Positions 1 to 64,000 of a stretch of DNA of 64,000 bases are shown in pieces. The notes beneath the pieces were generated by a model that saw nothing but the letters and a program-made list of their open reading frames with translations, ran no database searches and was not told where the DNA came from. Within the stretch, counting starts at the first letter, position 1; each line of letters opens with the position of its first letter. Position numbers and translations under genes: made by a program. Source of the DNA: Okeania sp. KiyG1. Lineage in GTDB: Bacteria; Cyanobacteriota; Cyanobacteriia; Cyanobacteriales; Microcoleaceae. The stretch lies in assembly GCF_014132355.1 (NCBI RefSeq), contig NZ_BLZO01000062.1, positions 1 through 64,000 of the forward strand, given 5' to 3'.

Positions 1-505
1 AAGTCAGTAGTCAGTAGTCAGTAGGGGCGATTCGCGTTAATTACGCGTTTACCTTATGCTTTGCATCTCCGGACCGAAAGTATTCCGTAGGAAATCGCCC
101 CTACAGATGGTGGATAACTAGATATTTTTCCTAAGTCCTGTTTATATTAGGAGCGAGGAGGAATAATGGTCTAATATCTGGAAAGCATTTCCTACGGTAT
201 GCTTACTTTTTTTCCGTAAAAAAGGTTAAAGTATTTACAAATAAAAACTTTTAAACTCAAGTGGTAAATCCTACCTATAATATTAGGTCTCCTGGGGCAC
301 TTTTGTGTAAACCCAAGGGTGAATATCTAGAGGAAATTTAGGTTTTTTCCAGCTTTTAAGCCTTCTTCCTTCTTCCCTCTTCCTTCTTCCTTCTTCCCTC
401 TTCCTTCTTCCTTCTGCTATAATTTTCCTAATCCGAACCATGTACGCTAATATAACAAAAAGTTAACACTATATCCAAAAAATTAATTGGACTTATAACT
501 TAAGT
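1..505. repeat. Non-coding leader with dispersed repeats
   Basis: No gene is visible. The segment opens with three copies of AGTCAGT, followed by a palindrome-type repeat (GTAGGGGCGATTCGC and GAAATCGCCCCTAC) that recurs elsewhere in the window. A segment near 290-345 (lactone of TTGTGTAAACCCAAGGGTGAATATCT) recurs in diverged form near 35520-35575. Positions 361-417 are a CTTCCTTC polypyrimidine microsatellite. The last 80 bases should hold the bcp promoter, but no clear -35/-10 pair could be assigned. Confidence 0.6.
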
Positions 506-964
506 ATGGCAGTTAAAGTAGGAGATCCAGCACCCAATTTCACCTTACCATCCCAAGACGAAACCCCAGTTTCTCTATCTAACTTCCGTGGTAAGAAAAA
601 TGTTGTCATTTATTTTTATCCAAAAGATGATACACCTGGATGCACTAAAGAAGCTTGTGCATTTCGAGATAAATATCAAGTCTTTACAGATGCTGGTGCT
701 GAAGTGATTGGTATTAGTGCAGACTCTCAACAGTCTCACAAACAATTTGCTAGCAAGTATAATTTACCGTTTACCCTTTTAAGCGATACTAACAACAAAA
801 TCAGAGAATTATATGGTGTTCCCGCTACACTCTGGATACTGCCGGGTAGAGTTACTTACGTCATAGACAAAGAAGGAATTATCCGTCATATCTTTGACGA
901 TATGTTCAAATTTGAAGCTCACGTTGAAGAAGCTTTAAAAACATTAAAAGCAATACCTACCTGA
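506..964 (+). CDS. bcp: Thioredoxin-dependent peroxiredoxin, Bcp/PrxQ type
   Basis: A 152-residue cytosolic thiol peroxidase that reduces hydrogen peroxide and organic hydroperoxides using thioredoxin. The AhpC/TSA fold spans the whole protein. The peroxidatic cysteine is C46 in [11 protein letters not shown] and the resolving cysteine is C51, the five-residue spacing typical of the atypical 2-Cys PrxQ/Bcp subgroup. Length matches the family. ATG start with no strong Shine-Dalgarno sequence. It stands alone, and a palindromic repeat follows its stop. Confidence 0.95.
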
Positions 965-985
965 AGAAGCTAGAAGGCTGTCATC

Positions 986-1078
986 AGAGACTTACGCAAA
1001 ATTCTCTATTATCCCATAGCCTTATTATAGGGTGCATTGCAACACACCCTGCAATTAGAGTTTTTGCGTAAGTCCTCT
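986..1078. repeat. Palindromic MITE-like repeat, GGACTTACGCA family
   Basis: Inverted arms AGAGACTTACGCAAAATTCT and the complement of AGAGTTTTTGCGTAAGTCCT flank a short core between the convergent bcp and hpf genes. The same arms recur at 46743-46831 and 58274-58390, so this is a dispersed element. By position it may also serve as a bidirectional terminator. Confidence 0.7.
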
Positions 1079-1139
1079 ATTTTTGAAATGAATCACTCAG
1101 ATATTGGTTAATAACTCCAATTCTGACATCATTCTAAAC

Positions 1140-1778
1140 CTAAGCAGATTCAATATCTGCTACTTCATCAATACTATGGACTGCTTTTCCATTGCTACCA
1201 TTACCATTAGTAGGTCGTGGTTGAATTAAACCATAACCACCATGATGATAACGTTTGTAGATAACATTAATCTCACCTGTTGCAGCATTGGAAAACATAT
1301 AGAAATCATGATCGATAAATTGTAGCTGTTCCAGTGCTTCTTCTACCGTCATCGGAGACATAGCAAAATATTTCGTCCGTACTACTTCACTCGGTAGCTC
1401 CGGTTGGCGATCGCCAATCAAGTCCTGCTCTACTGGTTGTGATTCAACTATCTCAACAGTTTTAACCTTATTAACCTTGGATTGACGCTTTTCTTTATAC
1501 TTTCTTAATTGGCGTGCAATTTTATCTGCTACTAAGTCAATACTAGCATACAAATTCTCGCTACTTTCTTGGGCACGAATGACTGTACCGTTAGCGTAGA
1601 TAGTTACTTCTGCCGTCTGCTTAGGATTTATCCGTGGGTTTCGAGCTACTGATAGATGTACATCTACCTCCGTAGTGAGTTGTTGAAAATGGCTAACAGC
1701 TTTTTCAATTTTTTGATTAACATACTCGTCAATGGAATCGGTTATTTCTATATTCTTACCCTGGATAACAAGCTTCAT
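1140..1778 (-). CDS. hpf: Ribosome hibernation promoting factor, long form (LrtA)
   Basis: A 212-residue ribosome-associated protein. The N-terminal S30AE/HPF domain (about 1-105) begins [20 protein letters not shown] and carries basic stretches. A variable linker follows, then a C-terminal dimerisation domain (about 135-200) with the family signature [21 protein letters not shown]. Long-form HPF dimerises 70S ribosomes into inactive 100S particles. In cyanobacteria the gene is lrtA, a light-repressed transcript that accumulates in darkness. GGAGG lies just upstream of the ATG, supporting this start. Monocistronic and convergent with bcp. Confidence 0.94.
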
Positions 1779-2186
1779 AAGCTCCCTCCGCTAATGTTTG
1801 GGATTTATTATTTAGAGTAGCACTTTGTATTCTTCCCAACATCCTATCTTTAAAATCCTTTGCATCCCTTGACAATTCTTGATTTTTTTTGTTTTAATTT
1901 GGCTAAATTTACCCTTGATTTTTTGGATAATTCACAGTATCTCCAGAAAAGAGGGAGTAGGGAGTAGGCAGTAAGCGGAAAGAATTAATGATTTATGTAC
2001 GAGAATTAATTTTATTTTTTATTTATTATCAAACAGGATTGGGTCGCGCCACCCCACCTTGACTGGTGAAATATTTTTGGAGCTTTGCTCAACATCCCCT
2101 ACTTCCCCTCCAGCGGAAGGGTTAGGGGTGGGTTGACTCCTAGAGACTTGACCATTCTATAACTGTTTAACCGGATTTGATATAAG
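1779..2186. other. Intergenic region between divergent hpf and lipB
   Basis: No gene seen. It should contain the hpf leader and the lipB promoter. Positions 1949-2035 share a motif (GCGGAAAGAATTAATG) with 37915-37960. Positions 2095-2180 carry GGGTTAGGGGTGGGTTGACTCC and an end like TAACTGTTTAACCGGATTTG, a half copy of the MITE family that is complete at 29159 and 57997. Confidence 0.6.
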
Positions 2187-2855
2187 ATGGTTTATCAAAA
2201 TAGTCCCTGTTTACCAAGCACTTGCCATTTAATTTGTCCAGGATTAATCAGTTACTCAGTGGCCTGGGAATGGCAAAAATCACTTGTCCAAGAACGCTGC
2301 AATTGTCCAGAATTGACTGATGTCCTCATATTATTAGAACATCCACCAGTTTATACTTTAGGACAAGGGGCAAAATTAGATTTTCTCAAATTCGATCCGA
2401 CTCAAAATGAATATGAACTTTACCGAGTGGAGCGAGGTGGGGAAGTTACATATCATTGTCCTGGCCAACTGGTGGGTTATCCTATTCTCAATTTACGACG
2501 TTATCAGCAGGACTTACATTGGTATTTACGACAATTAGAAGAAGTATTGTTACAGGTCTTAGATATTTATGGTCTCAATGGTGAAAGATATCCAGGTTTA
2601 ACTGGGGTTTGGTTAGAGGGACGAAAAATAGCAGCTATCGGGATTAAAGTTAGTCGTTGGATAACTATGCACGGTTTTGCTCTCAATGTTTGTCCAGATT
2701 TAGTTGGTTTTAATAGAATTGTACCTTGTGGTATTTCTGATAAATCTGTAGGTAGTCTCGCAGAGTTTATTCCTGGTATTACTATAGATGAAGTCCTTCC
2801 TCAAGTAGCTGCTGCTTTTACTAAGGTATTTGGAGTAGAGTTAATTTACTATTAG
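2187..2855 (+). CDS. lipB: Octanoyl-[acyl-carrier-protein]-protein N-octanoyltransferase
   Basis: A 222-residue LipB. It transfers octanoate from acyl carrier protein to lysine of lipoyl-dependent enzymes (PDH E2, glycine cleavage H protein), the first step of lipoate synthesis. The substrate loop [20 protein letters not shown] is intact at about 80-99. The catalytic lysine is K154 (GIKVSRW) and the catalytic cysteine is C181 ([14 protein letters not shown]). Full family length. It is separated from ssb by a convergent GC-rich hairpin spacer. Confidence 0.95.
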
Positions 2856-2916
2856 TACTAGACACTTCCAATAATAAAAAATAGAATCAATTATCGAACA
2901 TAAATTATCAATTCTT

Positions 2917-2932
2917 CCCCTCCTGGGAGGGG
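2917..2932. terminator. GC-rich hairpin between convergent lipB and ssb
   Basis: CCCCTCC-TG-GGAGGGG forms a 7-bp stem midway between the two stops. No T-tract follows on either strand, so a Rho-independent terminator is only possible. Similar GC-rich motifs recur near 58465, so it may be a dispersed repeat. Confidence 0.35.
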
Positions 2933-2966
2933 CCGGGGTGGGTCCCTACTCCTTCTTTTCTGTCTA

Positions 2967-3473
2967 TTAAAAAGGTATAGGATCGGAATCGTCTGGTGGT
3001 GAATTCTCTTCTGACATATTTGGTTTTGATTCTTCGTTGAAAGTAGAGTTACGACGAGATTTTAAATCTACAACATTATTATAGTTTTGCTCTTGTGGTT
3101 GTGTCTGAGTTACTGTTCTTTTACTTGATTGATTTTTGGATGTTTGACTATCATTTTGAGTCATAGCTTCAGCACTTACAGGATATATTCTGGAGGCTGT
3201 TAATTCGGCTCGTTTTTCTTTAAAACCTTCTGGTCGTTCAATAGTATTTATATTCAAGCGACCTTCAACAATTACAACATCCCCTTCGTGATATTGTTGA
3301 CTAATTTGTTGAGCTAAATCTCTCCATGCTACTACTTTTAGTAAAGCTGGTTTATTTTCTACTCCTAAATTAGAAAATTCTACCATCATTTCTGCTACTG
3401 GTAATTGAGCATCTGCTGTGTAGCGAAGTTCTGGATCTTTGATAATTTGTACCATCAATATACAGCTATTCAT
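2967..3473 (-). CDS. ssb: Single-stranded DNA-binding protein
   Basis: A 168-residue SSB. The N-terminal OB fold (about 1-105) binds ssDNA during replication and repair. A low-complexity Q/S/N-rich linker follows (about 106-155). The acidic tip ends DDSDPIPF, the conserved motif that recruits SSB partners such as RecG and PriA in other bacteria. The OB-fold sequence (MNSCILMVQIIKDPELRYT) is of the cyanobacterial type. Start ATG without an obvious ribosome site. Confidence 0.93.
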   Translation of the reverse strand: MNSCILMVQIIKDPELRYTADAQLPVAEMMVEFSNLGVENKPALLKVVAWRDLAQQISQQYHEGDVVIVEGRLNINTIERPEGFKEKRAELTASRIYPVSAEAMTQNDSQTSKNQSSKRTVTQTQPQEQNYNNVVDLKSRRNSTFNEESKPNMSEENSPPDDSDPIPF

Positions 3474-4105
3474 TTTGATTTTTAATTATGATTAATTGAA
3501 CAAAGTAAGAATTCAACAATTAATAATTAATAATTAATAATTAATTATCACCTCTCCTTGAAAAGAAGAGGATTGACGCGGTAGGGAAAATTTTTTCTTA
3601 TTTCTACTTTAAAGGAGAGGCTTTAAACCTTAATTATTCGGTAAATAAATTGTAGGGGCGGGTTTAACCGAAACCTTTGACTTAAGCGCAATGAGTTCTC
3701 AAAACCCGCTCTCTAATATTGAGTTTATTTCTGCTCACCTACTTCCTTCTTATAACCCCCTTCAAGCTAGCAAAAAAAGGAAAACAAAAACAAGATAATT
3801 ATAGTAATCTAAGAAAAGGTAAAGATATATCAAAAGCTGAAAACTCAGACAACACAATATTTTTCCTTGTGCCTTCTGCCTTCTTCCTTCTTACCGAAAA
3901 ATTAAGGTATAAAGCCTCTCCATTCTTTGAGAAAAAAGCGGTCGAGGGATGGCGAGGAAACCTCGCCATATCCAATCGACCAAGAGAAGAAAAAATTCCT
4001 TTTAACCCAATCCTCTTCTTTTCAAGGAGAGGTAATTCTAAATTCTAAATTCTAAATTCTAAATTCTAAATTCTAAATTATTGAATTCTTCCTTCTGCTA
4101 TACTA
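3474..4105. repeat. Intergenic repeats: ACCGAAAAATT family, two facing copies, plus microsatellite
   Basis: Positions 3547-3655 hold an inverted copy and 3893-4033 a forward copy of an element bounded by GAGAGG/CCTCTCC arms and by ACCGAATAATTAAGG or ACCGAAAAATTAAGG. The forward copy has a strong internal hairpin GGTCGA...GATGGCGAGG-aaa-CCTCGCCAT...TCGACC at about 3940-3981. Related copies lie near 7780-7890, 36940-36990, 38490-38583 and 46348-46442. A 330-base open frame (3719-4048) is made of this repeat and looks spurious. An ATTCTAA microsatellite fills 4036-4078. Confidence 0.75.
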
Positions 4106-6632
4106 TCAATTATTTAACTTTTTCCCACTCATAAATAAATTCACAAAATCATTGATTGTATTGCGGTAATCTCTCAAAGTTTTATCAACCCAATCTCGAT
4201 CATTACTATCTGCATAAATATGTACTAAGGGTTCTGCTGCATCCGGTAAAACTAATACCCAATTATCATTTTGATGATTAATAATCTTTACTCCATCAGT
4301 TAATTGTAATTTTTCTGGAGGATTAGTTTCTACTAAATACCTCATTAAAGCTCCTTTCACTTTCCAAGGACAACGTACTTTATAGGAACGATGAGTAACA
4401 ACAGGAATATCCGCACTGATTTGTCCTAAAGAGCGCTCTTGAATAGTCAACATTTCTATTACTTTAGCGATACAAAACATCGCATCAAAACCAGGATGCA
4501 ATTTAGGAAAAATAAATCCCATATCACCACTTCCACCTAGTACCACATTATGATTAATTTGACAAGCCTCCATCAATGCCGTAGGATTTGCTTTTGTCCG
4601 AATCACACGACTATCATGACGACGAGCAATTTGTTCTACTGCCGCAGAAGCATTTATTGGCACTACTACCGCACTGCGCGGATGAGCGGTTAACATCAAA
4701 TTGACCATTAGTGCAGTTAACATTTCACCACGAATAGCAGAACCAGTTTCATCTACTAATATTAATTGTTCACCATTTGCTGTTACTTGAACTCCTACAT
4801 TTGCTTGTAGAGCTTCTACCACCCGACCTAATTGATCTAATAAATTTTCTTTTTCTTCTTTCCCTAAAGAAGTCTCTTTTAAGCTCGCATTTAGAACTAC
4901 AGCATCACAACCAAATTTAGCTAATAATTGTGGTAATACTGCTCCAGAAACACCATAACAATAATCAATTACGACCTTAGATTTACTATAGCGAATTGCC
5001 TCAGAATTAAGCAGATTTTCAAAGCCTTTGCTATAAGCATCTAATACTTCATGGCGATAAACTACATTGCCAATTTCTGGAATTTGTACTCGCCGTAAAT
5101 CTTCTTTAAAATATGCTCCTTCTATCTTTTTTTCCTTAGCTTTAGAAAGATTAATTCCTTGAGAATCAAAGATTTCAATTAATATTTGGTCTGAGCGGTT
5201 AGGAGAAAGACGTACATGAACACCACCTACAACATTCATAGTTGGTAAGATTGTTCTGGCAATAGGAATTGCAGTAGATTCTAAATTTATTACGTTCACT
5301 CCTACTGACATTAAACCGGCAATTAAAGACCGAGAAACCATCCGAGATATACTGCGTTGGTCACGAGAAGCTGAGATTGTTGAACCAGGTTTTAAAATAG
5401 AACCATAAGCTGCTCCTAACTTCACCGCAAATTCTGGAGTAATATCTATATTTGCTAATCCTTGCACCCCTCGTTGTCCAAACAAATTTCTCTTAGCAGT
5501 TGTCCCCCAAATCAAATTAATATTCAGGGTAGCTCCAGATTCTACTTTTTTACTAGGCCATACTCTAACATTGGGACTAATTTGAGCCTCTTCTCCTACA
5601 GTAGATAATGAACCAACCACAGCACCTTCTAATACCTGAGCGCGACGGTCTATCCGCGCACCTCGACAAATTACACAAGCTCTTAAATTTGCATCCTCTC
5701 CCACCAATGCTCCATTCCAAATAATTGGACGCTTCACATCAGCATCTGCGCCAATTGTCACATTATCTCCAATCACACTACCTGCTTCAATCTGAACTCT
5801 TGGCCCAATTCTACAGTTATCTCCGATTAAAGCTGGTGTCTCAATTTTAGCTGTCCGGTCAATATAAGTATTTTCTCCTGTCCAAAGTCCGGGCGATCGC
5901 TCTTGATAAGCAAAATCAAGTTTTACTGTCTGTTGAAGTGCATCATATTGAGCTTCCCGATAGGCATCTAAATGTCCGACATCACACCAATAGCCTTCTG
6001 CTATATAGCCATACATTGGCTCGTTTTTATCTAACAATAAAGGAAATAATTCTTTAGAGAAATCACTTTCTTGATTATCTGGTAGATAGTTTAAAATTTC
6101 TGGTTCTAAAATGTAGGTTCCTGTATTAACAGTATCGGAAAATATTTCGCTGCTAGAAGGTTTTTCTAGAAATCTTTTTATTCTCTGTTTTTCATCTGTA
6201 ATTACCACTCCAAATTCTATAGGATTAGGTACGCGAGTTAGTACTAAAGTAGCTTTTGAATTATTTTTTTATGAAATTCTATAGCTGTAGTTAAATCAAA
6301 ATCTGTAATTGTATCTCCACTAATTACTAAGAAAGTTTCATCGAGAAGTTCAGCAATATTTTTTACACAACCAGCAGTTCCTAGAGGTTGTTCTTCTTCT
6401 ACAGCATAAGTCATTTGTACTCCAAATTGACTGCCATCTTGGAAATATTCACGCATTACATCAGGTAAGTAATGTAAAGTAGCAATAATCTCCCTAATTT
6501 GATGTTTTTTAATAAATTAATAATATGTTCGGCTATTGGGCGATTTAAAATTGGTACCATTGGTTTCGGAAGATCGCAGGTCAGTGGTCTGAGTCGTGTT
6601 CCGGAACCTCCTGCCATTAATACTGCACGCAT
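4106..6632 (-). CDS. Mannose-1-phosphate guanylyltransferase / phosphomutase-like fusion (two frameshifts as given)
   Basis: With two single-base repairs this is an 842-residue protein of the cyanobacterial NDP-sugar pyrophosphorylase-PMM fusion family. The ATG at 6632 has GGAGG upstream and begins [18 protein letters not shown], the nucleotide-binding signature. Domain order: nucleotidyltransferase (about 1-235), left-handed beta-helix hexapeptide repeats (about 245-370), then a phosphomannomutase-like region. The reading frame breaks at A6 (6505-6510, T on the + strand) and A7 (6264-6270); one extra A in each restores [11 protein letters not shown] and [18 protein letters not shown]. The mutase region lacks the canonical DGDGDR metal loop (GGSGDMGF instead), so mutase activity is doubtful. 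It probably supplies GDP-mannose or a related sugar for glycans. Confidence 0.85.
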
Positions 6633-6806
6633 AATTCCTCCTTTTTTGTTAATTTTATATTCATATCTATTAATTGATTAATACTAATTGACACTCTTTT
6701 TATATGATTGTGTCAGAACGCAAATAATTGGTCAAAATTCATTATTTCTTATTACCTTTTAAATACTATAATTAAGATTTTTTTATTGACTTTTAGCAAA
6801 TTTTTG

Positions 6807-7232
6807 GTAAGTATTTCCTGCGGAATGCGGAGCAAACAGCCATCAGCTCTCAATTCTTAGCGTTTCTCATTTATTGCGTTTGGAGGGTAAGCATTTCCTG
6901 GGGAATGCGGAGCAAACAGCTATTACCTGTCAGGTCTCAGCTCTCATGGGGGGGGTTTAAATGAATATAGACTTTAAAGCGGACTTTGGTAGTAAGTATA
7001 AATTCTGCCTCAATTAGTAAAGCTTTTATTTCAAACTAAAAGCAATAGCTGACGGTTAAATGTTTACTTTGGAGGAGGAATTAGGATTGAGTTTGAGCAA
7101 GAATTAAAAGTCTGGGTAAAAGCAAAAGCATCACTTAACTTTACCTATTTAGCTTCTTTAGCTTCATTTTCATTACTGAAGTTCACAGTTCCTCTGTAGG
7201 AGACTAGCTAACTGCTAATAGCGGAATGCTGA
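6807..7232. repeat. MITE-like element, GTAAGCATTTCC family (compound copy)
   Basis: The left arm is present twice (6807 and 6887: GTAAG(T/C)ATTTCCTG(C/G)GGAATGCGG, GCAAACAGC). The core (GTTTAAATGAATATAGACTT ... AAACTAAAAGCAATAGCT) matches, in the same or reverse orientation, the elements at 33787-34042 and 38048-38280. The right arm ends CTGCTAATAGCGGAATGCTGAC. No transposase is encoded. Confidence 0.7.
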
Positions 7233-7448
7233 CAATTTTTACTCGAAGCTTTCCTTCAAATCTTCCACTCCAAATCAATCAAACTCCAGGAATTATAATA
7301 AACTTTAGACATCGCAACAATTATCAAAAATTAAATTTTTTCACTGACTTTTTATCAACTTTTTATTCTCTATTCCTGATTTGCTAGTAGCTGTAAAGAA
7401 GTTTTGTTCAAATATCACCTAATTTTAATTCCATAATCATTAAGTATA

Positions 7449-7602
7449 TAGAACCCATTTGGGATCTATATAAGCATCTCCTCCACTCATAGGGAGTAGG
7501 CAGTAGGGACGCCCTTATGCAACGTCCGTACAGAGTAGGGGTAAAGAATTGATGAATAACAGTGCAATAATTGATTTGATTTTTGATTGTTGGAGATATC
7601 TA
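7449..7602. repeat. Dispersed repeat, inverted relative to 29341-29490
   Basis: Begins ATAGAACCCATTTGGGATCT, continues GCATCTCCTCCACTCATAGG and ends with ATTGATTTGATTTTTGATTG then TTGGAGATATCT. The reverse complement of these blocks, in the same order, lies at 29341-29490, and part recurs at 45960-46050. The remainder of the 6633-8102 spacer holds no convincing gene; 7781-7890 is another ACCGAAAAATT-family copy and 7917-7957 is a GATAACT microsatellite. Confidence 0.65.
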
Positions 7603-8102
7603 TCTATGTAATTAAATATCAATATTCTAAATTATTTGCCTAAAAACCCTACATTTGCAAAGATACCAAATGGCTTCTATAGGTCAAATTAATATAGAAA
7701 ATGATTGTTTAGAAAAAATAGAAGTTAGGCAATTTTTCCCACCTCGCCTGACACTTTGTATCCTGGTTTTATATTTTTTTACCGAAAAATTGTGGGTATG
7801 CGCCTCCCCTTTTAAGGGGATAAAAAGCGGTCGAGAGATGGATGGGTTACCTAATCATATCTAATCGACCAAGAGAAAAGATAATTCCGTATTTTCTTGC
7901 CTCCTTATTGCAGAGGTACTGATAACTGATAACTGATAACTGATAACTGATAACTGAAATGACACCTAACCTACTTACCTATATTACCTACTATTTGGTT
8001 ATAATAAATTGAGGAATATTAAACCTAAAGTCCAATTAAGATTAATTAAATCATTATATTTGGACTGTACCTAAAAAATTGACCTTTTAAGAGTTTTGTG
8101 CC

Positions 8103-8303
8103 ATGAGTACATTAATTGGCCTGTTATTACTGGTTGTATATGGAGGTGGAATCTGGAAGTTCTGGAATGGGTTTGAACAAACAAACTTTTCTAAGAACTT
8201 TCAGAATCGTTTGGTATTATCTATATTTTGGCCAGTTTTATTGATTGGTAACAAATCTTACCGTAAGAACTTTACAAAAGCTCTGAAAGGTTCTAAACGA
8301 TAG
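8103..8303 (+). CDS. Small membrane protein of unknown function
   Basis: A 66-residue protein with an N-terminal hydrophobic helix (about 3-20, LIGLLLLVVYGGGIWKFW), a second hydrophobic stretch (about 37-48, LVLSIFWPVLLIG) and a basic C-terminus. No family is recognised with certainty, though small proteins of this shape are common in cyanobacteria. The ATG follows a repeat-free leader and the stop lies 8 bases before the methyltransferase start, so the two are probably co-transcribed. Confidence 0.65.
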   Translation: MSTLIGLLLLVVYGGGIWKFWNGFEQTNFSKNFQNRLVLSIFWPVLLIGNKSYRKNFTKALKGSKR

Positions 8304-8311
8304 AGAAATAA

Positions 8312-9049
8312 ATGTCCAAAAAAAAGTCTGCCTTGTCCTCAGATGGGGACCAATCTTCCTGGTTTGCTCAAAAAAATTTAGATAATTGGCATACTCAAAT
8401 CATCGCAGTACAGGATCGCTTCGATCGAGATTACCGAGGAGAATCTTTTGAGTTACCCTCGGAAATTGAAGCAATGCCAATATTCCATGATTATGCCTCC
8501 GGTAACCTCACAGCAAAAATAGTTTCACCTTTTTGGGAAATAGCTAAACCTAAGAAAAATCAAAAATGTTTGGATATTGGCTGTGGAGTGAGTTTTTTGA
8601 TTTACCCTTGGCGTGATTGGGAAGCTTTTTTTTATGGTCAAGAAATTAGTACAATTGCTAGGGATAATCTCAATCAACGAGGCTCTCTACTAAATTATAA
8701 ACTATTTAAAGGAGTAGAGTTAGGACCTGCTCACCAATTAAATTATCAAGCAAATGAATTTGACTTGGCGATCGCTACAGGCTTTAGTTGTTATTATCCT
8801 ATAGATTATTGGGAAGAAGTACTTAAGGAAGTAAAACGCATTCTTAAACCTGAAAATAATTTTGTTTTTGACGTGCTTAACCCAGAACAACCATTAGCAG
8901 AAAATTGGGCAATTTTAGAAACTTATTTAGGAGCAGAAGTATTTTTGGAACCTTTAGAAAATTGGGAAAAAATTATCGATGCTATGGGTGGGAAAATAGT
9001 AAGGCGACAACCTGGAGAACTATTTCAAATGTATAAGGTAAAATTTTGA
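8312..9049 (+). CDS. Class I SAM-dependent methyltransferase
   Basis: A 245-residue protein with the Rossmann-like methyltransferase core. Motif I is CLDIGCGVSFLIYPW (about 88-102), followed by an acidic position after strand beta-2 (YGQEIS) and a motif-IV-like FDLAIATGFSCYYP (about 150-163), then EVKRILKPENNFVFDVLNP. The substrate is not evident from sequence. N-terminal residues 1-30 are polar and include SSWFAQKNLDNWH. It lies 8 bases downstream of the small membrane protein, which suggests an operon. Confidence 0.85.
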   Translation: MSKKKSALSSDGDQSSWFAQKNLDNWHTQIIAVQDRFDRDYRGESFELPSEIEAMPIFHDYASGNLTAKIVSPFWEIAKPKKNQKCLDIGCGVSFLIYPWRDWEAFFYGQEISTIARDNLNQRGSLLNYKLFKGVELGPAHQLNYQANEFDLAIATGFSCYYPIDYWEEVLKEVKRILKPENNFVFDVLNPEQPLAENWAILETYLGAEVFLEPLENWEKIIDAMGGKIVRRQPGELFQMYKVKF

Positions 9050-9316
9050 ATGGTAGAGCAGAAAATAATTTTTGTATTTACTTAGTTATGATTAGTATAC
9101 TCAATTAAGAAAATTATCACCACGAAGCTTTTGTTAGTATTTAGAAATTAATGTTAGGAATTAGCAATCTAAATTAGTCGGTGTTAAAATTAATCCTAAC
9201 GGTTAAGGTAGAAGACAGAAAAGAAAAGTTTTTTGAACGATATGGAAAAAATAAAGGCATCTCATGGAATGCCTTTACCAAAGAATAATTACCTTTACTC
9301 TCTGTACTATTAACTA

Positions 9317-10045
9317 TTACTTACATGGTCCTTTGTACAAAGCATTGTGTTCAAGGCTGAGAACATTATCTAGCTTGTCTGATTCATGAACAGTCACATT
9401 TCCAAACATACTTGAGATGCCTTGAGAAGTCAAAATTGGAACCATACTTATGTTACTAATATCTTCCTTAATTCCTTTCACATTATTAACACACTGCTTT
9501 TGATTAGATGACTCACAAGTATTTATTTTCTCAAGATATCTTTTAGCGGTATCTTTATATTGACTACTCTCAGGAACTTCCTTTAGAGTAATTTTTGCCT
9601 GTTCAACATCTCCAAGAAAATATTGTGCTATTCCCTTCCCAATATATGCGGAATAATTTGACAACTCTTCATTATCTTTTTTAACTCTTATTGCTTCTTC
9701 AAATTCATCCAGAGCATTTTTATATTCTTTTTCATTACTATCTTGATTTAGCAAAAGAGCAAAACCAAAATCTCTTCGCGCTTCATCAAAATTCAAGTCA
9801 CCTGGAATAGTCACCTCTTTGTAATTATGAAGAATCAATTTTACTTTCCCACCATAAATAGCTGCTTTATAATAATTAATTGCCTTGTTGTAATTGCCGC
9901 TCATTGCATATACAGAACCACGATTATAAGTGACTTGATTCGATGGTTTTTCTGCTAGTGCATCCTCAAAATCTTTCCCAGACATTGCATATTCTTTAAG
10001 CCAAAAATACCCCATTCCTCTACTTACCAAAGCCATAAGTGTCAC
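9317..10045 (-). CDS. Tetratricopeptide-repeat protein, probably N-terminally shortened
   Basis: A 242-residue soluble protein with TPR-like helical repeats over about 5-170 (YFWLKEYAMSGKDFEDALAE, RGSVYAMSGNYNKAINYYKA, GIAQYFLGDVEQAKITLKEV). The last 55 residues are unlike TPRs and contain three cysteines. Function unknown; TPRs mediate protein contacts. The first possible start is a GTG at 10045, with an in-frame stop 21 bases upstream, and the protein begins inside a repeat. The true N-terminus may therefore have been lost, or an initiating segment is missing. No signal peptide. Confidence 0.7.
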   Translation of the reverse strand: MTLMALVSRGMGYFWLKEYAMSGKDFEDALAEKPSNQVTYNRGSVYAMSGNYNKAINYYKAAIYGGKVKLILHNYKEVTIPGDLNFDEARRDFGFALLLNQDSNEKEYKNALDEFEEAIRVKKDNEELSNYSAYIGKGIAQYFLGDVEQAKITLKEVPESSQYKDTAKRYLEKINTCESSNQKQCVNNVKGIKEDISNISMVPILTSQGISSMFGNVTVHESDKLDNVLSLEHNALYKGPCK

Positions 10046-10279
10046 TTTGCTTCCGATACTACTTATTAATCAGCTAGTACTTGCAAGATTATGCAAGATT
10101 TAGTTTCACTAGAAGTAAAAATCAAAAAAATAAAGCATCGCACTATATTCTTCACCAAAAAAAGGTGACGAATTTACACATAGTACGAATACTTTTTACA
10201 AAAATTAATATTATTGATTTGGAAAATATAGAACTCACTATCATTGTTATTAATTATTAGGATAATTGAAATAACCAAC

Positions 10280-11404
10280 TTAAGTAGTTTTAGCTTGCTC
10301 CTTTTTTGCTAGTAAATTCCTAATTGAAGCTTTTTCAATCAACCCTACTAATGCACCATTTTCACCAACTACAGTTAATTCATTAATTTGCTTTTGTTCC
10401 AACAAAGAAACTACTTCTAAAAGAGAAGTTTTAGCTACTACAGTCTCCATTGTTGTTACAGGTTTAGTTAATTCTTTGACCATAATTAAAGGCCACTCAG
10501 AAGTATTAACTACTTTCAAATCATCAACCTTAATGACTCCTACTAACTCCTCTACTTCATTAATAACTAAAAACTGCTTTCTACTATCTTTCCCAATTAC
10601 ATATTCATTCACAAATTCTCTTAAAGAAAGACTTTCTGAAACAATTGGGCTATCCGGAATAATAGCATCTGCTGCAGTTAAGTCCGCAAGAGTACCTTGA
10701 ATTTCTGCATATTGGGCAGAACGACCAGCATTTTGTAGTAAAAACAAACCAATTAGAATATTCCAAATATTAGGAAAACTACTAAATAAAAATGTAGGAA
10801 TTAAACCAGAAATTATTGCTAACCAACCAAATGCTTGACCTACTCTACTAGCAAAAATAATTCCTTTGTAAGGATTATTAGTGATTTTCCAAACAATAGA
10901 TTTAAGGATATTACCACCATCAAGAGGTAAGCCAGGAATTAAATTGAATAATGCTAAAGCTAAATTGATATAAGCTAAGAGTTGCATAATTGCTGCTAAT
11001 GGTCCGTTGATGGCTGTAAATATATTAATTACAGTAAACAAACCACATAAAACTATACTTACTAACGGACCTGCAATTGCCACCCAAAATGCTTCTCCAG
11101 GAGTTTTTGATTCTCTATCTAAACTAGCTAAACCTCCAAACAGAAATAGGGTAATTGATTTTACTTCTATTCCTTGAGATAGAGCAACAAAACTATGACC
11201 TAACTCATGAGCTAAAACAGAAGAAAATAATAATAATGCAGCTATTAATCCTAATATCAGTGGTAATATTTCGCCCAATTCTGGAAATTGATCTGCCAAA
11301 TTGCTACTATAAGTTAAAGTGACAAGAAATAAGACAATAAACCAGGATGAGTTAATGTAAAATGGTATGCCAAATAGGTTACCTACACGAAAAGACCTAT
11401 TCAT
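10280..11404 (-). CDS. Site-2 protease family zinc metalloprotease (M50) with CBS domains
   Basis: A 374-residue membrane protease. Several transmembrane helices fill about 15-225. The zinc motif HELGH is at H66-E67-H70, and the third ligand is D162 in NLIPGLPLDGGNILKS, both diagnostic of S2P. A tandem CBS pair (about 245-370) would sense adenosine nucleotides or gate the protease, as in the SpoIVFB-CBS subgroup common in cyanobacteria. S2P enzymes cleave within membranes, often releasing anti-sigma factors. AGAGGA lies upstream of the ATG. Monocistronic. Confidence 0.93.
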   Translation of the reverse strand: MNRSFRVGNLFGIPFYINSSWFIVLFLVTLTYSSNLADQFPELGEILPLILGLIAALLLFSSVLAHELGHSFVALSQGIEVKSITLFLFGGLASLDRESKTPGEAFWVAIAGPLVSIVLCGLFTVINIFTAINGPLAAIMQLLAYINLALALFNLIPGLPLDGGNILKSIVWKITNNPYKGIIFASRVGQAFGWLAIISGLIPTFLFSSFPNIWNILIGLFLLQNAGRSAQYAEIQGTLADLTAADAIIPDSPIVSESLSLREFVNEYVIGKDSRKQFLVINEVEELVGVIKVDDLKVVNTSEWPLIMVKELTKPVTTMETVVAKTSLLEVVSLLEQKQINELTVVGENGALVGLIEKASIRNLLAKKEQAKTT

Positions 11405-11731
11405 AAATTTATCCTCTAAGTTAATAATCTTTAATTAAAGGAATTTCTTCCTCTTTTAAATCTATATATTTACTGTAACAAAATGTAAATTGGCTTTGTA
11501 GTTTCTTAATATAGTGGTATCCCTCCCTCAATGTTCGGTCATAGAAAAATTAACTAAATTATTTTATGATCTTAAATTTATGATGATTTTATTATAATAT
11601 AGCTTTTTCCAATTCACCTCAGATACAGGATTTGGGATTTCAGGGAGCAAGCAAGAAATTAGATGTAACTTAACTGGATGATGGTTAATTACAGATAAAA
11701 TAAAAATTAGCAGTAAATACAATAGTTATTA
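11405..11731. other. AT-rich spacer between divergent genes
   Basis: No gene or repeat is evident. It should hold the promoters of the protease gene (minus strand) and the HAMP/MCP-like gene (plus strand); no confident -35/-10 pair was assigned. Confidence 0.5.
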
Positions 11732-13101
11732 ATGAAGAATAAACCTTATGGATAGGTTTGATGAGTGGAGGAATAACTGCAATTGCAACCGCTATTGTCA
11801 CAATGGTTTATTCCCCAACTTTTCTAAACAAAACTCACCGGAATTATGCGGTCGCTTGTACGGCAGGTATTACCAGTTTTATCACAACGTTTAGCTTAGG
11901 TATTATAACTGCCCAAAAACTTCGTTTTTCAACTAATAGACTAGAGAATTGTCTAGAGGATATTTCTGAGGGAAAATATAATATTAGAATTCCTATTTAT
12001 GCTAATGACGAGCTACAAGATTTGACTAAAAATTTAATTCTATGGCTGACGTGATTTGTAATCTTCTAATTAATCTAAAAATTAGAGAAGAAAGGAGCGA
12101 ACAGGATAAAGAAAAATCGCTAGTCAAGTTATAAAATTGTTGGATAAAGTAGATACTGCTGCTCATGGTCAAATTTATGTAAAACTCAAAGTTAGATGCG
12201 AAGAATTGGGAGTAATATCTTATTGTATTAATATGACTCTCAACAACTTTATAAAACTTGTTAAAAAGTCAATTCTGATAGTCAAGAAATTCTGACTCTA
12301 ATCGCAACAGATAGTCAAACTATTTTTCAAAATTTATCCCGAGAAAGTAAGTTGCAAGCAGAAGAAATAGATTCTTTTCTCACATCTTTAGAAGCGATAG
12401 TTGATACCTTTTATCAAAGAGCATATAAAGCATGGGAAGCCGAACAAGTTTATCAAGAAATTAGTAATTATGCTTCCACAAGTTACCAGTCAATAGGCAA
12501 TATTTTTCAAGAAATTATGGCAGCATATATGTTGATTTCAGAAATTCATCATAAAGTCAAAAGATTGACTGAGTATAATTATGATTTAAATAAAATCCAA
12601 GCTTTAGTCGAACAAATGAATATTCACAGTAAATTTTTGTTACTAAATACTGCTATTTTTGCTTATAGGAAAACCAGCAACGAAGACCTACTAAAAATAG
12701 CAATAAAATTGCAAGAAATGGCAAATAATTGGGATTTAATCAAGAAAAGTTTAGAACACTTTCAACACAATGTTCAAAGCTTAAATCTGACTATTTATGA
12801 GAATAATATAGTTGTAGAAGAATTCCCACAGCAAAAATTAGGAGAAGAAGTTAAGCAAGGACTAACTAAAATTGTTCAGAATATCTATAAATTTAATAAC
12901 TATATAGATAATGTTGCATCTTTAGGAGAAAATCAGACCGATAATCTACAAAAATCACAGAATTTTTACAAATTATCCACAAAAAAATATCGAAAGAAGT
13001 CAAGTGACAAAAAATTATATGATTCTTCACAAAAAATTATGAATATTACAGAGAGTTTAGCAGAATCAGTTAAACATTTTACTTTAGAAAAAACAGAATA
13101 A
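11732..13101 (+). CDS. HAMP-domain, MCP-like membrane protein (3-4 frameshifts as given)
   Basis: As written the gene is broken, but one added A at 12028-12032, 12112-12116 and 12263-12267 gives one continuous protein. A further added A at 11741-11743 would start it at the ATG 11732 (MKNKTLWIGLMSGG), for about 457 residues. It has two N-terminal membrane helices, a HAMP domain (NIRIPIYANDELQDLTKKFNSMADVI), a second HAMP-like block (LLDKVDTAAHG ... LGVISYCINMTLNN) and a long coiled coil. The distal part resembles a chemoreceptor signalling helix (LVEQMNIHSKFLLLNTAIFAYR) but lacks the conserved E-A-R-A-G-E tip that binds CheA/CheW. It may be a decoy or structural relative of a pilus-motility receptor. 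Confidence 0.7.
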
Positions 13102-13681
13102 TTATTGAGTTTGAGATAAATTTCAAAATCTAATATTGACATCCTTATTTAAGAGGCGATCGCTAGATAAATTTTATTTGAATTTTGAAGAAGGAAGAAG
13201 TTAATGGCAATGAGGATAAGAATATTGAAAAGTTGCCACTTGGAGTCTACAAACCCCAACTAATTGTAGATGCCGTGAGACAGCAGAGTATTAAACTAAT
13301 CAGGAACAAAAGATCGAATTTTTTTGGGGTATCTGTAGCAGTTAGACACCATCAAAAATTATTTAAAATTAAGGCTATTATTGAGATTTAGATTTTAGTC
13401 AAAACGATAAAATCTATATTCTTTAGTTAGTTATTTCAATTTCATAAATTGTTGCTATATTAATTTTACAGGAAGAGTGAAAATATCTTAATAGTTTTGC
13501 AGACCATTTGACTGTAACTATCTTGAGTTTTAATTTGTCATTCTTGATAACTCTTCTCACCTTATAGATAAAATTTTCTGAAAATATCTACTTTTTATCT
13601 TGATGATATTTTCCAACAATTCAATTATCAAAAGTGATTTTTAAACAAGCAAAAATACAGTGATGAAAAGCTCAAAAAAAT
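13102..13681. other. AT-rich spacer with no convincing gene
   Basis: Contains one HIP1 site near 13157. A 68-codon open frame starting TTG at 13185 (KKEEVNGNEDKNIEKLPLG) has no ribosome site and no recognisable family, so I leave it uncalled. Nothing else identified. Confidence 0.5.
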
Positions 13682-14287
13682 TCACCTTAGTTCTGGAGGA
13701 TATTTGTTTCCTGAAAGAAAATATTGACGAATTTGAAACATTGGTCGCCAAGCAATAGCATTATAATTAGTACGAGCTGATGCTAAATTATTTCCTTGAG
13801 CATCAAATACTTCAAGGCATCCATCACCATCAGTAGTTGTGCGAATAATTAATGTATCTTGACCTTCAATAGTTATTCTCAATCCATAAGCTTTACCCCA
13901 GTCTCCTTCTTCGGCTTTATTATAAAATTTGTAGGATTCCCAAACACTATTTGGTAGTTGATTCACTGTTGCTTCAAAATCATTTTCTCCATCAACCGCC
14001 ATACATTTTGGTATCTCATCAAATTTCTGCAAGTCACTTAGATAAAGTCCTCCATAAAGACTTACAAGATTTTCAAGATTAAAGGCAAATCTTAACTGAT
14101 ACTTATATTCATCAACAAATTCTTTTTGTAGAAGTTCTTCTGCCTTTTCAAGATTTAATCCGTGAATATAAAAAGATAAATTTTCATAGGGTTTAATTAC
14201 TTCTAGAACTACAGGTTTTCCCCGGTCATACACTTTTAAATATTTCTGAGAATAAAATCCTTTGACAGTTTCTACAAAATTACTCAT
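13682..14287 (-). CDS. Hypothetical protein, 201 residues
   Basis: A soluble protein without signal peptide or membrane helix. It is aromatic- and acid-rich. The C-terminal part (about 120-201) has alternating hydrophobic strands (YGLRITIEGQDTLIIRTTTDGDG) and a DAQGN turn, suggesting a beta-rich domain. I do not recognise a family. The ATG is followed by a coherent frame with normal codon use. Its 5' side faces the 148-bp tandem array, so its promoter must lie within roughly 150 bases or in the array edge. Confidence 0.7.
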   Translation of the reverse strand: MSNFVETVKGFYSQKYLKVYDRGKPVVLEVIKPYENLSFYIHGLNLEKAEELLQKEFVDEYKYQLRFAFNLENLVSLYGGLYLSDLQKFDEIPKCMAVDGENDFEATVNQLPNSVWESYKFYNKAEEGDWGKAYGLRITIEGQDTLIIRTTTDGDGCLEVFDAQGNNLASARTNYNAIAWRPMFQIRQYFLSGNKYPPELR

Positions 14288-14449
14288 TGTTAATCCCCAA
14301 AATTTTTACTCAAAAAATCCACTATATAAAATTTAGTATAAATATTTGATTCCCTTAGCAACCCCCTTTCAGCAATCAACAATTATTACTCGGAGTAAAC
14401 TCAAAATTTCATCTAAAATTAAAATGATATTTCCCCATACTTACCATAG

Positions 14450-17400
14450 GCAAAAATTTCACTTTCTATACCTATATCTATATTGATAGAGAAATTTTCA
14501 TTGCCAGAAGTAAAGAAAAAGCGACGATTTTTCCTCAGAGCATAAATTTCCAACTCAGACAAAAGATAAATAGAAAAAATTCACCACCTCCCACAACCAA
14601 AAATCAGACATTGCCATACTTATCTATCTATTTATAGAGAAATTTTTACTGCCAGAGGTAAAGGAAAGCCAAGGATTTTTCCTCAGAACAGAAATTCCCC
14701 ACTCAGACAAAAAATAAATGGATAAAAATCTCTCATCTCCCACAACCAAAAATCAGACATTGCCATACCCATCTATATATTTATCGGAAATTTTCACTGC
14801 CAGAGATAAAGGAAAGCCAAGGATTTTTCCTCAGAGCAGAAATTCCCGACTCCGACAAAAGACAAATGGAGAAAAATCTCTCATCTCCCACAGCCAAAAT
14901 TAAAGAAAAAATCGTCATTTTTCCTCAGAACAGAAATTCCCGACTCAGACAAAAGATAAATAGAGAAAAATCTCTCATCTCCCATAACCAAAAATCAGAC
15001 ATTGCCAAACCTATATCTATATTTATTGGAAACTTTCACTGCCAAAATTAAAGAAAAATCGTCATTTTTCCTCAGAGCAGAAATTCCCGACTCCGACAAA
15101 AGATAAATAGAGAAAAATCTCTCATCTCCCATAACCAAAAATCAGACATTGCCAAACCTATATCTATATTTATTGGAAACTTTCACTGCCAAAATTAAAG
15201 AAAAAATCGTCATTTTTCCTCAGAACAGAAATTCCCGACTCAGACAAAAGATAAATAGAGAAAAATCTCTCATCTCCCATAACCAAAAATCAGACATTGC
15301 CAAACCTATATCTATATTTATTGGAAACTTTCACTGCCAAAATTAAAGAAAAAATCGTCATTTTTCCTCAGAACAGAAATTCCCGACTCCGACAAAAGAT
15401 AAATAGAGAAAAATCTCTCATCTCCCATAACCAAAAATCAGACATTGCCAAACCTATATCTATATTTATTGGAAACTTTCACTGCCAAAATTAAAGAAAA
15501 AATCGTCATTTTTCCTCAGAACAGAAATTCCCGACTCCGACAAAAGATAAATAGAGAAAAATCTCTCATCTCCCATAACCAAAAATCAGACATTGCCAAA
15601 CCTATATCTATATTTATTGGAAACTTTCACTGCCAAAATTAAAGAAAAAATCGTCATTTTTCCTCAGAACAGAAATTCCCGACTCCGACAAAAGATAAAT
15701 AGAGAAAAATCTCTCATCTCCCATAACCAAAAATCAGACATTGCCAAACCTATATCTATATTTATTGGAAACTTTCACTGCCAAAATTAAAGAAAAAATC
15801 GTCATTTTTCCTCAGAACAGAAATTCCCGACTCCGACAAAAGATAAATAGAGAAAAATCTCTCATCTCCCATAACCAAAAATCAGACATTGCCAAACCTA
15901 TATCTATATTTATTGGAAACTTTCACTGCCAAAATTAAAGAAAAAATCGTCATTTTTCCTCAGAACAGAAATTCCCGACTCCGACAAAAGATAAATAGAG
16001 AAAAATCTCTCATCTCCCATAACCAAAAATCAGACATTGCCAAACCTATATCTATATTTATTGGAAACTTTCACTGCCAAAATTAAAGAAAAAATCGTCA
16101 TTTTTCCTCAGAACAGAAATTCCCGACTCCGACAAAAGATAAATAGAGAAAAATCTCTCATCTCCCATAACCAAAAATCAGACATTGCCAAACCTATATC
16201 TATATTTATTGGAAACTTTCACTGCCAAAATTAAAGAAAAAATCGTCATTTTTCCTCAGAACAGAAATTCCCGACTCCGACAAAAGATAAATAGAGAAAA
16301 ATCTCTCATCTCCCATAACCAAAAATCAGACATTGCCAAACCTATATCTATATTTATTGGAAACTTTCACTGCCAAAATTAAAGAAAAAATCGTCATTTT
16401 TCCTCAGAACAGAAATTCCCGACTCCGACAAAAGATAAATAGAGAAAAATCTCTCATCTCCCATAACCAAAAATCAGACATTGCCAAACCTATATCTATA
16501 TTTATTGGAAACTTTCACTGCCAAAATTAAAGAAAAAATCGTCATTTTTCCTCAGAACAGAAATTCCCGACTCCGACAAAAGATAAATAGAGAAAAATCT
16601 CTCATCTCCCATAACCAAAAATCAGACATTGCCAAACCTATATCTATATTTATTGGAAACTTTCACTGCCAAAATTAAAGAAAAAATCGTCATTTTTCCT
16701 CAGAACAGAAATTCCCGACTCCGACAAAAGATAAATAGAGAAAAATCTCTCATCTCCCATAACCAAAAATCAGACATTGCCAAACCTATATCTATATTTA
16801 TTGGAAACTTTCACTGCCAAAATTAAAGAAAAAATCGTCATTTTTCCTCAGAACAGAAATTCCCGACTCCGACAAAAGATAAATAGAGAAAAATCTCTCA
16901 TCTCCCATAACCAAAAATCAGACATTGCCAAACCTATATCTATATTTATTGGAAACTTTCACTGCCAAAATTAAAGAAAAAATCGTCATTTTTCCTCAGA
17001 ACAGAAATTCCCGACTCCGACAAAAGATAAATAGAGAAAAATCTCTCATCTCCCATAACCAAAAATCAGACATTGCCAAACCTATATCTATATTTATTGG
17101 AAACTTTCACTGCCAAAATTAAAGAAAAAATCGTCATTTTTCCTCAGAACAGAAATTCCCGACTCCGACAAAAGATAAATAGAGAAAAATCTCTCATCTC
17201 CCACAAGCAAAAATCAGACATTGCCAAACCTATATCTATATTTATTGGAAACTTTCACTGCCAAAATTAAAGAAAAATCGTCATTTTTCCTCAGAACAGA
17301 AATTCCCGACTCCGACAAAAGATAAATAGAGAAAAATCTCTCATCTCCCACAAGCAAAAATCAGACATTGCCAAACCTATATCTATATTTATTGGAAACT

Positions 17401-17805
17401 TTCACTGCCAAAATTAAAGAAAAATCGTCATTTTTCCTCAGAACAGAAATTCCCGACTCCGACAAAAGATAAATAGAGAAAAATCTCTCATCTCCCACAG
17501 CCAAAATTAAAGAAAAAATCGTCATTTTTCCTCAGAACAGAAATTCCCGACTCAGACAAAAGATAAATAGAGAAAAATCTCTCATCTCCCACAAGCAAAA
17601 ATCAGACATTGCCAAACCTATATCTATATTTATTGGAAACTTTCACTGCCAAAATTAAAGAAAAAATCGTCATTTTTCCTCAGAACAGAAATTCCCGACT
17701 CCGACAAAAGATAAATAGAGAAAAATCTCTCATCTCCCACAAGCAAAAATCAGACATTGCCAAACCTATATCTATATATTTATAGAGAAATTTTTACTGC
17801 TACCT
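14450..17805. repeat. Tandem array of 148-bp repeats, about 23 units
   Basis: A landmark CAGACATTGCC recurs at 14605, 14754, 14996, 15143, then every 148 bases from 15291 to 17215 (14 copies), then 17362, 17603 and 17751. The 14 central copies look almost identical; the outer copies are diverged (AGGTAAAGGAAAGCC instead of AATTAAAGAAAAAATC). Two copies, one near each end, are 94-bp short units lacking the CAGACATTGCC block. Each unit holds two small hairpins (GAAAAAT-CGTC-ATTTTTC and AGAGA-AAAA-TCTCT). Because 148 is not a multiple of 3, each unit shows overlapping 65-codon frames in rotating phase; these are not genes. There are no unique spacers, so it is not a CRISPR. Confidence 0.95.
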
Positions 17806-17877
17806 TTATTCAAAGTAAAAATTTTAGATAGAGACAAGCGATCGCTCATCTCAATTCACAAAACTTTCCCAAATTCA

Positions 17878-20800
17878 TCACACCAGAAAATCTAGAGAAA
17901 AACTCATTATTTTCCAAGGTGAAATTTCACAACTTCCACTCTCAAAATCAACAGAAGATTCAGCAACATCTCGCTCCAACAAATCAACAACTTTTCCTAC
18001 TGCCAAACCAGCATCACTTTCCAACTTCAAAATTGCCTCTCTTCCCAAACATTCATAACACCTTAAAACCCAATATTGATTATTCTCCGACCGTTTCAAC
18101 GCCATCAAAATTAAATTATCAGTTTCCCAACCCAAGAAACGATAAATTTGTGGCAACCTTCCACCAGATTTTTCCGAACTAATCCACGGCATTACCTTAA
18201 CAAGCAAAGGCAGATTTAACTCATAACCCCGTTGCACAGTACCAGCACTTTCCCAACTTCCCAAATGAGGATAAATAGCATAAGTAAATTCGTGAATTCC
18301 CACATCAGCTTCCTCATCAGGCCAAGTCGAACCTCTTAATAAAGTTAAACGTAATTCATCCGACTTTGCATCATATCCATACTTACAATCATTCAGCAAA
18401 CTTACCCCATAATTATCATCACTAATATCCGCCCAACGTAAAGCAGGAACTTCCCATTTTGCCTTATCTCTTTCTGTCTGAAACTTAGTCATTCTCTTAA
18501 TTGCCCCACAAGGAATTTCATAAGTAACAAAATCCGTATCTATATTTATAGGAAAAGCCACCTTAACTAAAGTATGACTTTCCTGCCAATTTACCCAACA
18601 TTTAATTTTTAGCAGCGGAGAACCAAACTCCAGAATATAATCCTGACAAAATTCAGACTTTCCTATTTTTCTAATAACTCGCAGACAACTTCTTAAATCT
18701 CCCCGTTCCATCCACCCAATATCTATTAATTTTGCAGGAGCTAAAAGATATTCTTGATAATTTGGATCAATATTCCAAGCATCCCAATATTGACCCTCAT
18801 CTTGAAAAACTTGCAATTCATTCCCCTTCCCTTTTCCCAAAACTTCCCGTTCATTAACCTTGTCAAAAATACTCTCCAAATTTCCCATTTTCCCCTCCAC
18901 CTTTACCCGTAATAAATCATTCTCTAAAAGCCATCCTTCACCATCTAAACTAACAGTATTGACAAACTCAATTTTTTTCGCTATCCTTTCTGTAGAATAG
19001 GGAATAGGTGTGCTCATATATAGTCTTTTGTCCAAATCTGAAAACCCACAACATAACCAAAACACTCGATAACCAACCCCAGGCACATCAGAAGCAACAA
19101 ACAACAAATCCTGAACCGAGACCTGAGAACTAACTAATTTTCCCTCATTGTCATAAACTAGCCAGTCATTTCCATCGCTTTGCATACCAGCAGAATAATT
19201 ATCCATATCCAAACCCTCTCCCTGCTCCATCTCTTGATGCGCCTTCCCTTTCATCTGTCGCCGACCTGGGGTCGCACCGCCACTCCCTACCCCCCAACAA
19301 CCCTTTTTTTCCGGAGGCGCTGGCAAAGCAACCGAAACCAATTCCGAACGTTGCCAATTCAAAGAATTAAAAACAATAACCGGAAAAAACATCCCACCTT
19401 CACCAGAATCAAACGAAAAAGGCCGACAAAAATCAATCTGAGAAGCGATCGCCTCCATAGCCTCATCCAAAATTTCCAACCCTAACCGTTCAGACTCCCT
19501 CCAACTACCATTAGCATCCACATAAACATCAGAAATAGCCGAACCAGGCAAAATATCATGAAACTGATTAAACAAAACCCCCTTCCAAGCAACCTCCAAA
19601 TCACTCTTCCGGTAAAAAGCTCCAGTCACAACCGAAGCAAAAACAGCAAACAACTCCGCCTCATACAACAAACCCTCACAACAACGGTTCCATCTTTTTT
19701 GATCCGCATGAGTCGTATAACAACCCCGATGAAACTCCAAATAAAGTTCATCCCGCCAAACAGGATAATCATCAGAACATTCCCTCGCCAACTCCACCAA
19801 AAAACTCTCAGCAGTCGTAAACTCCAACAAAGGAAAAAAACCAGACTCCCGCCATCTTTTCCCTACCTCCAACATATCCCTAGTCGGACCTCCACCATGG
19901 TCTCCCACCCCAGGCAACCACAAAACATTTTTCCTGCCAGTTTTCACCAACCATTCACAAGCAAACCTTCCCATCCTCACAACATCAATACCCTCCCCTA
20001 TCGGCGGTAACATCAAACTAAAAATCCGACTTTTATCCAGACCTTCCCACCAAAAAACCTCAAAAGGAAACTCCATCAAATCATTCCAACGCAACTTTTG
20101 AGTCACAAAATATTCCATACCCCCACCCTGAAGAATTTGTGGAAGTTGCCAACAAAAACCAAAACTATCAGGCAACCAAGCTACAAGAGAAAATCTGCCA
20201 AACTTTTCCCAAAAATAACCTTGACCATATAAAACCTGCCGAACAATTGATTCACCACTCACCATATTTAACTCTGGTTCCACCCACAAACCCCCAACAA
20301 ACTCCCACTTTCCCAACTCAACTTGTCCTTTAATTCTATTAAATAAATCTGGTCGATTTATCTCTATCCATTCATATAGTGCCGGAGTCGAATGACAGAA
20401 AATAAGTTCCGGAAAATCTTGTTGTAAATTCAATACAGACTCAAAAGTTCGTTCCGCCACTTCCCAAGTTTCTTTTACATCCCATAACCAAGCTAAATCT
20501 AAATGAGCATGACCCAATAATTTCAGTTTTAAACTATTAATATACTTCTCAGAAATTTTGGCTATTTCAGCATTGACTTTTAACAGACACTTTTCAAATT
20601 TTTCCCTCTCTCTAACTGAATGCCAATCTATCAAATTCACCGCATCTTTTATTCTGTCTATATCTAAGTCATTCTCAGTCTCAACCTTTGCCAAATATTC
20701 AACCAAAATTTCTAACTCGTCTGCCAAAAAACCAGGGTCTAGCTGATAATTATCCACATTTTCATACACACACCAAGACTTTACCAAAGCTCCCCAGTCA

Positions 20801-21225
20801 TGTACTGGACTTACCAACTTAATCCCAATTAAAAAAGTCTCCCCAACCATTGCCTTTCGACTCAGTAAAATTCGACTCGAACAGTCAAATAAATCTCCTG
20901 TTTGTACTAATTTTCCGTTCACATAAATTTCCGCAGATTCAGCCCACCAAGTTAAACCTAATTTTAAAGATAAATCAGCTAAAAAATAGTCGTTTAAGTG
21001 TGAGGGAATTATCAATTTTTGCCCTAACCATAAAATCTGTTTACCTTTTGCCCAGGCAATATGTTTTCTCTCATTTGTTACAGCTAACTCCCAACTGTCT
21101 AAATTTTCAAGTGCGGTTAAAGGTATATCTCTTTGTCGGTATCGCCATTGTCTTTGAATATCTACTTGGGTTAGTTTTCGTAGTTTGTCTATAGTTGTGG
21201 AAATTTCTTTGATAAGAAGTTGCAT
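17878..21225 (-). CDS. Alpha-mannosidase, glycoside hydrolase family 38
   Basis: An 1115-residue cytosolic retaining alpha-mannosidase. The zinc-binding HAHLDLAWLW motif places H239 and D243; the catalytic nucleophile is D353 in AWLPDSFGFCWQLPQIL. GDHGGGPTRDML (about 450) is another family block. Order: N-terminal beta domain (about 1-230), catalytic barrel (about 232-520), helical bundle, and C-terminal beta domains. It likely removes mannose from storage or cell-envelope glycans, or recycles extracellular mannosides. No signal peptide. The frame is intact over its full length. Its 3' end borders the 148-bp array and its 5' side borders a second tandem array. Confidence 0.95.
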   Translation of the reverse strand: MQLLIKEISTTIDKLRKLTQVDIQRQWRYRQRDIPLTALENLDSWELAVTNERKHIAWAKGKQILWLGQKLIIPSHLNDYFLADLSLKLGLTWWAESAEIYVNGKLVQTGDLFDCSSRILLSRKAMVGETFLIGIKLVSPVHDWGALVKSWCVYENVDNYQLDPGFLADELEILVEYLAKVETENDLDIDRIKDAVNLIDWHSVREREKFEKCLLKVNAEIAKISEKYINSLKLKLLGHAHLDLAWLWDVKETWEVAERTFESVLNLQQDFPELIFCHSTPALYEWIEINRPDLFNRIKGQVELGKWEFVGGLWVEPELNMVSGESIVRQVLYGQGYFWEKFGRFSLVAWLPDSFGFCWQLPQILQGGGMEYFVTQKLRWNDLMEFPFEVFWWEGLDKSRIFSLMLPPIGEGIDVVRMGRFACEWLVKTGRKNVLWLPGVGDHGGGPTRDMLEVGKRWRESGFFPLLEFTTAESFLVELARECSDDYPVWRDELYLEFHRGCYTTHADQKRWNRCCEGLLYEAELFAVFASVVTGAFYRKSDLEVAWKGVLFNQFHDILPGSAISDVYVDANGSWRESERLGLEILDEAMEAIASQIDFCRPFSFDSGEGGMFFPVIVFNSLNWQRSELVSVALPAPPEKKGCWGVGSGGATPGRRQMKGKAHQEMEQGEGLDMDNYSAGMQSDGNDWLVYDNEGKLVSSQVSVQDLLFVASDVPGVGYRVFWLCCGFSDLDKRLYMSTPIPYSTERIAKKIEFVNTVSLDGEGWLLENDLLRVKVEGKMGNLESIFDKVNEREVLGKGKGNELQVFQDEGQYWDAWNIDPNYQEYLLAPAKLIDIGWMERGDLRSCLRVIRKIGKSEFCQDYILEFGSPLLKIKCWVNWQESHTLVKVAFPINIDTDFVTYEIPCGAIKRMTKFQTERDKAKWEVPALRWADISDDNYGVSLLNDCKYGYDAKSDELRLTLLRGSTWPDEEADVGIHEFTYAIYPHLGSWESAGTVQRGYELNLPLLVKVMPWISSEKSGGRLPQIYRFLGWETDNLILMALKRSENNQYWVLRCYECLGREAILKLESDAGLAVGKVVDLLERDVAESSVDFESGSCEISPWKIMSFSLDFLV

Positions 21226-21339
21226 AAAGTTTTGATTTCTTGATTATTGATCTGGTTAGACCGAGTATATAGCAGAATAAAGAAGGAAGAAGAATAGGAT
21301 AGATAGGATATAAGCTATCGTTCCACTCAACTGAGAAGA

Positions 21340-23010
21340 TAGAGAAAATATTCGTTTCAGTGGAGTTAAATAAAACATTTTGTGAAGCACCAAAAAATCT
21401 GTCAGGTTTTGAGTCTTGCATTCTCCAAAAAATAGTGAGACAATTTATGCATTGGGATCTGTTCGCCCCTACGCATGACTATTTATTCAACTAAAACCAC
21501 CGCACTTTCTGCGCATATCCTATATTTATAGATATAGCGATCGCTGAACTCAACTGAGAAGAGAGAAAAACATTTTGTGAAGCTCATGAAAAAACCGTGG
21601 CGACAAGGGTTTTTGCCTTGCATTCCCCAAAAAATTGTGAGACAATTAATGTATTGGGAGCTTTTCGCCCCTACGCATGACTATTTATTCAACTAAAAAT
21701 CTCCCACTTTCTACTGATAACTATATATATAGAGATATAAGTGATCGCTCCACTCAACTGAGAAGAGTCAAAACAAGCATTTTGTGAAGCACCAAAAAAA
21801 TCTGTCAGGTTTTGAGTCTTGCATTCTCCAAAAAATAGTGAGACAATTTATGTATTGGGAGCTTTTCGCCCCTACGCATGACTATTTATTCAACTAAAAC
21901 CACCGCGCTTTCTGCGCATATCCTATATTTATAGATATAGCGATCGCTGAACTCAACTGAAAAGTTTTCCCTTTTTTCCCTTTCTATGGAAAATCATCAT
22001 TGTGTGAAGCATCAAAAAATCCCCAAGATTTTAGCCTTGCATTCCCCAAAAAGTTGTGAGACAATTTATATATTAGGGGTCGTTCGGCTATCCGCATGAC
22101 TATTTATTCAACTAAAAATCTCCCACTTTCTACGGATAACTATATACAGAGATAAGTGATGTAGCTACCGTACTTGTTCCGCCAACGCTCCACTCAATTG
22201 AGAAGAGTCAAATCAAGCATTTTGTGAAGCACAAAAAAAAATCTGTCAGGTTTTGAGTCTTGCATTCCCCAAAAAATTGTGAGACAATTTATGTATTGGG
22301 AGTTGTTCGCCCCTGCATATGACTATTTATTCAACTAAAAATCTCCCACTTTCTACTGATAACTATATATATAGAGATATAAGCGATCGCTCCACTCAAT
22401 TGAGAAGAGTCAAATCAAGCATTTTGTGAAACCAAAAAATCTGTCAGCTTTTGAGTCTTGCATTCTCCAAAAAATTGTGAGACAATTTATGTAGTGGGGG
22501 TTGTTCGCCCCTACGCATGACTATTTATTCAACTAAAACCACCGCACTTTCTACCGATAACTAATAGAGAATCTGAAGTGATCGCTCCACTCAATTGAGA
22601 AGGGAGAAAAAGTCTTCCTCTCAGTGGAGTCCCCAAAATCATTTTGTGAAGCACCAAAAAAATCTGTCAGGTTTTGAGTCTTGCATTCTCCAAAAAATTG
22701 TGAGACAATTTATGCATTAGGATCTGTTCGCCCCTCTGCATGACTTTTTATTCAACTAAAGCCACCGCACTTTCTACTGATAACTATAGATAGGATATAA
22801 GCGATGTAGCTACCGCACTTCTTCCGCCAAGGCTCCATTCAGTTTAGAAAGGAGAAAAAGTTTTCCTCCTGTCATTAAAAATAATCATTGTGTGAAGCTC
22901 AAAAAAATCTGTCAGGTTTTGAGCCTTGCATTCCTCAAAAAATTGTGAGACAATTTGTATATTAGGAGTGATTCGCCCCTACGCATGACTATTTATTCAA
23001 CTAAAAAATC
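21340..23010. repeat. Tandem array of eight diverged 200-245 bp units, possible ncRNA array
   Basis: A conserved core recurs eight times, marked by GTGAGACAATT at 21435, 21637, 21839, 22056, 22279, 22477, 22700 and 22945. Each unit runs TTTTGTGAAGC, TCTGTCAGGTTTTGAGTCTT, GCATTCTCCAAAAAATTGTG, AGACAATTTATGTATTGGG, CGCCCCTACGCATGACTATT and TATTCAACTAAAA, then a more variable tail with a HIP1 site and CTCAATTGAG. AAATTGT-GAG-ACAATTT is a near-perfect palindrome in most copies. TTGCAT, 17 bases, GACAAT is a weak promoter-like pair. No long frame is conserved. The core is much better kept than the tails, which suggests function at DNA or RNA level. Confidence 0.85.
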
Positions 23011-23273
23011 AGATAACTCTCTCATAAAAATACCCAAAAATCCTATATTTCTTCTCCTTGAAATAGAGATGTAGAAGCAGATTCTGATTTTTTTTTCTAA
23101 CAACAACTTTTTTGCATTTTGCAACTAACTTGAGTTCCTGATGAGCTTTTCTCATACAAAAATTTCTTTCATCAAAACCTTAGCTATTTGATAAATAAGT
23201 AAAGCCAAATCATATTTCATATTTCAATTCACTCAGAATAGAAAATTAATAAACCTATAAATCTAAAATAAAA

Positions 23274-24485
23274 ATGACATCAAGTACTTATAAAAGTAAA
23301 GTATTAAACTTTGTTTCTGAAAAATATCGCCAAATATTAGATAAAAGCGATCGCGCCCTCAGTCAAATAAAATTTGCAACAACCAACACAATTCAATTGC
23401 TACTTTATCCAATATATGTGTTGCTGCAAACCTCTCGCCTAGCAGTCAAACAACTAGAAAAAAATAATACTAGCAAAATACCACAAATTCAAAATAAAGT
23501 CAATAATAAAAAGACTAAAAATCATCAAAATACTAGCTTACCCATTCAGCAAACATCACTAACAACAATACAAACACCCACTCCACAAACAGCTAAACTC
23601 TCAGTAAACACCTCAGCTTCCTCCTTAATTAAACCCCAATCTGAACTTTTCCCAGGACCAGATATTAAATCAGAAAACCAAGACATCCTAGCTGATAATC
23701 ATCAAAAATCTGAACTTTTGACCAAAGACCAACAAAAACAGCCACTTATCCTAACAGCTTACTTAGAACACAAAACCCCATTGCAACTTCAACCATGCGC
23801 CGAAATTGCACCAAATTCAGGATATATGAGTATTTTCTGGCAAATTATGGCTTGGGTGCAAACCAGTAAAATAGCCTTGTGGTTCAATCTATTTGAGGAA
23901 TTAAACTTAGTCCTAGAGAAAAATGAACTAATTCAGCAAAAGAAGCCTTACCAAACACCGCTATTATTGTCAAGTTCCAACCTAACATTCCGTGACTTTA
24001 TTAACAATATAGCTAAACATTACCTACACCCAATTACTAGAAGTCTAGGTTTAAATGAATTACTACCACCTATTAACATAGAAGAATTACCCTTTGACTC
24101 ATTGTTAGAAGTAAAAATAGAGGAAGACCAGACACAGAACCCTTCTCAAAATACCACTTTCACTTCTAATAATTCTGTCCAAATAGAAACAATCAGACGT
24201 AGAGAAAATCGGGACAGAAACATCAAAGCCTTAACAAAGACAAATGAACCAAACTATTCTCAGACCATAAAAAATACCAAAATTTCAATTCAACATCATA
24301 GTAGAGACAGTAAGCCAGAGTACCAAAAAGAATCAGACTGCTTAGAAGTAACCTCAGTTTCCATAGGATATATCAAACATCCCCTAGAGCGAATATTGGA
24401 GTGGGTCGATGTAGTTATGACCTGGATAGAAAAAGTATTTGCACAAGTCTGGCAATGGAGTCAAAAGAAGTTGAAAAATATTTGA
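23274..24485 (+). CDS. Hypothetical protein with amphipathic ends, 403 residues
   Basis: No recognised family. The N-terminal 65 residues (KVLNFVSEKYRQILDKSDRA, IQLLLYPIYVLLQTSRLAVK) are hydrophobic-amphipathic and could bind membrane. Residues about 75-180 are low-complexity, T/Q/P/N-rich. A central part (about 190-290) has folded character (LALWFNLFEELNLVLEKNEL, LTFRDFINNIAKHYLHPITR). The C-terminus is amphipathic again (RILEWVDVVMTWIEKVFAQVWQWS). It starts just after the tandem array and precedes psbI by 104 bases; a thylakoid association is only a guess. Confidence 0.65.
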   Translation: MTSSTYKSKVLNFVSEKYRQILDKSDRALSQIKFATTNTIQLLLYPIYVLLQTSRLAVKQLEKNNTSKIPQIQNKVNNKKTKNHQNTSLPIQQTSLTTIQTPTPQTAKLSVNTSASSLIKPQSELFPGPDIKSENQDILADNHQKSELLTKDQQKQPLILTAYLEHKTPLQLQPCAEIAPNSGYMSIFWQIMAWVQTSKIALWFNLFEELNLVLEKNELIQQKKPYQTPLLLSSSNLTFRDFINNIAKHYLHPITRSLGLNELLPPINIEELPFDSLLEVKIEEDQTQNPSQNTTFTSNNSVQIETIRRRENRDRNIKALTKTNEPNYSQTIKNTKISIQHHSRDSKPEYQKESDCLEVTSVSIGYIKHPLERILEWVDVVMTWIEKVFAQVWQWSQKKLKNI

Positions 24486-24589
24486 CACATAAATTGTAGT
24501 CAAATGAGACAATATTTAGATATGATAAGAAAGTTGTAGATTTCTCATAATCAAAATCAATTTTTCACATTCTGGGAGAAAAATAATAG

Positions 24590-24706
24590 ATGCTAACTCT
24601 AAAAATAGTCGTTAATATTGTCGTCCTCTTCTTTGTTGGATTATTCATTTTTGGATTCTTGTCCAATGACCCCGCTCGTAACCCTAGTGGTCGAGATATG
24701 GAGTAA
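24590..24706 (+). CDS. psbI: Photosystem II reaction centre protein I
   Basis: A 38-residue protein, [20 protein letters not shown] followed by [18 protein letters not shown], matching PsbI over its full length. One transmembrane helix (about 4-25) and the conserved SNDPxRNP C-terminal motif. PsbI is a low-mass subunit beside D1 in the thylakoid photosystem II core and helps assemble and stabilise it. GGGAG lies about 11 bases upstream of the ATG. A -10-like TATGAT at 24521-24526 could be its own promoter. Short but unambiguous. Confidence 0.95.
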
Positions 24707-24737
24707 TAAAATTTCTACCTAAAATGGACCGAGAGGA

Positions 24738-24767
24738 CTCCCGGTATAATCTCCGATTTACCGGGAG
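24738..24767 (+). terminator. Hairpin downstream of psbI
   Basis: CTCCCGGTA and TACCGGGAG form a perfect 9-bp stem with a 12-base loop, 31 bases after the psbI stop. No T-tract follows, so termination may be factor-dependent or the hairpin may protect the transcript's 3' end. The following 24768-25079 shows no gene. Confidence 0.55.
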
Positions 24768-25079
24768 ATGAATCACAACCAAAATAAAAACAGATACTGA
24801 CCTTGATTTGCAGCAGCAAAAGTAATTTGTAATCAAGGTATCACTGCGGCCCTTGCAATCTAGATAAGTGCAACTTAAGTAGTAAACCGCACTGATTATT
24901 TCCTAGAAAGTCGCACATCGCCTTAGACTGTGTAAAAAATAGAAAGTTGCTTGCTAAAGCTGAAAAACATGGACTATCCAAAACTTATACCTACAAGATG
25001 TCTACGTTTTTACGCCATTAATCTATGTTATTATTACATCTGTCTGCTAAGATAAGAGAATTTTAGCAACAATTATGGA

Positions 25080-25525
25080 GTGTTTGGCACTCGATTTTTA
25101 TCTCTGACGAAAACCCGCCTAGGGAATCCTAAACTCAATGTGTTGAATCGGAACATTAATGCTGCATGGAGACAATTCCTAACTATTTTAACTCTCAAAG
25201 CCGGAAATGCTGGAGGTGAAAACTATAGTAGTGACCCCCAAAAATACCAGCCAAGACTGCTCCAACTGTGGGAAAAAGTCGATAAAGAATTAAACATACA
25301 AACTCATTCTTGCCCGCATTGCGGTATTGTAATAGACCGCGACTTGTTTGCGTTTGCGCAGCATCCCGTAGGGAAGCATAACAAACGGAAATGCAGCGAT
25401 AAATATAAAAAATAGGGCGACAGGGGATTCCGTCCTTAAAGCACGCGCTTGCCCGATGCAATGGCAGGGCTACGAAACGAGAGAGCTTACACTATAGCGC
25501 CAGCAAGCGTGTGGGAGTATGTCAC
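25080..25525 (+). pseudogene. TnpB (IS200/IS605 RNA-guided nuclease) relic with right end
   Basis: Only the C-terminal third of TnpB survives: LNVLNRNINAAWRQFLTILT, then, in a second frame, TPKNTSQDCSNCGKK, then THSCPHCGIVIDRDL, the paired CxxC zinc ribbon and the last RuvC aspartate. One extra G near 25216 and one missing A in A5 (25273-25277) break the frame. A 26-base dispersed repeat (TTTGCGCAGCATCCCGTAGG) is inserted at about 25351-25376 after DRDL. The right end (GTGTGGGAGTATGTCAC) closes at 25525. No TnpA is present. Confidence 0.8.
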
Positions 25526-26159
25526 AAGATAAGTAAAAACTTGCAGATACATCAAGCCAGGCAATTCCCGGCAACAGTCGGGAAAACCTTTCATAGCAAC
25601 GTGACGGCAAAACCATCAACGCAGGCGGTATCGCGCTAACGCGCCGCAACGCTTACGCAATGCTTTGAGGAAAATCCCCAAAGCGCTATTTTTTGACTTA
25701 TTTATGGCCAATTTACATGAGTATTTATTTTGCGCTTTCTTTTTCTTGACTAGGCAACCATTAGGGATGACTCAAAGTCGGGATCGAAATAACGCGATAC
25801 TCAGTTGTCAGTTATTTTCCAACTTCTATCACAACACTATTTTCAGGAAATTGCCAGGGATTATAAAATCTAGTAATGCACCAAGATGTCAGTCAGCCTG
25901 GAAGTCCACTAATCTAATTAAGTGTAACATTCCAGGCAAAAATTTGACATAATTGACAAAATATGATAAGCAAAATAAAAATAAGTGAATAACTGAATAA
26001 TATATCTATGAATAAAAAAAAGTGGAAAAAAGTAATATCGAGGCCAAGCTAATTAGATTTTTACTCTGAAATTGATAAATCTTGTGTAAAAATTCTAACT
26101 CTTAAGTTTATGATTGACTCCGATCTTTAACCATTGAGCTGAGTGTCTCTATCAGAAAT
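25526..26159. other. Spacer of mixed composition, no gene called
   Basis: Positions 25540-25665 are richer in GC than their surroundings and contain inverted pieces such as AATTCCCGGCAACAGTCGGG and repeat-like GCGCTAACGCGCCGCAACGC. I could not assign them to an RNA family; no tRNA cloverleaf or group II intron domain V is visible. A 95-codon frame at 25665-25952 looks random. The last 200 bases before the DUF3769 gene are AT-rich. Confidence 0.45.
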
Positions 26160-28817
26160 ATGTCCTATCCTCTTCCCCCACCAGAACTACCTCCAATAGT
26201 CGAAACCCTCCCTTCACCAACTGTAACTCAAGGTGTTACAAAATCACGACAGGAAGTACCTAGCTCAGTGCCAAAATCAAACCAGGGGACTGAGGAAATC
26301 ATATTGTCTGCAAAAAACACTTTCTCAGGACAAGAATTCAGAGAAACCGTATTGTACAAAATTCCTCAAATTAAATCCACCTTTGACCCTGTTAGTCCAG
26401 TAAGTCCAATTCATACCACCTCAGCAAGTCTTGGACCACCTGTAGAAATAGACATATCATCAGCAGAAAAAATTTCTACTATCGAAAACCAAATTAATTC
26501 AGATAGAAAACTAACATTCTCCTCTACTTCCTTCTCAAATTTCTCCGAATATATTGCCAGAAAACAAGAAGAACAAACTACCAAACAAGTCAACTTATAT
26601 AGCCCAAACAGTAGAGAAATATTACAACGTTTCAGTGAGAATACCGTAACTACTAGGAAAAAAATAATTACCTCAAAATTTGTCAGTCAACCAGAGCAAC
26701 TAGAAATACAAACACAAAAACAAAAACAAACACTTAAAATAGGCCAAATAATAGAAGATAGCTCCCCAGAATTGCCCAATCTTCCCCAAGACCAACAACC
26801 TATAGACCAGCCAGATGTCCCAGAATCAAAAGAAAAAGAAACACCCGTCCCCATAGAAGATCCAGAATCTCAAACCCAAGAGTCAGACGAAGAAACAGAA
26901 AATAAACAACCTATTACAGTACCCTTGCCAGCAGATGTAGTAGAAGTAACAGCAGAGCGCCAAGAATATGACGACCAACGACGACTAATTACAGCAGAAG
27001 GCAAAGTAATAGTGCGATTTAGTCAAGGACTCGTTAACGCAGACAAAGTACAAATTAACCTAACAACTCGTCAACTCCTGGCCACAGGAAACGCTGTTTT
27101 TACTCAAGGACAACAAGTATTGCTAGGAGAACGAATGGAATACAACTTCAGCCTAGACAAAGGAGTAATAGAACAAGCAAGTGGAATTATATTCGTCGGT
27201 AACGCAGAAGAAATATCCTCACAGTCCCTACCCACCACAGAAGGAGTAGGAGCATTACAAGCAACAACCTTAAGCGATCGCATCAGTGCAACTCAACCAC
27301 CAACAAATGTCAAAGCAACTGAAGGCACAAAAGTTACATTTGAACCCAAACTAGAAGCACCCGAACAAGCAGGAACAGTTAATAGACTCCGCTTTGAAGC
27401 AGACCGTCTCAACCTATTAGGTGCAGGCACCTGGGAAGCAATAAACCTCCGACTCACCAACGATCCATTCTCACCCCCAGAAGTAGAATTAAGAAGCGAG
27501 CGTGCTACACTCAAACCCCTATCCCCCTTTCAAGATGAACTAATCACCAAAAAAGCACGGTTAGTATTCGACGATCGCTTTAGCTTGCCACTATTTCGCG
27601 AACGAACAATTATTGACCGTAACCAAAGAGACCCCCTACCACTTCAAATTGGTTATGACCAAGATGATAGAGGAGGGTTATTTGTTGAAACTACATTTGA
27701 ACCACCACTTCAAATACCATTTCAAGTCAGATTAACCCCTCAATATTACTTAGAAAGAGCATTTTTAGGTGATGAAGGCGACTCCCCCATAGATGATAAT
27801 GTTTTTGGTCTCAAAGCTTCAGTAAACGGGTCCATAACTCCCACAACTCAACTAGAAGGACGAGCCACATTTCTCACATTCAAAGATTTTCCCGACCTAG
27901 AAGAAGACGACTTTCGGGGTAGCGTTCGACTAAGACAGTTATACCAAGGTTACAACTTAACAGGAGAGTATAGTTATCGCGATCGCCTATTCAATGGCAG
28001 CTTAGGATTTCAAACAGTTCACAGTAGCGCAGGTGTAGTCCTTACCTCCCCCCTAATACCAGTAGGTGAAACTGGTGCCCAACTAAGTTTTCAGACAGGT
28101 TATCAAGTAGTCAATGCTAGAACAGACCGTCGGGAATTATTAACAGACCTCCAACCATTTGAACCCTTACCCGATGAAAATGATGATAATGATGACGACG
28201 ATGCTAAAGCACGAGCTGACCTTGGTCGTTTCCAGAGCGTAGTCTCCCTGAGATACCCGCTAACTATCTGGAGTGGAGAAGCATTGCCAGCTACCCCGAA
28301 CGAAGGCTTGAGATATACCAGCAAACCAGTAGTTCCATTTGTGCAAATGGTCTTAGGACTTACCGGTGCTACTAGCCTTTATAGTAACGATGAAGACCAA
28401 TCTTATCTTCGTGGCAGTCTTGGGTTTACTGGTCAATTTGGACATTTTTCCAGAGACTTTTTTGATTATACTGGGTTCAACTTAACTTATAGCCAGACAG
28501 GTCTGAGTGGTCAGTCTCCTTTTTTCTTTGACCGCGTTGAAGATACGAATGTCCTCTTATTTGGTTTTGTCCAACAGATTTATAAAGGTTTTCGGGTTGG
28601 CTATCAAAGTGGAATCAACATAGAAAATGGTGATATTCTCGACGATCGAATCACATTAGAATATAGTCGTCGTACTTATGGAGTCGTATTAACTTTTAGT
28701 CCCAGACGACAAACTGGTACATTTAGCCTCCGGATCAGTGACTTCAACTGGCAAGGTGGTACAACTCCTTTCTCAGGGGAAGATATTCGACCCGTAGGTG
28801 GCGGTGTGGTTCGATAA
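26160..28817 (+). CDS. DUF3769 protein, LptD-like outer-membrane barrel
   Basis: An 885-residue protein. Residues about 1-255 are low-complexity, P/S/T/Q/E-rich. An LptA/OstA-like beta-jellyroll repeat follows (about 258-348: DVVEVTAERQEYDDQRRLIT, GKVIVRFSQGLVNADKVQIN). The remainder (about 400-885) is rich in alternating strands typical of an outer-membrane barrel and ends near ISDFNWQGGTTPFSG. This is the organisation of the cyanobacterial LptD counterpart, which would place lipopolysaccharide into the outer membrane. No signal peptide is seen at the assigned ATG, so the true start or export route is uncertain. Upstream 200 bases contain no better start that I could see. Confidence 0.85.
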   Translation: MSYPLPPPELPPIVETLPSPTVTQGVTKSRQEVPSSVPKSNQGTEEIILSAKNTFSGQEFRETVLYKIPQIKSTFDPVSPVSPIHTTSASLGPPVEIDISSAEKISTIENQINSDRKLTFSSTSFSNFSEYIARKQEEQTTKQVNLYSPNSREILQRFSENTVTTRKKIITSKFVSQPEQLEIQTQKQKQTLKIGQIIEDSSPELPNLPQDQQPIDQPDVPESKEKETPVPIEDPESQTQESDEETENKQPITVPLPADVVEVTAERQEYDDQRRLITAEGKVIVRFSQGLVNADKVQINLTTRQLLATGNAVFTQGQQVLLGERMEYNFSLDKGVIEQASGIIFVGNAEEISSQSLPTTEGVGALQATTLSDRISATQPPTNVKATEGTKVTFEPKLEAPEQAGTVNRLRFEADRLNLLGAGTWEAINLRLTNDPFSPPEVELRSERATLKPLSPFQDELITKKARLVFDDRFSLPLFRERTIIDRNQRDPLPLQIGYDQDDRGGLFVETTFEPPLQIPFQVRLTPQYYLERAFLGDEGDSPIDDNVFGLKASVNGSITPTTQLEGRATFLTFKDFPDLEEDDFRGSVRLRQLYQGYNLTGEYSYRDRLFNGSLGFQTVHSSAGVVLTSPLIPVGETGAQLSFQTGYQVVNARTDRRELLTDLQPFEPLPDENDDNDDDDAKARADLGRFQSVVSLRYPLTIWSGEALPATPNEGLRYTSKPVVPFVQMVLGLTGATSLYSNDEDQSYLRGSLGFTGQFGHFSRDFFDYTGFNLTYSQTGLSGQSPFFFDRVEDTNVLLFGFVQQIYKGFRVGYQSGINIENGDILDDRITLEYSRRTYGVVLTFSPRRQTGTFSLRISDFNWQGGTTPFSGEDIRPVGGGVVR

Positions 28818-28879
28818 TTATCAGAATTTAGAATTTAGAATTCAGAATTCAGAATTCAGGCGACAATAGCAAAAAATTA

Positions 28880-28980
28880 GGCGTTGCTGAAATGTAATGG
28901 TAAGTAGCTGAAGGTAAAATTGAAAAACTTATGTTTTGCGTTGATAGTTAATCTAAAAATCATTACCATTCAGCAACGCC
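28880..28980. repeat. 101-bp MITE-like palindrome, GGCGTTGCTGAA ends
   Basis: Terminal inverted repeats GGCGTTGCTGAAATGTAATG and the complement of CATTACCATTCAGCAACGCC enclose an AT-rich core just downstream of the DUF3769 gene. Only this one copy is visible in the window. Ends of this form are typical of transposase-mobilised miniatures, but no cognate IS is present. Confidence 0.65.
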
Positions 28981-29158
28981 AAAAATTAAAGCACCCTGAT
29001 GAATTTTGCCTGCCCTATTACCAAAAACTTGACAAAAATCTGCTTCCGATTCCCGACCGAAAAGCGATCGCTCCATCTATAGAAGCCATTTGGTATCTTT
29101 GCAAAGGTAGGGTTTTTTTTGCCAATAAGTTAGGATATTTATATTTAATTACATAACT

Positions 29159-29347
29159 ATATCATGTCCGGATAATTAGTGATAAAAAAACTTTCTCCTT
29201 CTCTTCTTCTTTATTTCCTCCTGACTCCTGATCTTCCCCTCCTCCACGGTCGGGGTTAGGGGTGGGTTGGGAGGGGGAGGGGCGAGGGGTGGGTTGACTC
29301 CTGAGGACTCCGTCATTTATTTATAACTGTTCAACCGGACATGATAT
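29159..29347. repeat. MITE, ATATCATGTCCGG terminal repeats, copy A
   Basis: A 189-bp element with inverted ends ATATCATGTCCGG and CCGGACATGATAT. The interior (ACTCCTGAGGACTCCGTC, GGGGTTAGGGGTGGGTTGGG) is the near-exact reverse complement of the copy at 57997-58182. Half or degenerate copies lie near 2150, 31860-31913, 35510, 43618, 45830, 46050 and 53770. Confidence 0.85.
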
Positions 29348-29772
29348 TAATAGATATCTCCAACAATCAAAAATCAAATCAATTATTGCACTCTTATTCA
29401 TCAATTATTTTCCCCTACTCCCTACTCCCTACTCCCTACTCCCTATGCGTGGAGGAGATGCCTAATAGATCCGTTTAGGGGTTCTATAGCAGAAAGTTTA
29501 AGTTGAGAAATTAGCAGTCAGGTAGTAGGTGGCATAAAACCACCAAAAACTAACTAACTGCCAGAAACAAACTTGGGTATGGATAGACAGAAAACAAACA
29601 ATTCTATAGCCGGGAAAAGTGGAAAAAGCTTTTCTTTGTCTCAGGTTCATCATCAATCTCTGTCAAACACGAACTCTTTCCTTGCCGTCTACAAAATATT
29701 TAGAATTGGTTAGGGTTTGAGTCCCCATCCACTTCTTCCTTCTTCCTTCTTCCTTCTTCCTTCTTGAAACTA
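29348..29772. repeat. Inverted dispersed repeat and spacer before argC
   Basis: Positions 29348-29490 are the inverted partner of 7449-7602 (ATCTCCAACAATCAAAAATC, CTATGCGTGGAGGAGATGCC, TAGATCCGTTTAGGGGTTCT), including a four-fold TACTCCC run. Positions 29735-29764 are a CTTCCTT microsatellite. No gene. Confidence 0.6.
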
Positions 29773-30831
29773 TTAGGGATAAAAACTCAACTGAGGTAAT
29801 CCCAGAGTTTCTTCCCAACCCATCATCAAATTCATACACTGAATACCCTGACCAGCTTGACCTTTAATCAAATTATCAATAGCTGACATAATAATCACTC
29901 TATCAGTACGGTGATCCACCTCAATACCAAGATAACAGAGATTAGTGCCACAAGCCCATTTAGTTTGAGGATAAGTACCACTAGGTAATACTTTCACCCA
30001 AGGGCAATTACGATAAAAAGCATTGTAAATAGTCAGCAAATCTTCTCGCACTAACCCAGGGTCTCGCAGAGTACCATAAACTGTAGCTAATATTCCCCGC
30101 ACCATTGGCATCAAATGGGGAGTAAATTGCACCTTCACATCATAACCAGCCAAATTACCACAAATTTGTTCAATCTCTGGAGTATGTCGATGACTAGCTA
30201 CTCCATAAGCACCGACAGAATTATCCGCCTCAGCTAGTAACATATTAATAGCTGCTTTGCGACCACCTCCAGAAGTCCCTGACTTCGCATCAATAATTGC
30301 AGTATCCGGTACTATCAAACCCTGTTTAAATAGTGGAGAAAGAGCTAAAAGACTAGCCGTGACATAGCAACCAGGACAACCTATAAGTTGAGCATTAGCA
30401 ATGCGATCGCGATACAACTCTGGTAAACCATAAACAGCGGTTGCAGCTATTTGTTTATCTGTACGTTCTCCACCATACCAAGATTGATAAGTCTCTAAAT
30501 TAGAAAATCGATAGTCAGCGGATAAGTCCAAGACTTTACATCCCTTTTCCAACAGAGTTGGTGCCATCTTCCAAGCTAAACCATTGGGAAGAGAAAGGAA
30601 AACTACCTGACATTTACTGGCTATCTTGTCCAAATCTATTGGCTCTACAATTAAATCTACAGAATGCTCCAAGTGAGGGTAGATGGAAAAAAAAGGTTTC
30701 CCCGCACTGCTGTCACCCCCCAAGTACACAACCTCAGCCTTTGGATGATCCTCAAGCAGCTTGACAAGTTGCACCCCGCCATAGCCGGAAGCACCTACAA
30801 TTCCTATTGGCACAGGTGCCGATTCATTCAT
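29773..30831 (-). CDS. argC: N-acetyl-gamma-glutamyl-phosphate reductase
   Basis: A 352-residue cytosolic enzyme that reduces N-acetylglutamyl phosphate to the semialdehyde with NADPH, the third step of arginine synthesis. The Rossmann motif [17 protein letters not shown] is at about 10-26. The catalytic cysteine is C155 in GCPGCYVTA. The conserved HRHTPEI block (about 218-224) is present. Full length and intact. AGGAG lies upstream of the ATG. Divergent from the hemB relic. Confidence 0.96.
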
Positions 30832-31123
30832 AATATTAACTCCTAAGTAATTTTAGTAGCAAAAATTTTAACTTTTGCTGCATTTTAGTACTAAATTTTA
30901 ATTTTGGTGATATTTAACATTTTTTATAGTTTTTATTTTTTTGAGCATTGGCAAAATAGTTAGTAAAAAAACCTTATATTATATCAAATTTTATTAATTA
31001 GTGATGTGATAACGATCGATTGGCCATATTAAATATAAAGAATTGTTATTTGAGTATTAATTTTTAGATCGAGATACCATAAACTTTTTCTTAGTAAATA
31101 ATGTAGTTCTAACAAAAAAGAAT

Positions 31124-31851
31124 ATGTTTCCAGTACATCGCCCTAGTCGTCTTGGTAACCATCCCCAGCCACGTCGTATGGTACGAGAAAACATTGTTAA
31201 CACTGATGCCTAATGCTCTGATCTATCCTCTTTTTGCTGTACCAGGAGAAAGTGTAGCCAACTAAGTGAAATCAATGCCTGGGTTTATCAACTATCAATA
31301 GACAAAATAGTTGAGGAAGCTAAGGAAGTATATGATTTAGGAATTCCCGCGATCTAGTTGTTTGGCATTCCTGATGATCGAGATATTGAAGCCACAGGAG
31401 CTTGGCATGACTTTGGTATCCTCCAAAAAGCTACAACGGCAGTCAAAGAAGCAGTGCCAGATTTATTAGTGGTTGTAGATACTTGTTTGTGTGAATACAC
31501 CAGTCATGGTAACTGTAGTTATTTAGAAGTAGGAGACTTGACAGGTCGTGTATTAAACGACCCTACCTTAGAATTGCTGAAAAAAACAGCTGTTTCTCAA
31601 GCTCAAGCAGGTATGGTTTTGTACAAGCAATTAGAATGGGTTTAGACCAAGCAGGATTTGAAAACATTCCAACTTTATCTTATGCTGCTAAATACGCTTC
31701 CTCCTACTATGGACCGTTTCGAGATGCTGCTGAATCTGCTCCTCAATTTGGCGATCGCCGAACCTATCAAATGGACCCAGCAAATGCTAGAGAAGCTCTC
31801 AAATTGAACTTTTCTTTCCCTTTCCTAGGTCATGCTGCGCAAACAGCATAG
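31124..31851 (+). pseudogene. hemB: Decayed hemB (delta-aminolevulinic acid dehydratase)
   Basis: The ATG at 31124 begins FPVHRPSRLGNHPQPRRMVR, a typical HemB N-terminus, and [51 protein letters not shown] and [20 protein letters not shown] follow in shifting frames. Defects: frame shifts near 31210 and 31280, stops replacing sense codons (near 31275 and 31357), loss of the roughly 10-residue A-D-I-I-A-P-S-G-M-M-D block near 31614, and truncation at about 31806. The two catalytic lysine regions are missing or lost with the truncation. The 3' break coincides with a dispersed repeat (CATGCTGCGCAAACAGCAT). A working hemB must exist elsewhere, since haem and chlorophyll synthesis need it. Confidence 0.9.
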
Positions 31852-32835
31852 CTGCCTTCTTCCCTCTCTCTGCCTTCCCTCCTCCAAAGTGTAACTATTC
31901 AACCAGACATGATATTTCTACTCATAAGTTTCAGTCCTCAATAGACATAGGAGTGGAAATTACACTTATGGATCATATTTTGTGTCTTTTTTCAGAAATT
32001 TTCTTCACTGTTGCCTGTTGCTTTCCGGAGCTGTTACCTACTTCTGCAAAAAGTCTATTTTTTTTCGGAGATGTCTAATACAGTGGCTTTCATCTGGGTC
32101 AACCACAGTAGGGGCGATTCGCGTTTGCGGAGCTGCCCCTACACAATTTTTGCTTGTGAAGATGTGGTTCATCAATTTGAAAAGCGCTGTAAGTATCAGT
32201 TTTGATGAAAAAATCAGCCCTCAAATTTAATTTTTCCCTATTGCCCAATACACATATCCCTTGAATCCAGACTCTTATAAAAAAACTTAATATTGACAAA
32301 GATAACAATGGATTCTACAAGAAAGTCACTACATCCACCAATTAACACGATCGCTTAACTGCTACCTATTAAAATTGTTATCAATAAATACAATTTTAGC
32401 AAATATTTTCAATGATTATTCAAACTTAGGCCATCACTTTGTAGAGAAAATTCCAGATATCCAGATACCTAGAATGACAGATTCATTTTCAAAAAATCCG
32501 ACTGATAAATTAAACAAACCGATTAGATAATTTACCTTACATCCGTAACATTTTTTTCCTCCTCCTTCCTTAAATAATTTTGTACAAAAATAATCCTAAT
32601 AGAACCTAATATAATAAGAACTCTTGAAAATTAGGAGAGAAATTCAGAGTAACAAGAATGCTTAAGTTCCACACTATGGAAATCTAGATTATCTACTCAA
32701 ATATTAGTGGCCTTAAGGCTTAGTAAAATTTTTTTGCACAATTGATAAATTTCAGGATATATTTTTAATAAGCCTAACAATTTTCAGTAAAATTGATTTA
32801 CTATATTATAAACAGAAGGAGAATTATTAAGAACT
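31852..32835. repeat. Spacer with repeat fragments
   Basis: 31852-31913 is an inverted half copy of the ATATCATGTCCGG MITE, similar to the left half of 45830-45959. 32108-32145 holds GTAGGGGCGATTCGC...GCTGCCCCTAC, a diverged palindrome. Overlapping open frames at 31982-32308 in three phases look random. The last 300 bases are AT-rich and must contain the cyAbrB promoter. Confidence 0.55.
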
Positions 32836-33249
32836 ATGGTTGACAATCCAGAAACTCCATTAACAGGAAAAACCTTGCTTCAAAAAGTCAAAGAATTTTC
32901 TCACTTACCACGAAGGGAAACTGCCAAACGTTGCGGATATTACACAGTTACAAAAAATGAAGAAACTCGTGTTAATCTCACAGATTTTTATGATGCAGTT
33001 CTAGCAGCAAAAGGAGTTGATTTAGACCCTGATGGTAGTAAAGATGGGCGTGGTAGAGAACCAACTTATCGAGTTAGCGTTCATAGAAATGGCCAAATTG
33101 TCATAGGAGCAACTTATACTACATCTATGGGATTAAAACCAGGAGATGAATTTGAAATAAAGCTAGGATACAAACACATTCATTTGATTCAAGTAGAAGA
33201 TGAGAAAGTCGATGAGACTAATGGTAATGGCTCACAGATAGAAGAATAA
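32836..33249 (+). CDS. Cyanobacterial AbrB-like transcription regulator (cyAbrB)
   Basis: A 137-residue DNA-binding protein with the cyAbrB signature LTGKTLLQKVKEFSHLPRRE followed by TAKRCGYYT and a C-terminal AbrB-like swapped-hairpin part (YRVSVHRNGQIVIGATYTTS, GLKPGDEFEIKLG). cyAbrB proteins are essentially universal in cyanobacteria and act as global repressors or nucleoid-type factors for carbon, nitrogen and hydrogenase genes. Paralogue assignment (cyAbrB1 versus cyAbrB2) is not certain, but the sequence is closer to what I know of the first. AGAAGGAG lies 13 bases upstream of the ATG. Monocistronic. Confidence 0.9.
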   Translation: MVDNPETPLTGKTLLQKVKEFSHLPRRETAKRCGYYTVTKNEETRVNLTDFYDAVLAAKGVDLDPDGSKDGRGREPTYRVSVHRNGQIVIGATYTTSMGLKPGDEFEIKLGYKHIHLIQVEDEKVDETNGNGSQIEE

Positions 33250-33786
33250 ATGGAATGGAGAGGCCGAGGAATTGTAATTGACTAGGATTGGAGATGAATT
33301 TTACCTCTAAAATAGTCTCCTAGTTAATATATAAATATCGTCATAATTCCCGGATTCTCCCTAATTTATTCTTTGTCTAGAGGTAAAAATTGAAATAAAA
33401 AATCTATATTTTTAGTTGGCTCTGCAAATAAGCTGACATTTTATCTAATTGGATAATTGTGCGCATAAATTTTCACCTGAAAATCATGGGACTTTTTAGG
33501 CATTTAAGTCTGTAGCTTGCTAGAGCTAAATTTAGTAATATATATTATAGATTTTTATATTTGATAATTTGTCGAGGCAATCTTCAGCTAGTTGAAAGAT
33601 AGTGAGTAATTGATAATTACTTAGTTCGGCTTATAAGGACTAGGATTAATTTGATTTTTGCCAAAATATCTTTTCTGTGGCGTGAATTTTTAAGAAGGCT
33701 GACCTCTGCTTTGATGCGTATATAAAAATGAGATAAATCAAGTATTAATTGAGGATTTATGAATTGACGATCGGCAAAGTTGATAT
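33250..33786. other. AT-rich spacer after cyAbrB
   Basis: No gene or clear repeat. Positions 33295-33330 and the surroundings are AT-rich; no terminator hairpin with a T-tract was found. Confidence 0.45.
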
Positions 33787-34042
33787 GTAAGCATTTCCTG
33801 CGGAATGCTGCGCAAACAGCTATTAGCTGTCAGCTAGCCTCCTCCGGAGGAACTGCGTTAACAGCAACAAGACTCTCTGTTATGGGACAGTGTTTAAATT
33901 AACAATTGACTTTAAGGGCAAAGAAGGCAACTTTTGTAGTAAGAAAGTTAAATATTACTTTGAGCCTAAACTAAAAGCAATAGCTGAAGTCCGCAGTTCC
34001 GACCATAGGAGGCTAGCTGATGGCTGACAGCTGAATGCTTAC
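33787..34042. repeat. MITE-like element, GTAAGCATTTCC family, full copy
   Basis: 256 bp with ends GTAAGCATTTCCTGCGGAAT and the complement CTGACAGCTGAATGCTTAC. Inner arms AACAGCTATTAGCTGTCAGC and GAGGCTAGCTGATGG, then a core (GTTTAAATTAACAATTGACT) homologous to the core at 6950-7180 and, inverted, at 38110-38210. Confidence 0.75.
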
Positions 34043-34124
34043 GTTGATATTATTTAACTTATACCAATTTGGTCCGATAAAATAATCTTGAAGGATTGTA
34101 GTTTTTAGGACTTAACTAGACACA

Positions 34125-35045
34125 GAGCTTTGTCGCAAACATTTGCAAATAAAGTCAAATATTTCCAATCCCAAAATCTACCAGTCATTTTGGTTGATAC
34201 CAAGAAAAAAGAATTGATTGGAGACTTTAAAACTCTGGTAGTGAGTGGTGTGTTCATGGACAACCAATAGAAGTACGAATGCACGACTTTGCTGACCCGA
34301 AATTAGGAAAAGCAATTCCCTATGGAATTTATGACCTAACTTTGAATCAAGGATGGGTAAATGTTGGTATTAATCATGACACTGCTGAGTTTGCAGTGGA
34401 ATCAATTCGCCATTGGTGGTACTCCATGGGCAAACAACTCTATCCTCATAGTGAGCAGATAATGATTACAGCCGACTGTGGTAGCAGTAATAGTTATTGC
34501 TCCCGACTATGGAAGTTAAAGCTATAAGAATTGGCTAACGAGATGAATCAAACTATTGAGGGCTTGCTGATTAAATCTAAAAGCATTGACAGGTAAAGGT
34601 TTTAGCTTTTTTTTAGCTGTAAGGGGGTGCAACTTTTTAAGCTTGAGCGACCAAAAAAGCTAGGATAAAAGGCAGAGTAATTGCAGAAAAATCAAGGGAT
34701 AAAATATCCGACTACCTCCTCTAAATTTCCCATTCCTCCTTACTCCTACCTCATACCAAAAGACTTCCATAAGCAAACCCTATTTATGTGTGTCATTTTC
34801 CACCAGGCACAAGTATAGCGCTGTGCGCAGGCAACAGCTCATCTGGGGGAATAAATTGCCCATAATATAAGACTTTTAGCTATTTGGCCCCTCATGCAAT
34901 TTGTAAATATACCAGCGCTCATTGTTATAAATGGAATAAAATTGAACATCGCTTGTTTGCCACATCACCCAAAACTGGCGTGATAGACCTTTGACTAACT
35001 TGCAGGTAGTAATTAATTTAATTAGCAATACTACTGCCGCACAAG
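34125..35045 (+). pseudogene. ISAzo13-type transposase relic
   Basis: Fragments in order match this transposase family: NLPVILVDTKKKELIGDFK, then in another frame EWCVHGQPIEVRMHDFADP, IPYGIYDLTLNQGWVNVGIN, DTAEFAVESIRHWWYSMGKQ, SEQIMITADCGSSN, VCHFPPGTS, and KWNKIEHRLF. Frame breaks: a missing A in A4 (34229-34232), a CAA-to-TAA stop near 34525, and later decay. About 115 bases are inserted between CHFPPGTS (34790-34812) and KWNKIEHR (about 34930). The N-terminal half is gone. It is non-functional. Confidence 0.8.
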
Positions 35046-35050
35046 GATTG

Positions 35051-35304
35051 AACAAGTATCACAGAACCAAAGTTTTTTTAAGGTTTTAACTGTACCGTAG
35101 GGCATACGGGAACAGGCTCTTGATAGCGCAGCTCCTCCGGAGGAGGCAATAGAGCAAACGCTTGAGGAGAGAACCATCTCTGGCTTAGGTATCGCTTGCG
35201 TATCTAATTTAAGTGGACTCGGTGTTGGCGTAGCCTTGCGTCAGCAAACCAAGAATCCTGGTTTCAGGAGAATCTCCGGACTAAAGGCACGGATAGTATG
35301 TCAA
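35051..35304 (+). ncRNA. Orphan IS605-type right end with omega-RNA-like fold, copy 1
   Basis: Homologous to 37121-37349. Both carry ACTGTACCGTAGGG, GGGAACAGG(C/T)TCTTGATAGC and AAGTGGACTCG, and end in a GAATC-stem-GTATGTCAA boundary like the tnpB right ends at 25525 and 42015. Visible stems: CTCCTCCGGAGGAG; AGAGA-ACCA-TCTCT; TCCTG-GTTT-CAGGA; and CTCCG...CGGA near the end. No tnpB lies upstream; it abuts the ISAzo13 relic. In TnpB systems this region is the guide-carrying omega RNA, with the guide just after GTCAA. Transcription is not shown. Confidence 0.55.
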
Positions 35305-35311
35305 ATGACTC

Positions 35312-35475
35312 CTGACCGTAATCAACAACTCTAATTATGAATACCCCTTTCATTACTTGCTCCCGAACAACCCGTAAACGAAATAATCTGTAGGGACGTT
35401 GCATGCAACGTCCATACCTATTCCCTATTCCTACAGCCACGAAAATCATAGCTAAATTCACCAACGCCAAATAAT
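35312..35475. repeat. Segment shared, inverted, with the leader of the tnpB element at 40580-40700
   Basis: The reverse complement reads ATTATTTCGTTTACGGGTTG, GGAGCAAGTAATGAAAGGGG, TATTCATAATT and GTTGATTACGG, matching 40588-40662 with few changes. It also holds the perfect palindrome GGACGTTGCATGCAACGTCC (35393-35412); the 40560s copy has a different palindrome in the same place (GGGACTTTGTATTCAAAGTCC). Past 35510 a half MITE and a diverged copy of 290-345 follow; no gene up to 35843. Confidence 0.6.
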
Positions 35476-35843
35476 ACAATAGGGGTGTTTTGCTACCGCT
35501 TAAGATGTAATATCATGTCCGTTGGGGCGCGTTTGTGTCAACCCAAGGATGAATATCTGGAAATTTAAGTTTTTTTCTTGCTCTTATATAAAATCCTGTT
35601 ATACAGTTATCGCACTCTCTACTTCCATTCAATGCACACATAAAATTCCGGAATATACCCAGATAATTCTCACTCTCATCCTTCCTGACTCCTAACTCGG
35701 TCCTCCTGCCTCCTGAGTTATACGATAACTAATTATCTGGATACTCCTACTTCTTCCCTCTTCTCTCTTCTCAGTCGCCGTACTATTCACAAAAACAAAG
35801 GCAACCTTGGCACAAAAAGTTTCATTGTGTTGTTTGTTTATTC

Positions 35844-36833
35844 CTAATTAGTAGCTTGGTCTACTCTCTGCTTTGCTATATCCAGATAATTTTGATATTC
35901 AATAACTTTTGCTTGTGCTGTTTGGTAGTTTTGATTAGACTCTGGCACTTCTTTCATCAGATCGATAGCTTTTTGCCACTCATTAGCTACCGCGTTCCAT
36001 TCAGATTTTGTTTGAGCAGTCTGGGCTTTTTGAGCAGCAGTTTGGGCACTTCTAACAGCAAAATACCAAGGGTCTGAAACAGTACTTCCCGAATCATTTG
36101 TTTTTGGAGATGGTGAAGTTTCAGTATCTTCAGAAGATGTTTGTGGTTGAGATGAGTCAGGGTCATTAGTTTCAGTTTTTTCTGATTTTGACCCACTTAG
36201 GAAAGGTAAGGGAAATATTCCACTAAAGTGTAATGCTGCAAGGGTGGCTAATGGTACTAACAAAATTAGTAACAATATTGCCAGAATCAGAGGAGTTTTC
36301 TTTTTTTGAGCTGGAGGTTGCGGTGATATTTCCTCTTCATATTCTTCATTTTCTTCATACTCAGTTTCTTCGTCGTATTCTTCCTCCTCGTAATAATCTT
36401 CGTCTGTTTCTGTTTCGTAGTCAGCTTCCACTTCTTCTCGATCTAACTCATCGAACTCATCTATAGGTTGTATAGGTTGCTGAATATCTTCTAAGTCTGA
36501 GCTTTCTTCAAAGTCAGATAGATCGGATATTGGTGGGGTACCTAAAATAATTTTATCTTCCCAGACTGGTTGTAGATCGCCAGTCTGAATACCATACACT
36601 TTGACTGTGTGGATTGATTCAACCTCCAATTTAACGATTCCAGTTCTAATAAATTCAACAAGAGCAGCTTGTTGATTAGCAACTTGATCGGACTCGAGTG
36701 TAACTTCAAGACAACCATTGTCCCTCGTTACTTGGACGTTAATACCTTTTTTTTGTAGTGAGTGGTTAATGATTGAGGAGATAATTTTTGGATCTCCTTG
36801 TTTAGCAAGTTCCCGCAGATTATTTGATGCCAT
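35844..36833 (-). CDS. Single-pass membrane protein with acidic linker, 329 residues
   Basis: The N-terminal domain (about 1-95: MASNNLRELAKQGDPKIISS, VQVTRDNGCLEVTLESD) is alpha/beta and soluble. A strongly acidic region follows (about 108-169, D/E/Y-rich). One transmembrane helix (about 181-203, LILAILLLILLVPLATLAAL) precedes an S/T-rich linker and a C-terminal helical domain (about 255-329: SAQTAAQKAQTAQTKSEWNA). Helical tails of this kind recur in cyanobacterial membrane proteins, but the function is unknown. AAGGAG lies 9 bases upstream of the ATG. Intact frame. Confidence 0.85.
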   Translation of the reverse strand: MASNNLRELAKQGDPKIISSIINHSLQKKGINVQVTRDNGCLEVTLESDQVANQQAALVEFIRTGIVKLEVESIHTVKVYGIQTGDLQPVWEDKIILGTPPISDLSDFEESSDLEDIQQPIQPIDEFDELDREEVEADYETETDEDYYEEEEYDEETEYEENEEYEEEISPQPPAQKKKTPLILAILLLILLVPLATLAALHFSGIFPLPFLSGSKSEKTETNDPDSSQPQTSSEDTETSPSPKTNDSGSTVSDPWYFAVRSAQTAAQKAQTAQTKSEWNAVANEWQKAIDLMKEVPESNQNYQTAQAKVIEYQNYLDIAKQRVDQATN

Positions 36834-37120
36834 AAATAGCGCTCCTTTAGGCTGGAGGGCGAATAGTTGATTTACTTAAAATTACTTAATTATTATAGTT
36901 AATTACTATAGCCAAAACTTTTTGGCTCTGAGCTTCCCAATTTACCGAAAAATTGGGTTTAAAGCCTTTCCCTTGTAGGGGGACTCTGTGTTATACTCGG
37001 AGCAGCGGAAAGGTATTCAACCGCTCTAAAAACCTAGCTACTAATCATAGCACTAGCACCTTGAAAAGTAGAGTTATGGGGTTTTGCATAGAAATGCTTA
37101 TCCATGGAAAAGCTCTAAGC

Positions 37121-37349
37121 AACAAGTACCAGAGAGCCAAAGTTTTTAAGGTTTGAACTGTACCGTAGGGTATACGGGAACAGGTTCTTGATAGCGCAGC
37201 TCCTCTGAAAGAGGCAATAGAGCAAACCCTTGGGGAGAGAACCATCTCTGGATTAGATTCCGCAAGGTATTTGATTTAAGTGGACTCGTGGAAATAAGAA
37301 TCCTGGTTTCAGGAGAATCTCCGCATCTTTAGGTCGGAGAGTATGTCAA
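37121..37349 (+). ncRNA. Orphan IS605-type right end with omega-RNA-like fold, copy 2
   Basis: Second copy of the 35051-35304 structure. Its stems differ in sequence yet still pair: CTCCTC-TGAAA-GAGG in place of CTCCTCCGGAGGAG, AGAGA-ACCA-TCTCT, TCCTG-GTTT-CAGGA, and CTCCG...CGGAG perfect here. It ends GAGTATGTCAA at 37349. The preceding 36834-37120 has a fragment of the ACCGAAAAATT repeat (36942-36985) and no tnpB. Confidence 0.55.
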
Positions 37350-38047
37350 AGAGTACTGCCTCTACTAAGTTAAGTTAACTTAATTTTGGGTCTTAGGTTC
37401 TCCCTACATATTTATGCCTTAGTTTATAAATTCATCGACTTTACTCTATAAATTACAACCTTATTACCACTAATTTTTACCTGTTTCTCTTTTAATACTC
37501 CTGATTTTTCTACTTACTTTTTTCATAGTATGGGTCTTTATTAAAGCATTCGATAAATTTTGACATTTTTCCAGCCAATTTTAAAATCTTAAAAACCTTA
37601 ATGGCAGTTTATTGTTTTACTGGGTTTGTCTAGCTACAAACTACCATGAGTTTTTCACCTCGTCTAGATTTTCCTCCACAACTTATTAAATTAATTTTTA
37701 TAGGCTGACCAACTACAGATGATTTGCAGAATCAGAAAACCTACTACATAGGTTGTATATTAGCAGAAATTATCAATTGTTAACAAGATCGAATAATTAA
37801 GAAGCAATTCTTAATCTATCTATACCTCCAGTTCAATTTATCTAAATTATATTATGATACTTAATAGAGTTCTCCTCCAAAAGAGGGATTAGGGAGTAGG
37901 GAGTAAGGAGTACGCGGAAAGAATTAATGAATAAGAGTACGAAAATTAATTCTATTTTTACGATCGCCAGATGTCTAATAGAAGCTCTGATTTTTTTATA
38001 CTAAGTAAAATTATCTGAAAATAACTAAATATTTTAGCCGAGCATGG
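37350..38047. other. AT-rich spacer
   Basis: No gene. A TAAGTTAAGTTAACTTA palindrome lies at about 37368-37384. Positions 37865-37965 share blocks (AGGGAGTA repeats, GCGGAAAGAATTAATGAATA) with 1949-2035. Confidence 0.45.
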
Positions 38048-38280
38048 GTAAGCATTTCCTCCGGAATGCTGCGCAAACAGCGGTCAGCTATCAGCTATCA
38101 GCTATTGCTTTTAGTGAGTGATAAAAGCAATATTTAATTGAGAAACGAAAAATCTTACTACAAAAATCAGCTCCAAAGTCTGTATTGATTTCAACCCCGT
38201 CCTTAAGCATAAGGTCTTATTGCTGAAGTCCGCAGTTCCTCCGCAGGAGGCTAGCTGACGGCTAATAGCTGAATGCTTAC
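38048..38280. repeat. MITE-like element, GTAAGCATTTCC family, copy with inverted core
   Basis: 233 bp from GTAAGCATTTCCTCCGGAAT to GCTAATAGCTGAATGCTTAC, with long inverted arms (CAGCTATCAGCTATTGCTTT; CTAGCTGACGGCTAATAGC). Its core is inverted relative to the copies at 6807 and 33787. Another ACCGAATAATTAAGG-family palindrome follows at 38490-38583. Confidence 0.75.
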
Positions 38281-38643
38281 GAGCGTGGAATGCCAATCCT
38301 ATTAATTTTATTTATTTTTAAGCATAGTGATTTTAGGGGGCATTTAAGATTAAAAAATATGCTATAATTAATTTTTAAATATTTTCTAGGTTTTTCTGTT
38401 GGCAATTTAATGACTTTATCTGTCTTGAATAAATATCTGCAACAATGATAATTATCAGGAGGAAAAACCTGAAAAAAACTATATAAATTTACCGAATAAT
38501 TAAGGTTGAAAGCCTCTCCTTTAAAGGAGAAACAATGAATAAATTTTCCTTTTATTCAATCCTCTTCCTTTTAGGGAGAGGTAATTATCAATTATCCATT
38601 ATCAATTATCAATTATTGAATCAGACCGATAGGAATATTTGAA

Positions 38644-39699
38644 TTATGGCCATAATGATTCCGGCCTCCTAAATTTTAATTCCCAGCCTACGATAGTTCT
38701 AAGATTTTTACTTAAGATATTTTTCTGAGAAAGCACCTGACAAAGTTCTATTACTTTAGTTTGTAGTGTAGATATTTGCTCTTTTCCTTCCTTGAGACTT
38801 ACTTCTAACTCTAGTAATAAAGGTAAAGTTTTCTGTAATTGATTTAAGGACAAAGAATTAACCTCTTTTCGTAAAAAATATATCCTTTTAGGGTTGCCTA
38901 TTTCCGCAGCTTGAGCGATCGCTTTTTCATCTCGCTCCCCTGTCTCTATCATTAGTTTTACCCAAAACCATACTCTAAATTGGCCTACTAGAGTAGCCAC
39001 TATTCGTAATGGATGTTCATTGTGGGCAATTAAATCTGCCACTAACTGCAAGGCTTTAACCGTATCACCTAAACGAATAGCTGTAGCTAACTTTAAACTA
39101 CTTTGAGTCTGAGAATTCACCAGATTAGTGATTACTTCCAAGTCCACTACAGCATCTTGAGATGCATATAACTGTAATTTAGTCAACTCACTATGAAGTT
39201 GTCGGCGATCGTTACCTAAAGCTTCTGCTAAAAAAGTAACCCCACTAGAATTAAGTTTGACTCCTACCTCCTGAGCAACTTCTTTAACTTGCTGCTCCAG
39301 TAATTCTGTTTTCCAAGGAGGAATAGGAGAAAAATCTCTAACCTCAGCCCATTTTTGGATCAATTTTGTGGACTTAAGTCTTTTATCGGGTTTATTGGGC
39401 GTAGTCAACAATAGCACAGTAGTTTCAGGAATCTGAGGTAGAGTACCTTCCAAATTTTCCAATAGATTTTGTGAACAATGCTGAGTTATATTAGTATCGA
39501 CTAGCCAGACAAAACGACTACCAGAACCAAAAGGAGGAGTCATGGCCTGATTCAATCCAGTTTGAACAGCATCTATTGCTGGCAAAATTTTGTCATAGTT
39601 AAAGCTAGCCCAGTTAGGATCGAGGACAGATTCACGCAAAGCATTAGCTGCTAGCATCATTGAATATTCATCCTCGCCAAAGTATAGGTAAATTGGCAT
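38644..39699 (-). CDS. holA: DNA polymerase III subunit delta
   Basis: A 351-residue clamp-loader subunit. HolA opens the sliding clamp within the tau/delta/delta-prime complex. The N-terminal AAA+-like fold starts MPIYLYFGEDEYSMMLAANA; PFGSGSRFVWLVD and VLLLTTPNKPDKRLKSTKLI are family blocks. The C-terminal collar has DRRQLHSELTKLQLYA and LKLATAIRLGDTVKALQLVA. Full length and intact. Divergent from the DUF1868 gene, with 33 bases between start codons. Confidence 0.92.
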   Translation of the reverse strand: MPIYLYFGEDEYSMMLAANALRESVLDPNWASFNYDKILPAIDAVQTGLNQAMTPPFGSGSRFVWLVDTNITQHCSQNLLENLEGTLPQIPETTVLLLTTPNKPDKRLKSTKLIQKWAEVRDFSPIPPWKTELLEQQVKEVAQEVGVKLNSSGVTFLAEALGNDRRQLHSELTKLQLYASQDAVVDLEVITNLVNSQTQSSLKLATAIRLGDTVKALQLVADLIAHNEHPLRIVATLVGQFRVWFWVKLMIETGERDEKAIAQAAEIGNPKRIYFLRKEVNSLSLNQLQKTLPLLLELEVSLKEGKEQISTLQTKVIELCQVLSQKNILSKNLRTIVGWELKFRRPESLWP

Positions 39700-39732
39700 A
39701 AGAAGCTATTTTTTGATAAGGGGCGATTAAGA

Positions 39733-40512
39733 TTGGACGATATATATCAGAACTACATTAACCGAGTAGCACAGACAACCTTGCTATCAAGTTACAAATC
39801 TCAGTTGGAATATATCCAACAGTCTCCGAAGTTCACCAAACTGGATGGCCAAATTGAGGCGAATAATTTTCCTGGCTATTCGGTAATTACTCCACCAGGG
39901 GAAGAAGACTCGCAAAACTTCAAGTTTTATGAGCATTTGCAACAATGTCAACAACAATTGGTAGAACTATTGGGAACTAATTTAATGATTCCCCTGCCTA
40001 GCAATAGTTTTCATTTAACCTTAGCTGATTTAATTTGGGAAAGTGCCTTTCTAGATGCTAGTCAAAGTAATCCTCAATTTGAAGAAAAACTACGTTCTTG
40101 TATTGCTGAAAGTCTTCAAGAGTTATCTATTTCCAAAAATGGCCATCAAGTACGTTGGCAAGTTTTAGGAATTATGGTAATGACTAGAGCTATTGGTGTT
40201 TGTCTAGTCCCAAAAGATGAAAGTTCTTACAATCAGGTTCTACAACTACGTCGGTCAATTTATCAAAATCCTAATTTCATTGCTCTAGGTATCGAACAGC
40301 AATATCACTTTACTGCTCATGTTACTTTGGGATACTTTGGGGAAATTCCATCAGATTTAGATATTGCTGCTGTAGGAGATAGGATTTCAGAATTAAATCA
40401 TCAATGGTTGGAAAGCAATTCAGAAATGTTATTGCATTGCGGAGAACTCCGAAAGTTTGACAATATGATACGGTATTATCGACAACCAGATTGGCCTGTT
40501 GTAGATTTGTAA
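39733..40512 (+). CDS. DUF1868 protein, 2H phosphoesterase superfamily
   Basis: A 259-residue protein. Two H-x-T motifs, FHLTLAD (about 95-101) and FTAHVTLGYFG (about 195-205), are spaced as in the 2H phosphoesterases, whose members cleave 2',3'-cyclic or other cyclic phosphodiesters. Its own substrate is unknown. The only suitable start is a TTG at 39733, 33 bases from the divergent holA start, so the promoters overlap. The next Met in frame is far inside the domain. Confidence 0.85.
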   Translation: MDDIYQNYINRVAQTTLLSSYKSQLEYIQQSPKFTKLDGQIEANNFPGYSVITPPGEEDSQNFKFYEHLQQCQQQLVELLGTNLMIPLPSNSFHLTLADLIWESAFLDASQSNPQFEEKLRSCIAESLQELSISKNGHQVRWQVLGIMVMTRAIGVCLVPKDESSYNQVLQLRRSIYQNPNFIALGIEQQYHFTAHVTLGYFGEIPSDLDIAAVGDRISELNHQWLESNSEMLLHCGELRKFDNMIRYYRQPDWPVVDL

Positions 40513-40731
40513 TTAAATTAGGCTAGAAATAATATAGGGAATAGGGAATAGGGAATAGGTAGGGACTTTGTATTCAAAGTCCCTAAAGATTATTTCGTTT
40601 ACTGGTTGTTCAGGAGCAAGTAATGAAAGGGGTATTCATAATTCTGATGTTGATTACGGTTAGTCCAAATATCTTAATTTTTATGTTGATTCACCAATGC
40701 CAAATGTAAACGTAGAATTAGCAAGCAGTAA

Positions 40732-42015
40732 ATGGTTGAAAAGGCTTACAAATTTAGGTTATATCCTACTCCAGAACAGGAAAATCTGTTAAGGAGGACT
40801 TTAGGTTGTGTTCGACTGATCTACAACAAAGCTTTAGCTGCCAGAACTCAAGCTTGGAATGAAAGACAGGAACGGGTAGGATATGTCAAAACCTCAGCTA
40901 TGCTTACCAACTGGAAAAAACAGGAAGATTTAGATTTCCTAAAAGAAGTAAGCAGTGTACCATTACAGCAAGGCTTGAGACATCTACAAATAGCTTTTCC
41001 TGCGGAATGCTGCGCAAACACTAACTTTTTTAGTGGACGTACGAAGTATCCTAACTTTAAGAAAAAGCGTATGGGGCGGTAGTGCTGAATTTACAAAGTC
41101 TGCATTTAAGTGGAAAGATGGTCAAGTCTCAGATCGCTAAATGTTCTGAACCGTTAGCGATTAGATGGAGTAGGCAACTACCACCAGGTTGTGTACCTAG
41201 CACAATTACAGTCAAGCTGAACCCCAGTGGTAGGTGGTCTGTATCATTGACTCTCAAAGATACCAGAAATTTGAGTCTCAAGTCAGTCACCAAACAAATA
41301 GGTATTGACTTAGGAATTACCAGTTTAGTGACTACCAGTGATGGAGAAAAAGTTCCTAACCCTAAAAACCTCAACAAGTTACACAAAAAACTGAGGTTAG
41401 CCCAAAAATCACTTTCTCGTAAAACCAAAGGCTCTCATAACTATCACAAAGCCAGGATAAAAGTAGCGAGGATACACGCAAAAATCAAAGATTCAAGGCT
41501 TGACTATACCCATAAGCGCGCCTACTCAACTGATTAGAGAAAATCAAACTATTATTGTAGTTGAAGATTTAGCGGTAAGAACATATGGTCAAGAATCACA
41601 ACCCACTCCCTCCTCCCGGAGAGGAGCAAGAGGGGTCGGTAGTGATGCCAATTGGGGAGAGTTAGTTAGGCAATTAGCAGTACAAAGCTGAATGGTATGG
41701 CCGAGAGTTAATCAAAATTGATAGATATTTCCCTAGTTCGCGCGCGTTGCTCTAGTTGTGGGCACACAGTAGAAAAATTACCATTAAACATTAGAGAGTG
41801 GGATTGTCCAGAGTGTGCAGCTCACCATGACAGGGACATAAACGCTTCGGTAAACATTTTGGCTGCGGGACTCGCAGTGTCAGTCTGTGGAGCGCGCTTT
41901 TAGACCCGAAGGGAGTAAATCTCGGAAGGCGGGTGCATTGAAGCAGAAAGTCCCTAACAGTGATGCTAGGGAATCCCGCGCTGTCTCGCGTATAGCAGCG
42001 TCGGGAGGATGTCAA
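40732..42015 (+). pseudogene. tnpB: TnpB-type IS200/IS605 element, frame-disrupted
   Basis: The N-terminus MVEKAYKFRLYPTPEQENLL and FFSGRTKYPNFKKKRMG are typical of TnpB. RuvC residues are visible: IGIDLGITSLVTT, IIVVEDLAV and HHDRDINASVNILAAGLA, with the zinc ribbon CSSCGHTVEKLP/WDCPEC. The frame breaks near 41072, 41135, 41530, 41600-41690 and 41745. A 24-base dispersed repeat (TCCTGCGGAATGCTGCGCAA) is inserted in frame at about 40997-41020. The right end folds (CCCTA...TAGGG; CGCTG...CAGCG within CCCG...CGGG) and ends GGATGTCAA at 42015. TnpA absent. Confidence 0.88.
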
Positions 42016-42059
42016 ATAATTCCTACGGACTACTGACTACTGATTTAGTATAAATTATC

Positions 42060-43316
42060 GTGACTATAAATGTTATTGGGATAGGTTTAGATGGAGTTAT
42101 TGGACTAAATGAGTCAGTGCAGAAAATTGTTGAAAGGGCGACTGTATTAGTAGGAAGCGATCGCCATCTTCGTTATTTCCCTAATCATTCTGCCGAAATT
42201 ATTGTACTGGAAGATATACTTGAGACAATTGTAGAAATACGACAGTATTTAGATATCCCCAATAGTTGTATCGTAGTTTTAACTTCAGGAGACCCTTTGT
42301 TTTTTGGTTTAGGGAGGTTATTAGCAACTCATTTTCCACCAGAAAAATTAAGGTTTTATCCGCATCTGAGTTCTGTACAATTAGCTTTTAGTAGCCTCAA
42401 AATTCCTTGGCAAGATGCTAAAATAATTAGCGTTCATGGTCGCTCAATGGATGAGTTGATTCAAGCACTGCAGCAGGGAGTTGAGAAAATAGCAGTGTTA
42501 ACAGACCATACTCATACACCAAAGGCGATCGCTAGTTTGTTATTGAGTTTAGATTTACCAATTGACTATCATTTTTGGGTCTGTGAAAATATAGGTAGTG
42601 AGGATGAACGAGTTCAACAATGGTCTATAGATGAAGCAAAACAAGAAATATTTGCTCCTTTAAATGTAGTAGTATTATTACGTCAATCTAAAGCAGCTAA
42701 TCAACCTGTAGATTTAGCTAATTTGCCTTGGTTGGGAATACCGGATAGTTATTTTCTTACTTACGATGACCGCCCAGGGTTAATGACTAAACGGGAAGTA
42801 CGAGTGTTAATTTTGGCCGAGCTGGGTTTGCAACCAGGGCAAATTATTTGGGATATTGGTGCTGGTAGTGGCTCTGTTTCAGTTGAAATTGCCCGCCTTT
42901 TTAGTAATTCTACAGTATATGCAATTGAAAAAACTGCTGCTGGAACAAGTTTAATTGAAGAAAACTGCCGTCGCTTTCAGGTTAACAATGTAGTTTCTAT
43001 TCACGGTAATGCTCCAGATATTTTACATCACCTGCGCCCTCCCCATAGAATTTTTATTGGGGGTAGTAGTGGTAAACTCAGGAATATTCTGGGAGTTTGT
43101 GGGATGAGGATGCTACCTGGAGGAATTATAGTATTAGCGTTTACCAGTTTAGAAAATTTACATACTGCTTTAAGCTGGGTAAAGGAAAGAAAAAAGAGCG
43201 ATCGAAGTTGGAATTATCGTCTTTTGCAGGTACAGTTATCTCGTTCTATACCTATAGCTAATTTAACTCGCTTTACTCCACTCAATCCAGTGAATATTAT
43301 GATTATTAGTAGATAG
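42060..43316 (+). CDS. cobL: Bifunctional precorrin-6Y C5,15-methyltransferase (decarboxylating), CbiE-CbiT fusion
   Basis: A 418-residue cobalamin-pathway enzyme. It methylates C5 and C15 of precorrin-6B/6Y and removes the C12 acetate carboxyl. The CbiE domain (about 1-210) opens TINVIGIGLDGVIGLNESVQ and carries VLTSGDPLFFGLGRLLA. The CbiT domain (about 225-418) has the SAM motif IIWDIGAGSGSVSVEIARLF. The start is a GTG at 42060, 45 bases after the tnpB right end. Intact. Cobalamin is needed by most cyanobacteria for methionine synthase. Confidence 0.93.
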   Translation: MTINVIGIGLDGVIGLNESVQKIVERATVLVGSDRHLRYFPNHSAEIIVLEDILETIVEIRQYLDIPNSCIVVLTSGDPLFFGLGRLLATHFPPEKLRFYPHLSSVQLAFSSLKIPWQDAKIISVHGRSMDELIQALQQGVEKIAVLTDHTHTPKAIASLLLSLDLPIDYHFWVCENIGSEDERVQQWSIDEAKQEIFAPLNVVVLLRQSKAANQPVDLANLPWLGIPDSYFLTYDDRPGLMTKREVRVLILAELGLQPGQIIWDIGAGSGSVSVEIARLFSNSTVYAIEKTAAGTSLIEENCRRFQVNNVVSIHGNAPDILHHLRPPHRIFIGGSSGKLRNILGVCGMRMLPGGIIVLAFTSLENLHTALSWVKERKKSDRSWNYRLLQVQLSRSIPIANLTRFTPLNPVNIMIISR

Positions 43317-43398
43317 GGAGTAGGGAGTAGGGAACAGGAAGTAGGGAGTAGGGAGTAGGGAGGAATAATACAGTTTCACAGAATTCGTAGGGGCGAAT

Positions 43399-43607
43399 GG
43401 CATTCGCCCTCACTAGATGGAGATGGCATTCGCCCTCACTAGATGGAGATGGCATTCGCCCTCACTAGATGGAGATGGCATTCGCCCTCACTAGATGGAG
43501 ATGGCATTCGTCCTCACTAGATGGAGATGGCATTCGCCCTCACTAGATGGAGAATGGCATTCGCCCTCACTAGATGGAGATGGCATTCGCCCTCACTAGA
43601 TTTAGTT
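43399..43607. repeat. 26-bp tandem repeat, eight copies
   Basis: GGCATTCGCCCTCACTAGAT plus GGAGAT repeats at 43399, 43425, 43451, 43477, 43503, 43529, 43556 and 43582. One copy has a single extra base and one a C-to-T change. It grows from a palindrome GGGGCGAATGGCATTCGCCC that is itself a dispersed motif. The upstream 43317-43398 is a GGGAGTA microsatellite. Confidence 0.9.
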
Positions 43608-43617
43608 TCCGTGCGTA

Positions 43618-43964
43618 ATATCATGTCCGGTAGCATCGGTATTGTATAGTGAAGGTAAGGAAGAAGCAAGAAGTAGGGGCGAACGGCCGTTTGCCCCTAC
43701 AAAAGAAGGAAAAACCTTAAATATGTTAGGTAGTGGGACTTAAACAAAATATAGCCAGAAAATAGGCTCAAATATAGACTGGTAAAGGCTTTTACGTCAA
43801 AAAGGTATAAATCCTGAATTACCAAGGGTTCTAGCTATTTTTAGAGCATTGACGTAATTCCCTTGTCTAGAGTGGCTTTGACGCATTTTTTCGACCATAA
43901 AATGTTTAAGTACCAGTAGATATTTCTCCAACTTTTACACAAACGATACTAACGGACATGATAT
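43618..43964. repeat. MITE-like element, ATATCATGTCCGG ends, long copy
   Basis: 347 bp with ends ATATCATGTCCGG and CGGACATGATAT. The interior differs from copies A and B and includes the palindrome GTAGGGGCGAACGGCCGTTT plus GCCCCTAC at 43673-43700. The following 43965-44150 contains CTACTCCC microsatellite sequence and the carotenoid oxygenase promoter region. Confidence 0.7.
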
Positions 43965-44150
43965 AAGTCCTGAAAAGTTAAAAGTAATATTTTTAGGACT
44001 CAAAACTTTGACTCTACAGTTTCACGGAAGTCAAAAGTTAAAAGTTAAAACTTGCTCCCTACTCCCCTACTCCCCTACTACCCTACTCCCCTACTCCCTA
44101 CTTACAAATGTTAAATTAAAACACAGATACTTAGACATTATCAAAAATTT

Positions 44151-45557
44151 ATGACTAGCACAACTCCTACCCTTAGTCCTTTCTTAACCAATAATTTTGC
44201 CCCTGTCAAAGAAGAAATAACTGCTGACAACCTCAAAGTTATTGGGGAACTACCCGCCGATCTTTCAGGAATGTTTGTTCGTAATGGCCCTAATCCCCAA
44301 TTTTCTTCTATTGGTCAATATCATTGGTTTGACGGTGATGGAATGTTACATGGACTGAGAATAAATAATGGTAAAGCATCTTATCGCAACCGCTATGTAA
44401 GAACACACAAATTCCAGATAGAAAATCAAGAAGGCAAGGCCGTCTGGGCGGGATTATTGGAGCCACCCCAACAGGATAATCCCCATGGTACAGATACAAA
44501 TAGAGCTAACACAGCTCTGGTATATCATGCTGGTCATTTCTTAGCTCTGTGGGAAGGTGGTGCGCCCTACGATCTTAAATTACCCGATCTGACTACTATT
44601 GGCAAACATACTTTTAACAAAAAACTTCAATCTTCTTTTACTGCTCACCCAAAAGTTGATGCAGTAACAGGGGAAATGATGTTTATTAGCTACTCAATGC
44701 CTCAACCTCCATATTTACAATATGGCATTATTTCTGCAAGTGGGGAGTTGTTGCGAACAATACCTATCGATCTGCCAGTGGGAGTAATGATGCACGACTT
44801 TGCGATTACGGAAAACTATACTATATTTTTCGACTTACCGATGAACTTTCGCCCAGAAAGAGTTGAAAAAGGTCAATTTCCCATCGCCTTTGAGTCAGAG
44901 ACACCCAGTCGTTTTGGTATTATTCCACGCCATGGAGATAATTCTGAGGTCCGTTGGTTTGAAACTCCAGCTTGCTATATCTACCATACTCTTAATGCTT
45001 ATGAAGAGGGAGATGAGGTTGTATTGGTTGCTTGTCGGATGAGTGCAACTAATGTGTTTGTGACAAATGAAGGCGATGGCGACCCTAATGGCGATATTCC
45101 GTATCTATATCATTGGCGGTTTAACCTAAAAACTGGAGAAGTTAAGGAAGAAAAGCTGGATGAAGTACCTTCAGAGTTTCCCCGTGTAAATGATGAGTTA
45201 GTAGGGCGAAAAACTCGGTATGGTTATTCAGCAAGGGTGGTATCGGGAGATTTGCCACTGTTTGATGGGTTGATTAAATATGACTTGGATACAGGAAAGT
45301 CGGATACTTATGAGTTTGGTAAAGGGCGTTATGGTGGCGAGGCAGTATTTGCACCTCGACTTAATGCTAGTAGTGAGGATGATGGTTGGTTAGTGACTTT
45401 TGTTTATGATGAAAATACTCAGACTTCTGAGTTGGTGGTAGTTAATGCTCAGGATATTAGTGGGGAAACTGTAGCGCGGGTGATTTTACCTCAAAGAGTT
45501 CCTTATGGTTTTCACGCTAGTTGGATATCTGAGATGCAGTTGATAAACAATAGGTAA
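44151..45557 (+). CDS. Carotenoid cleavage (apocarotenoid) oxygenase
   Basis: A 468-residue non-haem iron dioxygenase of the seven-bladed propeller family. The four iron-binding histidines are H166 (SSFTAHPKVD), H215 (GVMMHDFAIT), H279 (CYIYHTLNAYEEGDE) and H455 (GFHASW). The block RNGPNPQF and YHWFDGDGMLHGLRI are family signatures. Closest to cyanobacterial apocarotenoid-15,15'-oxygenase, which makes retinal, but the exact substrate cannot be set by sequence alone. Intact. ATG without a strong ribosome site. Confidence 0.92.
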   Translation: MTSTTPTLSPFLTNNFAPVKEEITADNLKVIGELPADLSGMFVRNGPNPQFSSIGQYHWFDGDGMLHGLRINNGKASYRNRYVRTHKFQIENQEGKAVWAGLLEPPQQDNPHGTDTNRANTALVYHAGHFLALWEGGAPYDLKLPDLTTIGKHTFNKKLQSSFTAHPKVDAVTGEMMFISYSMPQPPYLQYGIISASGELLRTIPIDLPVGVMMHDFAITENYTIFFDLPMNFRPERVEKGQFPIAFESETPSRFGIIPRHGDNSEVRWFETPACYIYHTLNAYEEGDEVVLVACRMSATNVFVTNEGDGDPNGDIPYLYHWRFNLKTGEVKEEKLDEVPSEFPRVNDELVGRKTRYGYSARVVSGDLPLFDGLIKYDLDTGKSDTYEFGKGRYGGEAVFAPRLNASSEDDGWLVTFVYDENTQTSELVVVNAQDISGETVARVILPQRVPYGFHASWISEMQLINNR

Positions 45558-45628
45558 CTGGTAGAGCGATCGCTAATTTTTACCCAAACTAAATGATATA
45601 TAGAACCCATTTGGTATCTACAGGAGTT

Positions 45629-45810
45629 ACGCAGAGACTCTATACATAGGTAGGGCGAATACCATTCGCCCCTACGCAGAGACTCTATACATAGGTAGGG
45701 CGAATACCATTCGCCCCTACGCAGAGATTCTATACATAGGTAGGGCGAATACCATTCGCCCCTACGCAGAGACTCTATACATAGGTAGGGCGAATACCAT
45801 TCGCCCCTAC
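45629..45810. repeat. 45-bp tandem repeat, four copies
   Basis: Units beginning ACGCAGAGACTCTATACATA and ending GGGCGAATACCATTCGCCCC start at 45629, 45674, 45719 and 45764, almost identical. A fifth, diverged copy lies at 46752-46795. Each holds the palindrome GGGCGAATACCATTCGCCC. Confidence 0.9.
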
Positions 45811-45829
45811 AGATGGTGGTTTAATAGTC

Positions 45830-45959
45830 ATATCATGTCCGGTTGAATAATTAGACTTTGGTGGAAGGAAGGCAGAAGGCAGCGGGAGCTGGAGTCAGAA
45901 GGTTTTCTCAAGAGTGTCACCTTAATTTTATACACAAACGATGCTACCGGACATGATAT
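45830..45959. repeat. MITE-like element, ATATCATGTCCGG ends, short copy
   Basis: 130 bp with ends ATATCATGTCCGGTTGAATA and ACGATGCTACCGGACATGAT plus AT. Its left half matches 31860-31913 inverted. Confidence 0.75.
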
Positions 45960-47140
45960 GATTCATCAATTCTTTCCCTCTACTCTCTACTCTGTAAGGA
46001 CGTTGCATACAACGTTCCTACTCCCTATGCATGGAGAAGATGCCTAATATCAAATCCGGTTGAATACTTATCATATATTTGGGTGTGGGAAGGGTGGGTC
46101 CCCACCCTCGCCCCTCCCTCCTGAGAGGGGAATCTGGGGAGTGTGGGGAGGGTGGAGAGTTTCGGGATATTGAAGGCGAGAAAGTGTCGATAGAATTATA
46201 AACATATACTGTATAACCGGATTCTATATAAAAGATTCCAAATGGGTTCTATAAGCTATTTCTACTGATTTCGTTAAATTTGGGAATAAAGATTCATATA
46301 ACAAAGATATTCAAGAATTTAGAATTTAGAATGCGCGAATTTAGAATTACTTCTACTTGAAAAGAAGAGGATTGACGAACAGGAAAATTTTTATTTATTA
46401 TCCCCTTAAAAGGGGAGGCTTTAAACCACAATATTTCGGTAATTATGAAAAATTTATTCTGGCAATATGTGATTTTTTTCAGCTCTATCATAGGAAGTAT
46501 AATATTAGAATAAAATACCACTAATTGAACAAAAAAGTAAAAAAAGAGTAATAAAATCTTGATTTCTTAATAAGAAATATCTCAAATATCCATCGGACAG
46601 TATCACAAACAAAATTACTTAACAATTATCAAGAAGCTAAAGTTAAGCAATCGAAGGACTTGGATGATTTTTGGAGATGTCTATTTATTTAAAATTCGAC
46701 CTTCAATTTTAACAATATAATCCCATCTGTTTAAAGAAGCTCGGGACTTACGCATAGAATCTATATATAGGGAGGGCGAATACCATTTGCCCCTACATAT
46801 GGTGGTTTAATAGTCAATTTGCGTAGGTCCTGAAGCCATAATTTTCTGTGGTCTAAAATTAACTTATATTAAAAAAATAGTAATATATCCACATAATTAA
46901 TTACCAAATATTTTTAATTCTCTTCCCCGTTAATTCTGACTATTAATGAATTATACAGATGCTCAGGAATTTGATCTTAAAAATAATTTATCATATCTCT
47001 CATATTTTTGATGAATAATTATCATGTCTTATAGATAAGTTTATGGCAATATCTCCATTGTGTGATTTATTTAATTGAGTTGATTTAGATATAATTTAAA
47101 TAGTCAATATTAATAATTATATTAAAATGTAGATATTCTT
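45960..47140. repeat. Long spacer built of repeat fragments
   Basis: 45960-46050: part of the 7449/29348 repeat with the near-palindrome GGACGTTGCATACAACGTTC. 46050-46225: fragment with TATCAAATCCGGTTGAATAC and TATAACCGGATTCTATAT ends. 46348-46442: inverted ACCGAAAAATT-family copy. 46743-46831: GGACTTACGCA-family palindrome. The last 300 bases are AT-rich and hold the sensor kinase promoter. No gene. Confidence 0.65.
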
Positions 47141-50100
47141 GTGTTGATACTTAATCGGTATTGTATTATGTGGGAAGTATTAATAACTCTATTTTCATCG
47201 AAGCAATATATGCCTCATGGTCAGTGTTACCTGTGGCAGTCTCAGCTTATCTGGTTACATTTTCTCAGCGATCTTTTGATTGGTGTGGCTTACTACTCCA
47301 TACCTATTACACTAATATACTTTCTCCGCCAGCGAACAGATGTCCCATTTAAACATATATTTTTCCTGTTTGGAGCTTTTATTATTTCCTGTGGCACAGG
47401 TCACCTGATAGAAACTTGGACTATTTGGCATCCAGCATACTGGATATCTGGGCTAATCAAAGCCTTTACTGGTTTAATATCAGTATATACTGCAATTGTT
47501 CTAGTACAAATTATTCCTGTAGCATTGGCCTTACCAAGTCCCGGTGAACTAGAAGCCATTAATAAACAACTAAAAACAGAAGTAAGTCAAAGAGTAAAAG
47601 CGGAAAATATTCTCAAAAACTTGATTGTTGGTACAGCTTCACTTACAGGAGAAAAATTCTTTTCTGCTCTAGTCCAACATTTAGCAAAAGCTTTGAATGT
47701 TAGACACGCATTTGTATCACAACTTTCAGAAGATAGTTTAGAAGAACTCCAAACAGTAGCATTTTTTGCTCAAGAAAACTTAGCAGAAAATATTAAGTAT
47801 AAAATCGAAGGAACTCCTTGTGAACCTGTCATTAGAGAGGCACAACTCAAGTATTATCCTGAGAAGGTGCAGAAAATTTTTCCGACAGCATCTGGGTTAG
47901 CTGCAATGGAAGCAGTTTGTTATTTAGGAGTACCATTAATCAATGAACAAGAACAAGTAATAGGAGCATTATGTATTAATAGTAATCAAACTTTAGATAA
48001 CCCGGAAAATGCTATAGCCATTATGCAAGTATTTGCTGCTAGAGCAACAGCAGAATTACAACGTAAAAAAGCTGAATTTAAGCTCCATCAAGCTTATGAT
48101 AAGTTAGAAAAAAGAGTTGAATCTGCAACTCAAGACCTGCAACAACGTACTTCAGAATTAGTTAAAATAAACGCTGCTCTGGCAACAGAAATAAGTGAAA
48201 GAAGAACGGCAGAATTAGCTTTAAAAAATAGTGAAAATTTTTTAAAACAAACACAATCAGGTTTATTAAGATTAGCAAAAAACCAAAATTTATACAAAGG
48301 AAATCTTAGTGCAGCTCTAGCCGAAATAACTAAATTAGGCAGCCATACCCTGAATGTAGAAAGAGCGAGTGTGTGGTTTTATAATGACGATAAATCAGAA
48401 ATTAAATGTGCTGATTTATATGAAAAGAGTCTCAATAAACATAGTCAAGGAATAATTATTTCTAAAGATAACTATCCTCAATACTTTGAAGCTATAGAAA
48501 TAGAAAAATTAATCGCTGCCTCAGATGCCCATCAAGACTGTAGAACTAAAGAATTTAGTGATTCCTATCTGACTCCACTTTCAATTTATTCAACGTTAGA
48601 TTCTCCTATTCATCTACAGGGGAAAATTGTCGGAGTTATATGTTTAGAGCAAACTCAAACTAAAAGATATTGGACGATAGAAGAACAAAATTTTGCTAGT
48701 TATATAGCATATATGACAGCTCTAGCAATAGAATCACACGACCGTAAACAAGCAGAAGCAGCATTAAGCTCAAGTCAACGTTTAGTACAAAAAATTACCC
48801 ATACCTGTCCAAGTCTTTTGTATATATACGACCTATTTGAACAGAAAAATGCCTATGTTAATCGTTCAATTCAAGATATGCTTGGTTATACAGAATCAGA
48901 AGTTGAAGAAATGGGGGAAATTTTCTTAAAAAATCTGATGCACCCCGATGATTTTGCGAGACTGCCTCAACACTTTCAAGAAATTATGATGGGAGCGGAT
49001 GGCGATATCTTTGAATTTGAATATCGAATGAGATGCCACAATGGGAAATGGATATGGCTATTTAGTAGAGAGACCATTTTTAGCAGAACAGATTCAGGAG
49101 CAGTAAGACAAATTATTGGTGCAGCTACCGATATTACAGGAAATAAACTAGCAGAAGCTAAACTACAAGCTAGTCAAAAGTTTTTGGAGCGAGTTATTAA
49201 CTCAGTAGCTGACCCTATATTTGTTAAAGACCGCCAGCACCGTTGGCAAATTGTTAACAATGCTTTTTGTCAGATGGTTGGAGCTTCGCAAAAAGAGTTG
49301 CTTGGCAAATCTGAGTACGAATTTTTCCAAAAATCTGAAGCAGATGTTTTTTGGAGAAATGACAACCTTGTCTTTGAGAATGGAATAGAACAGGAAAGTG
49401 AAACAAAATTAACAAATATTGCTGGTAAAGTTCATTATCTATCAACAAAAAAAGTTGCCACTACTGATGTTTTTGGTAATCAAGTATTGGTTGGTGTAAT
49501 TCGAGATATCACAGAACAAAAACAAATTGAGTTAACCCTCCGAAAAACAGCAGAGCGAGAGTCTGCTCTAGCTACAGTAATTCAGAAAATGCACCAGTCT
49601 ATAGATTTAGAAACAATCTTCAGCGCTACAACTGAAGCACTACGACAGGTAGTTAAAGGCGATCGCTGTGTTGTCTATCAATTCTACCCTGACTGGAGTG
49701 GGGAATTTGTGGCTGAGTCGGTAGACCAGAAATGGACTTCTGTATTAGCCTCACAAAAATGCTCCTTAGTATCTGAAGTAGCAGTGGATAAAAATGAATG
49801 TGTAGTTAAAACTTTTGCTAGTGTTAATCAGACAATACAATATGCCGATACTTATCTACAAGATACTCAAGGTGGTGTTTATAGCCAAGGAGTAAAATAT
49901 ACATCTGTAGCAGATATTTACAAATCTGGATTTGATTCATGTTACCTAGAATTTTTAGAGCAATTTCAAGTAAGAGCTTATATTACTGTTCCCATATTTT
50001 GTGGCACTCAGTTATGGGGACTATTAGCAATTTACCAAAATACAGGTCCGCGCTCATGGCAGGAATCAGAAATTAGTCTAGTAGTTCAAATAGGCACTCA

Positions 50101-51648
50101 GTTAGGAGTAGCTGTCCAGCAAGCAGAACTACTTACCTATACTCAAAGACAAGCAGCAGAATTGAAACAGGCAAAAGAAATTGCTGATGCAGCAAACCAA
50201 GCGAAAAGTGAATTTCTGGCTAATATGAGCCATGAATTACGCACACCTCTAAATGCTATTCTTGGTTTTACTCAACTAATGAGTCGGGATGAAGATTTAT
50301 CTTTCGAGCGTCAAAAATATTTAGAAATTATTAGTCAGAGTGGGGAACATTTACTAGCATTAATTAATGATATTCTTGAAATGTCAAAAATAGAGTCGGG
50401 ACGAATAGAACTCAATGTAAATAATTTTAATCTTCACTGTCTATTAGATGGCCTAGAAAAAATGTTACAGTTAAAAGCTCAATTAAAAGGTTTAAAGTTA
50501 AAATTTGAGCGTTCTCCAACAATTCCTGAATGGATTAAAACTGATGAAAATAAATTACGTCAAGTATTAATTAATCTAATTGGTAATGCCATTAAATTCA
50601 CAAAAAAAGGAGGCATTACAGTTAATATTTCCCTAGTCACTCAAGTGAAAAATGAAAAGCTAGAAACAAACTCCTCTGTAGCTCAGATTATTTTTTACAT
50701 CACAGATACTGGAAAGGGTATTGCCTCCAATGAACTAAATAAATTATTTAAACCTTTTAGTCAAACCTTAAGTGGTTATGAATCTAAAGAAGGGACAGGT
50801 TTGGGTTTAGCAATTAGTCAAAAATTTGTACAATTAATGAAGGGAGAAATAACTGTAGATAGTATGGTGGGTAAAGGAAGTACATTTGCTTTTGATATTC
50901 AAGCAGAAATAGTAGAAGCATCTGTAGCAAAAGAAAATCAATATTCAGAAGAAATAATTATTGGTTTAGACTTTGACCAACTTCAATATCGTATTTTAAT
51001 TGCGGAGGATAGAAATACTAACCGTTTGTTATTAGTTAAATTACTTACATCTATAGGCTTTAATGTTCAAGAAGCTGAGAATGGTAAACAAGCCATAGAA
51101 ATTTGGCAGAGTTGGCAACCTCACTTAATCTTAATGGATATGCGAATGCCAGTAATGAATGGCTATGAAGCAACTACGAATATTAGAAGTCAATTAAAAG
51201 GTCAATCAACTAAAATTATTGCTCTTACTGCTAGTGCATTTGAAGAAGACAAACGTTCAATTTTATCAGTAGGATGTGATGATTTTGTCAGAAAGCCATT
51301 TCAAGAATCAGAATTATTAAGAAAAATTGGCAAACATTTAGAAGCAAAATATATATATGCAACAAAAAAATTAACAACGAAAATATTAATCAAAATATCA
51401 ATCAAAATTCCTCAGAAAAAACAATAAATTATTCTGAAATAACTGTCAAGATTGCCAAGATGCCTTTAGAGTGGACTGAAAAATTAAACCATTTTGCATC
51501 TATGGGTTCTGATGATGAAATTTTCCAACTACTCAAACAAGTTCCTCAAGAAAATACAGCCTTAATTACAGCCTTAACTGACTTAGTTGAGAACTTTAGA
51601 TTTGATATAATTATAGATTTAACCAAGCATATAGAAAGCTCAAAATAA
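47141..51648 (+). CDS. Ethylene-receptor-like hybrid histidine kinase with CBCR-type GAF (one late frameshift)
   Basis: Membrane sensor kinase, about 1500 residues. The listed frame starts GTG 47141; ATG 47168 is at least as likely. Numbering from GTG: three membrane helices (about 38-125) match plant ETR1's ethylene-binding domain, with all seven known binding residues present (D44, Y51, I54, P55, I81, C84, H88). GAF 1 (about 165-305), GAF 2 (380-532), PAS (555-665), PAS (680-795), GAF 3 (812-998) with [17 protein letters not shown] and Cys934, the bilin-attachment position of cyanobacteriochromes. HisKA has H1031 ([12 protein letters not shown]), then HATPase, then REC with D1333. At A7 (51364-51370) one missing A ends the protein early; one more A reads on to 51648 through a short helical tail ([20 protein letters not shown]). 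Confidence 0.9.
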
Positions 51649-51835
51649 TTAAAAAAGCGGTCAGCGGTCAGCAGTCAGCAGTCAGCAGTAAACTTTTAGA
51701 AGGGGATGAGCAACCCCTCCGCGCACCTTCCAGTTTATAGAAACCGGGGATGTTTTACCAGAGCTGCTAAAAGCTGTTAACGAAGTTCCTCTGCAAGAAG
51801 CTAGCTTAATGCTAAAAGCTAATAGGTAGTTAACA

Positions 51836-53654
51836 ATGGAAAATTCCAAACAACAAGATAAAATACTAAATATGGACAAAACTCCAGCAGATATCCTAAT
51901 TGTTGATGATACACCAGAAAATTTACGCCTTTTATCTCGAATGCTAACAAAGCAAGGGTATAATGTTCGTAAGGCAATTAGTGGACAAATGGCACTGAGG
52001 GCAGTAAACACTGCACCCCCCAATCTCATTTTGCTAGATATTATGATGCCACTGGTAGATGGGTATGAAGTTTGTGAACAGTTAAAAAATAATCCTCAGA
52101 CCTCTGAAATTCCGATCATTTTTCTCAGCGCGCTTGATGATGTAATTGATAAAGTTAAAGCATTTAAAGTAGGAGGGGTAGATTATATTACTAAACCATT
52201 TCACCTAGAAGAAGTTTTAATCCGAATTCAAAATCAATTATCACTACAAGCTGCAGAAAAAGAAATTCACTTACTTAATACTCAACTAGAAATAAGAGTG
52301 CAAGAGCGTACAAAGCAGCTAGAGGAAGCTAATGCTAAATTACTTGAAATGGCGCTTCACGATAGTTTGACAGGATTAGCAAATCGGGTTTTATTCATGG
52401 ACCGTCTCAAACAAGCTCTTGATTATACTAAAGTAAATTCAGAATATAAGTTTGCCGTGATGTTTCTAGATTGCGATCGCTTCAAAGTAGTTAATGATTC
52501 TCTTGGCCATCTAGTAGGAGATGAATTACTCATAGCAATTTCTGATCGCTTACAAAAGGTACTTAAACCAGAAGATACCCTAGCTAGACTAGGAGGAGAT
52601 GAATTTGGTATTCTGCAAATCAATATTCAAAATATAGATGCTGCTATCAACTTAGCAAATCAAATATTTGAACTTCTATCTTATCCATTTAAGCTGCTCA
52701 GACATGAGGTTTTTATTAATGCTAGTATTGGCATTACTGTAGGCAATAGTAACTATGAAAAACCAGAGTATTTATTAAGAGATGCAGATACAGCAATGTA
52801 TCAAGCTAAAGCATCAGGGAAAGCAAGGTATCATACCTTCAGTCCAGAAATGCATAATTCTGCTCTCCAACTTTTGCAGTTAGAAACAGACCTACGCCGA
52901 GCAATTAATCAACAAGAATTTATCGTTTATTATCAACCAATTATTGAATTTAATACAGGTAAAATAACAGGTTTTGAAGCACTGGTACGTTGGTATCATC
53001 CTCAACGTGGTATAGTTTCACCAGGATTATTTATTCCGATAGCAGAAGAAACAGGTTTAATTAACCCCCTTGGCAATTTAGTAATGCGGGAGGCGTGTCA
53101 TCAACTCTACAAATGGCAACAGCAAAAAATTACCGATTATCCTCTAACAATGAGTATTAATTTATCAGTAAGACAGTTTGCCCAACCAAATTTGATTGAA
53201 CAAGTCGATAAAATTCTGGCAGAAACACAAGTAAATCCTCAAAATATTAAATTAGAAATTACAGAAAGTGCTATAATGGAAAATACAAAAACTGCTGATA
53301 TTTTACTTAAAAACTTAGAGAAAGATATATAAAACTGTGTATAGATGATTTTGGTACTGGTTATTCTTCACTGAGTTACTTACATTTATTTCCTGTAGAT
53401 ACTCTCAAAATAGACCGCTCTTTTATCTGGTCAATTGATGATAAATCGACTGATTTAGGACTTGTTCCAGCAATTATTAGTATTGCTAAAACTATGAGAA
53501 TGAATGTAATTGCTGAAGGTATAGAAACACCTATACAATTCAAACAATTAAAAAATTAAAATGTGACTTTGGTCAAGGATTTTTATTTTCTCAACCTCTA
53601 GAAGCAGAAAAAATTACTCAATTACTGAAGACAAATCCCCAGTGGCAGTGGTAA
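51836..53654 (+). CDS. REC-GGDEF-EAL cyclic-di-GMP enzyme (two frameshifts as given)
   Basis: About 605 residues once repaired. REC domain about 18-135 with phospho-acceptor D68 (LILLDIMMP). GGDEF domain about 165-335 with the intact RLGGDEF at 251-257. EAL domain from about 345, with E381-A-L (GFEALVRW), INLS and EITES before the break, and DDFGTGYSSL, LKIDRSF and AEGIE after it. The frame breaks near 53332 (an extra TA in GATATATAAAACTG, or one missing base) and at A6 53550-53555 (one missing A). It could make and degrade c-di-GMP. It follows the hybrid kinase by 187 bases on the same strand, so it is a good candidate output partner. Confidence 0.85.
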
Positions 53655-53964
53655 TATCAATTCTGGTGGAATTGGACATAAAAAAATATCCAATCATTAT
53701 AACTACGCTCATCCAACATGAATATCTTTCCTACTGAGTTATGACTCCTAAAAACTACTAATCTATAACTGTTTAACTGGATTTGATATAATACCGTTTC
53801 ACGGAATTCAAAAGTCAAAAGTCATGCATTATGATTTTATAGCTCAAAACTTTGATGCTTCAGTAATTTCAGCAAATTATTCGACATCTAAAGTTTGAAA
53901 CTATTTGTAACATTTTTTATCGCTCGAATCAATACTTTTCCCACTATTCCCTGTTCCCTGTTTT
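53655..53964. other. Spacer after the EAL gene
   Basis: Contains a half MITE (CTATAACTGTTTAACTGGAT, TTGATATAAT, about 53762-53792) and AT-rich DNA shared with 56588-56700 (CATGCATTAAGATTTTAT...ATTTAAAGTTTGAAACTATT, here diverged). No gene. Confidence 0.5.
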
Positions 53965-56057
53965 CTATTCCCTGCTATAGTATTGATTAACTTGCCACAA
54001 ACGAACAACACCGTAGCGACCACTAGATGCCAAAAAGTTGCCATTTGGAGAAAACGCAATACTGTTAACAATATTCGTATGTCCAAATAAAGTTTTTAAG
54101 GACTTACCAGTACTAACATCCCATAAACGAACAGTTTGGTCATCACTTCCAGATGCCAATATTTTACCATCAGCAGAAAAAGTAACTCGATTAATTATAC
54201 TCTGATGACCTATTAAAAGTTTGCTCATTTTTCCAGTGGCAATATTCCACAACCGTATAGTTTTCTCTCCACCCGCAGATGCTAATAATTTGCTATCTGG
54301 GGAAAAGGCAACTGTTTTAACATACATTGTATGTCCTGAGAAAATTTTCAGGGGTTTACCGTTGCTAGTATTCCATAACCGGACTGTTTTATCAGCACTT
54401 CCAGATGCCAACATTTTACCATCTTTGGAAAAAGCAATACTCCAGACTAAATCATCATGGCCTGCGAGCAGTGCTAACTTCCTACCAGTAAGTACATCCC
54501 ATAATATTAATGTTTCTTCCCGACTACCAGATGCTAATAACTTGCCACTGGCAGAAAAAGCTACACTTTTAACTACATCTGTATGTCCTGTCAAAACTCG
54601 CGTTTGCTTGCCAGTAATAGCATTCCATAAACGCACGTTAGTATCATCACTAGCAGATGCTAATAACTTACCATCTGGGGAAAAAGCCAAACTACCGATT
54701 AAACTTTCATGTCCTTTGAGAATGCGTAGTTGTTCCCCAGAATTAGTATTCCATAAGCGGATATTTTTATCCCAACTTCCGGATGCTAAGGTTTTGCCGT
54801 CGGGAGAGAAAGCAATACTTTCTACTCTATTCATAAACCCTTGAATTAAGTGTTCTAATTCCCCAGTGTTAACATTCCACAAACGCACAGTTTCATCTCC
54901 ACTGCCTGATATTAATAAACTGCCATCGGGGGAGAAAGCGACACTGTTAACAAAACTTGTATGGCCAGTAATTAGTTGTAACTGTTTTCCTGTAGTCACA
55001 TCCCACAAGCGCAAATTGTTTTCATCTCCTGCGGATACTAATAATTTGCTATCTGGAGAAAAAGCTGCATCATATATTTTACAACTATGACCCTGTAAAA
55101 CTTGTATTTGTTTACCAGAAGCAACATCCCATAAGCGTATAGTTTCATCCCAACTGCCTGATGCTAATATTTTGCCATCTGGAGAAAAGGCAACCATTGT
55201 CACCCGACCTTCATGCCCTGACAATAGTCGTATTTGTTTGCCAGTGGCAACATCCCACAAACGTATAGTTTCATCCCAACTACCCGATGCTAATATTTTG
55301 CCATCTGGTGAGAAAGCAACTGTTTCGACTCGCTTAATATTTTCTTGGAGAACTTGTATTTGTTTGCCAGTGGCAACATCCCATAAGCGTATAGTTTCAT
55401 CCCAACTACCGGATGCTAATATTTTGCCATCTGGTGAGAAAGCAACATTGTTAATTGGAGAAATATGTCCTTTTAATTCTGCTAATAATTGACCTGTGCG
55501 TAAATTCCATAAATATATATTTGGATCTGCTCCTACAGCTAGCAAGTTATGACGAGAATTAATCGCACCACACTTAGCAGGGCAGTCAATTTCCCATAAT
55601 ATATTTTCACTCAAACCTATCTGAAATAAAGTAGCACCACCAGCACTACAGACAAGAATTAAATTATTTTTAAGGGTATTATATCTGTGATAAATCCACG
55701 TCCTAAACGTTTTTTCATCCCTTGATTAACTAATTCTGGTAAAGCAACAGAGCGAGGATATTGTAATAATTCTTCTTTTTGTTTTTCTGTGGCTTTTTCC
55801 CAGAGTAAATTGTGTGCTGTCCACTGGACTCTTCCTGTTTCTGTTTGAATAATTGGGGCAATAAGTTTGATGCCTTCTCTACCAAATTTAAGTGCTTCTC
55901 TCACAGCAGCTATTCTTTGTTCTTGGGGGTTATTATTGGTAAGTTTAGTTTTGAGAAGCTGCAATTTTTTCAGAGTTTCTGTATCCTTTGGAGTAGATGT
56001 AGATTGTCCAGTAGGGATTAAATTATCAAAAGACTTATTTTGTGAGTTATTATTCAT
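53965..56057 (-). CDS. WD40-repeat protein, two-propeller type (one frameshift as given)
   Basis: About 697 residues after one repair. The N-terminal helical region (about 1-130: LQLLKTKLTNNNPQEQRIAA, WTAHNLLWEKATEKQKEELL) reads as a short HEAT/ARM-like module. Then 13 clear WD40 blades plus a first one (LILVCSAGGATLFQIGLSEN) make about 14, fitting two seven-bladed propellers. The frame breaks at A5 55667-55671 (T on the + strand), exactly at the start of blade 1; one more A joins both parts. Three successive blades share SPDGKILASGSWDETIRLWD almost identically, a sign of recent internal duplication. Acts presumably as a scaffold; partners unknown. Confidence 0.88.
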
Positions 56058-56702
56058 TGTTTATAGCTGATGGACTTAATGCCATTGTATTTAATTTTAT
56101 GGAAGAAGGAAGAGGGAACAGGGAAGAAGGAAGAAGTAATACCGTTTCACAGAAGTTATAACAGGACTTACGCAAATTCACCTTGAAAACGCCATATGTA
56201 GGGGCGTTAACGATAGTTATGCGAAGCATAAGGCATTTGCGTTACGCAAAGCTCCGAATTGTGCCCTCACTGGATTTAGTGTCCGTGCGTAATACCAATT
56301 TGAAAAAAGAATGCTATGAAAAGTGCCACTCTATCAGATATTCTTAAAAATAGTGACTATCGTGGATTTTAGATAGTTATTTATATCGTTTTTACCTTTT
56401 TTAAAATATTTCCTTCTTCTTCCTTCTTCCTTCTTCCTTCTTCCTTCTTCCTTCTTTCTTACTTCTATTGTAACAAACACTTATCAAATTGGTACAAGTC
56501 AAAAGCGAGTGCTAATTGGCGAGGTTTCTTATGACGCTTTTAAAGTGTGGAAATAGTTCCGCACACAGCCCCTCCAGAATGTAAGACGCACATCTGAGAG
56601 TCAAAAGTCATGCATTAAGATTTTATCAGCTCAAAACTTTGATGCTACAGTAATATCAGGAAATTATTTAACATTTAAAGTTTGAAACTATTTGTGACAT
56701 TT
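56058..56702. repeat. Spacer with microsatellite and palindrome fragments
   Basis: 56100-56135 GGAAGAAG repeats; 56163-56285 a degraded GGACTTACGCA-family copy with GCATTTGCGTTACGCAAAGC; 56406-56460 a TTCCTTCTTCC microsatellite. No gene. Confidence 0.6.
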
Positions 56703-57893
56703 TTAAAGTGAATTGGTATAAGTTCGCCCTTTCCAATTACTACCTCGCCGTCGCCAGTATTGCCAAGCTGAATTTATGGTAATTAATGTATAAATCGAAG
56801 CAACAGTTGGTAAACTCATGGCATAGATTGGTGAAAGTTGATAAAATCTGACAATAGGTAAGTAAGCTAGAAACATTAATATTCTTGCCAAGAAAGCGAT
56901 CGCTACTATTTCCCACCAACTAAAAATTACTCCTAAAATTATTCCTAATGAAGGAATTAAATAAGTTAATTTCATCCCTATTACTGTTGCGGCTAACAGC
57001 AGAGGTGAATAATTTAATTGAGTAAAAGCAGTACGAGCAACCATATTCCAAATACTAAATAAATCTGGATAGGAACGTCTACTTTTCGTGTCTGAAGTTA
57101 GCCCTAACCAAATCTTTTTATTTGTTGATTTTTGTTTAACTGCTGTAGCTAAAGAACAATCATCTATTAAAGCATTTTTAATAACTTCTATTCCGCCAAT
57201 TTCATCTAAAACTTGGTGACGAATTAATATACAACCTCCAGCAGCTGCAGCGGTAGAATTTTGCGGATTATTTACCCATCTAAATGGATATAATTTTTGG
57301 AAAAAAAATACAAATGCCGGAATCATTAATTCCTCTGCTAAAGTTTGGCATTGCAGCCTCACCATTAAAGAAGCTAAGGCTAAATTTTCCTGTTCTGCTT
57401 TAATAATAAGTTGACTAATATTTGTGGAGCTATGTTCAATATCTGCATCAGTAAAAAGAAAATAATCTGGGGCTGGAGTTTGTTGTTTTGCATATCTAAT
57501 TCCTTGATTAATTGCCCATATTTTTCCACTCCAACCACTAGGTAAGTTTCCTGCTGAAATTACTTCTAGTTTAGTAAAATTATCATTTTGTTGAGCTATA
57601 AATTTTGCAACATTAGCTGTATTATCTTTGCTATTGTCGTCCACCAATATAATCTTGAAATTTCCTGGATAATCTTGATTTAATAAGGATTTTAGTGTCG
57701 ATCTCAATAATTTTGCTTCATTTCTAGCAGGAACGATGGCAGCAATTGATGGCCAATATTGAATCTTTCTAATTTCTGTTTCTGATCTGGACAATAATTG
57801 TCTATCTACTAACCAAAATTTGCCTCTAAAAAGTAATAAATATATCCATATTATCAGATTTAAAACGCTCGTTATTAATAAAATTTTGTGCAT
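56703..57893 (-). CDS. hpnB: Hopanoid-associated glycosyltransferase HpnB, GT2 family
   Basis: A 396-residue membrane glycosyltransferase. One N-terminal helix (about 3-22), a GT-A catalytic domain (about 45-260) with AIVPARNEAKLLRSTLKSLL, ILVDDNSKDNTA and the DxD-like FTDADIEHS, then three or more helices (about 290-380) and a basic tail WQYWRRRGSNWKGRTY. This arrangement is that of HpnB, found with hopanoid genes; the precise sugar and lipid are not established. Intact frame. Confidence 0.85.
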   Translation of the reverse strand: MHKILLITSVLNLIIWIYLLLFRGKFWLVDRQLLSRSETEIRKIQYWPSIAAIVPARNEAKLLRSTLKSLLNQDYPGNFKIILVDDNSKDNTANVAKFIAQQNDNFTKLEVISAGNLPSGWSGKIWAINQGIRYAKQQTPAPDYFLFTDADIEHSSTNISQLIIKAEQENLALASLMVRLQCQTLAEELMIPAFVFFFQKLYPFRWVNNPQNSTAAAAGGCILIRHQVLDEIGGIEVIKNALIDDCSLATAVKQKSTNKKIWLGLTSDTKSRRSYPDLFSIWNMVARTAFTQLNYSPLLLAATVIGMKLTYLIPSLGIILGVIFSWWEIVAIAFLARILMFLAYLPIVRFYQLSPIYAMSLPTVASIYTLITINSAWQYWRRRGSNWKGRTYTNSL

Positions 57894-57996
57894 AAATTTA
57901 CTCTGATTTATAAGTTTAAAAATACTTGCAAATGTTGTATATCGTTAGACGAATAACCTATGACCTCTTACCAATTCTCATTTCTTCTACGTCCTA

Positions 57997-58182
57997 ATAT
58001 CATGTCCGGTTGAACAGTTATAAATAAATAACGACGGAGTCCTCAGGAGTCAACCCACCCCTCGCCCCTCCCCTCCCAACCCACCCCTAACCCCGACCGT
58101 GGAGGGGAGGGGAAGTCAGGAGTCAGGAGGGAAGAAAGAAGAAGGAGAGAGTTTTTTATCACTAATTATCCGGACATGATAT
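57997..58182. repeat. MITE, ATATCATGTCCGG terminal repeats, copy B
   Basis: 186 bp, near-exact reverse complement of 29159-29347, with ATATCATGTCCGG at 57997 and CCGGACATGATAT ending at 58182. Flanks differ between copies, so the ends define the mobile unit. Confidence 0.88.
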
Positions 58183-58654
58183 AAATCGTTAATCTACAAT
58201 ACTTTGAAACAGCCCTGCCTTCCTGGGAGCAGAGCTAATTCTTTGTCATCAGAGAATATTAATGTGAAATACACAGGACTTACGCAAATTCTTAGACAGT
58301 ACCCTATCATTAGGGGGCGCAATTCGGAGCTTTGCGGAGCGCAAATGCCATTCGCCCCTACAATATATGGCGCTTGGTGCGTAAGTCCTGATACATTTAA
58401 TTGTGCAAATATAAAAATCTCTCCATCTCTCCATCTCCCCATCCCCCATCTCCCCACATTCCCCTCCTGGGAGCAGTAGGGGTGGGTCCCCCATCTCCCC
58501 ATCAATTTTTCTAAGCGTGACAATAAATTGACCCTGGGGGTTAGGGGTGGGTCCCTACTCCCTACCCAAGCAAAAAGACTTTATTCAGCAAACCCTAATA
58601 ATTAATAATTAATAATTAATAATTAATAATTAATTGTTGAACACCTTTTTATCC
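58183..58654. repeat. Palindromic repeat and microsatellite before the S9 peptidase end
   Basis: 58274-58390 is a full GGACTTACGCA-family element (CAGGACTTACGCAAATTCTT ... GCGTAAGTCCTG). 58415-58505 has CATCTCC repeats and CCCCTCCTGGGAGCAG. 58590-58637 is a TAATTAA/AATTAAT microsatellite. No gene, although several short overlapping frames exist. Confidence 0.7.
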
Positions 58655-60586
58655 CTAGAAATTAATAATTTCTATCTCCTCTAAATTTTCAGCAGGTGTA
58701 AATCCAAATACACGGGAGTAAAAATAAAATTCCCCATCTAAAGCCCGTTTAATATTTTCTGAACGACGAAACCCATGTTGTTCTTCTGGAAAGGCAACAT
58801 AAGCCACTGGTAATCCTTTTTGCTTTAAAGCTTCTAACATTATTTCTGCTTGATTTGGTGGCACAACTTTATCTTCTAAACCTTGGAAAAAAATTACAGG
58901 ACAAGACAAAAGCTCAGTAAAATGAATAGGCGATCGCTGTTTGTATAAATCTTTTTTTTCAGGGTAAGGACCAATCAGTCCATCTAAATAACGAGATTCA
59001 AATTTATGAGTATCTGTGGCTAAAGCTTCTAGATCGCTAACTCCATAATAACTAGCACCAGCCTTAAAAACATCCTTAAAAGTTAACGCACATAAAGTAG
59101 TATAACCTCCTGCACTACCGCCAGAAATAGCCATACGATTACCATCAACTAAACCCTGTTTAGCTAAATATTGAGCGCCATTAACACAATCATCAACATC
59201 AACAATTCCCCAGTTATCTTTTAGTCTTTGCTGATACTCTCGTCCATAACCAGTACTGCCTCCATAATTAACATCAAGTAGGGCAAAACCACGACTTGTC
59301 CAATATTGAATTTTTAAGCTTAAACTACTAGAAGTTGCTGCCGTAGGGCCACCATGACTTTTGACTAAAAGAGGTGGTTTTTCTGATGTTATTTCTGTGT
59401 AATCTTGATTAGTTGGTGGGTAAAATAAACCATAAGCAGTATTCCCATTTTCAGTAGGAAATTCTATTGATTGAGGAATAGATAAATAACCTGAATTAAT
59501 CTCTAATTCTGTAGAACGTTTTAAGATATCAATAGCACCTGTAGATAGATTTATATTTACAATTTCAGTGGGTTTTGTTGGAGAACTTCCCAGAAAATAA
59601 ACTCGATCTTCTTTGGCTTTCAAAGAACCCATTGAAGTATAGGGTATTTCTATTTGCTGTAGATGTTTTTTCGTAGTATTAAGAGTTGCTAAATGCCAAA
59701 TTCCATTTTGAGTAAAAGTGCAAAGAATTGTGTTTGCTGCTGTAAAGCCATAAGTAGACATTCCAAATACCCATTGTGGCATTCCAAACTCTGCATTTAA
59801 AGGATATAATGGCTCTACATTTACCATTTCAGTTCCTGAAACCCGATAAATATTCCACCATTTAGAGCGATCGCTAACAAAATATAAGATTCCTTCTGGC
59901 GACCATTCTGGTTGAAAAATTGATTCCTGTTTGCCACCTGCAACTAATTGAGTTTCACCTAATAAACCATTTGCATTAATCTGAGCTATCCATAACTCAG
60001 TACCATCCCAAGGCATATTAGGATGATTCCAACTTATCCAACAAAGTCGCTTTCCATCTGGACTCAGACGTGGCGAGGCATAAAAGTCATTACCCTCCAC
60101 TAATATCTGAATATCTGCCTCATTTTTGATATTGATGCTAACTATCCTATTTATAGCTTCTCCACCTTTGGTATGATCTTCCTGAATACAAATTAGGCGA
60201 TCGCGCTGTTTATCCATCACAGCATCAGCATAACGGCAGTTTACTTCTGGAGTTAAAGGTTTAGGACCTGCATCTGGAGTTTGGCAGTAGAGACGTTGGT
60301 CAGCAAAATTAGAAAAATAAATCGTGCCATCTGTCACCAAAAACGCACCACCTCCGTATTCATGGACTCTGGTACGGACATTAAAAGGCGGGGGAGTGAT
60401 GTCATTTGTCTGTCCATCTGGAGTGTGACGGACAATAACATTTCGTCCACCTTCTGAGGGTCGTCCTTCAATCCAGTAAACATCCTCACCATCAATGGCA
60501 AGACTGCTAAGTCCAATTGTCCCTGCCACAATCAAATCAGCAGTGATGGGAGATTTCCAAGAGCCATAAGGTGCTATTTCTTTCAT
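58655..60586 (-). CDS. S9 family serine peptidase (prolyl oligopeptidase-like)
   Basis: A 643-residue cytosolic-type peptidase. An N-terminal seven-bladed propeller (about 1-380) restricts substrate access. The alpha/beta hydrolase domain carries the triad S491 (GGSAGGY), D572 (GLEDKVVPPN) and H604 (EEQHGFRR). Related enzymes cleave short peptides, often as dipeptidyl or acylaminoacyl peptidases; the exact specificity is unclear. Intact. No signal peptide. A 13-bp-stem hairpin lies between this gene and the RTX gene upstream on the same strand. Confidence 0.93.
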   Translation of the reverse strand: MKEIAPYGSWKSPITADLIVAGTIGLSSLAIDGEDVYWIEGRPSEGGRNVIVRHTPDGQTNDITPPPFNVRTRVHEYGGGAFLVTDGTIYFSNFADQRLYCQTPDAGPKPLTPEVNCRYADAVMDKQRDRLICIQEDHTKGGEAINRIVSINIKNEADIQILVEGNDFYASPRLSPDGKRLCWISWNHPNMPWDGTELWIAQINANGLLGETQLVAGGKQESIFQPEWSPEGILYFVSDRSKWWNIYRVSGTEMVNVEPLYPLNAEFGMPQWVFGMSTYGFTAANTILCTFTQNGIWHLATLNTTKKHLQQIEIPYTSMGSLKAKEDRVYFLGSSPTKPTEIVNINLSTGAIDILKRSTELEINSGYLSIPQSIEFPTENGNTAYGLFYPPTNQDYTEITSEKPPLLVKSHGGPTAATSSSLSLKIQYWTSRGFALLDVNYGGSTGYGREYQQRLKDNWGIVDVDDCVNGAQYLAKQGLVDGNRMAISGGSAGGYTTLCALTFKDVFKAGASYYGVSDLEALATDTHKFESRYLDGLIGPYPEKKDLYKQRSPIHFTELLSCPVIFFQGLEDKVVPPNQAEIMLEALKQKGLPVAYVAFPEEQHGFRRSENIKRALDGEFYFYSRVFGFTPAENLEEIEIINF

Positions 60587-60799
60587 AGTTTAAAATTAAA
60601 ATTATAGATTATAGAGCAATATTTACTACTAATTGTGTCATTGTCAGTCACTAAGTCCTAAATATTCAGTTTCATTTAATATAGGACAATATAATTTTGA
60701 CTTAACTACCGCCACTCAACCTACAATGTTAATACAACCGAATAATATCGACTGAAAAAAAGTTTGTTAAAAGGAATATTAAAGCGTAGTGCAAATTTT

Positions 60800-60830
60800 A
60801 GGGGCATAGTATTCGTGATACTATGCCCCT
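60800..60830 (-). terminator. Long hairpin after the RTX gene
   Basis: AGGGGCATAGTAT and ATACTATGCCCCT form a perfect 13-bp stem with a 5-base loop, 36 bases beyond the RTX stop on the minus strand. There is no clean T-tract after it (TAAAATTTG), so it may be a terminator or a REP-like element. Confidence 0.55.
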
Positions 60831-60865
60831 ACTTCAAATTATGAGTTGTAGACTATTCTCATTTA

Positions 60866-63800
60866 TTAGACGAAAAAGGAATCATTGAGAGTAGTTAAGC
60901 GAGATTCTATTTGCCCTGAGGTCGCAGACAAATTTTCTAGAGTAACTAAAAGTCGATCGTTCCAGAAAATAGAAATGTTGTCTCCAACAGGATCAATTGT
61001 TAAGTTCTGTTCATCAGTAGTAATTCCATCAGTTAATACGAGGAAGTCTTGATTGAGATCAAAGTCGGTGATGATATCTACTCCTTGGTTAAAGTTGATT
61101 AGGAAGCGATCGCTACCACTACCTCCAGTTACAGTATCATCACCGTCCCCACCACTTAAGAAGTCGTCACCTGCTTCTCCAAGGAGAGAATCATTTCCTA
61201 ATGAACCAAACAAGCTGTCGTTATCTTCACCACCTAACATGGTATCATTATCCTCTTCACCAAACAATTGATCCTCACCTTGATTACCAAATATGAGGTC
61301 GTCTCCTGCCCCACCAAACAACTCGTCTTGCTGGCCTTGTGTACCAACTGCTGCTGAAAGTTCAGGGTTATCTCCATAGAGAGTATCATTACCTACACAG
61401 CCACAAAGAGTATCATTACCTTGATCGCCAAACAGAAGGTCATCTCCTGACTGACCATATATTAAGTCATCATCCTTACCACCTCGTGAAGTATCATTGT
61501 CTTCACCACTAAGGATAGTATCTGCAGCATAGTTACCATTGAGGAAGTCATTTCCGGCACCGCCAGAAATCAAGTCTTTTCCTGATACATCAGGATCGGT
61601 AACACTATTGTTGCCACCATAGATTACATCATCTCCTTCCTCTCCTAAGAGAGTATCGTCTCCTTGGTCGCCAAACATGGAATCATCATCCTTACCACCA
61701 TAGATGAAATCATTTTGTTTACCACCGTACATGACATCGTTTCCACGACTGCCTTGCATGATATCGTTACCTCGACCGCCATGAACAGAATCTTCCCCTA
61801 CTTCCTCTTCTGATGAATTTGAACTTGGGTCACCAACAATGTGATCGTCGCCATTTTCACCCATGAGTATATCGTGCCCTTCCTGTCCGAAAAGAGTATC
61901 TGATTCTTTTCCACCATGGACTCGATCGTTATCCTTACCACCCATGAGCATATCAGTGTGACGGTTGCCGTTGAGGAAGTCATCACCCCTTCCACCATTC
62001 ATTGTATCGCTACCAGTAGAGTCTTTGTCAGTACCACCAGCAGTACCACCCCAGAGGGTATCGTTATCTTTGTCACCTAGAACGAGATCGTTGCCCATAT
62101 CAGCCCAGATAACATCATCGTGCTTACCACCACGAACTATATCAGATTCTTTACCAGAGTTAATAATATCCTTTTGTTCTTTGCCATTCACAAAATCAGA
62201 GCCACGGTTAGCAAAAATTAGATCTTCACCCTCACCACCATAAATAATATCATCGTTATCACCACCTTCTACTGTGTCATTTCCGCCCAAGGCATCAATA
62301 GCTTGGCTGACTCTGTTATTTGTTATAGACTCACTTGCTTCTGTACCGAAGAATAAGTCTTCAAATAGATTTGTTTCGTCGATAACTATAGAGGGCAAGA
62401 TCGGTAAATCTACAAGTTCTATAGTTGGAGGAGGAGGACATGAACGATCTTCATTTATAGGAGTCGGCTCTGAAGTTGGCTCTGGAGTCGGCTCTGAAGT
62501 TGGCTCTGGAGTTGGCTCTGGAGTCGGCTCTGGAGTTGGCTCTGGAGTTGGTTGTGGGGTTGGTTGTGGGGTTGGTTGTGGATTTGGTTGTGGGGTTGGT
62601 TGTGGATTTGGTTGTGGTTGGTTGGCAGGTGGAGTCCCGACAACATCAATAGAAATATCAGCAGGTTCTAAAGGGGTACCATCTGGGTCATTAGCCACAT
62701 AAGGAATACTTACAACTCCTGTAAACCCTGATACCGGAGTGAAAGTCACATTGCCATCATCATCTACTTCAAATGTGCCTTGGTCTGGTACTTCTAATGT
62801 TTTCTGCTCTCCTGGAGTATCTGGATCGAGGTCTATGGAAGTTAGGTCTATAGGAGTATCGTTGTCAGCGATATTCACAGTTACAGGAGTATCAATAGGA
62901 GTTGTGGCACTGTCATCGTCTAGATTCCCTACTGGGGTGACATCAATAGAAATATTTGCGGAGTTAGAAACTGCACCAGTACTATCTTGGACTGTATAAC
63001 TAATAGGAGTTGTCTGACCTGTAAAACCCTCTACTGGAGTAAAGGTGAGGTTACCCTCATCGTCTAAGGTGTATGTGCCTTCTCCTGGTTGTGTGAAGGT
63101 AGTCTCTTGTTCTGGGGTACTGGGGTCTAAGTCTACGGTGGTCAAGTCTATTGTCGTCTCTGGGTCACTATCATCATCGGTAATGTTGAAGGTGACTGGT
63201 TGCCCTGCTACTGTGGTGCTACTGTTATCTGTTGCTACTGGTGGTAGGTTTACTACTTCCACTGTGATGTTGGCATTGTTTGATGTATTGCCGTTGTTGT
63301 CGTTGACAGTATAGGGTATTGTCACCTCTCCGATAAACCCATTTGTGGGGGTAAAGGTCAGGTTGCCGTTTTCATCTACTTCAAAGGTACCTTGGTCTGG
63401 TAGTTCTAATGTTGTTTGGTTTCCTGGTGTGGTTGGGTCAATGTCGATGGTGCTGGGGTCTATTTCTCCTTCGATGTCGATGTCGTTGTTGGTGATGTTG
63501 AATGTTACTGGTTGGTTAATAAAGGTGTTGGCAAAGTCATCGGTGGCTATGGGAGGAGTGTCAGTTACTTCTACGATAATATCGGCGATGTTGGTGACGT
63601 TGCCTGCGGTATCTTCTACGGTGTAAGGAATTGTGACTACTCCTATAAACCCATCTGTGGGAGTAAAGGTAATATCTCCTGTGGGGTCTACTTCAAAAAT
63701 ACCTTCCTCTGTGATGAGTGTTGTTTGTTGTCCTGAGGTACTGGGGTCGAGGTCGATAGTTGCTGGTGCTATCTCTACTTCAGGGTCGGCGATGTCGTTG

Positions 63801-64000
63801 TCGGTGATGTTGAAGGTTACTGGTGTGTTGATGACTGTGCTGGCGTTATCGTTGCTAGCTGCTGGCAGTATTTCTGTGACTGTGACTGCTACCTCGGCAG
63901 TATTGGAGATATCGCCATTGTTGTCGGCGACGGTGTAGGTGATGGGGGTTACTTCTCCTACGAACTCAGCAACTGGTGTGAATGTGATGTTCCCTGCATT
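60866..64000 (-). CDS. Giant Ig-like/RTX calcium-binding secreted protein, 3' part
   Basis: The frame is open from 64000 to the stop at 60866, over 1040 residues, with no start in the window. Upstream half: four or more tandem Ig/cadherin-like repeats of about 100 residues (GFTGQTTPISYTVQDSTGAV, DLTTVDLDPSTPEQETTFTQ). A P-T-E/Q-rich linker follows, then RTX nonapeptides from about 62270 to 61100 (GGxGNDxLxG type), which bind calcium. The C-terminal part (VDIITDFDLNQDFLVLTDGI) is the usual RTX end that carries a type I secretion signal. Likely a surface adhesin or S-layer-like protein. No hydrolase domain is visible in this part. Confidence 0.88.
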   Translation of the reverse strand, partial: NAGNITFTPVAEFVGEVTPITYTVADNNGDISNTAEVAVTVTEILPAASNDNASTVINTPVTFNITDNDIADPEVEIAPATIDLDPSTSGQQTTLITEEGIFEVDPTGDITFTPTDGFIGVVTIPYTVEDTAGNVTNIADIIVEVTDTPPIATDDFANTFINQPVTFNITNNDIDIEGEIDPSTIDIDPTTPGNQTTLELPDQGTFEVDENGNLTFTPTNGFIGEVTIPYTVNDNNGNTSNNANITVEVVNLPPVATDNSSTTVAGQPVTFNITDDDSDPETTIDLTTVDLDPSTPEQETTFTQPGEGTYTLDDEGNLTFTPVEGFTGQTTPISYTVQDSTGAVSNSANISIDVTPVGNLDDDSATTPIDTPVTVNIADNDTPIDLTSIDLDPDTPGEQKTLEVPDQGTFEVDDDGNVTFTPVSGFTGVVSIPYVANDPDGTPLEPADISIDVVGTPPANQPQPNPQPTPQPNPQPTPQPTPQPTPEPTPEPTPEPTPEPTSEPTPEPTSEPTPINEDRSCPPPPTIELVDLPILPSIVIDETNLFEDLFFGTEASESITNNRVSQAIDALGGNDTVEGGDNDDIIYGGEGEDLIFANRGSDFVNGKEQKDIINSGKESDIVRGGKHDDVIWADMGNDLVLGDKDNDTLWGGTAGGTDKDSTGSDTMNGGRGDDFLNGNRHTDMLMGGKDNDRVHGGKESDTLFGQEGHDILMGENGDDHIVGDPSSNSSEEEVGEDSVHGGRGNDIMQGSRGNDVMYGGKQNDFIYGGKDDDSMFGDQGDDTLLGEEGDDVIYGGNNSVTDPDVSGKDLISGGAGNDFLNGNYAADTILSGEDNDTSRGGKDDDLIYGQSGDDLLFGDQGNDTLCGCVGNDTLYGDNPELSAAVGTQGQQDELFGGAGDDLIFGNQGEDQLFGEEDNDTMLGGEDNDSLFGSLGNDSLLGEAGDDFLSGGDGDDTVTGGSGSDRFLINFNQGVDIITDFDLNQDFLVLTDGITTDEQNLTIDPVGDNISIFWNDRLLVTLENLSATSGQIESRLTTLNDSFFV

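Follow-up and report, generated by a model that had tools for sequence, protein, structure and literature searches.

Some homopolymer runs in the draft genome of Okeania sp. KiyG1 are shorter than the corresponding runs of related genomes. The loss is largely one-directional and shows a length threshold, and it extends over genic and intergenic sequence, core genes included. Judged from sequence comparison, these losses are very probably base-calling errors, that is, homopolymer under-calling, left behind in an incompletely polished nanopore draft, and not a trait of the organism. The cell's own DNA would then carry the longer runs. The analysis started from a stretch of 64,000 nucleotides (here, the window), in which an earlier note had reported ten losses of a single A on the coding strand. 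Matches to Okeania records accord with the genus of the window.

Nanopore reads of the period in which KiyG1 was sequenced under-called homopolymers from a length of about six bases upward. The window belongs to a nanopore-built assembly (GridION, Flye, Pilon; PMC7660993). According to that paper, DNA from single cells was amplified with the REPLI-g kit and read both on a GridION nanopore instrument (1.13 Gbp) and by Illumina sequencing (four libraries, 116 to 145 Mbp). Assembly with Flye was followed by polishing with Pilon, for which the read set is not spelled out, and the resulting genome comprises 198 contigs and 10,982,302 bp at a completeness of 92.74% (PMC7660993). For the genome as analyzed here, completeness was 92.36%, compared with rounded values of 96 to 99% in five relatives. 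In a separate count, there were 30 tRNA matches in the KiyG1 genome versus 39 to 46 in three relatives; sequence may also be absent from the draft.

Run lengths at the ten sites of the window

Eight of the ten reported losses held up when the sites were aligned to relatives, the window being one base shorter than every aligned relative; the other two, in transposase relics, did not (Table 1). At 6264, all 63 aligned records were one base longer than the window, and at 6505 all 67 were; these records came from Okeania and other cyanobacteria, with entries present under two names counted once. The same difference of one base was found against all four relatives' genomes (G002 to G005) at 12028, 12112, 12263, 51364, and 53550, and against both aligned genomes (G001 and G002) at 55667. 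At 12263, 51364, and 53550, the run is interrupted in some relatives, although its total length is still the longer one; the description of a run minus one A is thus true for the remaining relatives only. For 53550, among the alignments shown, the longer run was free of interruption in G002 only.

Table 1. Features of the window in which losses had been reported
Feature	Position	Strand	Remark
Sugar-nucleotide transferase / phosphomutase fusion gene	4106..6632	-	Family matches of intact relative
HAMP-type gene (name from initial annotation)	11732..13101	+	Intact in four relatives
Transposase relic (initial annotation)	25080..25415	+	Copies compared near 25273
Transposase-like relic (initial annotation)	34130..34527	+	One paralogue compared
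Hybrid histidine kinase	47141..51427	+	Kinase family matches of intact relative
EAL gene (name from initial annotation)	51836..53650	+	End approximate, equal to extent of match in a relative
WD40-type gene, two pieces	53965..56057 (53965-55614 + 55659-56057)	-	Repeat-propeller matches

The confirmed differences alter the reading of several genes. Two of them (6264-6270 and 6505-6510) split the fusion gene, which is intact in a relative as an ORF of 842 amino acids (L163). The histidine kinase has an altered frame near its C terminus, at 51364-51370. In the EAL gene, the open frame stops at 53332, and one base is absent at 53550-53555. The site in the WD40-type gene (55667-55671) is crossed by a 691-amino-acid ORF in a relative (L166).

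The HAMP-type gene, which had no NCBIfam match at an E value of 1e-10, carries seven single-base losses, instead of the three listed earlier, relative to each of four relatives (at about 11748, 12028, 12112, 12263, 12950, 12981, and 13009). Those at about 12950, 12981, and 13009 sum to three bases, so the downstream frame is unchanged. The first, at about 11748, is a T on the coding strand. It contradicts the earlier statement that T, G, or C was never lost, as do further T and C losses in the wider sample described below. Across the eight confirmed sites and the additional losses of this gene, run lengths ranged from five to seven. We also considered that the gene might be a real, decayed pseudogene and rejected this: alignment to the four relatives revealed zero substitution stops, and the ratio of nonsynonymous to synonymous changes (N/S) was no higher than among the intact relatives.

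The two remaining sites probably involve bases other than A. Near 25273, the three closest of the seven copies shown have GGGG in front of an identical run of five A, which suggests that the missing base is not an A. Three other copies read GGTG here, and in the last one AGG precedes six A, which is compatible with a lost A; over a wider span, there was no net difference from one copy. Near 34229, the single match among the loci compared, a paralogue in the same genome, reads AAGAA where the window reads AAAA, so that, judged by this one paralogue, the absent base is probably a G.

Other features of the window were recorded along the way. An intergenic repeat at 6886-7053 has about 40 copies listed across the same genome, mostly 77 to 91% identical, and two more dispersed repeats (about 56289-56500 and 53789-53918) are common to KiyG1 and other Okeania genomes. 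GC skew is strong (-0.46) at positions 16001-20000, a stretch that covers part of a 1,115-amino-acid ORF on the minus strand (17878-21225).

Run lengths in a wider sample of the genome

We surveyed run lengths in 1,052,175 bases of the KiyG1 genome, including the window, together with 1,013,261 bases of G004, 526,494 bases of G005, and small pieces of G002 and G003. The sample was centered on tRNA genes and their neighborhoods and is not random. The stretches that aligned to G004 amounted to about 412 kb of the 1.05 Mb, with an identity of 92.8%. Alignments were left out if they were shorter than 300 bases, less than 86% identical, or repeated a stretch already covered (400 bases and 88% in earlier counts). 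Only cleanly flanked runs were counted; those with a differing flanking base, or interrupted in the relative, were left out. Runs were defined as coding when they lay within an ORF of a relative, with ORFs of 100 amino acids or more called mechanically.

Of 598 coding A/T runs of at least six bases in the roughly 1.05 Mb, 43 were shorter in KiyG1 than in its relatives and 5 were longer. Against G004 alone, 37 were short and 5 long. Among coding A/T runs of five bases, by comparison, 1 of 1,297 was shorter (A5, 0/773; T5, 1/524). The rate of loss climbed with run length, from 15/256 (A6) through 8/82 (A7) to 11/30 (A8) for A, and with 6/176 (T6), 1/44 (T7), and 2/8 (T8) for T, such that 13 of 38 coding A/T runs of length eight were shorter. 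For G/C runs of at least five bases, 6 were short and 2 long of 177.

A control comparison of G005 with G004 behaved differently. Coding A/T runs of at least six bases differed in 0 of 189 cases, and of 63 noncoding runs, 7 were shorter and 6 longer, an even split. Since the control pair lacks coding differences while KiyG1 loses bases, the coding losses are particular to the KiyG1 assembly and mostly one-directional. The excess over chance that the earlier note had perceived is thus borne out by 43 short against 5 long runs and a clean control pair. The pattern of losses is real, though it is not purely one of A.

Shortening was commoner in noncoding than in coding A/T runs of at least six bases (48/263 versus 43/598; P = 3e-6), and 10 noncoding runs were longer. 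Selection on real losses would produce this pattern, which thus speaks against under-calling. The net excess of shortening in coding versus noncoding runs was 4.2% versus 7.5% at six bases, 5.6% versus 21.4% at seven, and 34.2% versus 31.0% at eight. This gap between coding and noncoding runs is partly ordinary divergence and longer runs, with the gap at length seven remaining. We rejected the idea that repeats, through failed short-read mapping, lie behind the extra noncoding losses: multi-copy runs were shortened in 10 of 76 cases versus 38 of 187 for single-copy runs, with copy number judged inside the 1.05-Mb sample only.

The rate of loss in the window (13/84) did not differ from that elsewhere (78/777; P = 0.13). 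Uneven polishing predicts that losses cluster; those within 1 kb of each other formed 35 pairs against 16 expected when the window was included, and 16 against 13 without it. Because clustering was significant only with the window, we do not claim that unpolished patches occur genome-wide, and we set this candidate aside. Isolated one-base indels in runs shorter than four bases also leaned toward loss, with 27 missing versus 11 extra (2 versus 7 in the control pair). This excess could reflect either general read error or real divergence.

Genes affected and tests for gene decay

The 46 coding losses in the wider sample (34 A, 10 T, and 2 C) were spread over 38 ORFs of relatives, which correspond to 36 loci, as the HAMP-type gene is counted three times among the 38. 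A family search covering ten of these 38 ORFs identified core genes. In the gene for ribosomal protein L10, the frame changes 55% of the way along, and this is its only frame indel. That of the B12-dependent ribonucleotide reductase changes near codon 58, where a run of C lies, and no further gap is present in the first 900 bases. Isochorismate synthase is shifted at 51% of its length; in histidyl-tRNA synthetase (by two bases) and class II fructose-bisphosphate aldolase, the shift comes a few codons before the end. Open frames were found in KiyG1 for mutS and rpoC2, so not every core gene is affected. Under-calling should be indifferent to gene function and coding strand. Core genes were hit, and A did not differ significantly from T outside the window, but noncoding runs were hit more than coding ones.

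We also compared whole genes, leaving out those shorter than 150 amino acids and those whose alignment covered under 90% of the gene. Frame-changing indels were present in KiyG1 relative to 57 of 237 genes of G004 and 27 of 115 genes of G005. In the control comparison of G004 and G005, carried out in both directions, they were present in 10 of 97 and 8 of 99 genes. For genes that had lost one base in a long run, N/S came to 0.83 upstream of the break and 0.63 downstream of it, compared with 0.57 in genes without frame indels. Gene decay in general was rejected on these grounds, N/S below the break not exceeding that upstream.

Two of the genes encountered have features of their own. In one relative, the B12-dependent ribonucleotide reductase is an ORF of 1,916 amino acids with intein matches (L178:11802-17549). 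The mutL gene of KiyG1 (L271:1473; G000:C38, about 44172) has a frameshift near codon 482, with one base missing compared with G004 and G005, and its open frame spans 496 amino acids versus 585 to 598 in four relatives.

Base-calling error, slippage, or a mutator lineage

It is conceivable, though in our judgment very improbable, that the A-tracts have really contracted and are tolerated because part of the product regains its frame, either by slippage of RNA polymerase or by -1 ribosomal frameshifting on A-runs. Such rescue has been proposed for Blochmannia and Buchnera. There is precedent in B. vafer, for which PMC3017870 describes eight frameshifted genes in homopolymeric tracts. The finding that N/S is not raised downstream of the breaks is in keeping with restored frames. 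So is the excess of A over T among coding runs of the window (10/44 versus 0/15; P = 0.052) and of the whole sample with the window (34/369 versus 9/229; P = 0.015). However, the latter comparison weakened to P = 0.085 when stratified by length, and outside the window A (24/325) and T (9/214) did not differ significantly (P = 0.15; length-stratified P = 0.48). The earlier proposal of a strand asymmetry confined to A is not supported outside the window, and two of its ten examples are probably not A. Its accompanying caution that A-runs may outnumber T-runs proved apt: of runs with at least six bases, coding strands hold 369 of A versus 229 of T, and of those with at least eight, 31 versus 9. 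Since A-runs on coding strands are more numerous and longer, the asymmetry is largely a matter of supply, plus the choice of window. At least one of the coding T cases (L206:16702-17250) lies in what may be an ORF antisense to a ribosomal gene.

Other observations also speak against slippage. Bases other than A are missing as well, such as the T at about 11748 and the C in the run of the ribonucleotide reductase; seven losses fall within the single HAMP-type gene; and intergenic runs are shortened too. The runs at the sites in question are five to seven bases long, where about nine or more would be expected. According to PMC1088944, a large share of genomes show evident selection against slippage for tracts of nine, and PMC3017870 describes many coding poly(A) tracts of nine or more in Blochmannia genomes and proposes slippage-corrected frameshifts there. 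The doubt raised earlier that the tracts are too short for efficient slippage is sound, given that they are shorter than those of Blochmannia. In both cases, short indels lie in A/T tracts of genes that are otherwise conserved, some of them serving information transfer. The Blochmannia case differs in that it concerns eight genes (PMC3017870); that genome was sequenced by Illumina, is extremely biased toward AT, and has 153 coding poly(A) tracts of at least nine, whereas in KiyG1 many tracts of six to eight bases are involved, in one nanopore-based draft only. Still less probable is a recent defect in mismatch repair, by which KiyG1 would be a mutator gaining real homopolymer indels, with mutL shortened C-terminally. 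The truncated mutL speaks for it, and a mutator under selection would likewise give more noncoding than coding hits. But a repair defect is expected to yield gains as well as losses, and gains were scarce in coding (5/598) and noncoding (10/263) runs, with 0/189 and 6/63 in the control. Moreover, a living lineage would have to carry broken genes for L10 and the ribonucleotide reductase. A mutator acting through mutS was rejected, as the frame of that gene is open. The lesion in mutL, too, consists of a single lost base, like so many in this assembly; it may have caused real instability or be a further error, and we favor the latter because gains are scarce. The least probable reading combines the two, making KiyG1 a real mutL-deficient lineage in which homopolymers, coding-strand A-tracts above all, have contracted in many genes, even in L10, with frames restored by slippage or -1 frameshifting at A-runs. 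Were the contractions true, core genes of a free-living cyanobacterium would be decoded with the help of corrective slippage, which would be remarkable.

Homopolymer under-calling, which the earlier note had named as the simplest cause, fits the sequencing method, the largely one-directional loss, the six-base threshold, the clean control pair, and the broken core genes. Nanopore reads of amplified single-cell DNA would under-call homopolymers, and a Flye draft would inherit the short runs. Polishing with Pilon was presumably done with short reads of the same cells, and uneven coverage of the amplified DNA may have left part of the errors in place. The frames would then appear broken because bases are absent from the file, not from the cell. 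There are good descriptions of homopolymer-length errors that outlast polishing and make genes look fragmented when they are not (PMC8812927, PMC12007338, PMC8011154), and the long-read bacterial assemblies of the Polypolish, Homopolish, and Kastor papers resemble KiyG1 in their false frameshifts, split genes, and residual errors after polishing. Relative to those assemblies, polishing of KiyG1 may be patchier, with amplified single-cell DNA as its source. Pseudogene counts or claims of slippage built on the KiyG1 draft would mislead.
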